Shown here in pieces: positions 1 to 55,389 of a stretch of DNA of 55,389 nt. How positions within the stretch are numbered: position 1 is the first letter of the stretch; each line of letters starts with the position of its first letter. Location of the stretch: contig CAIQON010000252.1 of NCBI GenBank assembly GCA_903873475.1, forward strand, positions 1-55,389, written 5' to 3'. The translations under genes and the position numbers were made by a program. The DNA comes from an uncultured bacterium (GTDB taxonomy: Bacteria > Pseudomonadota > Gammaproteobacteria > Burkholderiales > CAIKXV01). Below the pieces are notes generated by a model, which saw only the letters and a list, made by a program, of their open reading frames with translations, was not told where the DNA came from and ran no database searches.

Positions 1-348
1 CTGGCGGTAGCCAAGCGCGTCAAGGAGGCAGAAGAGCAGCGCCGTCAGCAGGCCTATGCGGAAGCGGTCGCCGGCTACGAGGCGCAAGTGCGGGCGCTCC
101 ACGACGAACAGACCAAGCTGCGCGCATTGCTTCGCGATTCTGTCCGGCTGCAGCGCGCGACACGCTTGCGCGAGTTCATCGCCGCCTTCGAGGGCCGCGC
201 TCGCCAGGACGGCGAGTACACCGCCGAGAAGGAGCAGTGGGTCGAGTGGGCGAACACAAAGGCAGACTGGCTCGATCCCCTGGTACGACGCACCGATCCC
301 ATCCTGGATACCCCGCTATCGGCACCTCCGAGCTTCTGGAAATTCTGA
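1..348 (+). CDS. Hypothetical protein, 5' end outside the window
   Basis: Frame 1 is open from base 1 (LAVAKRVKEAEEQRRQQAYAEAV...) and continues into the listed 88..348 ORF ending ...SAPPSFWKF; coiled-coil-like composition. Confidence 0.6.
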   Translation: MAVAKRVKEAEEQRRQQAYAEAVAGYEAQVRALHDEQTKLRALLRDSVRLQRATRLREFIAAFEGRARQDGEYTAEKEQWVEWANTKADWLDPLVRRTDPILDTPLSAPPSFWKF

Positions 349-363
349 GGTCATGCCGTCCAC

Positions 364-798
364 TGTGGGCTGCTGCCGGTTCCGTGGACACCGACCTAAG
401 CTTCTCGAGCCCATTCGACCTGTACTGGACGGATGTACCCGATGGTTGAGTGGCGACGCGTCGGGTTGTAGAAGCGCTCGATGTAGTCGAACACGTCTGA
501 TTTCGCCTCGTCGCGCAGGCGATACACCTTTCGTGCCGTGCGTTCGGTCTTCAGACTGCTGAAGAAGCTTTCCATGGCCGAGTTGTCCCAGACTTCTCCT
601 GCGCGGCTCATGCTGCACACGATGCCTTACTCGGCCAAGAGCCGCTGGAAATACTCACTCGTACAGGCCGCGCTCCTTGACCAGCTTCACCGCCTCAAGC
701 TTGAACTCTCTGCTGAACTACCGTCTCGTTCCCATGTGACACCTCCGGTATCGTTTTCCACCTTAACAAGGTGTCCATAAAACCGGCAGCAGCCCACA
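364..798 (-). mobile_element. Internally deleted IS3-family insertion sequence remnant
   Basis: Terminal inverted repeats TGTGGGCTGCTGCCGGTTccgTGGACACC (from 364) and its complement ending ...GGTGTCCATAAAACCGGCAGCAGCCCACA (798). Minus strand carries an OrfA N-terminus (MGTRR*FSREFKLEAVKLVKERG) followed directly by an OrfB C-terminus (GIVCSMSRAGEVWDNSAMESFFSSLKTER...). Confidence 0.85.
396..620 (-). pseudogene. IS3-family transposase OrfB C-terminal fragment
   Basis: DNSAMESFFSSLKTER...YNPTRRHSTIGYIRPVQVE is the conserved C-terminal part of the IS3 OrfB integrase core. Confidence 0.85.
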
Positions 799-1016
799 GA
801 GTTGCCTTGCTGCGCCACCATCATGGCGCAGCCTGCGTGCCCGTTGCATAGCCGGACGAGGGCCACCTGTGCGGGCTCTTGCAAGGCGGGGCAGTTGCTG
901 GTTGCCCAGTCGCTCACCTGCGCCTGCGCCACGCCGGCCAACGCGGCCAAAACCACGACACCCGAAAGTCGCACGCGATGCATTGCACGCGCAACCGCGC
1001 CAAAAGCTTGGCTCAT
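799..1016 (-). pseudogene. Predicted secreted Cys-containing protein, 3' part replaced by the IS3 remnant
   Basis: N-terminal signal peptide (RVRLSGVVVLAALAGVAQAQ); the frame runs into the IS terminal repeat at 798. Confidence 0.5.
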
Positions 1017-1028
1017 TTGTTTCCCGAT

Positions 1029-1739
1029 CTATCGGACAACTTCGTCCAGCGATGCCTTCAACTTCTGAAATGCCGCCTGTCGGCTTCGCAATTCTGCATC
1101 GATCAAGGGCTTGACGAGCTCTTCAGGCCTGGGGCCCGGCAAAAACGGATTAAATAAATACTTCAGATCAGAGGCATTGCTTCTAGAGCCGGCATCAGAG
1201 CCGATGCCGCTTGCGATGCCGAGACGCCTCAGTTGTGGATCAAAAAAATGCAGCGTAATGTCAGTGATGTACGCAGCGGCGTTTTCTGCGGGATTGCTTT
1301 TGTATTTACCCTCTATGCCCAGATCAACCACTGCTGCGATGTCGAGTTTGCGATCCCTGAAATCGGCGAAGTCATTGACCACAACGACATTCTTGAAGCG
1401 TGAGCGCAATTCCAGCAAGGTTCCTTCGATCAGAGCACGTGGCGCGACAGAGTCATACATGGCCTTGACTATGGGATAGCTGCGTGGCTCCCACGACTTG
1501 ATGTAACCCTCAACATATTTGGTATCGAGTTCTTCTCGCGCCTTGATCTGGGTCTCGGAACTGGTACTGACGATCAGCGCGAGCGTCTTGTCCTTCGCCC
1601 CCATTACCCCTCTCACTGGAGCATCAACTGGCTTGATACCCCCCAGCAAGTCTGCCAGCGGGTCCGTGCGGGGAGGGCTCTGGTAACTGCAAGCGGTCAG
1701 AAGCACAGAAATGGCGAGGCAGAAAACTCGGGTGAGCAT
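1029..1739 (-). CDS. Predicted lipoprotein, unknown function
   Basis: MLTRVFCLAISVLLTACSYQS lipobox; 236 aa ORF. Confidence 0.7.
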   Translation of the reverse strand: MLTRVFCLAISVLLTACSYQSPPRTDPLADLLGGIKPVDAPVRGVMGAKDKTLALIVSTSSETQIKAREELDTKYVEGYIKSWEPRSYPIVKAMYDSVAPRALIEGTLLELRSRFKNVVVVNDFADFRDRKLDIAAVVDLGIEGKYKSNPAENAAAYITDITLHFFDPQLRRLGIASGIGSDAGSRSNASDLKYLFNPFLPGPRPEELVKPLIDAELRSRQAAFQKLKASLDEVVR

Positions 1740-1759
1740 AAGGCGTTCTCCGTTGAGTG

Positions 1760-1797
1760 GTGGGCGCAATAGGGTGGGCGCAATAGGGTGGGCGCAG
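1760..1797. repeat. 14-bp tandem repeat, about 2.7 copies (GTGGGCGCAATAGG)
   Basis: gtgggcgcaatagg gtgggcgcaatagg gtgggcgcag read directly, just upstream of the lipoprotein start. Confidence 0.9.
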
Positions 1798-1811
1798 TGA
1801 AGCTGCGGGTG

Positions 1812-2318
1812 CTAAGGCCTGCGCGGTTGGCAATCTGATGGATTTGTCGCCTGGCGCTTGCAAGTTGTCTCGGTGTTTTGCCGCATCTGCATAAGGCCGG
1901 CGATTCTCTGCCGGGCAGGCTGGCCGTTACACACCTGGCTATCGAGCACCCGTCTTAGTTCGTCGATCATGTAAAGCGTCAGCTGCGAGACTGCAACGAC
2001 GCTTTGAGTTCGGCTTTGCAGCGCTGACATTTCGGAATCTTTGCGCGAATATTCTTGTTCACAAGCATTCGATCCGACACCTCCCTGCGATCCACCGCCT
2101 TGCTGCGAGCTAGCCGTCGTACTGCCACTTTGAAGCTGCGCTATGGCCGATTCAAGCTTGGCGACATTGGTATAGTAGTTTCGCCCGGATGTGCAATTGC
2201 TGCCGCGGGCCTGCCGACATTCGCTCTGGGCTCTTGACAAGTTCTGCGCAACGGTCTGGCGGTCAGGTGAAGAAGCGCAGGCCGGCAAAGAGTTTGCGAC
2301 CTGCAGGTAAACCTGCAT
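1812..2318 (-). CDS. Hypothetical Cys-containing protein
   Basis: 168 aa ORF with several Cys residues; same strand as the lipoprotein. Confidence 0.5.
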   Translation of the reverse strand: MQVYLQVANSLPACASSPDRQTVAQNLSRAQSECRQARGSNCTSGRNYYTNVAKLESAIAQLQSGSTTASSQQGGGSQGGVGSNACEQEYSRKDSEMSALQSRTQSVVAVSQLTLYMIDELRRVLDSQVCNGQPARQRIAGLMQMRQNTETTCKRQATNPSDCQPRRP

Positions 2319-2430
2319 GTGCCAAACCCCTTGTTCCGCGTCCTGCGAGGCGCCGTATGACCCACATTGAGGTCAACAAGACCGAGCACGACCCGGACCC
2401 GGGCTGCGATCAACGCCAGATACGGTTCGC

Positions 2431-2817
2431 ATGCCGAGGGTGGCGGCACCGTTTGCGGCGCGGGTGTTCGTCCCGTCCGTGCTCTGGCTCGACGAGCGGC
2501 ACGCGCCGATCGGGCCGGGAGTGAGCCCGGCGCTGCGGCAGGCCAGTGACCTCCTGCGTGGCAGCCACTTCCGGGTCGAGATGCCCGTGCCGCCCGGCGC
2601 ACGGCATGCGGTCGTTTACTCCGCGGCGACGCTGCCGGATCGCACCTTCCTGCTGCACATTCCGGCATCGGTGCAGTCGGTGCCGATCGGCAACGGCGGG
2701 ATGATCTACCTGCCGGTGGCCGCCCGGGTGCAACCGGTCGGGCTCTGTTTCCCTCCTGGATCTTCGCTCTCGACCGTTACCGCACCGAGCACCTCCCGTG
2801 ACTTGCCAGGTGCCTGA
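2431..2817 (+). CDS. Hypothetical protein, possibly a fragment
   Basis: 128 aa ORF with plausible beta-rich composition; no family recognised. Confidence 0.3.
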   Translation: MPRVAAPFAARVFVPSVLWLDERHAPIGPGVSPALRQASDLLRGSHFRVEMPVPPGARHAVVYSAATLPDRTFLLHIPASVQSVPIGNGGMIYLPVAARVQPVGLCFPPGSSLSTVTAPSTSRDLPGA

Positions 2818-2839
2818 GCACCTTGCGGCATCGACGAAT

Positions 2840-3322
2840 TCATGCGTCGCCTTCCCCATGGAGCGGCGGCTGCGCCAGATGTTCGCGCGCAGTCGCCGCG
2901 AGCTGCTCGTCGAACGTGGCCAGCGGTGCGCCCAGCAGTTCAGCCAGACTGAGATAGGCCGCGTCGTATGCAGTGAGCGCGTAGCGATCCGCCAGCCGCA
3001 GGACGCTGGACATGTCGAGCCGATGGCGTTCGACCGCCATCCCGTCGATCAGGGCGAGTGCGGACGTGACGGCCGCCTGCGGAAGCCGTTCGCGGCGGAT
3101 CTTCTTCAGAGCGACACTGATCAGCTCGTAGTCGATCAGGTCAGGCGCATGCAGGGCGCGCGCCTGAAGCGCGGCGGCCGCGAGCGGTGCCTCGGGTTCG
3201 GCAAACAGGTGGGCTGCGACTACGGTGGCGTCCACCACCAGTCGCGGGCGGCTCGAGTAGAACGCGTGGGGTTCCGCGACATGCAACGACGCCGTCGAAG
3301 CGCGCGGGAGCGCCACGTTCAA
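2840..3322 (-). CDS. PIN-domain (VapC-like) toxin
   Basis: RLVVDATVVAAHLF...APDLIDYELISVALKK...YALTAYDAAYLSLAELLGAPLATFDEQLA matches the PIN acidic-residue pattern; overlaps the stop of an upstream antitoxin. Confidence 0.8.
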   Translation of the reverse strand: MNVALPRASTASLHVAEPHAFYSSRPRLVVDATVVAAHLFAEPEAPLAAAALQARALHAPDLIDYELISVALKKIRRERLPQAAVTSALALIDGMAVERHRLDMSSVLRLADRYALTAYDAAYLSLAELLGAPLATFDEQLAATAREHLAQPPLHGEGDA

Positions 3323-3588
3323 CGTCCGTCGCGCAGTTCGCGGATGTAGCCCATGGAACTGCGGGTTCCTCCGGGAAACAGCGCGGCGGCCCGTTCACTG
3401 ACTTGCGTCACCGTCAAGGCACCTGCCGCCGGTCCGTCGCCGCTCGGCGCCGCGCCGCGCTCGCTGGCCACCCCTTCGAGGATCGTCAGCAGCTCGCGCT
3501 GCAACGACCGCCGGTTACGGTGCGCGCGCTCGCGCAGCCGTTGGGCGAGTGCGTCCGGTACGTTCTTCACGGACAGGTTCACGGGCAT
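3319..3588 (-). CDS. FitA/Arc-like ribbon-helix-helix antitoxin
   Basis: MPVNLSVKNVPDALAQRLRERAHRNRRSLQRELLTILEGV; 89 aa, immediately upstream of the PIN toxin. Confidence 0.8.
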   Translation of the reverse strand: MPVNLSVKNVPDALAQRLRERAHRNRRSLQRELLTILEGVASERGAAPSGDGPAAGALTVTQVSERAAALFPGGTRSSMGYIRELRDGR

Positions 3589-3649
3589 GGCAGCTCCCCA
3601 AGACTGCCTCCGGAATGGAGACGATGGATTCATTATGGAACCACTCGAT

Positions 3650-3930
3650 CCTCTCCGCAACCGGCGTGCGCAACCTCTACTCATCGTCGATTTGGCCGCA
3701 CTCCGCCGGCGGAGTCGCAGCGACCCGGTATCCTCGATCGCAGCGGCGGCGAAGTATTCGAGCCACGCCGAGGAGTCGACGAGATTCACACCCGATCCGC
3801 CTCCCTCGGGACCGAGGTGTCGATCCCGGCAAGGAAGCCTCGGAGCTCGCGCGCCGGGCGCTCCGGGATCAGTTCGATCCGATCGCCGTACTGCACGACC
3901 TGCGGCCCCGGCCTCGAGGACGCAAGCGTC
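3650..3930 (-). pseudogene. Remnant AbrB-type antitoxin plus PIN toxin pair
   Basis: Minus strand: ...RPGPQVVQYGDRIELIPERPARELRGFLAGIDTSVPREADRV* (AbrB-antitoxin C-terminus), overlapping NLVDSSAWLEYFA (PIN N-terminus), which then degenerates. Confidence 0.6.
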
Positions 3931-3947
3931 GCGCCGACGAACCGGGT

Positions 3948-5690
3948 CTACTCGCCGCGAGCAATCCACGCGGCGGCCTTCTCCGCAATCATCAAGGTCG
4001 GCGCGTTGGTGTTGCCGCTGGTGATCATCGGCATCACGCCGGCGTCGACCACCCGCAGTCCGCGCACGCCGCGCACCCGAAGGTGCGAATCGACCACCGC
4101 CATCGGGTCGTCTGCACGGCCCATCCGGGTGGTGCCCACCGGGTGGAAGATGGTGGTGGCGATGTCTCCGGCCAGTCGAGCGAGTTCTTCGTCGCTCTGG
4201 TATTGCGGCCCGGGCCTGAACTCTTCGGGCATGAATGGCGCCAGCGCGCGCTGGCTCACGATGCGGCGCGTCAGGCGCAAGGAGTCCGCCGCGACCTGGC
4301 GGTCTTCGCTCGTGCTGAGGTAATTGGGTGCGATCGCCGGCGCCTCGTCGAAGCGGCTGCTCTTGAGATGGACCGTGCCACGGCTGCTCGGGCTCAGGTT
4401 GCAGACGCTGGCAGTGAAGGCGTCGAAGTCGTGCAGCGGCTCGCCAAAGGCGTCGAGCGAGAGGGGTTGCACATGGTATTGAAGGTTCGGGTGGGGCTGG
4501 CTCGCGTCGGAGCGCGTGAAGGCGCCCAGTTGCGAGGGCGCCATGCTCATCGGGCCGGTGCGGCGCAGGGCGTATTCCAGGCCCATGCGGGCCTTGCCCC
4601 AGAGCGAGTGGGCCATGGTGTTGAGCGTGACGTTGCGCCGGCCATCGGCTTGTATCTTGTAGACCGAGCGAATCTGCAAGTGGTCCTGCAGATTGGCGCC
4701 CACACCGGGCAGGTCCTGCCTGACTTCAATGCCGTGCTGCTGCAGCAGCGCTGCCGGGCCCAGGCCCGAGAGCTGCAGGATATGCGGCGAGCCCACGCTG
4801 CCCGCGCACAGGATCACCTCGCCTTGCAGACCGCCCGGGTCGCGCTGGGGGTCGCGCGTGGCATGGGCCTGCACTTTCTCAGCGCCTGTCCAGACCTCGA
4901 CGTCGGTGCATCGCTGGCTGCCGTCGGCCTGCTTTTCAAGCAGGAGCTGGCAGACTTGCGCGCGGGTCCACAGCTCGAAATTGGGGCGGCCAGAGCAGGT
5001 TGGTCGCAGGAACGCCCTGGCCGTGTTCCAGCGCCAGCCGCTTTTCTGGTTGACTTCGAAATAGGCCACGCCCTCGTTGTTGCCGCCGTTGAAGTCCTCG
5101 GTGGCCGGGATGCCGGCCTGTTGCGCAGCCTGGGAAAAGGCATCCAGGATGTCCCAGCGCAGGCGCTGCTTTTCCACGCGCCATTCGCCGCCCATCTTCC
5201 CGGCCAGCCCCTGGCTGCCCGAGTGCTGGCTCTTGTGGCCGTGCAGGCGCCGGAAGTTCTCGTCCACCGGGACATGGCCCGGGTCGAGCTTGTAATGGTC
5301 TTCATGCATCCTGAAGGCGGCCAGCACGCTGTCCCAGCGCCAGGCGTCGTCGCCGGTGAGTTCGGCCCAGCGCTCGTAGTCGCGGGCCTGCCCGCGCATG
5401 TAGATCATGCCGTTGATGCTCGACGAGCCGCCCAGCGTCTTGCCGCGCGGGTAGCGCAGCGAGCGACCGTTCAGGCCCGGCTCGGCTTCGGTCCGGAAGA
5501 GCCAGTCGGTGCGCGGATTGCCGATGCAGTACAGGTAGCCGACCGGGATGTGGATCCAGTGGTAGTCGTCCCGCCCGCCGGCCTCGATCATCAGCACGCG
5601 CTTGCTGGCATCGGCACTCAGTCGATTGGCGAGAAGGCAGCCAGCGGTGCCGCCGCCGATGATGATGTAGTCGAAGGTGTTCTCATGCAT
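3948..5690 (-). CDS. GMC family oxidoreductase (choline dehydrogenase-like)
   Basis: FDYIIIGGGTAGCLLANRLS FAD motif; YPRGKTLGGSSSINGMIYMRG GMC signature; C-terminal HPVGTTRMG...NTNAPTLMIAEKAA. Confidence 0.95.
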   Translation of the reverse strand: MHENTFDYIIIGGGTAGCLLANRLSADASKRVLMIEAGGRDDYHWIHIPVGYLYCIGNPRTDWLFRTEAEPGLNGRSLRYPRGKTLGGSSSINGMIYMRGQARDYERWAELTGDDAWRWDSVLAAFRMHEDHYKLDPGHVPVDENFRRLHGHKSQHSGSQGLAGKMGGEWRVEKQRLRWDILDAFSQAAQQAGIPATEDFNGGNNEGVAYFEVNQKSGWRWNTARAFLRPTCSGRPNFELWTRAQVCQLLLEKQADGSQRCTDVEVWTGAEKVQAHATRDPQRDPGGLQGEVILCAGSVGSPHILQLSGLGPAALLQQHGIEVRQDLPGVGANLQDHLQIRSVYKIQADGRRNVTLNTMAHSLWGKARMGLEYALRRTGPMSMAPSQLGAFTRSDASQPHPNLQYHVQPLSLDAFGEPLHDFDAFTASVCNLSPSSRGTVHLKSSRFDEAPAIAPNYLSTSEDRQVAADSLRLTRRIVSQRALAPFMPEEFRPGPQYQSDEELARLAGDIATTIFHPVGTTRMGRADDPMAVVDSHLRVRGVRGLRVVDAGVMPMITSGNTNAPTLMIAEKAAAWIARGE

Positions 5691-5803
5691 GGCAACCAGT
5701 CTATCGGGACTTGCGCGCCGACGTCCAAAGCCACGAAGCTGGTGGCCGATGCCAGCGGTCTATTCCCGGCCCGCGCCCCGCTTCCACCAGGGTGCGGCCT
5801 GCG

Positions 5804-7411
5804 TCAGGCGCTGGCGATCGTGGCGCGGCCGGCCTCCACCACGAAGCGGGCCTTGTCCACCAGCGGCGCGCCGGGGCGGGTCACGTAGTCCACCGCACGG
5901 AAGCTCACCGCCATCTGCTTCGGCCCCGCCTCATGCAGGCAGTAGCCGCGGCGGTTGTTGAAGAAAGAGATGTGCGGGTTGCGTCGCAGTACCGTCGGCG
6001 TCGCGGCCAGTGCCTCGCTGCCATCGCCATTGGAGCTGATGGAGCTCGCGCAGAACTCGGTCATCAGCGCCGGCCCCTGCCCGCCGTTGGCGCGCACCTC
6101 GCCGGCCCAGGCGTTGTGCACGTCGCCCGTCAGCACGACGAGGTTTTCGACATTGCGCTGCCGCACCCCGTCCAGCAGGCGCTGGCGTGCCACCGGCATC
6201 GCGTCCCACTTGTCCATCGAGATCATGCGCCCGCGAACATCGTCGCCCAGGTCGCGCTCCATGACCATCACCTGCTGCGCCAGCACCTGCCAGGTGGCGT
6301 GCCGGCCCTCGAGGTTGCGCAGCAGCCAGGCTTCCTGATCGGCACCGAGCATGGTCGCGTCCGCGCGATTGACCTCGGCGCAGGCCGATCCGACGCCATC
6401 GCCGCAGGGCTGGTCGGTGCGGTAGCCGCGCGTGTCGAGCACATGGATGTCGGCGAGCCTGCCGTAGCGCAGGCGCCGATGCGCAAGGATCTGCGGCCCG
6501 CGCGGCAGTTGGGCGCGGCGCAGCGGCATCATCTCGTACCAGGCCTGGAAGGCGATCTGCTTGCGCAGCGCGAAGACCTCTGGCGGCACCGCGACGGGGA
6601 AGCGCGCCGAGCCGTCCTCCTCGCTGATCTCGCCGGCCCAGTTGTTGTCCACCTCATGGTCGTCGAAGGAAACCAGGAAGGGATGCGCCGCATGCGCCGC
6701 GGCGAGATCGGGGTCGAGCCGATACAGCGCGTAGCGGTTGCGGTAATCGTCGAGGGTGTAGATCTCCTCGCCCAGGTGCTGGCGCACCGCTGGCGAGCCC
6801 CCGGGCTGGGGACCCCGCGCGCGGTATTCGTAGATGTAGTCGCCGGAGTGGAAGACGAAGTCGAGCTCGGACTCCTCGGCGATATGCCGCCAGGCGGTGA
6901 AGAAGCCGTGCTCGTAGTGCTGGCAGCCGGCATTGACGAAACGCAGCCGTGCCAGCGCGGCATCGGCGGCGGGCGCGGTGCGGGTGCGGCCCACCGGGCT
7001 GATCTCGCGTCCCACGCGGAAGCGGTAGTGATACGGCCGGCCTGGCTTCAGCCCGCCGACCTCGACATGCACGGAGTGGCCGAGTTCGGGCCTGGCCAGA
7101 GCGGTGCCGCGCTGCGCGATGCGGGCGAAGCCCGGATCTTCGGCCACCTCCCAGCGGACCTCGACGGCCATCCGCGGCATGCCGCCGCCGGCCAGCGGAT
7201 CGGGTGCGAGCCGGGTCCAGATCACCACCCCGTCGGGCAACGGATCGCCCGAGGCGACGCCGAGGCTGAACGGATAGCGTGCGAAGACCGGCTGCGCCCA
7301 CACGCGCGGCACGATGGCCGGCTGGATCGCCACCAGCGCGGCGGCGGCTACGGAGCCGCGCAGCAGGCCGCGGCGCGAGAGGTTGAGGATGTGGCGGCGC
7401 GTGCTATCCAT
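5804..7411 (-). CDS. phoD: PhoD-like alkaline phosphatase, Tat-exported
   Basis: SRRGLLRGS twin-arginine signal; SLGVASGDPLPDGVVIWTRLAP, VFHSGDYIYEYR, FDDHEVDNNWAG, GDVHNAWAGE typical of the family. Confidence 0.93.
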   Translation of the reverse strand: MDSTRRHILNLSRRGLLRGSVAAAALVAIQPAIVPRVWAQPVFARYPFSLGVASGDPLPDGVVIWTRLAPDPLAGGGMPRMAVEVRWEVAEDPGFARIAQRGTALARPELGHSVHVEVGGLKPGRPYHYRFRVGREISPVGRTRTAPAADAALARLRFVNAGCQHYEHGFFTAWRHIAEESELDFVFHSGDYIYEYRARGPQPGGSPAVRQHLGEEIYTLDDYRNRYALYRLDPDLAAAHAAHPFLVSFDDHEVDNNWAGEISEEDGSARFPVAVPPEVFALRKQIAFQAWYEMMPLRRAQLPRGPQILAHRRLRYGRLADIHVLDTRGYRTDQPCGDGVGSACAEVNRADATMLGADQEAWLLRNLEGRHATWQVLAQQVMVMERDLGDDVRGRMISMDKWDAMPVARQRLLDGVRQRNVENLVVLTGDVHNAWAGEVRANGGQGPALMTEFCASSISSNGDGSEALAATPTVLRRNPHISFFNNRRGYCLHEAGPKQMAVSFRAVDYVTRPGAPLVDKARFVVEAGRATIASA

Positions 7412-7633
7412 CGGAGGGCTCCCGGAGCAAGTCATGCGCCAGACACTAGCGCCGTCGTGAGGCAAGGCCGTGACAGGGCCATGACAAGGCTGCGTCGGGT
7501 ACCTGGCTTTCTCCCCCGCCGCGTCACCTCTCCATGCGCCCGTCATGCATACGGGGCTGTTCGAGGTTGCAAGCCCATGGAAGTGCGTTGATCGGCCATC
7601 CCGGCCGAGCTACCATGCGAGCCGTATCGACAG

Positions 7634-7648
7634 TATGGGTGACCCATA
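7634..7648. promoter_or_regulatory. Palindrome TATGGGT-G-ACCCATA overlapping the antitoxin start codon (putative TA operator)
   Basis: 7-bp perfect arms read directly; the final A is the A of the ATG at 7648. Confidence 0.5.
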
Positions 7649-7890
7649 TGAAGACCACCATCGAACTGCCGGACGATCTTCTGGAGCGCAGCAAGGCTGT
7701 CGCGCGGCGTGAAAACTCCACGCTCAAGGCGCTGATCGAAGAGGGCCTGCGCCTGGCGCTGCGGGCGCGTATCCGCAAGCGTGCCGCGCCTTTTGCCCTG
7801 CAGCCTTTTCCGGGCGACGGCTTGTCGCCGGAGTTCGCGGATGCTGGCTGGGAGGCGACGCGCGACGAGATCTACCGTGATCGCGGTTGA
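7648..7890 (+). CDS. VapB-like antitoxin
   Basis: MKTTIELPDDLLERSKAVARRENSTLKALIEEGLRLAL; 80 aa, overlapping a downstream PIN gene. Confidence 0.85.
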   Translation: MKTTIELPDDLLERSKAVARRENSTLKALIEEGLRLALRARIRKRAAPFALQPFPGDGLSPEFADAGWEATRDEIYRDRG

Positions 7891-8311
7891 CACCAACATC
7901 CTGGTTTACGCGCACCGCGCAGACTCGCCCTTCCACGACCGTGCACGCCTGACACTGGAGTCGCTCGCCGTCGGGGCCCGTGCATGGGCCATTCCCTGGC
8001 CGTGTGCGCACGAGTTCTTCGCCGTCGTCACACATCCGCGCATCTACAAGACTGCCACGCCCGCCAGTACGGCATTCGCTCAACTGCGCGCTTTGCAGAC
8101 GCTGGCCAACCTTGTGTTCATCGGTGAGGACGACGACTACTTGCAGCATCTGGAGCCGCTGGCGCTGGCAGCCAGGGCGCACGGGGGGGCGATTCACGAC
8201 GCGCGCATCGCAGCGATCTGCCTTGCGCACGGCGTGGCCGAGTTGTGGTCGGCCGACCGCGACTTCTCCCGGTTTCCGGCGCTTGCAGTCCGCAATCCAT
8301 TGATCGGATGA
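7877..8311 (+). CDS. vapC: PIN-domain VapC-like toxin
   Basis: GTG start; VIAVDTNILVYAHR...FHDRAR...AHGGAIHDARIAAICLAHGVAELWSADRDFSRF. Confidence 0.88.
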   Translation: MIAVDTNILVYAHRADSPFHDRARLTLESLAVGARAWAIPWPCAHEFFAVVTHPRIYKTATPASTAFAQLRALQTLANLVFIGEDDDYLQHLEPLALAARAHGGAIHDARIAAICLAHGVAELWSADRDFSRFPALAVRNPLIG

Positions 8312-8390
8312 GCCAGAGGGTCAGTCTCCAGCGGACATGAAGCGCTCGGAGCACTCCCGCATCCGCGATCGGCATGTGGGATGCAGTTGG

Positions 8391-9152
8391 CTACTGCGGC
8401 GTGATCGCCAGGCCGCCGTCCGCCACGATGACCTGGCCCGTGACGTAGCGGGCAGCGTCCGAAGCCAGGAAGAGGATTACGTCGGCGATGTCCTCCGGCT
8501 CGCCCACGCGTCCCAGTGGCACGCGCGCGGCCGCGAGTTCGACGCCTTCCGGCCCCAGCGAGTGCTCGGCCGACAGCAGCTGCGCCGTGCGCACGTAGCC
8601 CGGCGACACCGCGTTCACCCGCACGCCGTCGGAAGCCACCTCTGCCGCCAGGCCGCGCATCAGGCCGATGACGCCAGACTTGGCTGCCGAGTAGTGGACG
8701 TGCTCGGCCCAGCCCCACGCCACGCCCATCAGCGAGGTCAGGCATACCACTGCGCCGGTGCGTCGCGCGCGCATGGACGGCAGTGCGGCACGGGCCACGC
8801 GGAACATGCCCTTGAGGTCGATGTCCACCGTATCGTCCCAGCGTTCGTCCGACAGCTGCGCGAGCGGTACCTTGTGCGCGATGCCGGCATTGAGCACAAG
8901 GGCGTCGATGGCACCACGCTCGGACAGCACAGCCGCGACGACGGCGTCTGCCTGCTCGGTGGATCGCACATCCAGGGCCGCGAAGCTGGCGCTGCCGCCG
9001 GCGGCCACGATCTCGGCGGCCACGGCGTGCCCCTCGGCTTCAAGGATGTCGGTGACGACCACGTGCCAGCCTGCGCGCGCAAAGGCCAGCGCGCTGGCGC
9101 GGCCAATGCCGATGCCGCCGCCCGTGACGAGGAGGGTGCGGGATGGGACCAT
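8391..9152 (-). CDS. SDR family oxidoreductase
   Basis: LLVTGGGIGIGRASALAF, LVLNAGIAHK, YSAAKSGVIGLMRGLA, DGVRVNAVSPGYV. Confidence 0.93.
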   Translation of the reverse strand: MVPSRTLLVTGGGIGIGRASALAFARAGWHVVVTDILEAEGHAVAAEIVAAGGSASFAALDVRSTEQADAVVAAVLSERGAIDALVLNAGIAHKVPLAQLSDERWDDTVDIDLKGMFRVARAALPSMRARRTGAVVCLTSLMGVAWGWAEHVHYSAAKSGVIGLMRGLAAEVASDGVRVNAVSPGYVRTAQLLSAEHSLGPEGVELAAARVPLGRVGEPEDIADVILFLASDAARYVTGQVIVADGGLAITPQ

Positions 9153-9407
9153 TGGACCAGGCTCCTGCAGGGTGTGATGGGACGCATACATGTTAAGCGG
9201 GCGGGTGCCACCCCTGCAACGGCGCCGCCCGCGTCCCGCCACGGCAATTCCTGATTCCGCCCGCAGCCTTGGACCTGCACCGCGAAGCACTGCGACGACC
9301 TTGCCGCAGTTGCGGCTTCGCTCGGCCCGTGCCCGACGCGGCCACGGCGGGATCTCGATGCGTGGAAGCGCCTGCAGGCTGAAAGTCACCGCAAGCAGGC
9401 CGATCGG

Positions 9408-9563
9408 TCTGCAGCGCAACTCGATTCGTGGAGCAAACGCGGTCCACTCATCATCAACGGCATGGTGTACGCCGAGCTTGCCAGCGGTTCTGATTCCATT
9501 GAACTGCTGGAGTCGTTCGTCGCCACCGCTGAGTTGCACTTGCGACGGCACCCGCGCCGCGCA
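9408..9563 (+). pseudogene. PIN-domain (VapC) toxin fragment
   Basis: AQLDSWSKRGPLIINGMVYAELASGSDSIELLESFVATAELHLRRHPR resembles an internal PIN segment; no intact N- or C-terminus. Confidence 0.5.
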
Positions 9564-9625
9564 GGCAGGTGCGTACGTTCAGGCATGAACCTCGGAGGCC
9601 AGCGGCTGCCGACGCCTCGAGCGTA

Positions 9626-10591
9626 CTACTCCGCGACTATGCCGGACTCCTTGACCACCTTCCCGTAGCGCTCGATCTCGCGTCGGATGAATGCCGTGAA
9701 CTCGGCCGGGGAACTCGCCACCACCTCGCCACCCTGGGCGGCGATGCGCTGGCGCATGTCCTTCGTGGTCAGTGCCGCCACGGCCTGCTCGGACAATCTG
9801 CCGAGCACCTCGCGCGAAAGGCCACGCGGCCCGACCAGGCCATACCAGGCCTGAGACTCATAGCCGGGAAGGCCAGCCTCGGCAACGGTCGGCAGGTCCG
9901 TCCACGCCGCATTGCGACGGGGAGAAGTGACGGCCAGCGCACGCACCCGGCCGCCGGTCACCTGCTCCGGCGAGGTGGGCTGGATGATCATCATGTCGAC
10001 ATTGCGCGCCATGAGGTCGGTGAGACCGGGTGCGCCGCCCTTGTAGGGCACATGGTTGACCTGCAGCCGGCCCTGCCAAGCAAACAGGGCGCCTGCGAGG
10101 TGCTGCGAGGAGCCGATGCCGCCGGAGGCATAGCTCATCGCGCCCGGCTTGCTCCTCGCCAGCGCGAGAAGATCCTTCAGGCTGGCAGCAGGCACGCCGG
10201 GATGCACCAGCACCAGCTGCGCGAAGGTCGCCCCGAGGCTGATCGGCGTGAAGTCGCGTTCGGTATCGTAGGGCAGCTTTCGATAGATCAGCGAGTTGAT
10301 CGCATGCCCGATCGCCACATAGAGCAGCGTGTATCCGTCCGGGCTCGCCTTCGCCGTCATCTCGCTGGCGATGATGCCGTTGGCACCGGGACGGTTGTCG
10401 ACGATCGCCGTCTGGCCCCATGCGTTCGACATCTGTGACGCGACCACGCGGGCCATGATGTCGGTCGTACCCCCGGGCGCGAACGGAACCAGCATCCTGA
10501 TCGGACGAACGGGGAAGTTCTGCGGCTGCTGCGCGTGCACCTGTGCCGCGCCCAGGACCAGCAGCGCAGCGACGCCGGCGGCGGCCTTCAT
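9626..10591 (-). CDS. TTT substrate-binding protein (Bug/TctC family)
   Basis: Signal peptide, FPVRPIRMLVPFAPGGTTDIMARVV, IVDNRPGANG, HVPYKGGAPG, PTVAEAGLPGYES. Confidence 0.95.
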   Translation of the reverse strand: MKAAAGVAALLVLGAAQVHAQQPQNFPVRPIRMLVPFAPGGTTDIMARVVASQMSNAWGQTAIVDNRPGANGIIASEMTAKASPDGYTLLYVAIGHAINSLIYRKLPYDTERDFTPISLGATFAQLVLVHPGVPAASLKDLLALARSKPGAMSYASGGIGSSQHLAGALFAWQGRLQVNHVPYKGGAPGLTDLMARNVDMMIIQPTSPEQVTGGRVRALAVTSPRRNAAWTDLPTVAEAGLPGYESQAWYGLVGPRGLSREVLGRLSEQAVAALTTKDMRQRIAAQGGEVVASSPAEFTAFIRREIERYGKVVKESGIVAE

Positions 10592-11466
10592 GCCGCCACC
10601 GCTGCAGCGACAGCCTCGTCCACCACATGCCCGGACGGCGTACCCATCACCGTCGTGCGCTCCATGTGCCGGCGCAGCGACGGGTCGTAGTCACCGAGGG
10701 CGACATGCATCGTGCAGCGGTTGTCCCAGATCAGGATGTCGTCGGGCCGCCACTGGTGGCGATAGACGAACTGAGGCCGGCTGGCATGGCGGATCAGGTA
10801 GTCGATCAGCGGGCGGCTCTCTTCCTCGGTCATTCCTTCGAAGGACTTCACCTTCTCGCCGATGTACAGCGCCTTGCGGCCGGTCTCGGGATGCACCCGC
10901 ACCACCGGTTGCGCCACGGGCGGATTGAGCCGGCGGTTCTCCTTCTCCCACTCTGGTGCGACCCCTGCGTTCTTGCGCTCTGGCCGATGCACGCCGTGCA
11001 GGTCTGCGATCAGCTTCTTCATGCCGGCGGACAGCGCTTCATAGGCGGCATACATGTTCGTGAACATGGTGTCCCCACCGACCGGGGGCACCTCCACGCC
11101 GCGCAGCAGCGATCCGAGCGAGGGCACCAGCGTGAACGACATGTCCGAATGCCAGAGCTGCCCTGTGTAGCGCGAGTTCGACGGTTCGCCGTTGGCCTGC
11201 GGCAGATTGGTCACCATCAGCAGTTCGGGATACTCCGGATGGCGGTCGCGAGGCAGCGAATCGTGGCGATCGAGCTCGCCGAAACGGCGGCTGAACTCGA
11301 TGTGCTGCTCGCGGGTGATCTTCTGCCCGCGCAGCAGCAGCACGCCATGGTCCAGGAAGGCGCGATAGATGCCGCCGAACTCGGATTCGGACAGCGGCCT
11401 GTTCAGGTCGATGCCGACCACCTCGGCGCCGAGCGCATAGGAAAGCGGACGCGTTTCAACGGTCAT
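10588..11466 (-). CDS. TauD/TfdA family dioxygenase
   Basis: LWHSDMSF and DILIWDNRCTMHVALGDYDPSLRRHMERTTV match 2-OG/Fe(II) ligands; overlaps the following Bug gene by 4 nt. Confidence 0.93.
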   Translation of the reverse strand: MTVETRPLSYALGAEVVGIDLNRPLSESEFGGIYRAFLDHGVLLLRGQKITREQHIEFSRRFGELDRHDSLPRDRHPEYPELLMVTNLPQANGEPSNSRYTGQLWHSDMSFTLVPSLGSLLRGVEVPPVGGDTMFTNMYAAYEALSAGMKKLIADLHGVHRPERKNAGVAPEWEKENRRLNPPVAQPVVRVHPETGRKALYIGEKVKSFEGMTEEESRPLIDYLIRHASRPQFVYRHQWRPDDILIWDNRCTMHVALGDYDPSLRRHMERTTVMGTPSGHVVDEAVAAAVAA

Positions 11467-11618
11467 GCCGGCTCCTCCGGAGGATGCGGCCGGCTGGCTG
11501 CCGGCTCGTCGTGTGGGAAAAGTCTACCGGTGAATAGTACGTTCAAACACCCCTGCGAGCGCCTGAGCGCCACGGCCTCGAGGACGCGAGCGTCGCGCCA
11601 GCCGATCCACACTTCGAC

Positions 11619-12011
11619 CTAAGCCGTCCTTACCGGTGGCGCCAGCGCCAACCTGGTCGCCTGGCGGGCGAAGGCCTTGTCAAACGTCATCACGGCTTCC
11701 TCGCCCTGGCTGAGTGCCAGATGCAGCGCATCCGCAAAGTCCATTCCGCGAGCATAGGCGTGCAGGGCCTGGTGCAAGGCGTCAGATTGACCCGACCTGA
11801 AGTTCGGCAGGCCCAGCAGCAACTCCAGCCCGCGCGACACATTCGCAGCCGGGCAATCATTCGCTTCAAGTACCCATACCAGTTCCAGGAAGACAGTCAC
11901 GGGCGCCGTGAAGACCTGGTCCGTTGCCAGTAGTGCCTTGACGCGCGCATGCTGCGCAGCGTCATCCTTCAGCAGCAGGCGCGCCAACAGGTTGGTGTCC
12001 AACGCGATCAT
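11619..12011 (-). CDS. PIN-domain VapC-like toxin
   Basis: MIALDTNLLARLLLKDDAAQH...VFLELVWVL...GMDFADALHLALS...VMTFDKAFARQA. Confidence 0.9.
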   Translation of the reverse strand: MIALDTNLLARLLLKDDAAQHARVKALLATDQVFTAPVTVFLELVWVLEANDCPAANVSRGLELLLGLPNFRSGQSDALHQALHAYARGMDFADALHLALSQGEEAVMTFDKAFARQATRLALAPPVRTA

Positions 12012-12268
12012 GGCGCGTTGCGCGCCTTCAACCTTGCCCGTATGGCCGCGCGGGTCTGAGCCTCAGTCAGCGGCTTGCGCCCGGGGCGCGCCAGGAACCC
12101 TGCCACTTCGTCCAGTGAAGAGGGAGGCCGGGCCTCGACCGGCTTGAGGTGAAGTTCCCCGTCGGCATAACGGACGGCAAAGACGGCGCCGGCTTTCGCA
12201 CCCATGTGCTCGCGAACAGCCTTGGGGATGACCAATTGCCCTTTGCTTGAGAGTGTGACGGTTTCCAT
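12008..12268 (-). CDS. AbrB/MazE-type antitoxin
   Basis: METVTLSSKGQLVIPKAVREHMGAKAGAVFAV; overlaps the PIN gene start. Confidence 0.9.
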   Translation of the reverse strand: METVTLSSKGQLVIPKAVREHMGAKAGAVFAVRYADGELHLKPVEARPPSSLDEVAGFLARPGRKPLTEAQTRAAIRARLKARNAP

Positions 12269-12360
12269 GATCAGCTTTCCGGTCGCCAGACAAGTAAGTC
12301 GAATGGTAAGACCTTGAGCATCAGGGTTCAAGGTGCCTGGCTGTCTACCGGACTGCGCTC

Positions 12361-13374
12361 GTGTGCGGCCCGGCGTGCGATCATCTGCAGGGCATGGTGA
12401 CGCCGCGTACAGCACCGCGTGTCGCCACGGATCAACTGGCGACCGGCGCGCCGGGAAAAGGATCGGATGTCGCATCGGATGCTCCCGAGTTGACGCTTCT
12501 GCTTGCTATCGCCTCGGCGTTCGCCTTCGCCTGCGCGATGATCGCGAGCAACGTCGGCCTGCGCCACATGAGCGCCCGTGCCGGGGTGACGGTGAGCGTG
12601 CCGTCTGCAGCGGTGCTGTTCTGGCTGGCGCTGCCGGCGTTCATCGATCCGGCACTGGCGGTGGCGCCGATCAGCGCGCTGGGGATATTCCTCGCGATCG
12701 GGCTGTTCTTCCCGGCAGCGGTGACGCTGCTGGTGTTCGAGTCCAACGCCCGGCTCGGGCCGACGATCGCCGCAACCGTGTCCTGCACCGCACCGCTGTT
12801 CGCGGTGGCGGCCGCGGTGCTGCTGCTGGGCGAAGTGCTGGATCTGCGCCGCGCTGCGGGCACACTGGCTGTGGTCCTCGGCATCGCTGTGCTGTCGACC
12901 GCCGGAAACGCATCGAAGGCCGCTCGGCCGGGCGCGGCCCACGCGGTGGACGGACGCGGCATGGTGCTCGCGCTCGGTGCGGCGATGCTGCGGGCGGCCG
13001 CGCAGATCCTGCTCAAGATCGGCTTCGTGTTCTGGCCCAGCCCTCATGCCGCGATCCTGGCCGGCTATACGGTGTCGGCTGCGGTGATCCTGATTGCCTC
13101 GCGCTTGCTCGCCAGACGCGCACCGATCGTGCGTACCCGGCGCGGCATTCCATGGTTCATCCTGGCGGGGGTGTGCAATGGTTCGGCGATGCTGCTGATG
13201 TACGCTGCGCTGGTGGACGGCGAGGTGAGCCTGGTGGCACCGATCGTGGCCGGTTATCCGCTGTTCACCCTGCTGTTGTCAGCGCTGTTTCTGGGCGACG
13301 AGCGGCTGGCAGGCCGACACCTGCTCGGTGTCGCGATCACCGTGGCCGGTGTGGCACTTCTCGCTTCGCGCTGA
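12361..13374 (+). CDS. EamA/DMT family transporter (exact start uncertain)
   Basis: About ten hydrophobic helices; two halves, each ending in ...LLLGE.../...LFLGDERL...G(V)AITVAGVALLA. Confidence 0.85.
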   Translation: MCGPACDHLQGMVTPRTAPRVATDQLATGAPGKGSDVASDAPELTLLLAIASAFAFACAMIASNVGLRHMSARAGVTVSVPSAAVLFWLALPAFIDPALAVAPISALGIFLAIGLFFPAAVTLLVFESNARLGPTIAATVSCTAPLFAVAAAVLLLGEVLDLRRAAGTLAVVLGIAVLSTAGNASKAARPGAAHAVDGRGMVLALGAAMLRAAAQILLKIGFVFWPSPHAAILAGYTVSAAVILIASRLLARRAPIVRTRRGIPWFILAGVCNGSAMLLMYAALVDGEVSLVAPIVAGYPLFTLLLSALFLGDERLAGRHLLGVAITVAGVALLASR

Positions 13375-13732
13375 ATCGCCGGGCGCGCAGGTGCCGATGC
13401 GGTGCGGACGCTGCCGGCCGGGCCGTGTTGCTGGGACGCCGTCACGCAGACGCTGTAGCACCAGGCTCTCGACCTGGAACGTGCGGTGGACTGTCGCCAA
13501 TGCGGCGCTGGATTTCGATCAACTTCCTGCTGGGGATTGGCGCGGTGCGCGGGTTCACGTCGGAAACGCCACTGCTTGAGGGGTTGTTGGCGAGTGTGTT
13601 CGCGTTGCACGATGGTCGGCACGATGGACTCGGCGTGTCCGGGCTGAAACACTCACCGGCGTTCACGGATATCTTCATCGCGCCAATGCAAAACTCAAGA
13701 CTTGACCCCCACTTGTGACCCCCACTTGCGGA

Positions 13733-14007
13733 TACTCGCGCGCCAGCGATGCAGTCGAGCGATCCGAGCGTGAAGACAGCGGAATCTCACCGCAGGAAAT
13801 GCTGCGGCAGATGGATGTCCGGCTCGAGGCGGCGCGGCAGCGACTGACGGCAGGCAAGCCGAGCGCGGGACAGTGACCGTCTACCGCCTCGTCCGCGAGG
13901 ACGAGGCTGCGGACGACTTGCTGCGGATCGAGGATTTCATCATCGAACACCACGTCGCGCCACGGCGCGGCCCGGCCCTTGCCGATGTCGCCCGGCCCGG
14001 CGCATGA
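13733..14007 (+). pseudogene. Truncated ParDE-like toxin-antitoxin remnant
   Basis: Antitoxin-like tail GISPQEMLRQMDVRLEAARQRLTAGKPSAGQ*, then GTG-started VTVYRLVREDEAADDLLRIEDFIIEHH (RelE/ParE N-terminus), then loss of homology and a stop at 14007. Confidence 0.5.
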
Positions 14008-14014
14008 TTGACGC

Positions 14015-14707
14015 ATGGACGCAATGACAGGCGCGCTTGCCGGCAGCGGCGCGATCACGATCTGGCAGGACGCCCGCGCCGAGGCGCGCGCCGACTTCTT
14101 TGCCTGGCACAACGGCGAGCATCTCGCCGAGCGGGTGGGCATCCCCGGTTTCCTGCGCGGCCGGCGCTACGCCGCGCTCGAGGGCGGGCCGGAGTTCTTC
14201 ACGCTCTACGAGACGGCCGATCCCTCGGTGCACACCGGCGCGGACTATCTCGCGCGGCTCAATGCGCCCACGCCCACCACCCGGCGCGTAGCGCCGAATA
14301 TGGTCAACAACGTGCGCTCGCTGTGCCGGGTGCGGTGGAGTCGCGGCGCGCTCGCCGGGGGGCTCCTGTTCACGCTGCGCTTCGACGCGGAGCTCCAGGC
14401 CGAGGGGCCGCTGGCCGAGTGGCTCTGCGGGCGGGCGCTGCCCGCGCTGCTCGAGGCGCCGGGCGTGTGCGCGGCGCACCTGTGCGTGGCAGATACCGCC
14501 GCCTCGAGCGTGAAGACCGAAGAGAAGAAGGACCGACCCGTGGCAGCGAAGGTGCCGGGCTGGGTGGTGCTGGTCGAAGGCGCGGCCGATCGCGTCGACC
14601 TGGAGGCCGCGGTCGCGCAGCGGCTGGAAGAGGCCGCGCTCGCGGCCCGGGGCGCACGCGACAGCGTGCGCGGTCTGTATCAGCTGCAGGCCTGGCTCTC
14701 GCGCTGA
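14015..14707 (+). CDS. Conserved hypothetical protein, possible dimeric alpha-beta barrel fold
   Basis: FFAWHNGEHLAERVGIPGFLRGRRYAALEGGPEFFTLYE resembles EthD/Dabb-like proteins; followed by a Bug gene. Confidence 0.6.
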   Translation: MDAMTGALAGSGAITIWQDARAEARADFFAWHNGEHLAERVGIPGFLRGRRYAALEGGPEFFTLYETADPSVHTGADYLARLNAPTPTTRRVAPNMVNNVRSLCRVRWSRGALAGGLLFTLRFDAELQAEGPLAEWLCGRALPALLEAPGVCAAHLCVADTAASSVKTEEKKDRPVAAKVPGWVVLVEGAADRVDLEAAVAQRLEEAALAARGARDSVRGLYQLQAWLSR

Positions 14708-14730
14708 GCCGGCTCACCGAGGAGCTTACG

Positions 14731-15717
14731 ATGCCACGACTCCGTCGTTCACTGATCGCGATCGTCGCCGGCGCGGCGACCGCGGGCCTGCTGGCCGCCT
14801 CCGGGGCCGACGCCCAGGCCTGGCCGGCCAAGCCACTGCGGGTGGTGGTGCCCTATCCGCCCGGCGGGGCGAACGACATCGTCGCGCGCGCACTGCAGCC
14901 CGCGCTGGCCGCAGCACTCGGCCAGCCGGTCACCGTCGAGAACCGTGGCGGTGGCGCCACGCAGATCGGCACCGAGGCGGTCGCGCGCGCCGCGCCCGAC
15001 GGCTACACGCTGCTCCTCACCAACATCGCGCTGGGCGCCAACCCCGCCCTGTTCGCGAAGATGCCCTACGACACCACGCGCGACCTCGCGCCCATCACCC
15101 TGATCAGCACCGTGCCGCTGGTGCTGATCGCGCATCCTTCGCTGGGCGCGCGCAGCATCGCAGAGTTCGTCGCGCGCGCGCGCGCGAAGCCGGGCGCGAT
15201 CAACTACGCGTCGGCGGGCAACGGCAGCGCGAATCACCTGGTGATGGAGATGTTCCGGGCCTCCACGGGCATCGACGTGGTCCACGTGCCCTACAAGGGC
15301 TTCGGCCCGGCGATAAGCGACCTGGTCGCGGGCAATGTCACCGCAGCCTTCGGCACCACGCTCGCGAGCCTGCCGCAGGTGCGTGCGGGCAAGCTTCGCG
15401 CGCTGGGCCTCTCCAGCGCGAGCCGCTCGCCGGTGGCGCCCGAGGTACCTACCATCGCCGAGTCGGGCATCGCCGGCTTCGACGTGAACGAGTGGCAGAT
15501 GCTGCTCGCCCCGGCCGGCACGCCCGCCTCGGTGGTCGAGCGGATGCAGCGCGAGGTCGCCGCCGCGCTGCAGGTGTCCGAGGTGCGCGCGCGCTTCACC
15601 GAACTGGGCGCGACGCCGGTGGGCTCGTCGACCGCCGATGCGCAGGGCTTCCTGCGCGGCGAGATCGCGCGCTGGGCCGAGCTCGCGAAGAAGGTCGGCA
15701 TCAAGCCGCAGGACTGA
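14731..15717 (+). CDS. TTT substrate-binding protein (Bug/TctC family)
   Basis: MPRLRRSLIAIVAGAATAGLLAASGADAQAWPAKPLRVVVPYPPGGANDIVARAL...HVPYKGFGPA. Confidence 0.95.
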   Translation: MPRLRRSLIAIVAGAATAGLLAASGADAQAWPAKPLRVVVPYPPGGANDIVARALQPALAAALGQPVTVENRGGGATQIGTEAVARAAPDGYTLLLTNIALGANPALFAKMPYDTTRDLAPITLISTVPLVLIAHPSLGARSIAEFVARARAKPGAINYASAGNGSANHLVMEMFRASTGIDVVHVPYKGFGPAISDLVAGNVTAAFGTTLASLPQVRAGKLRALGLSSASRSPVAPEVPTIAESGIAGFDVNEWQMLLAPAGTPASVVERMQREVAAALQVSEVRARFTELGATPVGSSTADAQGFLRGEIARWAELAKKVGIKPQD

Positions 15718-15723
15718 CCGTAT

Positions 15724-17157
15724 TCAAGAGCCCCGTCTGCGGCACGCCCGCAACAGCACGCCGACATCGGGCAGCCCGTCCACCTGCCACAGCTGGTCGA
15801 GCAGCCGCCGCGCCCGCGCCGCCGGCAGCACGGTGCCCGCCAGCGCGAGGAACTTCGCCTCCAGTTGCGCGTCGCTCACCGGGCGGCCCGGACTCCCGGT
15901 CGCATGTTCGACCGCCTGACGCAGCACCCGCCCGTCGGCCAGCGACAGTTCGACCTCGCAGCCGTGCTGCGGCATCGCAGGGTCTGGCGCCATCTCGATC
16001 AACCGCCGCACGCCGGCCACCACTGGGTCATGCACCCGCGCATCGGTGAACTGCGCGGGCAGGCAGGTGCCATCGACGAACGCTGCCGCCATCGCATGCT
16101 GGAACGACAGGCGCGCGGCCAGGCCATCGGCGGGCTCGGGACGGCTCTCCAGCCGGATCGCGAGCGGGTTCACCCGTCCGCCGATACGCACCACCTGCGA
16201 AGGCTGCACGCCGGGCTGCGTGCGCAGCGCGAGCATCGCATCGACCATCGGGTGGCTGAGGATCGCCGATGCGTAGGGCTTGGGCGCGTTATCCATTAGC
16301 AGCCAGCGCTCGCCGAGGCCGTCGACGATCGCCGCCGCGTCGAACGCCCCGGCGGCAAAGGCCTGCGCGAAGCCGTGCGGCCCTTCGAGGATGCGCCGGG
16401 TGCTGCTGAAGCCGCGCTGCGCCATCAGCGCGGCGAGCAGCCCGGACTGCGCAGCGCGCGCCGGGTGGAACGCCTTGGTCATCGTGCCGAAGGTCTCGCG
16501 CAAGCCGCCGGCCTGGGTACCGGCGAGTCCGAAGGCGACGGCCATCGTCCCGGCATCCAGCCCGAGCAGGCGGCCCGCAGCGGCCGCGCTGCCGAACACC
16601 CCGGCGGTGCCGGTCATGTGCCAGAGCGCGCCATGGCGCATCTGCTGGATCGACAGCGCGACGCGGCAGCAGGCTTCCAGGCCGAGCACCGTGGCGGCGA
16701 GGAAGGCACGGCCGTCCGTGCCGCGGTCTTCGGCCAGTGCCAGCGCGGCCGGGATCGTCGGCGCGGAGGGATGCAGCACCGTCGGGAAGAAGGTGTCGTC
16801 GAAATCGTCCAGGTGGGCGAGCAGCCCGTTGGCGAGCGCCGCATGCATCAGCGGCACCCGCCGGCCGGCGCCGATCACCGTCGCGCGCGGCCGGCCGCCC
16901 TCGGCCTGCAGCACGTCGAGCAGCATCGGCAGCGCCGGGTCCTGGGTCGCGTGCAGCGCCACGCCGAACAGGTTCACCAGGCAGCGGCGGCCCTCGTGCA
17001 GCACGGCCTCGGGGATCGCCGCGGCGTCGGCCTGCGCGACGAAGGCGGCGAGCCGTGCGGTGACGCCCTCGGCTGCTCCGTCTGCCGCCGCGCCCGTGTT
17101 GCCGCCCGTGTTGCCGCCCGTGTCGCTGCCGGTGTCGCTGCCGGTGTCGCCGCCCAT
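15724..17157 (-). CDS. MmgE/PrpD family protein
   Basis: ANGLLAHLDDFDDTFFP..., GLRETFGTMTKAFHPARAAQSGLLAALMAQRGFSST, KPYASAILSHPMVDA. Confidence 0.92.
   Translation of the reverse strand: MGGDTGSDTGSDTGGNTGGNTGAAADGAAEGVTARLAAFVAQADAAAIPEAVLHEGRRCLVNLFGVALHATQDPALPMLLDVLQAEGGRPRATVIGAGRRVPLMHAALANGLLAHLDDFDDTFFPTVLHPSAPTIPAALALAEDRGTDGRAFLAATVLGLEACCRVALSIQQMRHGALWHMTGTAGVFGSAAAAGRLLGLDAGTMAVAFGLAGTQAGGLRETFGTMTKAFHPARAAQSGLLAALMAQRGFSSTRRILEGPHGFAQAFAAGAFDAAAIVDGLGERWLLMDNAPKPYASAILSHPMVDAMLALRTQPGVQPSQVVRIGGRVNPLAIRLESRPEPADGLAARLSFQHAMAAAFVDGTCLPAQFTDARVHDPVVAGVRRLIEMAPDPAMPQHGCEVELSLADGRVLRQAVEHATGSPGRPVSDAQLEAKFLALAGTVLPAARARRLLDQLWQVDGLPDVGVLLRACRRRGS
17093..17152. repeat. 12-bp tandem repeat, 5 units, inside the MmgE/PrpD N-terminus
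   Basis: cccgtgttgccg x2, cccgtgtcgctg, ccggtgtcgctg, ccggtgtcgccg; encodes a (D/N)TG(G/S) repeat on the minus strand. Confidence 0.9.
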
Positions 17158-17164
17158 CGCGCGC

Positions 17165-18178
17165 TCAGTCCGTCTGCGCGCCGGCGGCGCGGATGATCGG
17201 CGTCCACTTGCCGATCTCCGCCTTGATGAACGCGCCGGTCGCCTCGGGCGAGCTGCCGACCGGGTCCAGGCCCAGGGTGGCCAGCGTCTCCTTCATCGAC
17301 GGCGTCTGCAGGGCCTTCACGGCTTCCGTATTCAGGCGACCGACGATCTCCTTCGGTGTGTTGCCGGGCGCCAGCAGCAGGAAGAACCCGGTCACCACAT
17401 AGCCCGGCACACCGGATTCCGACACGGTCGGCACGCCGGGCGTGACCGCCGGGCGCTTCTCGCCGGTGGCTGCGATCGCGCGCAGCTTGCCCGACTTGAG
17501 GTAGGGCATCGCCGAGGCAACGTTGCTGAACATGAAGTCGATCTGGCCGCCGATCAGCGCGGCACCGGCCGGGCCGGCGCCCTTGTAGGGCACGTGCACC
17601 AGCTTCGTGCCGGTCATCTGCTGGAACAGCACGCCGGCGAGATGGTTCGCACTGCCATTGCCCGAGGAACCGAAGGTCACCTCGCCTGGCCGCGACCGGG
17701 CCAGCGCGATGAACTCCTTCAGTGTCTTCACCGGCACCGACGGATGGGTCGACAGGTAGTACTGGCCGGAGGTGAGCTGCGTGATCGGCGCGAAATCGCG
17801 GATCGGGTCGTAGGGCAGCTTGCGCACCAGCCCGGGATTGATCACGAACTCCGGCGCCACCGTCATCAGCGTGTAGCCGTCGGCCGGCGCGCGCGCGACG
17901 ATCTCGGTGCCGATCACGGTGCCGGCCCCGGCGCGGTTCTCGACAATCACCGACACGCCCATCTGGTCACCCAGGCGCTGCGCGATCAGACGGCCCATCG
18001 CATCGGTGCCGCCGCCGGCGGCGATCGGGATCACCATGCGGATCGGCTTCGACGGATACGGCTGCGCCGCCGCATGCGGCGCGAGCGCGAGCATGGCCGG
18101 CAAGAGCACCGCGAATGCGGGCCGCGCGCGCCGCGGTGCAGCCTGCGCGCGTCTCGAAAACAATCTTCCAGCGTACAT
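17165..18178 (-). CDS. TTT substrate-binding protein (Bug/TctC family)
   Basis: QPYPSKPIRMVIPIAAGGGTDAMGRLIAQ...HVPYKGAGPAGAAL...PTVSESGVPGYVV. Confidence 0.95.
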   Translation of the reverse strand: MYAGRLFSRRAQAAPRRARPAFAVLLPAMLALAPHAAAQPYPSKPIRMVIPIAAGGGTDAMGRLIAQRLGDQMGVSVIVENRAGAGTVIGTEIVARAPADGYTLMTVAPEFVINPGLVRKLPYDPIRDFAPITQLTSGQYYLSTHPSVPVKTLKEFIALARSRPGEVTFGSSGNGSANHLAGVLFQQMTGTKLVHVPYKGAGPAGAALIGGQIDFMFSNVASAMPYLKSGKLRAIAATGEKRPAVTPGVPTVSESGVPGYVVTGFFLLLAPGNTPKEIVGRLNTEAVKALQTPSMKETLATLGLDPVGSSPEATGAFIKAEIGKWTPIIRAAGAQTD

Positions 18179-18351
18179 CCCTGCTCCTCCTGCGCACCGT
18201 CTTGACTGGGGCGGTGCGTCTGCATCGGACCGTCGTCCGGTCATGCGTCGATCATGGGCGTGCGCGTTTGCGCTGCCGGGGGGACGCAGGTTAACCTAGC
18301 CCAGCGTCAGGTGCTGCGGGACCGCCCGGCCTGCCGAACAGAGGGGCGACT

Positions 18352-19311
18352 GTGCAGCGAGGGTGGACGAAAGGCATGCGGGCAGCAGGCGTGTGGATGG
18401 CAGGTACCGTCCTTGCCGCCGCCGCGGTTGGCCTGTGCATGGCTGCCGCGCCAGCGATGATCCCTGCCACTGTCTCCACCACTGCCACCACCGCCGCGGC
18501 GATCGACCTGGTCGACGACCGCGGCCGCACGGTGCGCCTGGCCGCGCCGGCCCGGCGCATCATCAGCCTGCTGCCGTCATCGACCGAAACCGTCTGTGCA
18601 CTCGGGGGCTGCGACCGGCTGGTCGGCGTCGACCGGTTTTCGAACTGGCCGCCGCAGCTCGAGCGTCTGCCGCGTCTGGGTGGGCTCGAAGACGCGCAGG
18701 TCGAGCGCATCGTCGCGCTGAAGCCGGACCTCGTGCTGGCCACCTCGTCGGCGCGCGTGCTCGAACGGCTGGACGCGCTGCGCATCCCGGCGCTGGCACT
18801 CGAGCCGAAGACGCTCGACGACCTCCGGCGCGTGCTCGACGCGGTGGCCACGGCCCTCGGCGACCCCGCTGCTGGCGAAGCCGAATGGCGCAGGCTGTCG
18901 GCGCGCATCGATGCCGCCGCACGGCGCGTGCCGCCATCGATGCGCGGACAGCGCGCCTACTTCGAGGTGTCGTCCGCGCCGCATGCGGCCGGCGCAGGTT
19001 CGTTCGTCGGCGATGTGCTCGCACGCGTGGGCATGGGCAACATCGTGCCGGCGTCGATGGGCGCGTTCCCGAAGCTCAGCCCCGAGTACATCGTGCGTGC
19101 GCAGCCGCAGGTGATCCTCGCGAGCGACGCGGCCCTGCGCGAGATGCCGAAGCGGCCGGGCTGGCCGGCACTGAGCGCACTGCGCGATCGCCGTACCTGC
19201 GCGTTTCCCCCGGGCGCATACGACACGATCGTGCGGCCCGGCCCGAGGCTGGCCGAGGCCGCCGACCTGCTGGTCGAGTGCCTGCGCGCGCTCGACGAGG
19301 CGCGCCGATGA
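18352..19311 (+). CDS. btuF: Cobalamin/metal-chelate ABC transporter substrate-binding protein
   Basis: ARRIISLLPSSTETVCALGGCDRLVGVDRFSNWP...LKPDLVLATSS; followed by overlapping permease and ATPase genes. Confidence 0.85.
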   Translation: MQRGWTKGMRAAGVWMAGTVLAAAAVGLCMAAAPAMIPATVSTTATTAAAIDLVDDRGRTVRLAAPARRIISLLPSSTETVCALGGCDRLVGVDRFSNWPPQLERLPRLGGLEDAQVERIVALKPDLVLATSSARVLERLDALRIPALALEPKTLDDLRRVLDAVATALGDPAAGEAEWRRLSARIDAAARRVPPSMRGQRAYFEVSSAPHAAGAGSFVGDVLARVGMGNIVPASMGAFPKLSPEYIVRAQPQVILASDAALREMPKRPGWPALSALRDRRTCAFPPGAYDTIVRPGPRLAEAADLLVECLRALDEARR

Positions 19312-20312
19312 GGGTGGCGAGCGGGCGCGACGGCGGTGCAACCCTGCGCTTCGCGCTGCTGCTCACGGCCGCCAGCGCAGCGCTGCTGCTCGCCGGCCTC
19401 GCAGCCGGCAGCGACGGCTGGTCGCTGGCATGGGCGGACGAATGGATGCTGGTGAGCGAGATCCGGGCGCCGCGCTCGATCGGCGCCTGGCTCGCCGGTG
19501 CGCTGCTGGGCTTCGCCGGGGCCGTGGCGCAGGGCCTGTTCCGCAATCCGCTGGCAGACCCCTACCTGCTGGGGTCCGCAGCCGGTGCCGGCCTGGGTGT
19601 CGTGCTGGTGCTCGCCGCCGGCGGCGCCGCCGGCGCGTCGATCGGGCTGGCGGCGGCGGGTGCATTGCTGCAGGCGGGCCTGGTCGGCGCGGCCTTCGCA
19701 GGCGCCCTCTGCGGCGTCGGGCTCACGTTGCTGCTGGCGCGCGGCGCCGCCCGGCCGATGTCGCTGCTGTTGTGCGGCGTGGTGGTCGGCGTGCTGCTGA
19801 CCGCGCTGTCCGACCTGGTGATGCTCGCCTCCCCCGAGGCGATGCGCGGCAAGCAGATCTTCCTGCTGGGCAGCACCGGCTTCCTCGGATGGACCAGCAC
19901 GGCCGTGCTGGCCGCCGTGCTGGCCACGGTGCTGCCGGCCGCGATGCGGGTGTCGCGCGCGCTCGATGCGCTGGTGCTCGGCGAGGCCAGTGCCAGGAGC
20001 CTTGGCGTACCGCTGCCACAGGTACGCCTGCTGCTGGTGGGCACGATGGCCATGGCCACCGGCGCCGCCGTCGCCCAGGCGGGGCTCATCGCCTTCGTCG
20101 GCCTGGTCGCGCCGCACCTCGTACGCCGCTGCCTGAGCGTCGCACACGGGCCGCAGCTCGCGCTGTCGGCGATGGCCGGCGGCGTGCTGCTGCTCGCCAG
20201 CGACATCGCGGCGCGCACCCTGGTCGCGCCGCAGGAACTGCCGGTAGGCGTGCTGACCGCGGTGCTCGGCGGCATCTACCTGCTGGCACTGCTGCACCGG
20301 AGGCAGGCGTGA
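19308..20312 (+). CDS. btuC: FecCD-family ABC transporter permease
   Basis: EIRAPRSIGAWLAGALLGFAGAVAQGLFRNPLADPYLLGSAAGAGLG; GLIAFVGLVAPHLVRR; overlaps the upstream gene. Confidence 0.92.
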   Translation: MRVASGRDGGATLRFALLLTAASAALLLAGLAAGSDGWSLAWADEWMLVSEIRAPRSIGAWLAGALLGFAGAVAQGLFRNPLADPYLLGSAAGAGLGVVLVLAAGGAAGASIGLAAAGALLQAGLVGAAFAGALCGVGLTLLLARGAARPMSLLLCGVVVGVLLTALSDLVMLASPEAMRGKQIFLLGSTGFLGWTSTAVLAAVLATVLPAAMRVSRALDALVLGEASARSLGVPLPQVRLLLVGTMAMATGAAVAQAGLIAFVGLVAPHLVRRCLSVAHGPQLALSAMAGGVLLLASDIAARTLVAPQELPVGVLTAVLGGIYLLALLHRRQA

Positions 20313-21112
20313 ACGACACGACGACGCCGCTGCAGGCCCGTGGCATCGGCGTCACCCTCGGCGGCGTGCGCGTGCTCGACGAGGTGTCCCTCGCGCTGCC
20401 CGCCGGTTGCTGGACCGCGATCGTCGGTCCGAACGGCGCCGGCAAGAGCACGCTGCTGTCGGTGCTGGCCGGCCTGCGCCGCCCCGACGATGGACAGGTA
20501 TCGGTCGGCGGCGACCCCATCGAGACACTCGCCGCCCGCGAGCGCGCGCGACGCATCGCCTGGCTCGCGCAGCAGGGCGAGGCCGACGGTGAACTGGCGG
20601 TGCGCGAGATCGTCGCGCTGGGACGGCTGCCGCACCACGGGCTCTTCGGCGCCCCCGGTGCCGACGACCAGCGCGCGGTCGACCTCGCGCTCGAGGCGGC
20701 CGGTGCGACGGCCTTCGCCGGGCGCCGGCTGGGCGAACTCTCCGGCGGCGAGCGCCAGCGCGCGCTGCTGGCGCGGGTGCTGGCGGTGCAGGCGCCGGTG
20801 GTACTGCTCGACGAACCGACCACCCACCTCGACGCTCCTCACCAGCGCGCGGTGCTCTGCTGCATCACGGGGCTGGTGCGACAGCAGGCGGCGGTCGCTG
20901 CGGTCCTGCACGATCTCACGCTTGCGCTGGCCGCAGACCGCGTGGTGGTGATGGACCAGGGACGCATCCGTGCAACCGGGAGCCCCGGAGACCCCGCGCT
21001 GCATGCGGCGATCGAGGCCGTGTTCGAACAGGCGATCGTCATCGAGCCGATCGGCCGCACCGGCGTCGACGGCACCGCCGACACGCGCTGGGTCGCAGTC
21101 CCGGCGCCCTGA
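20309..21112 (+). CDS. btuD: ABC transporter ATP-binding protein
   Basis: GTG start; Walker A GPNGAGKST, signature LSGGERQRALLARVLA, Walker B VVLLDEPTTHLD. Confidence 0.93.
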   Translation: MNDTTTPLQARGIGVTLGGVRVLDEVSLALPAGCWTAIVGPNGAGKSTLLSVLAGLRRPDDGQVSVGGDPIETLAARERARRIAWLAQQGEADGELAVREIVALGRLPHHGLFGAPGADDQRAVDLALEAAGATAFAGRRLGELSGGERQRALLARVLAVQAPVVLLDEPTTHLDAPHQRAVLCCITGLVRQQAAVAAVLHDLTLALAADRVVVMDQGRIRATGSPGDPALHAAIEAVFEQAIVIEPIGRTGVDGTADTRWVAVPAP

Positions 21113-21113
21113 T

Positions 21114-21152
21114 GTGTCGTACTGACGTGTTGTACTGACGTGTTGTACTGAC
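21114..21152. repeat. 13-bp tandem repeat x3 (GTGTYGTACTGAC)
   Basis: gtgtcgtactgac gtgttgtactgac gtgttgtactgac directly after the btuD stop. Confidence 0.95.
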
Positions 21153-21169
21153 CCGGCGCCAGGGTCAGT
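21147..21169. terminator. Hairpin between convergent genes, possible bidirectional terminator
   Basis: ACTGACCC-ggcgcca-GGGTCAGT, 8-bp perfect arms between btuD and the SDR stop; no obvious U-tract. Confidence 0.45.
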
Positions 21170-21971
21170 CCACCGCCACCTTCAGGTACGACGAGCGCCC
21201 GCCGTCGGCCGCGATCGTCGTGCCGTTCACCATGCGCGACTCGTCCGAACCGAGGAACACGGCGATCGCCGCGATGTGCTCCGGCTCGCCGACCGAGAAC
21301 GGATAGAGCTTCTGCATGGTGATGCGCGCCTTCGCCGCCGGCGACGGGTTGTCGGAGAGCAGCCAGTCCTTGTTCTCCCAGCGCGCGATCGACCGCTCGG
21401 TGCGCACGATGGCCGGGGCGATCGCATTGGCGCGGATGTTGTACCCGACGTACTGCGCCGCCAGCGTCTGCGTGAACGACATGATGCCGCCCTTGGCCGC
21501 CGCATACGCCGGCTTCTCCGAACCCTTGAGCCCGAGGTGGGAAGAAAAGTTGATGATCGATCCGCCGCCGGCCGCGATCATGTGCGGGATGGCGTGACGG
21601 CAGCACAGGAACGGATGCAGCAGGTTGAGCGCCATCGTCCGGTGCCAGGTGTCGATATCCATCAGGTGCACCGGACGGTCTTCCTGCAGCGAGCCACCGG
21701 CGCAGTTCATGATCACGTCGAGCCGGCCGAACGCCTCGACCGTGCGCTCGACCGCATGCTTCACCTGCGCGTCGTCGGTCACGTCCGTGGGGATGAACAG
21801 CGCCTCGCCGCCTTCGGCGCGGATCTGCGCTTGCGCGGAACGGCCGGCCTCTTCATCCAGTTCGAAGAGCGCGACCTTCGCACCTTCGCGCGCGAACGCC
21901 CGCGCGGTCGCACGGGCAATGCCGGCACCCGCACCGGTGAGGAAGGCAACCTTGCCCGACATCCTGGCCAT
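21165..21971 (-). CDS. SDR family oxidoreductase
   Basis: VAFLTGAGAGIARATARAFA, NCAGGS, YAAAKGGIMSFTQTLA, NGTTIAADGGRSSY. Confidence 0.93.
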   Translation of the reverse strand: MARMSGKVAFLTGAGAGIARATARAFAREGAKVALFELDEEAGRSAQAQIRAEGGEALFIPTDVTDDAQVKHAVERTVEAFGRLDVIMNCAGGSLQEDRPVHLMDIDTWHRTMALNLLHPFLCCRHAIPHMIAAGGGSIINFSSHLGLKGSEKPAYAAAKGGIMSFTQTLAAQYVGYNIRANAIAPAIVRTERSIARWENKDWLLSDNPSPAAKARITMQKLYPFSVGEPEHIAAIAVFLGSDESRMVNGTTIAADGGRSSYLKVAVD

Positions 21972-22051
21972 GACGACTCCGGTGCGCGCGTGAAAGGAAG
22001 CAGCGGATTCTACGCGCAGGCCCCGGCGGGACCGATGCTAGACTTTCATCG

Positions 22052-22867
22052 ATGAAGACGCGCCACCTGCCTCTCCACAGGAACGGCCGCAGCGGCGGAC
22101 GCGCCGTACGCCGTCTGGCCGCCATCCTCGGCCTGCTCGCGCTGTGTGGATGCGCGACCGTCGATCGCGGCGCGCCGAAGGCTGCGGGCGGTCCGATCGA
22201 GATCCAGGACCGGCGCCAGCGGCTGGTGACCCTCGCGCTGCAGGAGTGGACCCTTTGGGGAAGGCCACGCATCGACGCCACCGGCAGGACCCTCGGCCGG
22301 CCGGATCCTTCGGCATCGACCGCATCGACGGTTCCGCGAAACGAATATGAGCCCGACTACACCAGCCGCGTGCTGATGTACTGGTTCGTGCTTCGCGGCA
22401 GCGACTTCGCGCCGCAGCGCGCGCTGCTCGCGGACGGATCGCTGACCCCGTGGTCTGCGGTGTTCATCTCGTTCCTGATGCACGCGGCCGGCGTCCCGCG
22501 CGAGGTGTTCCCGCCCAGTGCCCGGCACTGGGACTACATCAAGCGCGCGCACGACTTCCCCGACCCGTCCGGCTTCCAGGCGCTGGATGCGACCCGCGCC
22601 GCGCCGCGGGTCGGCGACCTGATCTGCGCGACGCGTTCATGGACCGCCGGCGTGGTGACCACCTTCGCCCAGCTCGCCAGCGACGCCAGCCGCGGCACCT
22701 ACCACTGCGACCTGGTGGTCCGCGTCTCCCAGGGGACGCTCGGTGCGATCGGCGGCAACGTTCGCGATGCGGTCACCTGGACCGACGTGCCGCTCGATGC
22801 AGAAGGGCGGCTTCGGCCCACCGCCGGCAGGCCCTGGCTGACGGTGCTGCGGAACAACCTGCGCTAG
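22052..22867 (+). CDS. DUF2272-like predicted lipoprotein
   Basis: LLALCGCATV lipobox; TPWSAVFISFLMHAAGVP...HWDYI...PRVGDLICATR...HCDLVV suggests a CHAP/NlpC-like DUF2272 domain. Confidence 0.75.
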   Translation: MKTRHLPLHRNGRSGGRAVRRLAAILGLLALCGCATVDRGAPKAAGGPIEIQDRRQRLVTLALQEWTLWGRPRIDATGRTLGRPDPSASTASTVPRNEYEPDYTSRVLMYWFVLRGSDFAPQRALLADGSLTPWSAVFISFLMHAAGVPREVFPPSARHWDYIKRAHDFPDPSGFQALDATRAAPRVGDLICATRSWTAGVVTTFAQLASDASRGTYHCDLVVRVSQGTLGAIGGNVRDAVTWTDVPLDAEGRLRPTAGRPWLTVLRNNLR

Positions 22868-22880
22868 GCCGGCCGGCGCG

Positions 22881-23264
22881 TCACCAGATCACCCCGGCGA
22901 CCGCCACCAGGGCAACCCCTGCGAGCGCCCAGGTCAGCCGGACCGCGCGCACCCGGTTGAGTTCGACGCGCCGGACCATCTGCGTGTTCTGCTCGGCCAG
23001 TTCGCGGATCAGTTCGGCCGACGCCAGCAGCTGGCCGTGCAGGTCGGCCACCGTCGCATCGAGTGCGTCGATGCGCGCCTGGAGCACTTCCGGCGACCGG
23101 TCGTCGCGCGACCGGGCCGGCGTCCCGGCATCCACCGGTGCCTGCGCAGGCTGGCCGGCGACGGTGCTCCAGAGCTTCTTCGCACCGTCGGCGACCTTCG
23201 GCGCATTCCGGATCACGTCGGACCACGGCACCGCCTGCAGTACGGTCAACCAGCTGATTGGCAT
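22881..23264 (-). CDS. Hypothetical C-terminally anchored membrane protein
   Basis: 127 aa; coiled-coil middle and C-terminal hydrophobic segment LTWALAGVALVAVAGVIW. Confidence 0.6.
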   Translation of the reverse strand: MPISWLTVLQAVPWSDVIRNAPKVADGAKKLWSTVAGQPAQAPVDAGTPARSRDDRSPEVLQARIDALDATVADLHGQLLASAELIRELAEQNTQMVRRVELNRVRAVRLTWALAGVALVAVAGVIW

Positions 23265-23283
23265 GTCGATCGCCCCTTGTCGG

Positions 23284-24300
23284 TCATTCCGCCTTGATGC
23301 CCGCCGCCTTCACCACCTTGGCCCAGGTGGCGATCTCGGACTTGATGAATGCGCCGAACGCCTGCGGGTCGAGGATGGCCGGCTCGAAATCGTTCTGCAG
23401 CATCCGCTCGCGCGTGGCCGGCAGCTTCACGATCTGCTCGATCTCGCCATACAGGCGCTGCACGATCTCGCGCGGCGTACGCGCAGGTGCCACCACGCCG
23501 TACCAGACCTGCGCCGACATGGCCGGGCCGCCACCTTCGGCGATGGTCGGCAGGTCAGGCGCACCGGACACCCGCTTCGGGCTGGTCACGCCCAGCGCGC
23601 GCAGCTTGCCGGCCTTCACGAACGGGATCGCACCGGGCGTGGATGCGAACGTGAACTGGATCTGCCCGGCGATGACGTCGGTCGTGGCCGGGCCCGCGCC
23701 CTTGTACGGCACATGCACCGCGTCGATACCGGCGAGCGTGCGGAACATCTCGGTCGCCAGGTGAGCTGCCGCGCCAGGCACCGCGCCGTAGTTGAGCTTG
23801 CCCGGACGCGCCTTGGCGTAGGCGATGAACTCCTTCACCGAGGTGACCGGCACCGACGGGTTCACCGCCAGCACGAAGGGGGCGGTCGCGACCAGTGCGA
23901 TCGGCGCGAAGTCGCGCACCGGGTCGTAGGGCAGCTTCGCAAAAAGGCTCACGTTGTTGGCGAGCGGGCCCGAGGTACCGGCGAACAGCGTATGCCCGTC
24001 AGGCGCAGCCTTGGCCGCGAGGTCGGCGCCAATGTTGCCGCTCGCCCCGGGCCGGTTGTCGACCACGACTGGCTGGCCGAGCCGCTCCTGCAGCGGCGTG
24101 GCGACGAGGCGGGCGAGGATGTCGGTCGGCCCGCCGGCCGGCAGCGGCACGATCATCCGGACCGGGCGCGCCGGATACGGGCCGGACTGCGCCAATGCCT
24201 CCATCGCCGGGAACGACAGCGCAACGCAGCCCGCGGCCACCGTTGCACGGAACCGCCGGCCGTCGGGCATGGCCAGAACCTGCATCCCATGATGCTTCAT
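23284..24300 (-). CDS. TTT substrate-binding protein (Bug/TctC family)
   Basis: YPARPVRMIVPLPAGGPTDILARLVATPLQERLGQPVVVDNRPGASGNIGADLAAKAAPDGHTL. Confidence 0.95.
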   Translation of the reverse strand: MKHHGMQVLAMPDGRRFRATVAAGCVALSFPAMEALAQSGPYPARPVRMIVPLPAGGPTDILARLVATPLQERLGQPVVVDNRPGASGNIGADLAAKAAPDGHTLFAGTSGPLANNVSLFAKLPYDPVRDFAPIALVATAPFVLAVNPSVPVTSVKEFIAYAKARPGKLNYGAVPGAAAHLATEMFRTLAGIDAVHVPYKGAGPATTDVIAGQIQFTFASTPGAIPFVKAGKLRALGVTSPKRVSGAPDLPTIAEGGGPAMSAQVWYGVVAPARTPREIVQRLYGEIEQIVKLPATRERMLQNDFEPAILDPQAFGAFIKSEIATWAKVVKAAGIKAE

Positions 24301-24340
24301 CGAAGAGTCCCTTTCGTTCATCCGTGCCTCGCTGCAGGTT

Positions 24341-26488
24341 CTATCGCGCATCGAACTCGAACACGACGATCTCGTGGTCGTCCAGGCGGTCCACCACCAC
24401 TTCGGCGCGCCCATCGCGCATCACCGGTACCAGCGCCGTCTCGCTCGATGCCAGGCGCACCGCGCGCGGCGGCTCGCCACCGTCGCAGCGCAGCGACACC
24501 ACGATACCCGACACCGGATGGATGGCGGTGCCGGGATGCCGCCAGCCGGTGTTCAGGTGCTTGCCCACCGGGAAGTTCACCAGGTGCACCAGGTCGCGGC
24601 GTCCCTCAGGTGTCGCTTGCCGCATGTGCGTCGCGTCGACATGGTCTGGGGCACCGATGAGCACCTCGCGCACCTCGCCGATCGCCCAGGACACGGCATT
24701 GGCCAGCACGCGGCCGAGGTCCGGAAAGCCGTAGTGGTAGAACAGTGCATCGATCTGGTTGGCGAAGTACACGACCCGCCCGGCACCGAAGGCGCCGCGC
24801 AGCGCGACCGGGATGTCGGTGCCGCTGCCGATCGCACTGTACTCGGGGATGCTGATCGTCGCGCCCGAGTGCGCGATCACCGGCGGGATCAGGGTCAACG
24901 GCACCTCGCGTCCGGCGGCCGGGTCTGCTTCCAGTTCCACCAGGGCACCGTCATTGGGCAGCAGGTCGGTGTCGCCGATGCCATCTAGCAGCGGATCGTC
25001 GCGGCGCTCCAGCTTCGCATAGGACGACTTCAGGTCGCGCCGCACGCCAGTGCGCCGCGCACCGAGCAACGCATCGAGCTCGGGCCGGTGCGCGGGCTCG
25101 CCACGGGCATCGTAGCGGCCGGTCTCGAAGCTGCAGACCAGCGATCCGCCGCCCTTCACCCACTCGACGAGCAGGTCGATCGCCGCATCGCTCAGGCAGG
25201 CCGCGTTCGGCAGCACGAGCGCGCGGTAGCGGCCGAGCGTCGCGGCATCCAGGAACTTGTCCGACAGCATGTCGAACGGAATGTGCGCTTCCTGCAGCGC
25301 GCAGTAGGTGCCGCGCACCGGATCGAAGTAACGCGGGCCCGGCTTGCCACGTCCGTAGTTGTCCTGCGTGTAGCGGGAGAACACCACCGCCACCTGCGCG
25401 GCCGAGCGCGCACCGTCGAAGTAGCCTTCCCAGCGCGCCAGCCGGGCGAACACCTCGCGCATCGGCGCAAGCGAGCGGCGGTCGAACAGCGGCGAATAGC
25501 CGCCGTTGATGTGCAGCCAGCTCGACACCCCGTTCGCGAACTGCTGCGCGATCCACGCCCGGTTCTCCGCCTCGGGGGTCGCCGACAGCCGCCACCACGG
25601 ATAGAAGTAGCTCACCGTCATCCAGCGCGGCCGGTCGGGACCGAGCGAGGCGAGGTACTTCGCCTGGATGCCCGGCCACCAGGGCGCGGTATTGCGCCGC
25701 TGGCATTCGAAGGTCAGCACGTCCTGGCCGTCCAGCCAGTAGTCGATGTCCCAGCCACCGATCTGGATGGTCTCGAGCGACTCCATCAGCTGCACCGCCG
25801 AGATGAAGATCGCCTTCGGATTGGCCGCATGGATCGCGCCATGCATCAGCTTCACCCAGTCGGCGATCTGCCGGTAGCGCCATTCGTTGAACGTCCGCCA
25901 GACGGGGTTCTCCCAGTCTTCCTCGAGCGGGATCGCCTCGCCGGCATGCGCACGGAACGAGGCCTGGCAGGAGGCGCAGTAGCAGATGGCGGTATCCCAC
26001 GCCCCGAACTTGCCGGCGTTGTTCCAGATGCCGTCCACCGGATAGCGGGTCAGTATCTCGGTGACGACCTCGGCCATGCGGCTGCGGTAATAGGTACCGC
26101 TCGGGCAGGTCACGTAATGGTCGCTGACCTCGCACAGGTTGCCGTCGCGGTCGCGGGTGAACCATTCCGGATGCACGTCTGCCAGCGCCTTCGGCGCGCA
26201 GCTCGGGTCGATACGAGCCAGCACATGCATGCCCTCGCGGTGCGCGACTGGCACGATCTCGTCCAGCAGGTCGCGCGAGCCGAGTCCGCTGCTGATGCGG
26301 TGGCCATCGATCTGCGTCTGGTAGAACGCGACGATGCCGCCGCCGCTGATGCAGAACGCGGTGGCGGAGAACTGCTTCGCGTCGGCCACCAGCGCCTCCG
26401 CGTCGATGCGCGGCTCGTCGCCTTCGCGCAGGTTGATCAGCAGGACCCGGTTGGGTCCCTGCCACCAGGGTCTTTCCTGTTCGGTCAT
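24341..26488 (-). CDS. Putative glycoside-hydrolase-like TIM-barrel protein with beta-galactosidase-trimerisation-like domain
   Basis: HVLARIDPSCAPKALADVHPEWFTRDRDGN...GIWNNAGKFGAWDTAICYCASCQASF... barrel, then YRALVLPNAACLSDAAIDLLVEWVKGGGSLVCSFETG. Confidence 0.8.
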   Translation of the reverse strand: MTEQERPWWQGPNRVLLINLREGDEPRIDAEALVADAKQFSATAFCISGGGIVAFYQTQIDGHRISSGLGSRDLLDEIVPVAHREGMHVLARIDPSCAPKALADVHPEWFTRDRDGNLCEVSDHYVTCPSGTYYRSRMAEVVTEILTRYPVDGIWNNAGKFGAWDTAICYCASCQASFRAHAGEAIPLEEDWENPVWRTFNEWRYRQIADWVKLMHGAIHAANPKAIFISAVQLMESLETIQIGGWDIDYWLDGQDVLTFECQRRNTAPWWPGIQAKYLASLGPDRPRWMTVSYFYPWWRLSATPEAENRAWIAQQFANGVSSWLHINGGYSPLFDRRSLAPMREVFARLARWEGYFDGARSAAQVAVVFSRYTQDNYGRGKPGPRYFDPVRGTYCALQEAHIPFDMLSDKFLDAATLGRYRALVLPNAACLSDAAIDLLVEWVKGGGSLVCSFETGRYDARGEPAHRPELDALLGARRTGVRRDLKSSYAKLERRDDPLLDGIGDTDLLPNDGALVELEADPAAGREVPLTLIPPVIAHSGATISIPEYSAIGSGTDIPVALRGAFGAGRVVYFANQIDALFYHYGFPDLGRVLANAVSWAIGEVREVLIGAPDHVDATHMRQATPEGRRDLVHLVNFPVGKHLNTGWRHPGTAIHPVSGIVVSLRCDGGEPPRAVRLASSETALVPVMRDGRAEVVVDRLDDHEIVVFEFDAR

Positions 26489-26613
26489 GCCGTCTCTCCG
26501 GGGCTGGCCGGCCTGGCCGCTGCGTGTCACGGGTCAGTTTCGCGGGTCACTGGTGCCGATGGCCTTGCCGTAACGGATGATAGCGCCGGACAGTAATGGC
26601 AGGCAGGCGATTC

Positions 26614-26630
26614 TTGCCAAATTTTGCCAA
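26614..26630. promoter_or_regulatory. TTGCCAA direct repeat (10-bp spacing) upstream of parD, putative operator
   Basis: cTTGCCAAattTTGCCAAc just before the ParD ATG. Confidence 0.35.
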
Positions 26631-26648
26631 CAAGGCTAGTCTCGTTCC

Positions 26649-26900
26649 ATGAGCACGATGAACATCTCCCTTCCCGAGACCCTCAAGTCCTTCGTCGATG
26701 AACAGGTCACGGAACGTGGTTATGGCACCAGCAGCGAGTACGTGCGCGACCTGATCCGCAAGGATCAGGATCGGCAGAAGCTTCGCGGAATGCTGCTGTC
26801 GGCAACGACCAGAGAATCGAGCCGCCCCGCCGATGAGGCCTACTTTGACTCGCTTCGACAGCGCGTGCGCAGGGCGGAGAAGAGCGGCAACGGCAAGTGA
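26649..26900 (+). CDS. parD: ParD-family antitoxin
   Basis: MNISLPETLKSFVDEQVTERGYGTSSEYVRDLIRKDQDRQKLRGML. Confidence 0.93.
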   Translation: MSTMNISLPETLKSFVDEQVTERGYGTSSEYVRDLIRKDQDRQKLRGMLLSATTRESSRPADEAYFDSLRQRVRRAEKSGNGK

Positions 26901-27229
26901 AGGGCAAGCGGGTGATTCCGCGTCCGCGCGCTACCGAGGACGCGGAAGAGGCGGTTCGGCACTACATCGACGCCGATGCTGCGCAGGCTGCCCTCGGATT
27001 CATCGCCGCGCTGGAGCAGGCGTATGCACGACTGGCCGTCCATCCGGCCATCGGGTCACCCCGCTACGCACACGAGCTGGGATTACCGGGACTGCGCTGC
27101 TGGCCGCTGGCACGCTTCCCGTATCTGGTGTTTTATGCAGAGCGCGCGGAGTACATCGATGTGTGGCGGGTACTTCACAGTCGAAAGGACATTCCGGAAT
27201 GGATGCAGGAGCCGGACACTCAGGGATGA
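26897..27229 (+). CDS. parE: ParE-family toxin
   Basis: Follows parD with overlap; PRATEDAEEAVRHYI...LARFPYLVFYAERAEYIDVWRVLHSRKDIP. Confidence 0.93.
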   Translation: MKGKRVIPRPRATEDAEEAVRHYIDADAAQAALGFIAALEQAYARLAVHPAIGSPRYAHELGLPGLRCWPLARFPYLVFYAERAEYIDVWRVLHSRKDIPEWMQEPDTQG

Positions 27230-27284
27230 ACCGGTCCCACAGGTATGGCTTGCCGTGCAACGCGTGTCGCCGCATACTTTTCTG

Positions 27285-28343
27285 ATGATTCATACCGTGC
27301 GCAGGATGCCCGTTGCCGTCACTTCCGGGTCCGCACCGAGCGCGTGCGGGCGATCAGCCTTTCCGGGTTCGTTGATCGCAGTGCTGTCAGCCGTCATGAC
27401 CTTCAGTGCGGCGCATGCACAGTCACAGTCCTGGCCTGCGCGTCCGATCCGTCTCGTGGTGCCTTTCGCCCCGGGCGGTTCGACCGACGTGCTGGCGCGC
27501 GTGCTGGGTCAGAAGCTCGGCGAGAAGCTCGGCCAGCCGTTCCTGATCGACAACCGTGCCGGCGCCGGCGGCACGATCGGCACGGCGATCGCAGCCAAGT
27601 CGAACAGCGACGGCTACACGCTGGTGCTCGGCACCACCAGCACGCTGGCGATCAACGCGAGCCTGTACCCGAGGCTCGCCTACGACGTCGCGCGCGACCT
27701 TGCGCCGATCGTGCTGCTGGCGAAGGGCCCGTTCGTGCTGATGTCCACGCCAGGCCTGCCGGTGACATCGCTGAAGGAGCTGATCGCCTACGCGAAGGCG
27801 CGGCCGGGGAAGCTGTCGATCGCCTCATCGGGCAACGGCACCTCGGTGCACCTGTCGGCCGAGCTGTTCAAGATGGTGGCGCAGCTGCCCGACATCGTGC
27901 ACATCCCGTTCAAGGGTGGCGGCCCGGCCGGCGTCGCGCTGATGGCCGGCGAAGTACAGCTGATGATCAACGACCTGCCACCGGCGATTGGCCCGATCCG
28001 CGCCGGCAAGCTGCGGGCACTGGCGGTGGCAGACAGCCGGCGCTCGCCGCTGCTGCCCGACGTGCCCACGTTCGCGGAGGCAGGCCTGCCCGGCTACGAG
28101 TCGCTGTCCTGGTTCGGGCTGCTGGCGCCGGCCGGTACACCCGCTGCGATCGTCACGCTGCTCAACAGCACCACCGGCGCGATCCTCGCGAACGACCGCG
28201 ACCTGCGTGCACGGTTCACCGAACTGGGCGTGGAGCCGATCGGAGGCACGCCCGCCCAGCTCGCCGCTTTCGCCCGCGAAGAGACACGCAAGTGGTCGGC
28301 GGTGGTGAAGAAGGCCAACGTCGCGATCGAAGGAGGCTCCTGA
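27285..28343 (+). CDS. TTT substrate-binding protein (Bug/TctC family)
   Basis: QSWPARPIRLVVPFAPGGSTDVLARVLGQKLGEKLGQPFLIDNRAGAGGTIGTAIAAKSNSDGYTL. Confidence 0.95.
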   Translation: MIHTVRRMPVAVTSGSAPSACGRSAFPGSLIAVLSAVMTFSAAHAQSQSWPARPIRLVVPFAPGGSTDVLARVLGQKLGEKLGQPFLIDNRAGAGGTIGTAIAAKSNSDGYTLVLGTTSTLAINASLYPRLAYDVARDLAPIVLLAKGPFVLMSTPGLPVTSLKELIAYAKARPGKLSIASSGNGTSVHLSAELFKMVAQLPDIVHIPFKGGGPAGVALMAGEVQLMINDLPPAIGPIRAGKLRALAVADSRRSPLLPDVPTFAEAGLPGYESLSWFGLLAPAGTPAAIVTLLNSTTGAILANDRDLRARFTELGVEPIGGTPAQLAAFAREETRKWSAVVKKANVAIEGGS

Positions 28344-29188
28344 TGAAGCGGCTGACCGAGGCGCAAGCGAAGGAGTACGCAGCCGAGGGCTGCACGCATC
28401 CGGTCCGCGTGTTCAGCGCAGCGCAGGCAGCCCACTACCTGTCCTGCCTCGAAGCGGGCGAGCGGTCCATGGGTGCCGAGTTCAAGAAGGTGCTGCGCAC
28501 CAAGGCCCATCTGTCGCTCAAGTGGGTGGACGAGATGATCCACGACAGCAACGTGCTCGACGCGGTCGAGGACGTCATCGGCCCCGACATCCTGCTCTAC
28601 AACCTCACCGTCTGGATCAAGAACGCGAACGATCCGTCGTTCGTCGGCTGGCACCAGGACTCCACCTACTTCCCGCTCGACCCGGCCGTGCAGGTCACCG
28701 CCTGGATCGCGCTGACCGACAGCATCGCGGAGAACGGCAGCGTCAACTACCTCCCGGGCAGCCAAACGCTCGGCCAGCTGCGCCATGCCGAGGCGCCCGG
28801 CGACGGCAGCCTGCTGTCCAAGGGACAGCACATCATCGAGCCGGTGGACTCCAGCGTGGTGAAGACCATCCCGCTGCAGCCGGGCGAGATGTCGCTGCAC
28901 CACACGCGGCTGGTGCACTATTCCGACCCGAATAACAGTTCGCGCCGGCGCATCGGCCTCGGCGTGAGCTACATTCCGACGTCGGTGCGCTGCACCGGCT
29001 CGGTCCGGCACACGGCCATGCTGATGCGCGGGGTCGACCGCCACAACCATTTCGACCACGAACCGAGGGTCCGTTTCGACTTCGACCCGGAGGTCACCGC
29101 CTTCCGCACCGATGCGGTCGCGCGCTACTACGCTGCCCGCGACGAGCAGGTCGAAGTCCGCGCCCGCGAATTCGCGGCAGCCCGTTGA
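28343..29188 (+). CDS. Phytanoyl-CoA dioxygenase (PhyH) family protein
   Basis: GWHQDSTYFPLDPAVQVTAWIALTD...NGSVNYLPGSQ...LHHTRLVHYSDPN; ATG overlaps the Bug stop by 1 nt. Confidence 0.92.
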   Translation: MKRLTEAQAKEYAAEGCTHPVRVFSAAQAAHYLSCLEAGERSMGAEFKKVLRTKAHLSLKWVDEMIHDSNVLDAVEDVIGPDILLYNLTVWIKNANDPSFVGWHQDSTYFPLDPAVQVTAWIALTDSIAENGSVNYLPGSQTLGQLRHAEAPGDGSLLSKGQHIIEPVDSSVVKTIPLQPGEMSLHHTRLVHYSDPNNSSRRRIGLGVSYIPTSVRCTGSVRHTAMLMRGVDRHNHFDHEPRVRFDFDPEVTAFRTDAVARYYAARDEQVEVRAREFAAAR

Positions 29189-29201
29189 ACCAGGAGACAC
29201 C

Positions 29202-29975
29202 ATGGCATCGATGAAGGGCCGGTTCTGCGTCGTCACCGGCGCATCCACGCAGCACGGCATCGGCAACACGATCGCCAGGCGCTTCGCCGAGGCCGGCGCA
29301 TCGGTGTTCCTCGTCGCCGAAGGCACGAAGGAACAACTCGAGACCGCACAGGCCGAGTGCCGGGCCTACCCGGAGGCCGGGACGATCGAGTACGGCATCT
29401 ACGATCTTTCCATTGCCGGCAACGCCGAGGCAATGATCGCCGACGCACACAAGCGGTTCGGCCGCATCGACGTGCTGGTGAACAACGCCGGCATCCGCGC
29501 GCCGTACAACTTCGGCGACTACACCCGCGCACAGTTCGACGCCGTGGTCGGCGTGAACATCGCCACGCCGTTCTTCGCCAGCCAGGCCGTGGTGCCCATC
29601 ATGCGTGCCCAGGGCGGCGGGCGGATCATCCATATCGCCAGCCAGCTCGGCCATGTGACCTACGCGAAGCGCGCACTGTACGGCCTGACCAAGGCCGCGC
29701 TGCTGCACCTCACCAAGTCGATGGCCTATGAACTGGGCAAGGACAACATCCAGGTGAACTCGGTCAGCCCCGGGCCGATCAAGACCCAGCCGCTGATCGA
29801 CCGCCTGCGTACCGAACCGGAAGAGATGGCCCGCCGCGTCAGCCAGTACGTGCCGCTCGGCCGGCTGGGCGAGCCCGGCGAGATCGCCGATGTCGCGTTC
29901 TTCCTCGCCACCGACGCGCCCGCCTTCCTGCAGGGCGAGGACATCTGCGTCGATGGCGGATACATCAACCACTGA
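29202..29975 (+). CDS. SDR family oxidoreductase
   Basis: FCVVTGASTQHGIGNTIARRFAEAGA, VNNAGIRAP, YGLTKAALLHLTKSMA, SVSPGPIKT. Confidence 0.93.
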   Translation: MASMKGRFCVVTGASTQHGIGNTIARRFAEAGASVFLVAEGTKEQLETAQAECRAYPEAGTIEYGIYDLSIAGNAEAMIADAHKRFGRIDVLVNNAGIRAPYNFGDYTRAQFDAVVGVNIATPFFASQAVVPIMRAQGGGRIIHIASQLGHVTYAKRALYGLTKAALLHLTKSMAYELGKDNIQVNSVSPGPIKTQPLIDRLRTEPEEMARRVSQYVPLGRLGEPGEIADVAFFLATDAPAFLQGEDICVDGGYINH

Positions 29976-30223
29976 TGGCAGGCACGGGCGACGACACCGG
30001 CGCGCCGGGCATCGACGAGCGTCTGATGGCGCTCGAGGTCAAGGCGAGCTTCACCGAGGACCTGCTCGACGAACTCAACCGCACGGTCGCACGCCAGCAG
30101 CAGCAGCTCGAAGCGATCGCGCGGGAGCTGGTGCGGCTGCGCGGGCAGGTGCGGGAGATGGGCGAGCAGGATGCAAGCGGAGACGGGACAGGAACGAGGC
30201 AGGAAGTGCCGCCGCACTACTGA
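29975..30223 (+). CDS. slyX: SlyX family protein
   Basis: ERLMALEVKASFTEDLLDELNRTVARQQQQLEAIARELVRLRGQV...EVPPHY, typical SlyX coiled coil and C-terminus. Confidence 0.85.
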   Translation: MAGTGDDTGAPGIDERLMALEVKASFTEDLLDELNRTVARQQQQLEAIARELVRLRGQVREMGEQDASGDGTGTRQEVPPHY

Positions 30224-30291
30224 GACTGCCCAGTAGAAACACCGGGCAGCCCTCGCCCGGTTGAAACCACGCCCGTCCGACGTTAGCATAT

Positions 30292-30307
30292 TGGTGTTTT
30301 GACACCA
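30292..30307. promoter_or_regulatory. Inverted repeat TGGTGT-TTTG-ACACCA upstream of an antitoxin gene, putative operator
   Basis: Perfect 6-bp arms 18 nt upstream of the antitoxin ATG. Confidence 0.5.
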
Positions 30308-30324
30308 GATCGCACCGCGCCCCC

Positions 30325-30564
30325 ATGAGCCGTCTCACGATCACGCTATCCGAGTCCCGATATCGCGCACTCAAGGAAGCGTCCGTGCAGCGCGACAAGA
30401 CCATCGGTCAACTGATCGACGAGAGCCTCGACTTTTACGGGATCAAGTCGCGGGAAGACGCACGCGATCTCGTAAGGCGCGCCCGGACCAACGCTGGCAT
30501 GACGGAAACCGATGCGATGGAGGTAGCCCTGGCAGCCGTGAAGTCCGTCCGACGGCAGCCGTGA
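30325..30564 (+). CDS. Ribbon-helix-helix-like antitoxin
   Basis: MSRLTITLSESRYRALKEASVQRDKTIGQLIDESLDFYG; paired with a PIN toxin gene. Confidence 0.8.
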   Translation: MSRLTITLSESRYRALKEASVQRDKTIGQLIDESLDFYGIKSREDARDLVRRARTNAGMTETDAMEVALAAVKSVRRQP

Positions 30565-30989
30565 GCAGGATACCCCTCGCGCTGGTAGACACGAATGTCG
30601 TGGTGGCGGGGCTTCTGACGAAAAGCGAGATGTCTCCGGCGGCCCGGATCCTGGACGGGATGTTGTCGGCCCGTTTTCCGTTCGTCCTGTCCGAACAGGT
30701 CATTGCCGAGTATCGCGCGGTACTCGTGCGAAAGAAGCTGCAGAAGCTCCATGGGCTCAGCGCTTCCGAGACGGATGCCCTTCTCATTGACATCGTCCAG
30801 CACGCAATCGTGCTGGTCCCCCTGGACAAGGCACCAGCTGCGCCGGAGCACGGGGATCAATTGCTGTGGAACCTGCTTGCGGCAAGGAGCGATCTGCATC
30901 TGGTCACAGGAGACAAGCTGCTGCTTGCCGCGCTGGACATGAAGGGCCGGGTGCTGACGCCCGCGCAGTTTGCCGCCCTGATGCCCTGA
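30561..30989 (+). CDS. PIN-family toxin component
   Basis: LALVDTNVVVAGLLTKSEMSPAARILDGML...VLSEQVIAEYRAVL...GDQLLWNLLAARSDLHLVTGDKLLL. Confidence 0.88.
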   Translation: MSRIPLALVDTNVVVAGLLTKSEMSPAARILDGMLSARFPFVLSEQVIAEYRAVLVRKKLQKLHGLSASETDALLIDIVQHAIVLVPLDKAPAAPEHGDQLLWNLLAARSDLHLVTGDKLLLAALDMKGRVLTPAQFAALMP

Positions 30990-31066
30990 ATGCCGGACCA
31001 GATACCGCTGGCCAGCGGCGGTGGCGCGCTCTATGCTTCGCCGCACAGTTCACTGTGAGGGCCAGC

Positions 31067-32050
31067 ATGGAACACACGTCGCGATCGATCCTGGTGGCAG
31101 CCGCCACGTCCCTCACCCTGGTCCCACTGCTGGCATCGGCCCAGCCCGCCCCCGACTACCCCAAGCGCCCGATCCGCATCCTCGTCGGCTTCTCCGCCGG
31201 CAGCACCGCAGACCTGCTGCCGCGCATCGCCGGCCAGCGGCTGACCGAAGCCTGGGGACAGCCGGTGATCGTCGACAACCGGCCCAGCGCCGGCGGCATC
31301 GTCGCGGCCGAGATCGTGGCCAAGGCGACGCCGGACGGGCACACGCTGCTGTCGGTGTCGGCTGGCCACGCGGTATCGGCAGCGCTCTACAAGAGCCTGC
31401 CCTACGATACGTTGAAGGACTTCGCCGGCATCACCCGCTTCGCGAACGTGCCCAGCATCCTGGTCGTGGCACCCGCTTCGGGCATCAAGTCGGTCAAGGA
31501 CATCATTGCGCTGGCCAGGGCCAAGCCCGGCACCCTCACCTATTCGACTCCAGGCATCGGCAGCGCCAACCACCTCGCAGGCGAACTGCTGAAGAACCTC
31601 GCCGGCATCGACGTCACGCATGTGCCGTTCAAGGGCATCCCGGAGGCGATGACCGGCGCGATGACCGGAGCCATCACCTTCAACCTGTCGCCGATCCTGA
31701 ACGTGGTGCCACTGGTGAACACCGGCAAGCTGCTCGCGATCGCGACCACCACCGGCGCCCGCGCCAGCGCACTGCCCGACGTGCCCACTATCGGTGAGTC
31801 CGGCGTGAACGGCTACATCTTCGATCCGTGGTTCGGCATCCTGACCACGGCGCGCACGCCGCGGGCCATCGTCAACCAGCTCAACCAGGAAATCGTGCGC
31901 TCGATGGCGCTGCCCGAGATCAAGGCTCGTCTGGCGTCGCTCGGCGCGGAACCCGCACCGCTGTCGCCGGAACAGTTCGACGCGCATATCCGAAGCGAGA
32001 TCGACAAGTTCCGCAAGATCGTCGCGAGCGCGAACATCAAGGTGGAGTGA
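31067..32050 (+). CDS. TTT substrate-binding protein (Bug/TctC family)
   Basis: APDYPKRPIRILVGFSAGSTADLLPRIAGQRL...HVPFKGIPEA...PTIGESGVNGYIF. Confidence 0.95.
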   Translation: MEHTSRSILVAAATSLTLVPLLASAQPAPDYPKRPIRILVGFSAGSTADLLPRIAGQRLTEAWGQPVIVDNRPSAGGIVAAEIVAKATPDGHTLLSVSAGHAVSAALYKSLPYDTLKDFAGITRFANVPSILVVAPASGIKSVKDIIALARAKPGTLTYSTPGIGSANHLAGELLKNLAGIDVTHVPFKGIPEAMTGAMTGAITFNLSPILNVVPLVNTGKLLAIATTTGARASALPDVPTIGESGVNGYIFDPWFGILTTARTPRAIVNQLNQEIVRSMALPEIKARLASLGAEPAPLSPEQFDAHIRSEIDKFRKIVASANIKVE

Positions 32051-32200
32051 GCTCAGCGCGGCATCGCTGTCCTGGCGCACCGGAAGATGTCTTCATGCCG
32101 ACCGTCATACAAACTTGACAGGTGCAATTGTCCATATAGCGTGTCAGACTTCCGCCACGCACGCCACCAGCCTGCGCGTGCTCACAACGGGAGCCCCGCC

Positions 32201-32452
32201 ATGAATAGCCTCATCGTTTCGTTCCTCGTCTTCGGTGCACTGTTCGGCCTGGCCACCTACCCGGTCCGCCATCTGTTCAGCGAGGGCACGGTCTCTCGCA
32301 GCGACAACGGCGAACGCGGTCCGATGGACGGCCGGACCATGTGGGTCGCGATCAGCGTCTTCCTCTGGCCGATCCTGATGTTCACCGGGCTCTACACGTT
32401 GGTCTACAAGCGCGCACGTGTGCAGCGGCAGCGCAGCACGCTGCACGGGTAA
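32201..32452 (+). CDS. Small predicted membrane protein
   Basis: 83 aa; two hydrophobic segments. Confidence 0.6.
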   Translation: MNSLIVSFLVFGALFGLATYPVRHLFSEGTVSRSDNGERGPMDGRTMWVAISVFLWPILMFTGLYTLVYKRARVQRQRSTLHG

Positions 32453-32479
32453 CGGCCGACCGGGGAAGGGCCGCCGGCA

Positions 32480-33292
32480 TCAGCCCCCGCCCTTCTCTTC
32501 ACCCTTCTCCTCACCCTTCCCGCCGAACTTCGCCACCTGCCCCTTCCACGCATCGGACAGCAGGCACGGCAGCCAGGCCTCGTTCTCGGCCTGCAACCCG
32601 CCGGAGAGCATCGTCTCCTGCGAGGCGTTGAGCGCGATCTTGGCCTGGATCAGCGACATGCGCGGCTGGCGCGCGATCGAACGGGCGAGGTCCATCGCCA
32701 CCGCCATCAGTTCGGCCTGGGGCACCACGCGCAGCACGATACCCAGCCGCTCGGCCTCGTGCGCATCGAAGCGCCGGCCGGTGAAGATCAGCTCCTTCGC
32801 CTTCTGCAGGCCGACCGCACGCGGCAACCGCTGCGTGCCGCCGGCGCCGGGCAGGAAACCCAGCCCGACCTCCGGCAGCGCGAAGGTCGCATTGTCGGAG
32901 GCGATGCGCAGGTCGCATTGCAGCGCGAGTTCGAAACCGCCGCCGAGGCAGTAGCCGTTGATCGCGGCGATGGTCGGCTTGGCCATCGAAGCCACCGAGT
33001 TCACCCAGCGGTTGCGGAAGAAGCGGCGCTCGTCGTAGAGTTGCTGCACACTGCGCTGGCCGCGCTCCTTCAGGTCTGCGCCCGCGCAGAAGGCACGGTC
33101 GCCCTCGCCGGTGATCACCACGACGGCGACGGACGGGTCGGCGTCGAGCTCGCGCGCGAAATCGATGATCTCGGCACGCAACTGCAGGTTCACCGCGTTC
33201 ATCACGTGGGGACGGGTCAGCGTCACCCACGCAACACCATCCTCGATGGATACGCGCTTGACTTCGGTGGTCAGTGAATGCGGTGCCGGCAT
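32480..33292 (-). CDS. Enoyl-CoA hydratase/isomerase family protein
   Basis: AVVVITGEGDRAFCAGADLKERG...KPTIAAINGYCLGGGFELALQCDLRIAS...LPEVGLGFLPGAGGTQRLPRAVG. Confidence 0.95.
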   Translation of the reverse strand: MPAPHSLTTEVKRVSIEDGVAWVTLTRPHVMNAVNLQLRAEIIDFARELDADPSVAVVVITGEGDRAFCAGADLKERGQRSVQQLYDERRFFRNRWVNSVASMAKPTIAAINGYCLGGGFELALQCDLRIASDNATFALPEVGLGFLPGAGGTQRLPRAVGLQKAKELIFTGRRFDAHEAERLGIVLRVVPQAELMAVAMDLARSIARQPRMSLIQAKIALNASQETMLSGGLQAENEAWLPCLLSDAWKGQVAKFGGKGEEKGEEKGGG

Positions 33293-33418
33293 CGCGTCAT
33301 CCTTTCGTATGCAGTGCGCGCGATCGTATCCACGCACGGGTCGCCTGTCGATGCGGATCGGCGATGCGGATCACGATGCACGCCCGTGCCATACTGCCGC
33401 CGAGGAGGCCAGATCCCG

Positions 33419-34447
33419 ATGCCACGCCCGCTCAGACACCGATACTCGCGGCGACCGCCGACCCTGCTGCAATCCACCCCCGCGCTCGTGACTGCCGCCA
33501 TGCTCGCTGCCACGCCCCTCGTGCCGGTGCGTACGGCAGCAGCCCAGCCCGCCGGTTTCCCCGACCGACCGCTGCGGATGATCGTGCCGTTCGCGCCCGG
33601 TGGCGTCGCCGACATCGTCGCGCGCATCGTCGCGCAGAAGATGGGCGAAGACCTGCGACAGACCGTGGTGGTCGACAACCGGTCCGGTGCCGGCGGTTCG
33701 ATCGCGGCCGAACTCACCACCGTCGCACGGCCCGACGGCCACACGATCCTGCTATGCACCTCGAGCGTGGCGGTGTTCAACCCGCTGCTGTCGAAGGTGA
33801 AGTACGACCCGATCCGCGACCTCACCCCGTTGTCGCTGGTCTCGGGCGCCCCGTTCGTCCTGCTGGTGCCGGTCAACTCGCCCGCCACGAGCGTGCAGGA
33901 ACTGATATCGATCGCCCGCGCCAAGCCGGGCTGGATCAGCTTCGGCTCGGCCGGCATCGGCTCGGCCTCGCACCTCATCACCGAGATCTTCGTCTCGATG
34001 ACCGGCATCAAGGCTACGCACGTGCCTTACAAGGGCACGGCGCCGGCCACCAACGACCTGCTCGCCGGCAACCTGCAGATGATGTTCGATTCGATCAGCG
34101 CATCGGTGCAGCACATCAAGTCGGGGCGCGTGCGTGCACTGGGCGTCTCCAAGCGCACCCGCTCACCGTTGATGCCTTCCCTGCCGCCGATCGCCGAGAG
34201 CGGCGTGCCGGGCTTCGAGGGCGTGAGCTGGCAGGGGATGTGCGGACCGGCAGCCCTGCCGCGTCCGATCGCACAGGCGCTGACCACTGCGGTGATCAAG
34301 GCAGTGAAAGCACCGGATACGGCCGAGACCTTTGCCGGCCTGGGCATCGAGGGCATCGGCAGCAGCGCCGAGGAGTTCAGCGCGTTCCACAAGGCAGAGA
34401 TCGTCAAGTGGGGCAAGGCGATGCGGGATGCGGGGATCCGGCAATAG
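33419..34447 (+). CDS. TTT substrate-binding protein (Bug/TctC family)
   Basis: FPDRPLRMIVPFAPGGVADIVARIVAQKMGEDLRQTVVVDNRSGAGGSIAAEL...HVPYKGTAPATNDLLAG. Confidence 0.95.
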   Translation: MPRPLRHRYSRRPPTLLQSTPALVTAAMLAATPLVPVRTAAAQPAGFPDRPLRMIVPFAPGGVADIVARIVAQKMGEDLRQTVVVDNRSGAGGSIAAELTTVARPDGHTILLCTSSVAVFNPLLSKVKYDPIRDLTPLSLVSGAPFVLLVPVNSPATSVQELISIARAKPGWISFGSAGIGSASHLITEIFVSMTGIKATHVPYKGTAPATNDLLAGNLQMMFDSISASVQHIKSGRVRALGVSKRTRSPLMPSLPPIAESGVPGFEGVSWQGMCGPAALPRPIAQALTTAVIKAVKAPDTAETFAGLGIEGIGSSAEEFSAFHKAEIVKWGKAMRDAGIRQ

Positions 34448-34450
34448 CCT

Positions 34451-35572
34451 TCACGGCTGGCCGATTGCAGTGAGCGGGTCGACGGCGGCCATGCCCAGCG
34501 CACGGGCCACCCCGGGATGCGTGACCTGTCCACGATGCACGTTGAGGCCCGCGCGCAGGTGCGGGTCGTGGCGCAGCGCAGCCGCAGCGCCCCGCTCGGC
34601 GAGTGCGAGCACGAACGGCGCGGTGGCATGGTTGAGCGCGTAGGTGGAGGTGCGCGGCACGGCGCCCGGCATGTTGGCCACGCAGTAGTGCACGATGCCG
34701 TCGACGACGAAGGTCGGCGCCCGGTGCGTGGTCGGGCGCGAGGTCTCGCAGCATCCGCCCTGGTCGATCGCGATGTCGACGATCACCGCACCGCGCTGCA
34801 TCCGGCCGAGCAGGCTGCGATCGATCAGCCTGGGCGCGGCATCGCCTGGCACCAGCACCGCGCCGACGACGAGGTCAGCCTGCACCACATGCCTTGCGAT
34901 CGCGTCTGCGTCTGCCGGCACCCCGCGTACGGTGCCACCGGTCAGCGCATCGAGCCGGGCGAGTGCCGCCGCGCTGCGGTCGAGCACGGTCACTTCCGCC
35001 CCCATCGCGGCGGCCACCCGGGCGGCGTTGCTGCCGGAGACACCGGCGCCAAGCACCACGACCTTCGCCGGGGCGACCCCGGTCGCGCCGGCAAGCAGCA
35101 CACCGCGCCCGCCCTGCGTCGCCTCGAGGAAATGCGCACCGACCTGGATCGACATGCGCCCGGCCACCTCGGACATCGGCGCCAGCAGCGGTAACCGGCC
35201 CTGCACATCGGTCACCGTCTCGTAGGCGATGCAGGTTGCGCCGCTATCTGCGAGGTCCTGTGCCTGCGCGGCATCGCTGGCCAGGTGCAGGTAGGTGAAC
35301 AGGACCTGCCCCGCGCGCAATTGCCGCCGCTCGTCAGGCTGCGGCTCCTTCACCTTGACGATCAGGTCGGCGGTTGCCCAGATCGAAGACGCGGTCGCGG
35401 CGACCGTGGCACCAGCGGCCGCGTAGTCGGCGTCGCCCGCGCCGATGCCTGGCCCGGCGCCGGTCTCGACCAGCACCCGATGCCCGTGCGACACCAGCGA
35501 CTTGACGCTCTCCGGCGTCAGCCCGACCCGATACTCCTCACTCTTGATCTCCCGAGGTACGCCGATCTGCAC
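34451..35572 (-). CDS. ald: Alanine dehydrogenase
   Basis: GTG start; QIGVPREIKSEEYRVGLTPESVKSLVSHGH...LFTYLHLA...VVVLGAGVSGSNAARVAAAMGAEVTVLDRS...NMPGAVPRTSTYALNHAT. Confidence 0.92.
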   Translation of the reverse strand: MQIGVPREIKSEEYRVGLTPESVKSLVSHGHRVLVETGAGPGIGAGDADYAAAGATVAATASSIWATADLIVKVKEPQPDERRQLRAGQVLFTYLHLASDAAQAQDLADSGATCIAYETVTDVQGRLPLLAPMSEVAGRMSIQVGAHFLEATQGGRGVLLAGATGVAPAKVVVLGAGVSGSNAARVAAAMGAEVTVLDRSAAALARLDALTGGTVRGVPADADAIARHVVQADLVVGAVLVPGDAAPRLIDRSLLGRMQRGAVIVDIAIDQGGCCETSRPTTHRAPTFVVDGIVHYCVANMPGAVPRTSTYALNHATAPFVLALAERGAAAALRHDPHLRAGLNVHRGQVTHPGVARALGMAAVDPLTAIGQP

Positions 35573-35686
35573 TGCAGCCTCCTTCGCTTGAGGTGCCGCG
35601 TAACGGGTGAAGGATACGGTTGGCGGACGGCGCTTCGTCTTGACGTGGATCAAGGCCCTTCCATTAGCCGTGCAGACCCGTGCCAT

Positions 35687-37900
35687 TCAGACCCGAGCCG
35701 TGCCGCGCAGCACCAGCAACGCATCTACCGCGACCACCCCTTCGCCGCGCGACCGTACGATCAACGGGTTGATGTCGAGTTCCGACAGCCGGCCGCGCAG
35801 CGACCAGGCCAGCGCGGACACCTGCACCAGCACCTCGGCCAGTGCCTCGCGATCGGCTGGTGGCCGGCCGCGCTGGCCGTCGAACAGCGCGCTGCCGCGC
35901 AGCTCGGCGACCATCGACTGCGCCTCGTCCAGGCCGAAAGGCGCGATACGGAACACCACGTCCTTCAGCGTCTCGGCGAACACGCCGCCCAGCCCGAGCG
36001 CGACCACCGGTCCGAAGGTCTCGTCGTCGACCACCCCGACGATGGCCTCGATACCACCCTCGACCATGGGACAGGCCAGCAGGCCGCCCAGCCGCGCGCC
36101 TGGCACCGCTTCGCGCGCGCGTGCCAGCATCGCTCGACCAGCCTCTGCCAGCGCAGCCACGTCCTGGATGCCGAGCCGCACCCCGCCGATGTCGCTCTTG
36201 TGCGCGATGTCGCGCGACAGCAGCTTGAGCGCGATCGGGAAGGGAATCCGCTCGCCGTCTGCTCCAGTACCCGCCAGGCCCAGGCCCTCGCGCAGCAGCG
36301 GTGAATCGAGCGGGATACGGACATCGGCCGTCACCGGGATACCCGCCGCGCGCAGCAGCGCCTTGCCTTCGTGTTCATCGAGTGCGACATCGCCCGCCGG
36401 CAGCGCATGCTGCGCAAGGCTGGCAGGCATCTGCGGTGCCGCACGTGTCCCTGCATGGCGCGCACGCGCCTGCGCGAAGTCGGCAAGCTGGCCCATCACC
36501 TGCGCCGCGCGGTTGGGCGAGGACAGCAGCGGGATACCCGCGCCGGCGAAAAACTCGTGTCCGACACTGGATATCGAGGCCGGCACTGCAGACACCGCGA
36601 ACACCGGCTTGTCGAACCTGACCGCCGCCTCGCCCAGCACGCGCGCAGCCAGCGCGAACGACGGGCCCATGATCGTGCCGAACAGCACGCACAACTGGTG
36701 CACCTCGGGGTCGGCGAGCAGGGTCTCGAACGCAGCCCGGAACGATGCCTCGTGCTCCGGCCGTGGATAGCCCGCCGTGGTATCCACCGGGTTGCCTACC
36801 GCCGCCAGCGGCGGCAGCAGCTCGCGCAGCCGCGCCTGGGTCGCCTCGCCCAGCGGCGCGAGCACCAGGCGCGCCTCGTCCGCAGCATCGGCGAACACCA
36901 CGGCGGAGCCACCGGTGTTGGTGACGATCGCCACGTTGCGCCCGCGCGCCACGCGCGCCGGCCAGGACGGCTGCGCGACCTGCGCCATGCCGGCCGACTG
37001 CAGCGACCCGCCCGACTGCCCCACCAGGAAATCCACCACCTGCTCGGCGCTCGACACCTCGACCACGCCGCACTGGCGCAGCGCCGCCCGGTACACCGCA
37101 TAGGTGCTGGTGAGGTTGGCGGTATGCGAAGCCGCGGCACGCGCACCTTGCCCGGTCTTGCCCGCCTTCCAGACCACCACCGGCTTGCCCGCTTCCAGTG
37201 CGCGGTCGAGTGCAGCCATCAGCGCGCGGCCATCGGCCACGCCCTCGATGTAGGCGAAGATCACCTTCGTCTGTGGATCGTCGACGTAGTGGTCGAGCAG
37301 TTCCGGCATCGTGATGTCCGACTCGCTGCCGGTCGCGACCACATGGCGGAAGCCGACCCCGGCCATCGCCGCCTGGATCACCACGCTCATGCCGAAGCCG
37401 CCGCTCTGCACCGCCACCGACACCCCGCCCGGCTGCAGCTTCGGCGGACGCGTGAGGCTGCCGAAGGCGGCCACGACGTTCGCATGCACGTTCACCAGGC
37501 CGATGCAGTTCGGGCCGATCAGCCGGACGCCGCCCGCCCGCGCGGCCGCGAGCATCTCCTGTTCGAGCCGCTCGCCCTCGGGCCCGATCTCGCGGAAGCC
37601 GCCACCGAGCACCACCGCATGCCCGATGCCCTTGCGCCCGCACTCGGCGACCACGCCGGCCACGTGCGCGGCCGGCAGCGCGATCACCGCCAGGTCGCAG
37701 GGACCGTCGATCGCGGCGACGGACGCATACGACCGGCGGCCATCGATCTCGCCGTACTTCGGGTTCACCGGATACACGCCGCCGGTATAGCCCGAGGTGT
37801 TCAGCGCGCGGACGGTCTGGCCGCCGAAGCGGGTGATGTCGCCGCTGGCGCCGACGATGGCGATGCCGCGGGGGGAGAGAAGGTCGGGGGAGAGTGACAT
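35687..37900 (-). CDS. Acetate-CoA ligase family protein (ADP-forming acyl-CoA synthetase type)
   Basis: SPRGIAIVGASGDITRFGGQTVRALNTSGYTGGVYPVNPKY CoA-binding domain; SGGFGMSVVIQAAMAGVGFRHVVATGSESD; C-terminal ATP-grasp AALKLLSRDIAHKSDIGGVRLGI-like region. Confidence 0.92.
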   Translation of the reverse strand: MSLSPDLLSPRGIAIVGASGDITRFGGQTVRALNTSGYTGGVYPVNPKYGEIDGRRSYASVAAIDGPCDLAVIALPAAHVAGVVAECGRKGIGHAVVLGGGFREIGPEGERLEQEMLAAARAGGVRLIGPNCIGLVNVHANVVAAFGSLTRPPKLQPGGVSVAVQSGGFGMSVVIQAAMAGVGFRHVVATGSESDITMPELLDHYVDDPQTKVIFAYIEGVADGRALMAALDRALEAGKPVVVWKAGKTGQGARAAASHTANLTSTYAVYRAALRQCGVVEVSSAEQVVDFLVGQSGGSLQSAGMAQVAQPSWPARVARGRNVAIVTNTGGSAVVFADAADEARLVLAPLGEATQARLRELLPPLAAVGNPVDTTAGYPRPEHEASFRAAFETLLADPEVHQLCVLFGTIMGPSFALAARVLGEAAVRFDKPVFAVSAVPASISSVGHEFFAGAGIPLLSSPNRAAQVMGQLADFAQARARHAGTRAAPQMPASLAQHALPAGDVALDEHEGKALLRAAGIPVTADVRIPLDSPLLREGLGLAGTGADGERIPFPIALKLLSRDIAHKSDIGGVRLGIQDVAALAEAGRAMLARAREAVPGARLGGLLACPMVEGGIEAIVGVVDDETFGPVVALGLGGVFAETLKDVVFRIAPFGLDEAQSMVAELRGSALFDGQRGRPPADREALAEVLVQVSALAWSLRGRLSELDINPLIVRSRGEGVVAVDALLVLRGTARV

Positions 37901-37970
37901 GCGGCCGACGTTAGCAGATCGAGAGCCAGTCGACGCGGCGCCAGCACCGGGGCTCGAATACCATCGTGGC

Positions 37971-38513
37971 ATGACGATGCCCATTGCGCCCTCCCCATGG
38001 ATCACCCGCTGGAGCGCCGAGGTCACCACCGGCCCGGTGCTGGACATCGCCTGCGGCAGCGGGCGCCACGTCCGCTGGTTCGCCGAGCGCGGCCTGCCGG
38101 TGGTCGCGGTCGATCGCCAGCGGCCCGGCACGGGCGGACCGGACGACCTGTGCAACCTGCCCGGCGTCGAGTTCATCCAGGCCGACCTCGAAGACGGCAG
38201 CCCGTGGCCGCTGGGCGAGCGGCGCTTCTCCGCGATCGTGGTCACGAACTACCTGCACCGCCCGCTGTTCCCGCGGATCGCAGCCGCGCTCGCCGAGGGC
38301 GGACTGCTGATCTACGAGACCTTCATGGTCGGCAACGAGCGCTTCGGCCGCCCGACGAATCCTGAGTTCCTGCTGCGACCAGGCGAACTGCGCGAGGCGT
38401 TCCCCGGGCTGTCGGTGATCGCTTTCGAAGAGGGCGAGACCGGCAGCCCGAAGCCGGCGATGATTCAGCGGGTGGTCATGCGGCGGCCGTGCGACGAATT
38501 GGAGTCAATGTGA
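37971..38513 (+). CDS. Class I SAM-dependent methyltransferase
   Basis: GPVLDIACGSGRHVRWFAERGLPVVAVDRQ...FSAIVVTNYLHRPLFPRIAAALAEGGLLIYETF. Confidence 0.9.
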   Translation: MTMPIAPSPWITRWSAEVTTGPVLDIACGSGRHVRWFAERGLPVVAVDRQRPGTGGPDDLCNLPGVEFIQADLEDGSPWPLGERRFSAIVVTNYLHRPLFPRIAAALAEGGLLIYETFMVGNERFGRPTNPEFLLRPGELREAFPGLSVIAFEEGETGSPKPAMIQRVVMRRPCDELESM

Positions 38514-38583
38514 CTACGGTGTATTGACGCTCCGGAGAAGCGTGCCCTAGCATGATTTCTCCAGCCCTCACGGGCATCGCCGA

Positions 38584-39558
38584 ATGGAGACCCAGATGAG
38601 CGCCCAGTTGGCCCCGAACCCCTACACCAGTCTCTATGCCAAGGGGTCGCCCGAGCGCGGACTGCACGCCCTCGGCCTTCGCGAGAAACGCTTTCCGCTC
38701 TCGACGGAATCGCGCGACTCGGTCACCGCACGGATGTGGTCCGACGCGAAGAACCTGACCTGGGATGCACGCAAGGACATCCCGTACCACACCTTCGATC
38801 GCAGCAAGTACTCGCAGGAACAGCTCGACGCGGCCCGCCTGTGCTGGAGCCGCCGGGCGTGGACCGAGTACACCGGCATCGTCGAGTCGCCTTCTATGTG
38901 CATCCGGCTCTGCCTCGAGGGCGACCAGCCGATCGAAACCAAGTTTCTGCTCGCCTCGAAGGTGTTCGAAGAAGCGCGGCACTGCGAGGCGTCGTTCCTG
39001 CTGGCCGACGCGATGGGTGGCTACATCCAGGAGCCGCCTCCGCACGATGCGATCGTGAAGCTGGTGGTCGCGGGCTTCCGCGACCGGCTGGCATTCAACC
39101 CGAATGTCTCAGCCGAGGCCGGCATCGCCGCCTGGCACATCATCTCGGAAGGCATCGCAGTCGACATATTCAACATCCGCTATCAGTGGACCGACGAGCC
39201 GGTGACGCGCGAGGTGATTCGCCTGATCAACCAGGATGAAGTCCGGCACGTGGAACTCGGCTGGGCGTTCCTCGAAGAACGCGCGCCGCACATGACCCGG
39301 GCCCAACTCGACGAGGTCGAGCTCGCGGTACGCGACGTGATCGAGAACGTCGAGATGAAGGGCTTCCATTCGATCTTCATGCTCGAGGACGACGTCGACA
39401 GCATCATGATCGAGGCCGAGGCGATCGCCGCCAAGGCGCGCCTCGGCTTCTGCCCACCGGAGGCGGAGCACAAGGCATTCGTGCAGTGCATCCAGAACTG
39501 CCGGGCGCGCTTCGCGAAGATCGGCATCCGCATTCCGCTTTACCCGCAGATCGAGTAG
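38584..39558 (+). CDS. Ferritin-like diiron protein (putative diiron oxygenase)
   Basis: Helical protein with two carboxylate/His motifs, ...FEEARHCEAS... and ...NQDEVRHVELGW..., plus E residues in preceding helices. Confidence 0.8.
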   Translation: METQMSAQLAPNPYTSLYAKGSPERGLHALGLREKRFPLSTESRDSVTARMWSDAKNLTWDARKDIPYHTFDRSKYSQEQLDAARLCWSRRAWTEYTGIVESPSMCIRLCLEGDQPIETKFLLASKVFEEARHCEASFLLADAMGGYIQEPPPHDAIVKLVVAGFRDRLAFNPNVSAEAGIAAWHIISEGIAVDIFNIRYQWTDEPVTREVIRLINQDEVRHVELGWAFLEERAPHMTRAQLDEVELAVRDVIENVEMKGFHSIFMLEDDVDSIMIEAEAIAAKARLGFCPPEAEHKAFVQCIQNCRARFAKIGIRIPLYPQIE

Positions 39559-39602
39559 CTGGTCCCGGGCTGTACGGGTCCCCGGAAGGACGGCGTCAGG
39601 TG

Positions 39603-40049
39603 TCAGGCCGTCCAGGTGTCCCGCGCAGCACCTGCGCTGCGGGTCTTAGCCGCGATCTCCGGATCGCGCGACGCCATGCCGTTCTCGAGGATGAACGCCT
39701 TGTATGCCTCAAGCCTGTGGATCGTCTCTTCGGTCAGGTGGAACTCGACGCGCCGGGCGTCCTCGACCGATACTCGTTGCACGATCGCCTTGCGCGAGCG
39801 CAGCCGATTCAGCCGGCGCTGCACCGTGCTGGGTGCACCGAAATCCGCGAGGACCAGCTCCTTGAGCCCGACTGGATGTCCGGACTTCTGCCCGTAGCCG
39901 ATGGCCCATACCAGGTCGAGATCCTCCAGCGTACCGACGAACGCAAGATGCTTGCGTTCGAATTCGCGGAACAAAGTCTTGGCAAGAAAGAAGTTCTGGT
40001 CAGACATGTCGGCGTGGCCTGCGCCCGGCGCAGGTTCTCGAAAAGTCAT
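39603..40049 (-). CDS. MarR-like winged-helix transcriptional regulator (start uncertain)
   Basis: GHPVGLKELVLADFGAPSTVQRRLNRLRSRKAIVQRVSVEDARRVEFHLTEETIHRLE. Confidence 0.75.
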   Translation of the reverse strand: MTFREPAPGAGHADMSDQNFFLAKTLFREFERKHLAFVGTLEDLDLVWAIGYGQKSGHPVGLKELVLADFGAPSTVQRRLNRLRSRKAIVQRVSVEDARRVEFHLTEETIHRLEAYKAFILENGMASRDPEIAAKTRSAGAARDTWTA

Positions 40050-40091
40050 GCAATTATCAGCCTGTAAGGTCGCACGTCAAGGGTTCTTCGC

Positions 40092-41156
40092 TTGCTGACC
40101 AATATCCACGAAATCCGGATCGAGGGTCTGCCTGCACCAGTGACCGTCTCCTGCCCTCAGGGCACGCCCCTGCTCGACGCGATGGTCGCGGCCGGTGTGC
40201 CGATCGCATACTGCTGCCGGGCGGGGATCTGCGGAATGTGCAAGACGTTGCTGACCAGCGGCGAGGTGGACCACGATACCTGCAGCGAGCGAGCACTATC
40301 CCCAGAGGAGCGCAACTCTGGGCAGGTGCTGACCTGCCGTGCAAGCCCGCTGTCCGCCTGCGTCGTGCGCCCGCTAAATGTCCTGGGCTCGGCGGGCCCT
40401 TCGTTCAGCGGCACGCTGGGTACCGTGGTCACCGTCGAGACGCTGGCGCTGCCGGTCGATGCCCCGCTGTTCGTGGTCACGGCCCGGGTGCAGGAAGCCC
40501 GCCAGCTCGACGCCTGGCATCTCGGGCACTGGGCCTGGGTGGAGTCCATCGACGGGGAGCGCGCGAACGGCTCGGTCGCCGCATCCTACGCGGGCACCGA
40601 TCCGGCGGACCCCTGTGTCGGCCACTGGGTCCTGCGCGGGCCGGCTGCTGCGCTGGACATGCCATCGCTGGGGCGCGATCCTGGCGCGGTACTGTTCTTC
40701 GACGGGCCGCACGGGACGCCGCTCAATACCGAGATCGCCGGCAGCCCCTTCGTGCTGGTCACGGACACGCTGGGCATGCCCTTCGTCGGCGCGCTCGCAT
40801 GGCGAAAACTGCTCGGCGATCCGCTACACGCCGACGCGGTCTGCTTCGCCGGCGCCCCTGTGCAGCAGGCGCATGGCATGCCGGCGGGGCGGCAGTCGGA
40901 TGCGGCCGGCAGCGCACTATCTCCGGCATGGTCCGTGACCGCATCCGCAGACCTCGATCCGGCCCTGCTGCGGGAGGCCTTGTCGACCCACGCCGCCAGG
41001 GCGGCCGCCGAGGGAAGACGCATGCGCATCGTCACGCGCGGCGCGTCCGGCTTCCAGGGGGCACTGCGCCGCGCGCTTCGCGGCAGCGGCATCCGGCAGT
41101 GGGACGTACACGCCGAGTCCACCCTCGACCTCGAGCAGGTCCCGCCCAACCCGTGA
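40092..41156 (+). CDS. 2Fe-2S ferredoxin-type domain fused to a divergent reductase-like domain
   Basis: PIAYCCRAGICGMCKTLLTSGEV...VLTCRASPLSA plant-type 2Fe-2S motif; the roughly 250-aa C-terminal region has only weak FNR-like pattern. Confidence 0.75.
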   Translation: MLTNIHEIRIEGLPAPVTVSCPQGTPLLDAMVAAGVPIAYCCRAGICGMCKTLLTSGEVDHDTCSERALSPEERNSGQVLTCRASPLSACVVRPLNVLGSAGPSFSGTLGTVVTVETLALPVDAPLFVVTARVQEARQLDAWHLGHWAWVESIDGERANGSVAASYAGTDPADPCVGHWVLRGPAAALDMPSLGRDPGAVLFFDGPHGTPLNTEIAGSPFVLVTDTLGMPFVGALAWRKLLGDPLHADAVCFAGAPVQQAHGMPAGRQSDAAGSALSPAWSVTASADLDPALLREALSTHAARAAAEGRRMRIVTRGASGFQGALRRALRGSGIRQWDVHAESTLDLEQVPPNP

Positions 41157-41251
41157 AATCTCACACCCTCCTGTCCCTCCCACTCTGTGGCACAGGGCTT
41201 GCTGTTGATCTGTACCCACCTGTGGTTGTCCCAACCTAAAGGAGTCGGTCG

Positions 41252-42229
41252 ATGATTAAGCGCGCAGTTGGTCGCAGCCCTATTGCCTTCGCAGCGTTCG
41301 CGCTGCTCCTCTCAGTCAACAGCCTTGCGCAGAGCCCGGGGCAGCCGATGCGCCTGGTGGTGCCGTTCCCGCCCGGGGGTACGGCGGACCTGCTCGGCAG
41401 GCTGGTCGCACAGCGGCTGGGCGATGCGCTGAAGACGACGGTCGTGATCGACAACCGTGTCGGCGCCGGTGGCAGCGTCGGCGCGGAGGTCGTGGCCAAG
41501 GCGCCCCCCGATGGTACGACCCTGCTGCTCGGCAACGCCTCCACACACGCGATCAACCAATGGCTCTACAAGCGCATCGGCTACGACCCGATCAAGGACT
41601 TCGCGCCGATCGCGCAGGTCGCCAACGTGCCGCTGATCATGCTGGTGCATCCGTCGCTGCCCGTAAAGTCGGCGAAGGACCTGGTGGCACTCGCTCGCAA
41701 GCGGCCTGGGCAGATGAACTACGCCTCGGGCGGCGCCGGCAGCACCACCCATCTCTCGATGGAACTGCTGAAGACGCTGCTCAAGCTCGATATCGCGCAC
41801 ATCGCCTACCGAGGCAGCGGCCCGGCACTGTCGGCCCTGATGGCAGGCGAAATCCCGGTCATGATCGAGCTGATGCCATCGGCGCTGGCTCTGGTCAAGG
41901 CAGGCAAGCTCGAGGCACTGGCAGTGACCAGCGGCAAGCGTTCCGCGCTGCTGCCGGATGTACCCACCCTCGCCGAGACGGTCAGCCCGGGCTACGAGGT
42001 TGCCTCGTGGTTCGGCGTTATCGCACCGGCCGGCACCCCTGCTGCGACGATCAGCCGGCTCAATGTCGAGATCGTCAAGTTCATGGCCACAGCCGAGGTA
42101 CGCGACCGGATGCTCACCCTCGGTGCGGAGCCCGTAACCGGATCACCGGACGATTTTCTGAAATTCATTCGCGCCGAAGGCGCGCGCTGGGAAAAGGTCG
42201 TGCAGAGTTCGGGCGCGAAAGCCGACTAA
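41252..42229 (+). CDS. TTT substrate-binding protein (Bug/TctC family)
   Basis: PGQPMRLVVPFPPGGTADLLGRLVAQRLGDALKTTVVIDNRVGAGGSVGAEVVAKAPPDGTTLL. Confidence 0.95.
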   Translation: MIKRAVGRSPIAFAAFALLLSVNSLAQSPGQPMRLVVPFPPGGTADLLGRLVAQRLGDALKTTVVIDNRVGAGGSVGAEVVAKAPPDGTTLLLGNASTHAINQWLYKRIGYDPIKDFAPIAQVANVPLIMLVHPSLPVKSAKDLVALARKRPGQMNYASGGAGSTTHLSMELLKTLLKLDIAHIAYRGSGPALSALMAGEIPVMIELMPSALALVKAGKLEALAVTSGKRSALLPDVPTLAETVSPGYEVASWFGVIAPAGTPAATISRLNVEIVKFMATAEVRDRMLTLGAEPVTGSPDDFLKFIRAEGARWEKVVQSSGAKAD

Positions 42230-42808
42230 CTAGCTGCCAGCGGGCGCTGTCGCGGGTGCGGGCGGCGGTCGCCGTTGCACGCGGGCCCGGATACGGCCAC
42301 CAGCCGCGAACACCATCACCAGGAGGATCTCATCCGGAAGCGGCGCATCGCTCATGGCCACGGTCAGGGTATCGAGGTGATCGAACGACCAGATGTCGTC
42401 CTTGTGGTTGATCGGCACGTCGAGCACCGTGCCCGGCGCGCCGACCTTGGCAGCCGCCCCGATGAGCGCTTTTCCGCCACCGATCGACGCGCGCATCGGC
42501 ACGCCCAGCGCCGGGTGCAGCAGCGCCGCGGCATGCTCGAGTTCACCGCCGGTACCGACGACCGCTCCCTTTCCGTAGGCCTCGGCCGGCGCACCGAGCA
42601 GCGCGATCGCCCTGGGCAGGCAGTGCTCCGCAACCTCGCACGACAGATCCGTGAGCAGGTCCAGGCTTCCGGCCTGCCCGAAGGCAAGCGGATTGCGGAT
42701 CGCGGCCAGGACCGCCACGCGGACCGTCGGCACCGGAACCTGCAAGCCGCCATCGGCGTGCGTCATGTCCAGAATGAACTGTGTCCTGCGAACGGCGTCG
42801 AGTGTCAT
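42230..42808 (-). CDS. Amino acid synthesis family protein (AA_synth, PF06684-like)
   Basis: VRVAVLAAIRNPLAF...GKGAVVGTGGELEHAAALLHPALGVPMRASIGGGKALIGAAAKVGAPGTVLDVPINHKDD. Confidence 0.8.
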   Translation of the reverse strand: MTLDAVRRTQFILDMTHADGGLQVPVPTVRVAVLAAIRNPLAFGQAGSLDLLTDLSCEVAEHCLPRAIALLGAPAEAYGKGAVVGTGGELEHAAALLHPALGVPMRASIGGGKALIGAAAKVGAPGTVLDVPINHKDDIWSFDHLDTLTVAMSDAPLPDEILLVMVFAAGGRIRARVQRRPPPAPATAPAGS

Positions 42809-42860
42809 GCCTGAACCTCACATCTGAAAGAGTCGGAACCAGCCCTCGGAGCGTACCCAA

Positions 42861-43859
42861 ATGGCCATCGATTTTCATGCCTACTATCAGCCGCTCGCAT
42901 TCCTCGACCGGTTGAGGCAGCGCACGTCCTACCCGCGAATCGAAGCCGTCGACGGGCGCGAGATCGTCTGGTCGGCGCCCGGCGTCGGCCGTCCGCTGAG
43001 GCCGGAACAGAACGACATCGCAGGGCGGCTGGCGATGATGGACGCCGCGGGCATCGATACGCAGATCCTGCGGCTGCAGAACGTCAGCGGCATCGATGCG
43101 CTTGAGATCGGCGAGGGTCGCGAGGTCGCGCGCGCGGCGAACGAGGAACTGTCTGGGCTCTCCGCGAAGCACCCGACACGGTTCGTACCGTTCGCGTCAG
43201 TGCCGATGCGCGACATCCGGTCGGCCATCGAGGCACTCGAACATGCGGTGCTTCGGCTTGGACACTGTGGGGTCGGCATTTCGGTGCAGACCGGTGGCGT
43301 GTTCGTCGACCATCCGTCCGTTGCACCGTTCCTCGATCGCGTCGAGTCGCTCGGCGTGACGCTGCTGCTGCTGCCCAACCATCCGTCGAGCCTGGACAGC
43401 GTCCTCGCGCCGCATGGCTGGCTGACCGGCTCGTTCGGCTTCCAGACCGACATCAGCGTCGCGGCCTTGCGCCTGCTCTACGGTGGCGCGCTGGACAGCC
43501 GCCCGCGGCTGCGCGTAATCCTGGCCAACCTCGGCGGTGTGCTGCCCTTCCTCACCGAGCGGCTGGAAGAGTACTGGCGCCGGGTCCACGCGGGCGACCG
43601 CAGCGTCGCGATGCCGCCACCAGTGGAAGCGCTGCGCCGCTTCCACTACGAGACCGCATCCGGCGACCCAAGGGCGATACGCTTGGCGGCAGAGGTACTC
43701 GGCACCGACAGGCTGGTATTCGGCAGCGACTATCCGTCATTCGAGATGGCCCGCGGGGTGGCCAACGTGCGCGCCTCGGGACTCGACGAAACCGGCATCG
43801 AACAGATACTGCGCGGCAACGCAAGGCCGTTGATCGTGCGTTCCGGGGCAGAAAGCTAG
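42861..43859 (+). CDS. Amidohydrolase family protein (amidohydrolase 2/ACMSD-like)
   Basis: MAIDFHAYYQP...RFVPFASVPMRDIRSAIEALEHAV...GTDRLVFGSDYPSFEMARG. Confidence 0.88.
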   Translation: MAIDFHAYYQPLAFLDRLRQRTSYPRIEAVDGREIVWSAPGVGRPLRPEQNDIAGRLAMMDAAGIDTQILRLQNVSGIDALEIGEGREVARAANEELSGLSAKHPTRFVPFASVPMRDIRSAIEALEHAVLRLGHCGVGISVQTGGVFVDHPSVAPFLDRVESLGVTLLLLPNHPSSLDSVLAPHGWLTGSFGFQTDISVAALRLLYGGALDSRPRLRVILANLGGVLPFLTERLEEYWRRVHAGDRSVAMPPPVEALRRFHYETASGDPRAIRLAAEVLGTDRLVFGSDYPSFEMARGVANVRASGLDETGIEQILRGNARPLIVRSGAES

Positions 43860-43873
43860 GCGACGGAGGGCGC

Positions 43874-44863
43874 CTACTCCGCTGGCTTGCGCATCGTCCG
43901 GATCGCCTCGCTCACTCGTCTCGCATCCACCTCGAGGAACTTCTGGAACTCCGGCGAATCCTGGAAGGCCACCGGCGTCAGCACCCTGGACATCGCCGAC
44001 CGGTATTCCTCGCCGGTGACCACCTGGCGCACCGCGTCGCGCAACTGGCGCACGATCGGCTCGGACGTACCGCGCACTGCGAAGACCCCCGTCCAGTTGT
44101 AGAACTCGGCCTTGTAGCCCAGTTCGATCAGCGTCGGCACATCGGGGTAGAGCGCGTTGCGTTCGGCACCCCAGGTGCCGTAGACCCGCACCTTGCCCGC
44201 CTTCACATGCGGTGACGACAGCGCCGGGGACGCAGCCAGCATGGTGGCATGCCCACCGAGTACCGAGGCCATCGCCGGCGCGCCACCCACGTACGGCACG
44301 TCCTGCAGCCGGATGCCGGCTGCGGTGGCGAAGATCTCCATCGCCGTATGCTGCGGGGCATACAGGCCCGAGTGCGCATAGAACATCTCGCCCGGCCGCT
44401 TGCGTGCGGCGGCGACCAGTTCCTTCACCGATCGCCACTGTGCCGCCGGGTTGGCCACCAGCAGCGGCGGATCGGCGGTCAACCGCGCGATCGGGATGAA
44501 CTGCTCGCGGGTGAAGGCCTGCGGCCGCTTGAACAGGGCATCGACCTCCGGCACCGTGCTGAACGACGAGATGGTCACCAGCAGCGTGTAGCCGTCGGGC
44601 TTCGATGCCGCAGCGGCAGCGGTGCCGATCGCACCCGCGGCCCCTGGCCGGTTGGTGACGATGACCGGCTGCTTGAACAGGCGGTCGAGCTGGTTCGCCA
44701 GCGGCCGGGCGACGATGTCGCCCGCGCCACCGGGCGGGAACGGCACGATCAGCGTGATCGGCCGGGACGGCCAGGTCTCCTGGGCGTGCACCAGGCCGGC
44801 GATTGCGGGGGCAAGTGCGATCAACAACGTGCGCAGTGCTGCGGCGCCGGTTCTCACGTTCAT
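43874..44863 (-). CDS. TTT substrate-binding protein (Bug/TctC family)
   Basis: WPSRPITLIVPFPPGGAGDIVARPLANQLDRLFKQPVIVTNRPGAAGAIGTAAAAASKPDGYTLL. Confidence 0.95.
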   Translation of the reverse strand: MNVRTGAAALRTLLIALAPAIAGLVHAQETWPSRPITLIVPFPPGGAGDIVARPLANQLDRLFKQPVIVTNRPGAAGAIGTAAAAASKPDGYTLLVTISSFSTVPEVDALFKRPQAFTREQFIPIARLTADPPLLVANPAAQWRSVKELVAAARKRPGEMFYAHSGLYAPQHTAMEIFATAAGIRLQDVPYVGGAPAMASVLGGHATMLAASPALSSPHVKAGKVRVYGTWGAERNALYPDVPTLIELGYKAEFYNWTGVFAVRGTSEPIVRQLRDAVRQVVTGEEYRSAMSRVLTPVAFQDSPEFQKFLEVDARRVSEAIRTMRKPAE

Positions 44864-44930
44864 ATTCAGGCCTCGGTAGCAGGCACGCTAAGCCAGCCGC
44901 GCCCGTTCAGGAGCGTTCCATCCGTACAGG

Positions 44931-45896
44931 TCATTCGCCGACGACGTTCCCCGCCTTGATCACCTTCGCCCACTTCGCGGTCTCGGCTTCCATCAGCCTG
45001 GCGAATTCGGCGGTGGTACGGCGCGACGTCACCACGCCCTGCTCGTCGAGACGGCGCACCATGTCCGGCACCTCGAGCAGCGCGTTTATCGCACCGTGCA
45101 TCTGGCCGATGATACCCACCGGTGTCGCACGCGGCGCGAACAGCCCGAACCAGATCTGCGACTCGTAGCCCGGCAGGCCCGACTCGTTGATGGTGGGCAC
45201 GTCGGGGAAGGCCGGGTTGCGCTTCGGCCCGCCCATGGCGATCAGGCGCAGCCGGCCGCTCTTGATGAACGGCAGCGCACCGGGCAGCGAGCCGATCTGC
45301 AACTGCGAGTTGCCGGCCACGTTGTCGGCGAGCGCCGGCCCGCCGCCCTTGAACGGCACATGCGTCATCCGGGTCTTCGACAGCAGCATGAACAGCTCGG
45401 TGTTCAGGTGCGGAAAGCCGCCGATGCCCGACGAGGCGTAGTTGATCTCGCCCGGCCGCTTGCGCGCGAGCGCGATCAGCTCCTTCACGTTGGCCGCCGG
45501 GAAGCTTGGATGCACCACCAGTGCGCTATCGCTGGTGCCGATCATCGCCACCGGCGCGAAGCTGTTGACGAGGTCGACCTTCGCCTTCTGGATGATGAAG
45601 CCGTAGCCGGTGGAGGTGAGCATCCAGGTGTAGCCATCGGGCGCGGCCGCCGAGGCGAACTCCAGGCCGACGATCGACCCGGCACCGGCGCGATTCTCGA
45701 TCACCACGTTCTGGCCGAAGCGCTTCGACAGGTCGGCTGCGAGCATGCGGCCGACGATGTCGGTGCTGCCACCGGGCGCCCAGGGAACGATGATGCGCAT
45801 CGGTTTTTCGGGCCAGGACTGGGCATGGACGGGAGCGGCGGCGAAGGCTGCCGCGACGGTGGTAGCGAGGGCGGTGACGAACGAAGAGGCAGCCAT
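44931..45896 (-). CDS. TTT substrate-binding protein (Bug/TctC family)
   Basis: SWPEKPMRIIVPWAPGGSTDIVGRMLAADLSKRFGQNVVIENRAGAGS...HVPFKGGGPALADNVAG. The ORF track extends to 46595 only through stop-free antisense sequence. Confidence 0.95.
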   Translation of the reverse strand: MAASSFVTALATTVAAAFAAAPVHAQSWPEKPMRIIVPWAPGGSTDIVGRMLAADLSKRFGQNVVIENRAGAGSIVGLEFASAAAPDGYTWMLTSTGYGFIIQKAKVDLVNSFAPVAMIGTSDSALVVHPSFPAANVKELIALARKRPGEINYASSGIGGFPHLNTELFMLLSKTRMTHVPFKGGGPALADNVAGNSQLQIGSLPGALPFIKSGRLRLIAMGGPKRNPAFPDVPTINESGLPGYESQIWFGLFAPRATPVGIIGQMHGAINALLEVPDMVRRLDEQGVVTSRRTTAEFARLMEAETAKWAKVIKAGNVVGE

Positions 45897-46050
45897 GTGT
45901 GGAAGACCTGTCGAAGGATTGCTTTGGGAGGATGGTACAGAGACGTACCGGGAGCCTGCAGGAAAAAGCAAGACGCAGGCCAACGACGCAGCCAGCGCCT
46001 CACATCGTCTGGCAGGATGCCTTTTGACCCCCAGACACAGGAACACACCG

Positions 46051-46438
46051 ATGCGCCGCCTCTCCATTTTCGTCGCGCTGTGCCTGTTTGCCCCAAACGG
46101 TTTCGCGCAGGCCTGGCCAAACCGCCCGATGCGCCTGGTCATGCCGTTCGCCCCTGGCGGTGGTGCCGACATTGCCGGACGGCTGATCGCCCAGGAACTG
46201 GGCGAGGTCCTGAAGCAGCCTGTGCTGGTCGAGAACCGCGCCGGCGCGGGCGGCACGCTTGCACTCGACAACGTCGCCAAGTCGGCGGCCGACGGGTATT
46301 CGATCGCTTTCGGCCATGTCGGTGGCATCGCGATCGCGCCCGCGTTGTTCAAGACGCTGCCGTTCGACCCGAATCGCGACCTGATCCCGGTCACCCTCGC
46401 CGTCAACGGCCTGAGCGTGCTGGTGGTCAACCCGGCTG
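46051..46438 (+). pseudogene. N-terminal portion of a Bug/TctC receptor, truncated at an inversion-like junction
   Basis: MRRLSIFVALCLFAPNGFAQAWPNRPMRLVMPFAPGGGADIAGRLIAQELGEVLKQPVLVENRAGAGGTLALDNVAKSAADGYSI...LSVLVVNPA, then homology is lost. Confidence 0.85.
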
Positions 46439-46646
46439 CCCGGATGATCTTGCCCCACTTCGCGATCTCCGCCTCGATGAATGCCCGGAACTGCTCGGGC
46501 GTGTTGCCAACCGGCCCTGCGCCTTCCGCCAGCAGCTTTCCCCTGATCGACGGCTGCCGGAGCAGTGCGACCACCTCTTGATGCAGTCGCATCACGACGG
46601 ACCGTGGCGTGCCACGCGGGGCGACCAGCCCATACCAGGTGCCCGA
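46438..46646 (-). pseudogene. C-terminal portion of a Bug/TctC receptor on the opposite strand
   Basis: Minus strand: GTWYGLVAPRGTPRSVVMRLHQEVVALLRQPSIRGKLLAEGAGPVGNTPEQFRAFIEAEIAKWGKIIRAAG, a typical Bug C-terminus, abutting the plus-strand N-terminus. Confidence 0.85.
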
Positions 46647-46680
46647 TCAAGAGATGAAGGCGCGCCAAGGGAGCGTCGCG

Positions 46681-46914
46681 TCAGGCTGCGTTCTTCACTG
46701 CCGCCGACTTCCAGGCCAGACTCAACCGCTTTCCAGTAGCCGCACATTCTTTCAGGTACAGGTTGATCAGGCTCTGATATGGAATGCCGGTCTCTTCAGC
46801 CATTCCCTTGAAATAGGATATCGATCCCTCGTCGAGGCGAATGGTTACCGGCTTCTTCAGCTGAGCGGCGTAAGGGTTCTTCCGTGCGTTGGTGAAGTCG
46901 TAGTGTTTGCGCAT
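46681..46914 (-). CDS. brnA: BrnA-like antitoxin
   Basis: MRKHYDFTNARKNPYAAQLKKPVTIRLDEGSISYFKGMAEETGIPYQSLINLYLKECA; downstream of a BrnT-like gene. Confidence 0.88.
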   Translation of the reverse strand: MRKHYDFTNARKNPYAAQLKKPVTIRLDEGSISYFKGMAEETGIPYQSLINLYLKECAATGKRLSLAWKSAAVKNAA

Positions 46915-46925
46915 AGGGTCGCCTT

Positions 46926-47201
46926 TCAGTAGAGGACCTGCTCGTCTGCGTCAGCCTTGCGCGCCGAAATGATGCGAATGACTCGGCCCTCGGCTCGGTA
47001 GCAGTGAACCACCACGAGGACGCGCAGACTATGGCTCAACCCGAGGAGAACGAATCGGTCCTCCAATTCGGAGTGGTCGGGGTCATCTATCAGCAGCGCA
47101 CGCTCGTCCGAGAAGACGGATCGAGCGTCTTCAAAGGAGACCTTGTGCTTGCGAAGATTGACCTGCGCCTTGCTCGGATCCCACTCGAACTGGATGGACA
47201 T
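46926..47201 (-). CDS. brnT: BrnT-like toxin
   Basis: FEWDPSKAQVNLRKHKVSFEDARSVFSDERALLIDDPDHSELEDRFVLLGLSHSLRVLVVVHCYRAEGRVIRIISARKA, canonical BrnT. Confidence 0.95.
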   Translation of the reverse strand: MSIQFEWDPSKAQVNLRKHKVSFEDARSVFSDERALLIDDPDHSELEDRFVLLGLSHSLRVLVVVHCYRAEGRVIRIISARKADADEQVLY

Positions 47202-47287
47202 GGCTGAATGATTGTACGCATGCTGTATTTACGCCGCAATGCTGCCACTGTCTGCGGTGGCAACGTTCCGCGATCCAAGGAGAGGCC

Positions 47288-47934
47288 ATGCCGAGATTCC
47301 TCACTGCAATGACGTTCGCCGTTGCCGCCCTGCAAGGCACGAACACCCTCGCCCGTCGCCAGGGCAGAGCCCGATGGCTACACGCTGGGGGTGACGAACC
47401 TCACGACGATGTCGCTGGTGCCGGTGATCGCGCCGAAGACGCCCTACCACCCGATCAAGGACTTCACCCACATCGCCTACATTGCAGGCGCACCGGTGAT
47501 GCTCGCGGTGCATCCGAGCACGAAGGTGAATACGGTGGCCGAGCTCATCGACTACGGCAAGACCGTCGGCAAGCCGCTGACCTTCGCCTCGGCGGGCGTC
47601 GGTTCGGACGGCCACGTGATGGGCGAAGCCATCGCCGCAGCGATTGACGGACTACCCGGACGTACCGACGTTCCGGGAACTGGGTCACCCGTCGCTGGTG
47701 AGTTCGACGTGGTGTGCGCTGTCTGCGCCGGCAGGCTTCCCGCGGCCGGTTGCCGTGCGTCTGCATGCCGAGCTGTCCACCTTCCTCGCCCGGCCCGAGA
47801 TGCAGAAGCAGCTCAGCCGCTACGGGCTGCTGCCCGAGCCGATGACCATGGAGGCATTCAACCGCTTCGTGTCTAGCGAGAGTGCGCGCTGGCGGCCGAT
47901 GATCGAGGCGGCGAACCTGATCGTGAAAGAGTAG
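47288..47934 (+). pseudogene. Degraded Bug/TctC receptor with internal deletions and frameshifts
   Basis: Signal-like MPRFLTAMTFAVAAL (frame A), then EPDGYTLGVTNLTTMSLVPVIAPKTPYHPIKDFTHIAYIAGAPVMLAVHPSTKVNTVAELIDYGKTVGKPLTFASAGVGS (frame B), then YPDVPTFRELGHPSLVSSTWCALSAPAGFPRPVAVRLHAEL (frame C). Confidence 0.88.
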
Positions 47935-47977
47935 CGCTGAGTGCTTCTGGCCAGATGACTGACCACTGACGAGCCTG

Positions 47978-49156
47978 CTACTCGAAAGCGTACGCCCCCG
48001 GATGCCGGACCTCCGCCGCCCGAGCCTCGCTCAGCGTCAACGCCCCGACCTGCCCCAGCGACGCGCGCGCCTCGCCCAGCAGCAGGTCCATCGCATGCTC
48101 CGGCCCGCGCTCACCGAGCGCGCCGATGCTCCACAGGAAGCACTTGCCCATCAGCACCGCATCGGCCCCGAGCGCCACGGCGCGCACGATGTCGGTGCCG
48201 CTGCGCACGCCGGAATCCATCAGCACCGTCGCGCGGCCGTTGACCGCACGCACGATCGCGGGCAGGACGTCCACCGGCGGTGGCAATGCATCGACCTGTC
48301 GCCCACCGTGGTTGGAGACGACGATGCCATCGCAGCCGATCGCCAGCGCCCGCTCGGCGTCACGGGGATGCAGGATGCCCTTCACCAGCAGCGGCCCCTT
48401 CCAGTGGTCGCGGAACAGCGCGACCTCGTCCCAGCTGAACGCGCCCGGCGTCTGCCGGCCCACGAACTCGGCCATCTCGGCCAGGCCCGCGTTCGGCGCG
48501 TACTGGCGAAAGCTGGCGAAGCGCGGCACACCATGCCGACGCATCGCCAGCAGCCATGAAGGCGCACCGATGATGCTGGCCATCATCCGCAGGTCGACGC
48601 GAAATGGGGTAGTCACGCCACTGTGCACTTCGCGCGGCCGCGTGGTGCGTACGGGCGTGTCCGTGGTGAGGATCAGTGCGTGGGCGCCAGCCGCCTGCGC
48701 ACGGCGTGCCATGTCCAGGCCGATGCGATGGCCATCGAGCGACAGCCTCGGCAGCTGGAACCAGAACACGTCCGGCGCGACCGCGGCCGCCTCCTCGATC
48801 GTCATTCCACCGACCGCGCTGAGCGTGTAGGGCAATCGCGCGGCCTGGGCGGCGGCGGCGAGCATGCGGTCGGCACCCGGGAAACAGATCGACGGGCTGC
48901 CCATCGGCGCGACGCCGACTGGTCCCGCATAGCGGCGCCCGAAGAGTTCGGCATCGACCGGCGGCAGCGCAGTGCAGACACCGTAGCGCGGGACGATCTC
49001 GACGGCGTCCAGCGCGTGCCAGTTACGGTCGATGCCGGTGTCGGTGCCGGCGCCGCCGTCGAGGTATTCGAAGGCGAAGCGGGGAAGACGCCGGCGGGCG
49101 GCGTCGCGCATCATGGGGATGTTGGGGAAGCGGCGGAAGAGGTCGTTGTCTCGCAT
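47978..49156 (-). CDS. FMN-dependent alpha-hydroxy-acid oxidizing protein (lactate/mandelate dehydrogenase family)
   Basis: AFEYLDGGAGTDTGIDRNWHALD...GVAPMGSPSICFPGADRML...ALILTTDTPVRTTRPRE...GIVVSNHGGRQVDALPPPVDVLP...MDSGVRSGTDIVRAVALGADAVLMGK. Confidence 0.95.
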   Translation of the reverse strand: MRDNDLFRRFPNIPMMRDAARRRLPRFAFEYLDGGAGTDTGIDRNWHALDAVEIVPRYGVCTALPPVDAELFGRRYAGPVGVAPMGSPSICFPGADRMLAAAAQAARLPYTLSAVGGMTIEEAAAVAPDVFWFQLPRLSLDGHRIGLDMARRAQAAGAHALILTTDTPVRTTRPREVHSGVTTPFRVDLRMMASIIGAPSWLLAMRRHGVPRFASFRQYAPNAGLAEMAEFVGRQTPGAFSWDEVALFRDHWKGPLLVKGILHPRDAERALAIGCDGIVVSNHGGRQVDALPPPVDVLPAIVRAVNGRATVLMDSGVRSGTDIVRAVALGADAVLMGKCFLWSIGALGERGPEHAMDLLLGEARASLGQVGALTLSEARAAEVRHPGAYAFE

Positions 49157-49161
49157 CTGTT

Positions 49162-49674
49162 TCAGGACTGCGCTCGCGCGGCACGATGCACAGCCCGTTG
49201 TCGTTGCCGATCACCACGTCTCCAGCATTCACCGGCACGTCGGCGATCGGCACCGTCGATGATCGCGCCGGCCTCGCCCTGCCGGTGGCCGAGGGTGCAC
49301 GAATTGCCGCCGAGACTGGACACGTCGACGGCACCCTCGATCACGATCACGTCGCCCGGCCCGGCGAGGTTGTGCGCCTCGAGATCAGCCTGCTTCGACC
49401 TGCGTTCCATCGCGCCCAACGTCGGCGGTTCCGACTGCCTGATGTTGCGCACGGTGACCGCCGGCCCGACCATGCGCGCCCCGGGCAGCATCGGGTTGAG
49501 CACCGCGGCAGGAATTGCTGCATCGATGCCCAGTTCATACATTGCACGGACACCGTTCCCGCAAGATCCGTGAGCGCCAGGAACGCTTCGATGACCGTCC
49601 GCGAGCGGTCGCGGAATGTCACGCATCACGATGCGTTGGGGATCGATCTTGCCAGTGAGTGGCTTGTCCGCCAT
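49162..49674 (-). pseudogene. RraA-like family protein, disrupted
   Basis: Homology split over frames: MADKPLTGKIDPQRIVMRDIPRPLAD / VIEAFLALTDLAGTVS / AAVLNPMLPGARMVGPAVTVRNI...GPGDVIVIEGAVDVSSLGG / VPIADVPVNAGDVVIGNDNGLCIVPRE. Confidence 0.75.
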
Positions 49675-49789
49675 GGCGGTCCTCGGTCGTGCGGGTGTGA
49701 CGATTCCCTATGCTACGCTGAGGTCTAACTTCAGGAAATCCTGTGCCAACGTCTTCGTCACGCATGCGAGCCATACCGCACGACGGACC

Positions 49790-50731
49790 ATGCTGAATCC
49801 ATCGAACACCCAGGCACACTGGCGCCCCACCCGCGAAGTCGAGTTCATCGTCGGCACGCCTCCGGGTGGCGGACAGGATCGTCCCGCACGCACCCTGATG
49901 CGCATCCTCGAGGCGACAAGGCTGGTCGATGTGCCGATCAAGCTCACCAACCTGCCGGGCAACGGCGGGGGCCACGCGTGGGATGCGTTGCGCGCGCGTG
50001 CCGGAGATCCGCACGTGCTGTCGATCAGCGCGCCGCCGTTGATGAGCAATCGTATCCTCGGCATCAGCGATTTCGACCATGCGGCGCTGACGCCGGTGGC
50101 GAACCTGTTCACCGAGTACCTGGCATTCGTGGTGGCAGCCGATTCATCCATCAGGGATGCGACTGCCTTGATCGCGATGCTCGCCGCCGATCCTGGTGCG
50201 ATCAGGATTTCCCTCGCCACCGCCATCGGCAGCACCAGCCACATCGCGATGGGCCAGCTGCTCACGCACGTGGGCGCCGATCCGCGCAAGCTCGACCTGC
50301 GCGTGTTCGAGTCCGCGCCCTACGCGGTGGACGACGTGGCCGCGGGTAATGCGCAGCTCGGCGTGATCTCGGCAGTCAGCGCACGCAAGGCGCTCGAGGC
50401 CGGCACGGTGCGCGCGCTGGTGGTGTCCTCGCCCGCGCGCCTGTCGGGGGTGTTCGCCGACGCACCGACATGGACGGAGCTGTCGGTGCCATGCGTCATC
50501 GGACAGTGGCGTGGCGTGCTGGCCGCATCGGGCATCGGCGCCAGCCAGCTGGCCTGGTGGACGCAGGCGCTCGCCGCCGCCGTCGAGCACCCGCAATGGC
50601 AGGACGAACTGGCCGCCCACAACTGGACCGACCACTTCATCACTGGCGGCACGCTGCAGTCGTTCCTCGACGACGAACGCACCTTCACCCGCGACATGCT
50701 GAAGGCGCTGGGCCTGGTCAGTCCGCCTTGA
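49790..50731 (+). CDS. Divergent Bug/TctC-like protein without an evident signal peptide
   Basis: MLNPSNTQAHWRPTREVEFIVGTPPGGGQDRPARTLMRIL...VDVPIKLTNLPGNGGGHAWDAL...; Bug-like fold order, N-terminus polar. Confidence 0.75.
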   Translation: MLNPSNTQAHWRPTREVEFIVGTPPGGGQDRPARTLMRILEATRLVDVPIKLTNLPGNGGGHAWDALRARAGDPHVLSISAPPLMSNRILGISDFDHAALTPVANLFTEYLAFVVAADSSIRDATALIAMLAADPGAIRISLATAIGSTSHIAMGQLLTHVGADPRKLDLRVFESAPYAVDDVAAGNAQLGVISAVSARKALEAGTVRALVVSSPARLSGVFADAPTWTELSVPCVIGQWRGVLAASGIGASQLAWWTQALAAAVEHPQWQDELAAHNWTDHFITGGTLQSFLDDERTFTRDMLKALGLVSPP

Positions 50732-51680
50732 TGTTGCGTTCCTGGACGATCTTCTTCCAGGCGGCGATTTCCGATGTCAACAACGTATTGAACTGCTCCG
50801 GCATCATCTGCAGTTCGGGTACCGCGCCGTTGGCGATGATCACGCTGGTGGCATCGTCGGACGCCATGCCCTTGCGGAGTTCGTCGCCCAGCCGATGGAC
50901 GATGGCTACGGGCGTCTTCGCAGGCGCCAGTACGCCCCACCAGGTCGCCACGTCGTAGCCGGGCACGCCGGCTTCCGCGACCGTGGGCAACTCGGGCATG
51001 AAGGCCGCACGTTTCGCGGTGGTAACCGCCAGCGCACGCAGCCGTTCCGCCTTGATCATCGGGCTGACCGCAGGTGTGCTGGAAAACACGATGGGCACTT
51101 CGCCCGCCACGGCAGCAGCGACGGCGGGGGCAATGCCCTTGTAGGGCACGTGCACCAGGGGTACCTTCGCGTAGCTCGCGAACAGTTCCCCGGCGAGATG
51201 CGGGATGGTGCCGGCGCCTGCACTGCCGAAGTCGAGCTTGCCCGCCCGGGCCCGTCCCAGCGCGATCAGGTCTTTCACCGAGCGCACGGGCAACGACGGA
51301 TGCACCGCCACCAGCAGCGGCCCACGGCCCAGCATCGCGACGCCGGTGAGATCCGTGTTCGGATCGAAGGGCAGCTTCGGATAGATCGCGGGGTTGATGA
51401 CGTAGCTCACGGTCACCAGCAGCAGCGTGTATCCATCCGGCTCGCTGCGCGCGACCGCGTTGGTGGCGATGGTCTGTCCCGCACCGGGACGATTCTCGAC
51501 CACGACGGGCTGGCCCAGGCGCTTCTGCAGGTGCTCGGCGGCGAGCCGGCCCATGATATCGGCGGAACCGCTGGGTGCCGTGGGGACCACCATGCGCAGG
51601 GGCTTGGCCGGGAACGGCTGCGCAGCAGCATGCGTGAGCGGAAAGGTGATGGCGAAGATGGCGATCGCGAGATGGCGCAT
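50718..51680 (-). CDS. TTT substrate-binding protein (Bug/TctC family)
   Basis: FPAKPLRMVVPTAPSGSADIMGRLAAEHLQKRLGQPVVVENRPGAGQTIATNAVARSEPDGYTLL. Confidence 0.95.
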   Translation of the reverse strand: MRHLAIAIFAITFPLTHAAAQPFPAKPLRMVVPTAPSGSADIMGRLAAEHLQKRLGQPVVVENRPGAGQTIATNAVARSEPDGYTLLLVTVSYVINPAIYPKLPFDPNTDLTGVAMLGRGPLLVAVHPSLPVRSVKDLIALGRARAGKLDFGSAGAGTIPHLAGELFASYAKVPLVHVPYKGIAPAVAAAVAGEVPIVFSSTPAVSPMIKAERLRALAVTTAKRAAFMPELPTVAEAGVPGYDVATWWGVLAPAKTPVAIVHRLGDELRKGMASDDATSVIIANGAVPELQMMPEQFNTLLTSEIAAWKKIVQERNIKAD

Positions 51681-52022
51681 GGTTCTCCTCCGTGATGCGG
51701 CGGGCTGCGTCGATGGGTCAACGTCTGGACGCGCTTCGGTGCAGCGCGCGCTGGCCATGCCGCGATTGCTGCGCAGGGATGCCACGCAGGAAACCGAGGG
51801 TAGTCGGAGGCTGCGGGTCTGGGCAAGGACCGCGCGAGGATGGCAGAGGCCAGACCCTGTCCGCCCACGCAGCCCGATGCCCGTCTCCCCACCCGTCTCT
51901 CCACCCGATTGACGCCTTCTTCCCCATGGCGGAGCATCTGCGCATCCGCGGCTCGGCCTCGGAAACCGCACGACGGGTGAAGCCGAAACCGGACACAAAG
52001 CACAAAGCACGAAGGGAAGCGC

Positions 52023-53147
52023 ATGACCGCCGCACCGCATTCACCCCCGTTCCGCGCCGACCAGGTCGGCAGCCTGCTACGGCCCGCCCATCTCATCGCA
52101 GCGCGCGAGCAGCGCCGCAAGCGCCTGCTGTCGGACGACGAACTGCGTGTCATCGAAGACGATGCCATCCGCGAAGTCGTCGCGCGGCAGGAAGCGGCCG
52201 GCCTGCGCGTGGTGAGCGACGGCGAGTTCCGCCGGCAGAACTACATCGTCGATTTCTTCCGCAAGGCGCTCGGCTCGGGTGGCCTGAAGGCGGAGCCGGG
52301 CGACTTCGTCCATCGCAACGCGAAGGGCGACACCATCCCGGTCGAGAAGCTGGTCATCCACAAGCCGTTGCGCTGGACCGGCCCGATCTTCGCCGACCAC
52401 CTCGCCTTCGTGCGCTCGATCACGCAGTGCACGCCGAAGATGACGGTGCCCTCGCCGATCGTGCTGCACTTCATGGGCGGCAACGATGCCATCCTGCGCG
52501 ATGCATACACCTCGCTCGACGGCTTCTGGGCCGACGTGATCGAGGTCTATCGCAGCGAGTTCGCCGCGCTGCATGCAGCCGGCTGCACCTACCTGCAGAT
52601 CGACGAGACCTCGCTGGTGAAGTTCGGCGACCCGGAGATCCGAGCCGTGCTTGAACGCCGCGGCGAAGACTGGCGCACGCTGGTCGAGACCTATGTGACG
52701 GTGATCAATGCGGTGATCGCCACCGCACCGGCGGGCATGACCGTCGGCATCCACGTCTGCCGAGGCAACCGCCTCGGCTTCTGGCAGGCCGATGCCGGCT
52801 ACGAGTTCATGGCCGACCAGTTGTTCCGACGGCTCAACGCGCGCTTCTACTTCCTCGAGTTCGACAGCCCGCGCGCCGGCCCGATCGACGCCCTGAAGTA
52901 CATGCCGGAGGACAAGACCGTGGCGCTTGGCCTGGTGACCACCAAGTCGCCAGACCTCGAAGACCCGGAGATGCTGCGCGCGCGGCTCAAGGAGGCTTCT
53001 GCCTTCGTCTCGATGGACCGGCTGTGCCTGAGCCCGCAGTGCGGTTTCTCCGGCAATGTCGGCAACACCGTGATGACGGCCGACCAGCAGTTCGCGAAGC
53101 TGCGCCTGCTGGTCGAGACCGCGCGGTCCGTGTGGCCGGACGCCTGA
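52023..53147 (+). CDS. Cobalamin-independent methionine synthase (MetE C-terminal domain)-like protein
   Basis: FRADQVGSLLRPAHLIAAR...VVSDGEFRRQNYIVDFF...YLQIDETSLVKFGDP...IHVCRGN...LSPQCGFSG; candidate Zn ligands H/C and C. Confidence 0.88.
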   Translation: MTAAPHSPPFRADQVGSLLRPAHLIAAREQRRKRLLSDDELRVIEDDAIREVVARQEAAGLRVVSDGEFRRQNYIVDFFRKALGSGGLKAEPGDFVHRNAKGDTIPVEKLVIHKPLRWTGPIFADHLAFVRSITQCTPKMTVPSPIVLHFMGGNDAILRDAYTSLDGFWADVIEVYRSEFAALHAAGCTYLQIDETSLVKFGDPEIRAVLERRGEDWRTLVETYVTVINAVIATAPAGMTVGIHVCRGNRLGFWQADAGYEFMADQLFRRLNARFYFLEFDSPRAGPIDALKYMPEDKTVALGLVTTKSPDLEDPEMLRARLKEASAFVSMDRLCLSPQCGFSGNVGNTVMTADQQFAKLRLLVETARSVWPDA

Positions 53148-53149
53148 GC

Positions 53150-54172
53150 ATGGCAGCACGCGCACTGCTGCATGCCACGACGCTCGGTGCGAATGCACTC
53201 GTCGTACTTGCAGTTGCAGTTGCAATTGCAGCCGCAGCCGCAGTCGCAGCCGCCGGCACGGCCGTGGCGCAGGCCTATCCGGCCAAGCCCATCCGCCTGA
53301 TCATTCCGTTTCCGCCGGGCGGCGGCAGCGATGTCACCGGGCGCATCGTCGCGATGGCGATGAGCGAACGCCTCGGCACGCAGATGGTCGTCGACAACCG
53401 CGCCGGTGCCGGCGGCATCATCGGCACCGAGCTGGCGGCCAATGCCGCGCGCGATGGCTACACGCTGCTGGTGGCCTCGCTGGCCCATGTGGTCAGCCCG
53501 TGGCTGTACGACCTCAAGGGGCGTTTCGACCCGATCCGGTCGTTCGCGCCGGTGGCCATCGTGGCGGGCAGCCCGATCGTGCTGGTAGTGCATCCCGGCG
53601 TGCCCGCCCGGTCGGTTGCGGAACTGCTCGCCCTCGCCAGGAAGAATCCGGGCAAGCTGCAGTACGCCTCGGCGGGCGTGGGCAGCGTCAGCCACCTCGC
53701 GGCCGAGCTGTTCAACTACACCGCGAAGGTGGACATGCTGCACGTGCCCTACAAAGGTGCAGGCGCGGCGACCGTCGATGTCGTCGCGGGGCATGCGAAC
53801 CTCACGTTCGGCGGCCTGCTGGCCACCGTGCCGCATGTGCGCGCCGGCCGGCTTCGTGCGCTGGGGGTGGGATCCCTGCAACGCAATCCGATCCTGCCGG
53901 ACGTGCCCCCGATCGCCGAGGCCGGCGTCCCCGACTACGAAACGGTGAACTGGTTCGGGCTGCTCGCGCCCGCAGGCACCCCGGCGGCCCTCATCGAGCG
54001 CCTGCATCGGGAAGTCACGGCAGTGCAGGAACTCCCCGAGATCCGGAAGCAGCTCGACAACGACGGCGCGACGGTGCTGCGGATGACGCCGCCCCAGTTC
54101 GGCGCCTACATGGCTGCCGACATGGAGAAGTGGGGTCGCGTGGTGAAGGCCGCCGGCATCAAGGCGAACTGA
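53150..54172 (+). CDS. TTT substrate-binding protein (Bug/TctC family)
   Basis: AQAYPAKPIRLIIPFPPGGGSDVTGRIVAMAMSERLGTQMVVDNRAGAGGIIGTELAANAARDGYTLL; starts 3 nt after the MetE-like stop. Confidence 0.95.
   Translation: MAARALLHATTLGANALVVLAVAVAIAAAAAVAAAGTAVAQAYPAKPIRLIIPFPPGGGSDVTGRIVAMAMSERLGTQMVVDNRAGAGGIIGTELAANAARDGYTLLVASLAHVVSPWLYDLKGRFDPIRSFAPVAIVAGSPIVLVVHPGVPARSVAELLALARKNPGKLQYASAGVGSVSHLAAELFNYTAKVDMLHVPYKGAGAATVDVVAGHANLTFGGLLATVPHVRAGRLRALGVGSLQRNPILPDVPPIAEAGVPDYETVNWFGLLAPAGTPAALIERLHREVTAVQELPEIRKQLDNDGATVLRMTPPQFGAYMAADMEKWGRVVKAAGIKAN
53210..53251. repeat. Imperfect hexanucleotide repeat (GCAGTT/GCAGCC) x7 in a signal-peptide coding region
   Basis: gcagtt gcagtt gcaatt gcagcc gcagcc gcagtc gcagcc read directly. 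Confidence 0.85.
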
Positions 54173-54199
54173 CCGCGACCCCGAGCGCCACCCGCAGGA

Positions 54200-55180
54200 T
54201 CAGGCGATCACTTCCACCTTCGCTCGCCGCGCCACCGCGCTCCAGGTAGTGATCTGCGATTCGATAAGCTTGTTGAACTCCGCCCCGGTCACCGGGCTCT
54301 TGCGCGGCAGGGTCTGCAGGTCGTCCAGCCGCTTCATGATGTCCGGGCGCGCGAGGATTTCCGGCATCAGCGAGGTGAGCCGCTGCGCGATCGGCGCCGG
54401 CAGGCCCTTCGGCGCCGACATGCCAAGCCACTGCGAACCGGTGAGCGAGGGGAAGCCCGCCTCGGCGAAGGTCGGGATATCGGGCAGGCCGGGCAGCCGC
54501 GCGGGCGTGGACACGGCCAGCGCGCGCAGCGAACCGCCCCTGAGCTGGTCGACGTTGGTCGTGATCGGATCGAGCACGCTGTCGATCTGTCCGCCCAGGA
54601 GCTCGGCCAGCGCCGGTGCACTGCCCTGGTAGGGCACATGGTCGTGCATGGGTGCATTGCCTTCGATCTTCAGCATCTCGCCGAACAGGTGGTTCGCCGA
54701 ACCGATGCCCGAAGAGCCGTAGCGCACCGGCTTCACACGGGCCGTCGCGACGTAGTCGGCAAGCGTCTTGAACGGCGACTGCGGACGCACCAGCAGCACC
54801 ATCGGCGCCTCGACCAGCATCGCCATGTGGGTGAAATCGGCGATCGCGTCGAACGGCATCTTGTTGCGCGTGGCCGTCGCATAGACATGCACCGATGCAT
54901 GGCTCACCAGCAGCGAGTAGCCGTCCGGGTTCTGGCGCGCCGCGAAATCGGTGCCGACCAGGCCGCCCGCGCCGGGCCGGTTCTCCACCAGGACGGTCTG
55001 CGACAGGGCCTGCTGCAGGTGCGGCGCGATCAGCCGCGCCACGGTATCGACGAGGCCGCCGGGCGGAAACTGGCAGATCAGCCGGATCGGGCCGCGCGTG
55101 GGCCAGGCCTGCGACTGGGCGTTAGCCCAGGGGGCGATGAGGGATGCCGCGCCGGCGGCGAGCAGATCACGACGCTTCAT
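54200..55180 (-). CDS. TTT substrate-binding protein (Bug/TctC family)
   Basis: QAWPTRGPIRLICQFPPGGLVDTVARLIAPHLQQALSQTVLVENRPGAGGLVGTDFAARQNPDGYSLL. Confidence 0.95.
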   Translation of the reverse strand: MKRRDLLAAGAASLIAPWANAQSQAWPTRGPIRLICQFPPGGLVDTVARLIAPHLQQALSQTVLVENRPGAGGLVGTDFAARQNPDGYSLLVSHASVHVYATATRNKMPFDAIADFTHMAMLVEAPMVLLVRPQSPFKTLADYVATARVKPVRYGSSGIGSANHLFGEMLKIEGNAPMHDHVPYQGSAPALAELLGGQIDSVLDPITTNVDQLRGGSLRALAVSTPARLPGLPDIPTFAEAGFPSLTGSQWLGMSAPKGLPAPIAQRLTSLMPEILARPDIMKRLDDLQTLPRKSPVTGAEFNKLIESQITTWSAVARRAKVEVIA

Positions 55181-55252
55181 GGAGTCTCCGGGAGATTTGC
55201 AGGAAAAGAGACTCGAGCCGCTGAAGGCGCGAGTCGGTTTTCAAACCTCTAG

Positions 55253-55389
55253 GGAAGGTCTGAACAAGTCATGGATGATGCGCGCCGGTTCCGAATCGTG
55301 GCGCGAATCGCGTCGGCGGGCAGCCTGAGCCACCGAAACCGTTCGATGTAGTTGCCGTTTTTGCTCTTCATGCCATTTGCGGACGCACC
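55253..55389. mobile_element. Possible IS5-family element end entering the window from the right
   Basis: GGAAGGTCTGAACAAGTC resembles an IS5-family terminal repeat, preceded by CTAG (YTAR-type target). No transposase core is visible in the available bases. Confidence 0.4.

Follow-up and report, generated by a model that had tools for sequence, protein, structure and literature searches.

Orphan Bug/TctC receptors in a freshwater betaproteobacterium: a dense array that may share a few distant TctBA permeases

Some bacteria maintain orphan TctC receptors by the dozen or even by the hundred, and the reason has been a question since 2003. Such Bug expansions are known from Bordetella, Cupriavidus, Comamonas and Variovorax. 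Their receptors likewise belong to PF03401, mostly lack TctAB neighbours and often sit beside catabolic genes, and there are few TctAB per genome. Of the 130 TctC of Variovorax, one is required for growth on 3,3'-thiodipropionate (PMC8102459). The alphaproteobacterium Rhodoplanes sp. Z2-YC6860 has 434 TctC in 8.2 Mb, or 53 per Mb, and in 2018 these TTT receptors were called the most abundant gene family of a prokaryotic genome (PMC5994714). It has nine full TTT operons. In Comamonas the terephthalate operon carries the gene for the receptor TphC, which relays to a permease, TpiBA, encoded elsewhere (PMC8556258). A 2018 review considers evidence for shared permeases not yet available and leans to signalling (PMC5812351).

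We analysed a 55.4-kb stretch of DNA (the window) from the 4.53 Mb genome of an uncultured freshwater betaproteobacterium (G000). The Salmonella citrate transporter TctCBA uses the same receptor family, but it is a complete tripartite operon, whereas the window has receptors alone: neither TctA nor TctB is encoded with any of them. A PF03401 profile search finds 13 intact receptors scoring 178-244 bits (the curated cut-off is 27 bits). A fourteenth, divergent copy also matches the whole domain above this cut-off. The original prediction had placed 14 receptors of this family at these positions, and this is correct. It erred in counting two broken copies. There are three decayed pieces, and what was taken for a single copy at 46051-46646 is actually two remnants of opposite orientation. 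The genes are as follows, each intact one an orphan Bug/TctC receptor, with bits for PF03401.

9626..10591 (-), receptor, 215 bits; 4-bp overlap with a TauD-type dioxygenase gene (operon, from gene calls)
14731..15717 (+), receptor, 237 bits
17165..18178 (-), receptor, 239 bits
23284..24285 (-), receptor, 244 bits; 55 bp downstream of an unannotated 715-aa ORF (24341-26488)
27285..28343 (+), receptor, 241 bits; 1-bp overlap with a PhyH-type dioxygenase gene
31067..32050 (+), receptor, 212 bits
33419..34447 (+), receptor, 231 bits; its syntenic orthologue in the genus-mate G009 lies directly behind TctB-TctA
41252..42229 (+), receptor, 237 bits
43874..44863 (-), receptor, more divergent, 178 bits
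44931..45896 (-), receptor, 218 bits; same strand as 43874 and upstream of it
46012..46437 (+), remnant, N-terminal piece; tblastn 40-51% identity to intact receptors; profile 3-87, 66 bits
46425..46643 (-), remnant, C-terminal piece; tblastn about 50% identity
47355..47916 (+), remnant, N-terminus missing, frameshift; tblastn in two frames; profile 34-128, 64 bits
49790..50731 (+), divergent receptor, 50 bits, profile 16-274 of 274; N-terminus MLNPSNTQAHWRPTREVEFIVG
50718..51680 (-), receptor, 242 bits
53150..54172 (+), receptor, 232 bits
54200..55180 (-), receptor, 201 bits

Judged by eye, the N-terminus of 13 of the 14 receptors is hydrophobic and carries a typical cleavage motif. The exception is 49790, which has no signal peptide in its predicted frame. 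Conserved segments are present in the 13 typical receptors. An AF2 model of receptor 33419 (pLDDT 90.7) has ligand-bound TBP (8hka), AdpC (5oei) and BugD (2f5x) as its best PDB matches, with TM (target) 0.94-0.95 and rmsd 1.4-1.5. The predicted fold is thus that of a type II periplasmic binding protein, as in BugD and TphC. No Rfam families were found in the window.

At 60-65 receptors per Mb, 3.4-3.6 would be expected in 55.4 kb rather than 14, so the window is denser than the genome background (Poisson P about 1e-5 to 3e-5). However, receptors are clustered genome-wide, with a variance/mean of 1.8-1.9. This makes the window one of several receptor-rich regions and not a unique one. The dense array is real, and it is no local oddity.

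Genome-wide profile searches give about 295 TctC receptors, about 65 per Mb, against about 5 TctA and about 5 TctB. PF01970 (TctA) and PF07331 (TctB) have no match on the window's contig and both are placed on other contigs, which bears out the earlier claim that the window lacks them. TctAB genes in numbers matching the receptors do not occur anywhere in the genome. Receptor counts combine search lists with about 2.2 Mb of sampled stretches. This calibration showed that first-look candidate numbers are inflated about 1.4-fold (427 vs about 295 here, 995 vs about 716 in G295, a genome from another family of the same order), so raw candidate numbers are not used as counts. Counting by the DNA motif P-F-x-P-G-G was dropped, as it catches only 13-46% of receptors. 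The 11 sampled genomes of the genus share this pattern, each with roughly 300 receptors and about five TctA. This is a Bug/TctC expansion of a known kind; its scale and the evidence are new. As in Rhodoplanes it is massive, genome-wide, mostly of single genes and of old divergence. It differs from the expansions of Bordetella, Cupriavidus, Comamonas and Variovorax in its density and in having few LysR and HisKA regulators. In a literature search, no comparably large expansion had been reported for freshwater Betaproteobacteria.

The genes beside the receptors are mostly catabolic. Those of the window are listed here, together with two other transporters.

10588..11466 (-), TauD/TfdA-type dioxygenase, PF02668 252 bits; operon partner of receptor 9626
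12538-13374, EamA-family transporter
15724..17157 (-), MmgE/PrpD-family enzyme, PF03972 228 bits; same strand as receptor 17165 and 7 bp from it
18376-21112, FecCD-type ABC importer
28343..29188 (+), PhyH-type dioxygenase, PF05721 74 bits; operon partner of receptor 27285
32480..33292 (-), enoyl-CoA hydratase/isomerase, PF00378 219 bits; conserved flank of the slot where TctBA is present or absent
34451..35572 (-), alanine dehydrogenase/PNT-family protein, PF01262 265 bits
35687..38245 (-), ATP-grasp acyl-CoA synthetase-like protein, PF13549 193 bits; conserved flank of the same slot
52023..53147 (+), cobalamin-independent methionine synthase-like enzyme, PF01717 69 bits, NF005085 330 bits; 2 bp from receptor 53150

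The original prediction that each receptor lies next to different catabolic enzymes is supported in larger samples. In the two genus genomes sampled, 59-66% of receptors have a same-strand gene packed tightly against them, usually something other than a receptor. The 128 receptor-adjacent genes match 162 Pfam families. MmgE/PrpD and S15/CocE-type hydrolases are the commonest, followed by amidases. Receptors are mostly single genes, and their packed partners are mostly diverse catabolic enzymes. In G295 40% of receptors are tightly packed with neighbours, which is no commoner than for other genes.

Judged by their divergence the receptors are old. The median identity to the best paralogue is about 46% in the G000 sample, with none at 70% or more, and in G295 no receptor pair exceeds 73%. 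For the window receptors listed, the best identities are 44-50%. Open frames, signal-peptide-like N-termini and conserved segments are nevertheless kept across 106 receptor proteins. In a receptor tree no window receptor is nearest to another. On these grounds we reject tandem duplication within the window as the origin of its copies, one of the two origins (with independent acquisition) that a phylogeny was to separate. TctA-linked and orphan receptors are intermixed in this tree, with 11 state changes, at least 6 of them forced by supported branches.

The TctBA operons themselves are informative. In some of them a single permease has two or three receptors beside it. The genus-core TctA operon has the order receptor-TctB-TctA-receptor in G002, G004, G005, G007, G009 and four MAG contigs, and contig C38 of G000 has receptor-TctB-TctA-receptor-receptor. 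One permease may therefore serve a few receptors, which is not evidence that it serves sixty. Sister species differ in whether the slot of receptor 33419 includes TctBA. The orthologue of this receptor in G009 (88% DNA identity, C93:109346-110269) sits behind TctBA (TctA 110618-111871) between the same flanking genes, as read from coordinates and locus L029. G000, G002, G004, G005 and G007 have the receptor in this slot without TctBA. The alanine dehydrogenase/PNT gene of the slot is present there in G000, G002, G005 and G007 and absent from the slot in G004 and G009. The G009 arrangement is an indirect pointer that this receptor may deliver its ligand to TctBA. Since the slot gains or loses TctBA, the orphan state could alternatively be a non-transport state.

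We argue that the orphan receptors, many of them paired with their own enzyme, probably feed a handful of TctB-TctA permeases encoded elsewhere. In the periplasm each receptor would capture a small organic acid, and many receptors would be co-expressed with an enzyme acting on that acid. Loaded receptors would then pass their cargo to the few distant permeases, so that few pumps could serve hundreds of receptors. A new substrate would need only a new receptor-plus-enzyme cassette and no new pump. TphC is a precedent, as its fold is that modelled for receptor 33419 and its permease is also encoded away from the catabolic operon. For TphC the ligand and permease are identified, whereas for the window receptors both are putative. 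The distant shared permease of the original prediction gains support from the multi-receptor operons, from the slot with and without TctBA and from the retention of TctA. All 43 receptor-rich genomes keep TctA (2-15 copies, median 5). Receptor candidates vary tenfold across them and are uncorrelated with TctA (Spearman 0.009, P=0.96). TctA that is always kept yet does not scale is the pattern expected of a shared hub. The docking of receptors in trans on TctBA, their ligands and their co-regulation are points that we infer.

It is worth considering what else could produce these numbers. The receptors could be mainly sensors, as the original prediction also suggested. A loaded receptor would then contact a histidine kinase, a chemoreceptor or another regulator, and the neighbouring enzymes would be turned on. 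BctC with BctDE in Bordetella is a precedent, a regulator lies near 64.1% of 154 Ralstonia eutropha receptors (PMC5812351), and orphan receptors have no permease neighbour. However, counts of LysR and HisKA, the two regulator families covered genome-wide, are low: G000 has 15 and 18 matches above cut-off, G005 has 21 and 18, and G295, for all its estimated 716 receptors, has 11 and 19. With so few in G000 a general sensor role is unlikely. About three of its LysR genes are within 1 kb of a listed receptor, none of its HisKA matches is on the window's contig, and the window's scanned ORFs include no kinase or response-regulator family. The 25 commonest families of the 128 receptor-adjacent genes include no regulators either. 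The receptors could instead work with permeases of the ABC or TRAP type or of an unrecognised kind, or act without a pump as periplasmic buffers holding substrate for other carriers. In Rhodoplanes 41 of 434 receptors are near ABC genes and 8 of 434 near TRAP genes (PMC5994714), and the window has its FecCD-type importer and EamA-family transporter. This is unlikely, as the commonest families next to receptors include neither ABC nor TRAP and TctA is never missing where receptors are abundant.

One can also imagine a duplication ratchet in which cheap secreted receptors multiply, many with little or no function. There is turnover, seen in the three decayed pieces in 55 kb and in cassettes present or absent between sister species. 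At the corresponding position, G005 and G010 have no match to the 5.4-kb segment 38472-43871, which contains receptor 41252. However, a ratchet predicts recent copies and these are rare, and the old paralogues remain intact, so we give this scenario little chance. Finally, a contaminated, fragmented or redundant assembly could inflate the count. The G000 assembly has 407 contigs and 5.7% estimated contamination, and first-look counts were too high. This is almost certainly not the explanation and is already largely refuted. G005, an assembly of 30 contigs with 98% completeness and 1% contamination, has a similar wealth of candidates, 417. It has 55 full-length receptors in the 0.4 Mb sampled, a density of 138 per Mb that we do not extrapolate because the stretches were not drawn at random. 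G+C is even across all unmasked G000 contigs; a low mean G+C is only apparent and reflects masking (N) of contigs under 3 kb. Near-identical receptor pairs are absent from the samples above.

Shared import by a few TctBA pumps can be put more broadly. We see about an even chance that a lineage of uncultured Burkholderiales has made TTT import hub-and-spoke, with hundreds of receptor-enzyme cassettes (about 300 in the window's genome and about 700, one gene in seven, in G295), few promiscuous TctBA and very few LysR/HisKA, where permeases come and go and receptors stay. The genus argues against the signalling view through its few LysR/HisKA, its TctA kept without scaling and its one slot with and without TctBA. 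This opens the question to tests on defined gene pairs. The enzyme-adjacent orphan receptors are a ready list of substrate-enzyme guesses for freshwater dissolved organic matter; going by their neighbours, candidates are sulfonates for 9626 and methylcitrate or similar acids for 17165. The estimate for G295 is 716 receptors (95% interval 544-895), about 126 per Mb, so this betaproteobacterium exceeds Rhodoplanes in both estimated number and density, and Rhodoplanes has the larger genome. If about 716 is confirmed it passes the published record of 434 TTT receptors, and the G295 family may be larger than any other gene family known from prokaryotes.

The predicted receptors of the window all belong to the Bug/TctC family (PF03401) in Pfam scans of the window ORFs. 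Thirteen score 178-244 bits and the divergent one at 49790 scores 50 bits. A start resembling a signal peptide is found in 13 of the 14 and is absent from 49790. This receptor-like protein (49790-50731) is only distant kin of the others, is at most 32% identical to a TctA-linked receptor, and is possibly a cytoplasmic or relic form. The original prediction was right that decayed copies are present, but there are three of them rather than two:

46012-46437, + strand, N-terminal piece of a receptor
46425-46643, - strand, C-terminal piece of a receptor, abutting the 46012-46437 piece head-on
47355-47916, frameshifted receptor with its N-terminus missing

Searches for TctA (the large permease, PF01970) and TctB (its partner, PF07331) found neither on the window's contig, in agreement with the prediction. 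The observation was correct, and its extent is greater than was known from the window.

The window is one complete contig of a 4.53 Mb metagenome-assembled genome (G000). This genome has 427 PF03401 candidates; the 150 that were scored all lie far over the cut-off (lowest 228 bits). The remaining receptors were counted in stretches of the genome by a six-frame search with a profile built from the window receptors. The sampled DNA has 61 full-length receptors, among them 31 of the 150 scored ones, which puts the genome total at about 295 (binomial error gives about 237-392). The density on contigs C1-C53 is 60 per Mb (95% interval 35-89). At about 0.885 predicted genes per kb, the roughly 295 receptors make up about 7% of all genes. 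There are 7 TctA hits, some of which are pieces of one gene. The whole-genome comparison that had been proposed is thus about 295 TctC against about 5 TctA and 5 TctB. One TctA frame on contig C45 (L044:15234-16699) is split in two pieces by a frameshift or assembly error, and has an intact relative at 70% or more identity in the genus-mate G005 (L138).

The receptors had been predicted to adjoin different catabolic enzymes. This is borne out, as 128 receptor-adjacent genes hold 162 families in all. The commonest are MmgE/PrpD (6), S15 peptidase/CocE-type hydrolases (6), amidase (5) and alpha/beta hydrolases (5). ECH, AMP-binding enzymes, TauD, mandelate racemase, PrpF, CoA-transferase III and FAH are also found. 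There are five tight pairs in the window:

receptor 9626 and TauD, with a 4-bp overlap
receptor 17165 and MmgE/PrpD
receptor 23284 and an unannotated 715-aa protein
receptor 27285 and PhyH
receptor 53150 and a methionine-synthase-like enzyme

The 715-aa ORF (24341-26488) has a strong coding signal and lies 55 bp upstream of its receptor. A 504-aa sub-frame has no Pfam match and the whole ORF has no NCBIfam match. Amid the array, Peripla_BP_2, FecCD permease and ABC ATPase genes stand in series (18376-21112) as a BtuFCD/FecCD-type importer. Short ORFs at 2840-3588 and 7648-7890 resemble VapB/FitA-type antitoxin and PIN-domain toxin genes by eye.

Two roles were originally suggested for these receptors: they could act as sensors or feed a shared distant permease. 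We argue that a sensor role is very improbable. The window's genome, G005 and G295 (from another family of the order) have 15, 21 and 11 LysR (PF00126) matches over cut-off and 18, 18 and 19 HisKA matches, these being the two regulator families counted. With so few LysR and HisKA proteins it is impossible for each receptor to have its own dedicated kinase or LysR. No regulator family is frequent among the 128 adjacent genes either. A shared permease is the favored role and we consider it reasonably probable. Many receptors would deliver cargo in trans to few TctBA pumps, although docking in trans is putative. Four lines of evidence favor transport through few pumps. TctA is kept in 43 of the 43 receptor-rich genomes tested, at 2-15 copies uncorrelated with receptor number. 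Five genomes of the genus share a receptor-TctB-TctA-receptor operon, and so do four named MAG contigs, though the latter may duplicate some of those five species. Contig C38 of the window's genome (L115:4350-9441) extends this to receptor-TctB-TctA-receptor-receptor on a consistent strand with short gaps. This is a natural operon of one permease with three different receptors. The family tree interleaves TctA-linked and orphan receptors with 11 changes, at least 6 of them forced by supported branches.

The fourth line concerns the place that receptor 33419 occupies. The nearest relative of this receptor (88% DNA identity) lies behind TctA in the genus-mate G009, where the order on contig 93, read from coordinates, is:

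106765-109332, ATP-grasp gene
109346-110269, receptor
110618-111871, TctA, with a TctB-sized gene and a cupin-like gene behind it
114732-115500, enoyl-CoA hydratase

The window has the same two flanking genes (ATP-grasp gene and enoyl-CoA hydratase). G000, G002, G004, G005 and G007 have the receptor in this slot without TctBA, and at this place G006 and G010 show no receptor and no ATP-grasp gene. One can imagine TctBA being lost repeatedly, but on a two-gene genus tree a single gain in G009 needs fewer steps, which weakly favors the gain. None of the TctA sequences compared from other genomes is a close orthologue (70% identity or above) of the G009 slot TctA. Whether TctBA was gained or lost, this one receptor has been kept beside a permease in one genome and without an adjoining permease in others. 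An AF2 model of 33419, built from 106 relatives, has a mean pLDDT of 90.7. It matches the ligand-bound terephthalate-binding protein 8hka, AdpC 5oei, 2dvz and BugD 2f5x (TM by target 0.94-0.95), so the predicted fold would suit small carboxylates. Sites including P-F-x-P-G-G-x-x-D, G-x-G-S-x-x-H and H-V-P-Y-K-G are kept across paralogues.

In the phylogeny of the copies that had been proposed, the nearest kin of the window receptors are found at other places in their own genome or in the genus-mates G005 or G009, and not in adjoining copies. Best-paralogue identity among the receptors sampled from the window's genome has a median of 46%, with 0 pairs at or above 70%. Most receptors in the sample stand alone (45 single, 9 pairs and 1 run of four). 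Of the receptors, 66% in G000, 59% in G005 and 40% in G295 have a same-strand gene no more than 60 bp away on one or both sides. Since 36-48% of other genes have a same-strand downstream neighbor that close, this linkage counts as moderate for the genus and undistinctive for G295. Receptor cassettes come and go between genomes: in both G005 and G010, segment 38472-43871, with receptor 41252, is unmatched at its place and the flanks adjoin. The last 140 bases of the window (55249-55389) recur at 94-100% identity in G000 and G009. In G000 the copies lie at contig ends or close to them on several contigs, and the stretch probably marks where a multicopy element ends and the assembly breaks.

Bug/TctC expansion is of a known kind, and the present member is new. 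The published record is 434 receptors in 8.2 Mb (PMC5994714), a number still named as the largest in 2024 (PMC11452294). The receptor density of the window's genome equals or tops that of the record genome, and it has the most candidates among 398 sampled genomes of the phylum. All 10 genus-mates have 236-576 candidates, with 3-6 TctA hits each. The top candidate counts in a set of 399 genomes of the order are in another family (G295 995, G266 707 and G138 693); by candidate counts G266, G138 and G349 of that family resemble G295. In 1.14 Mb sampled from G295 (loci L051-L090 and L231-L250) there are 143 full-length receptors, which together with partial ones take up 12% of the sampled bases. 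Extrapolation to the 5.7 Mb of the genome gives 716 receptors (bootstrap 544-895; 0.06% of resamples under 434), about 15% of its predicted genes, with 3 TctA hits. G295 therefore probably tops the record in both receptor number and gene share. Strain mixing does not account for this number, because the paralogues are at most 73% identical.

In named genomes, TctA loci that are 87-99% identical belong to MAGs, most of which bear the title Betaproteobacteria or Burkholderiales bacterium. The isolate names of several point to lakes or reservoirs, so, with habitat read from names, the host is an uncultured betaproteobacterium, probably of fresh water. It must be noted that environmental MAGs at L153, L178, L185-L188 and L193 are filed as Bordetella parapertussis, which looks like automatic misassignment. 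With a TctA identity of 96%, one of the MAGs so filed falls within the genus of the window.
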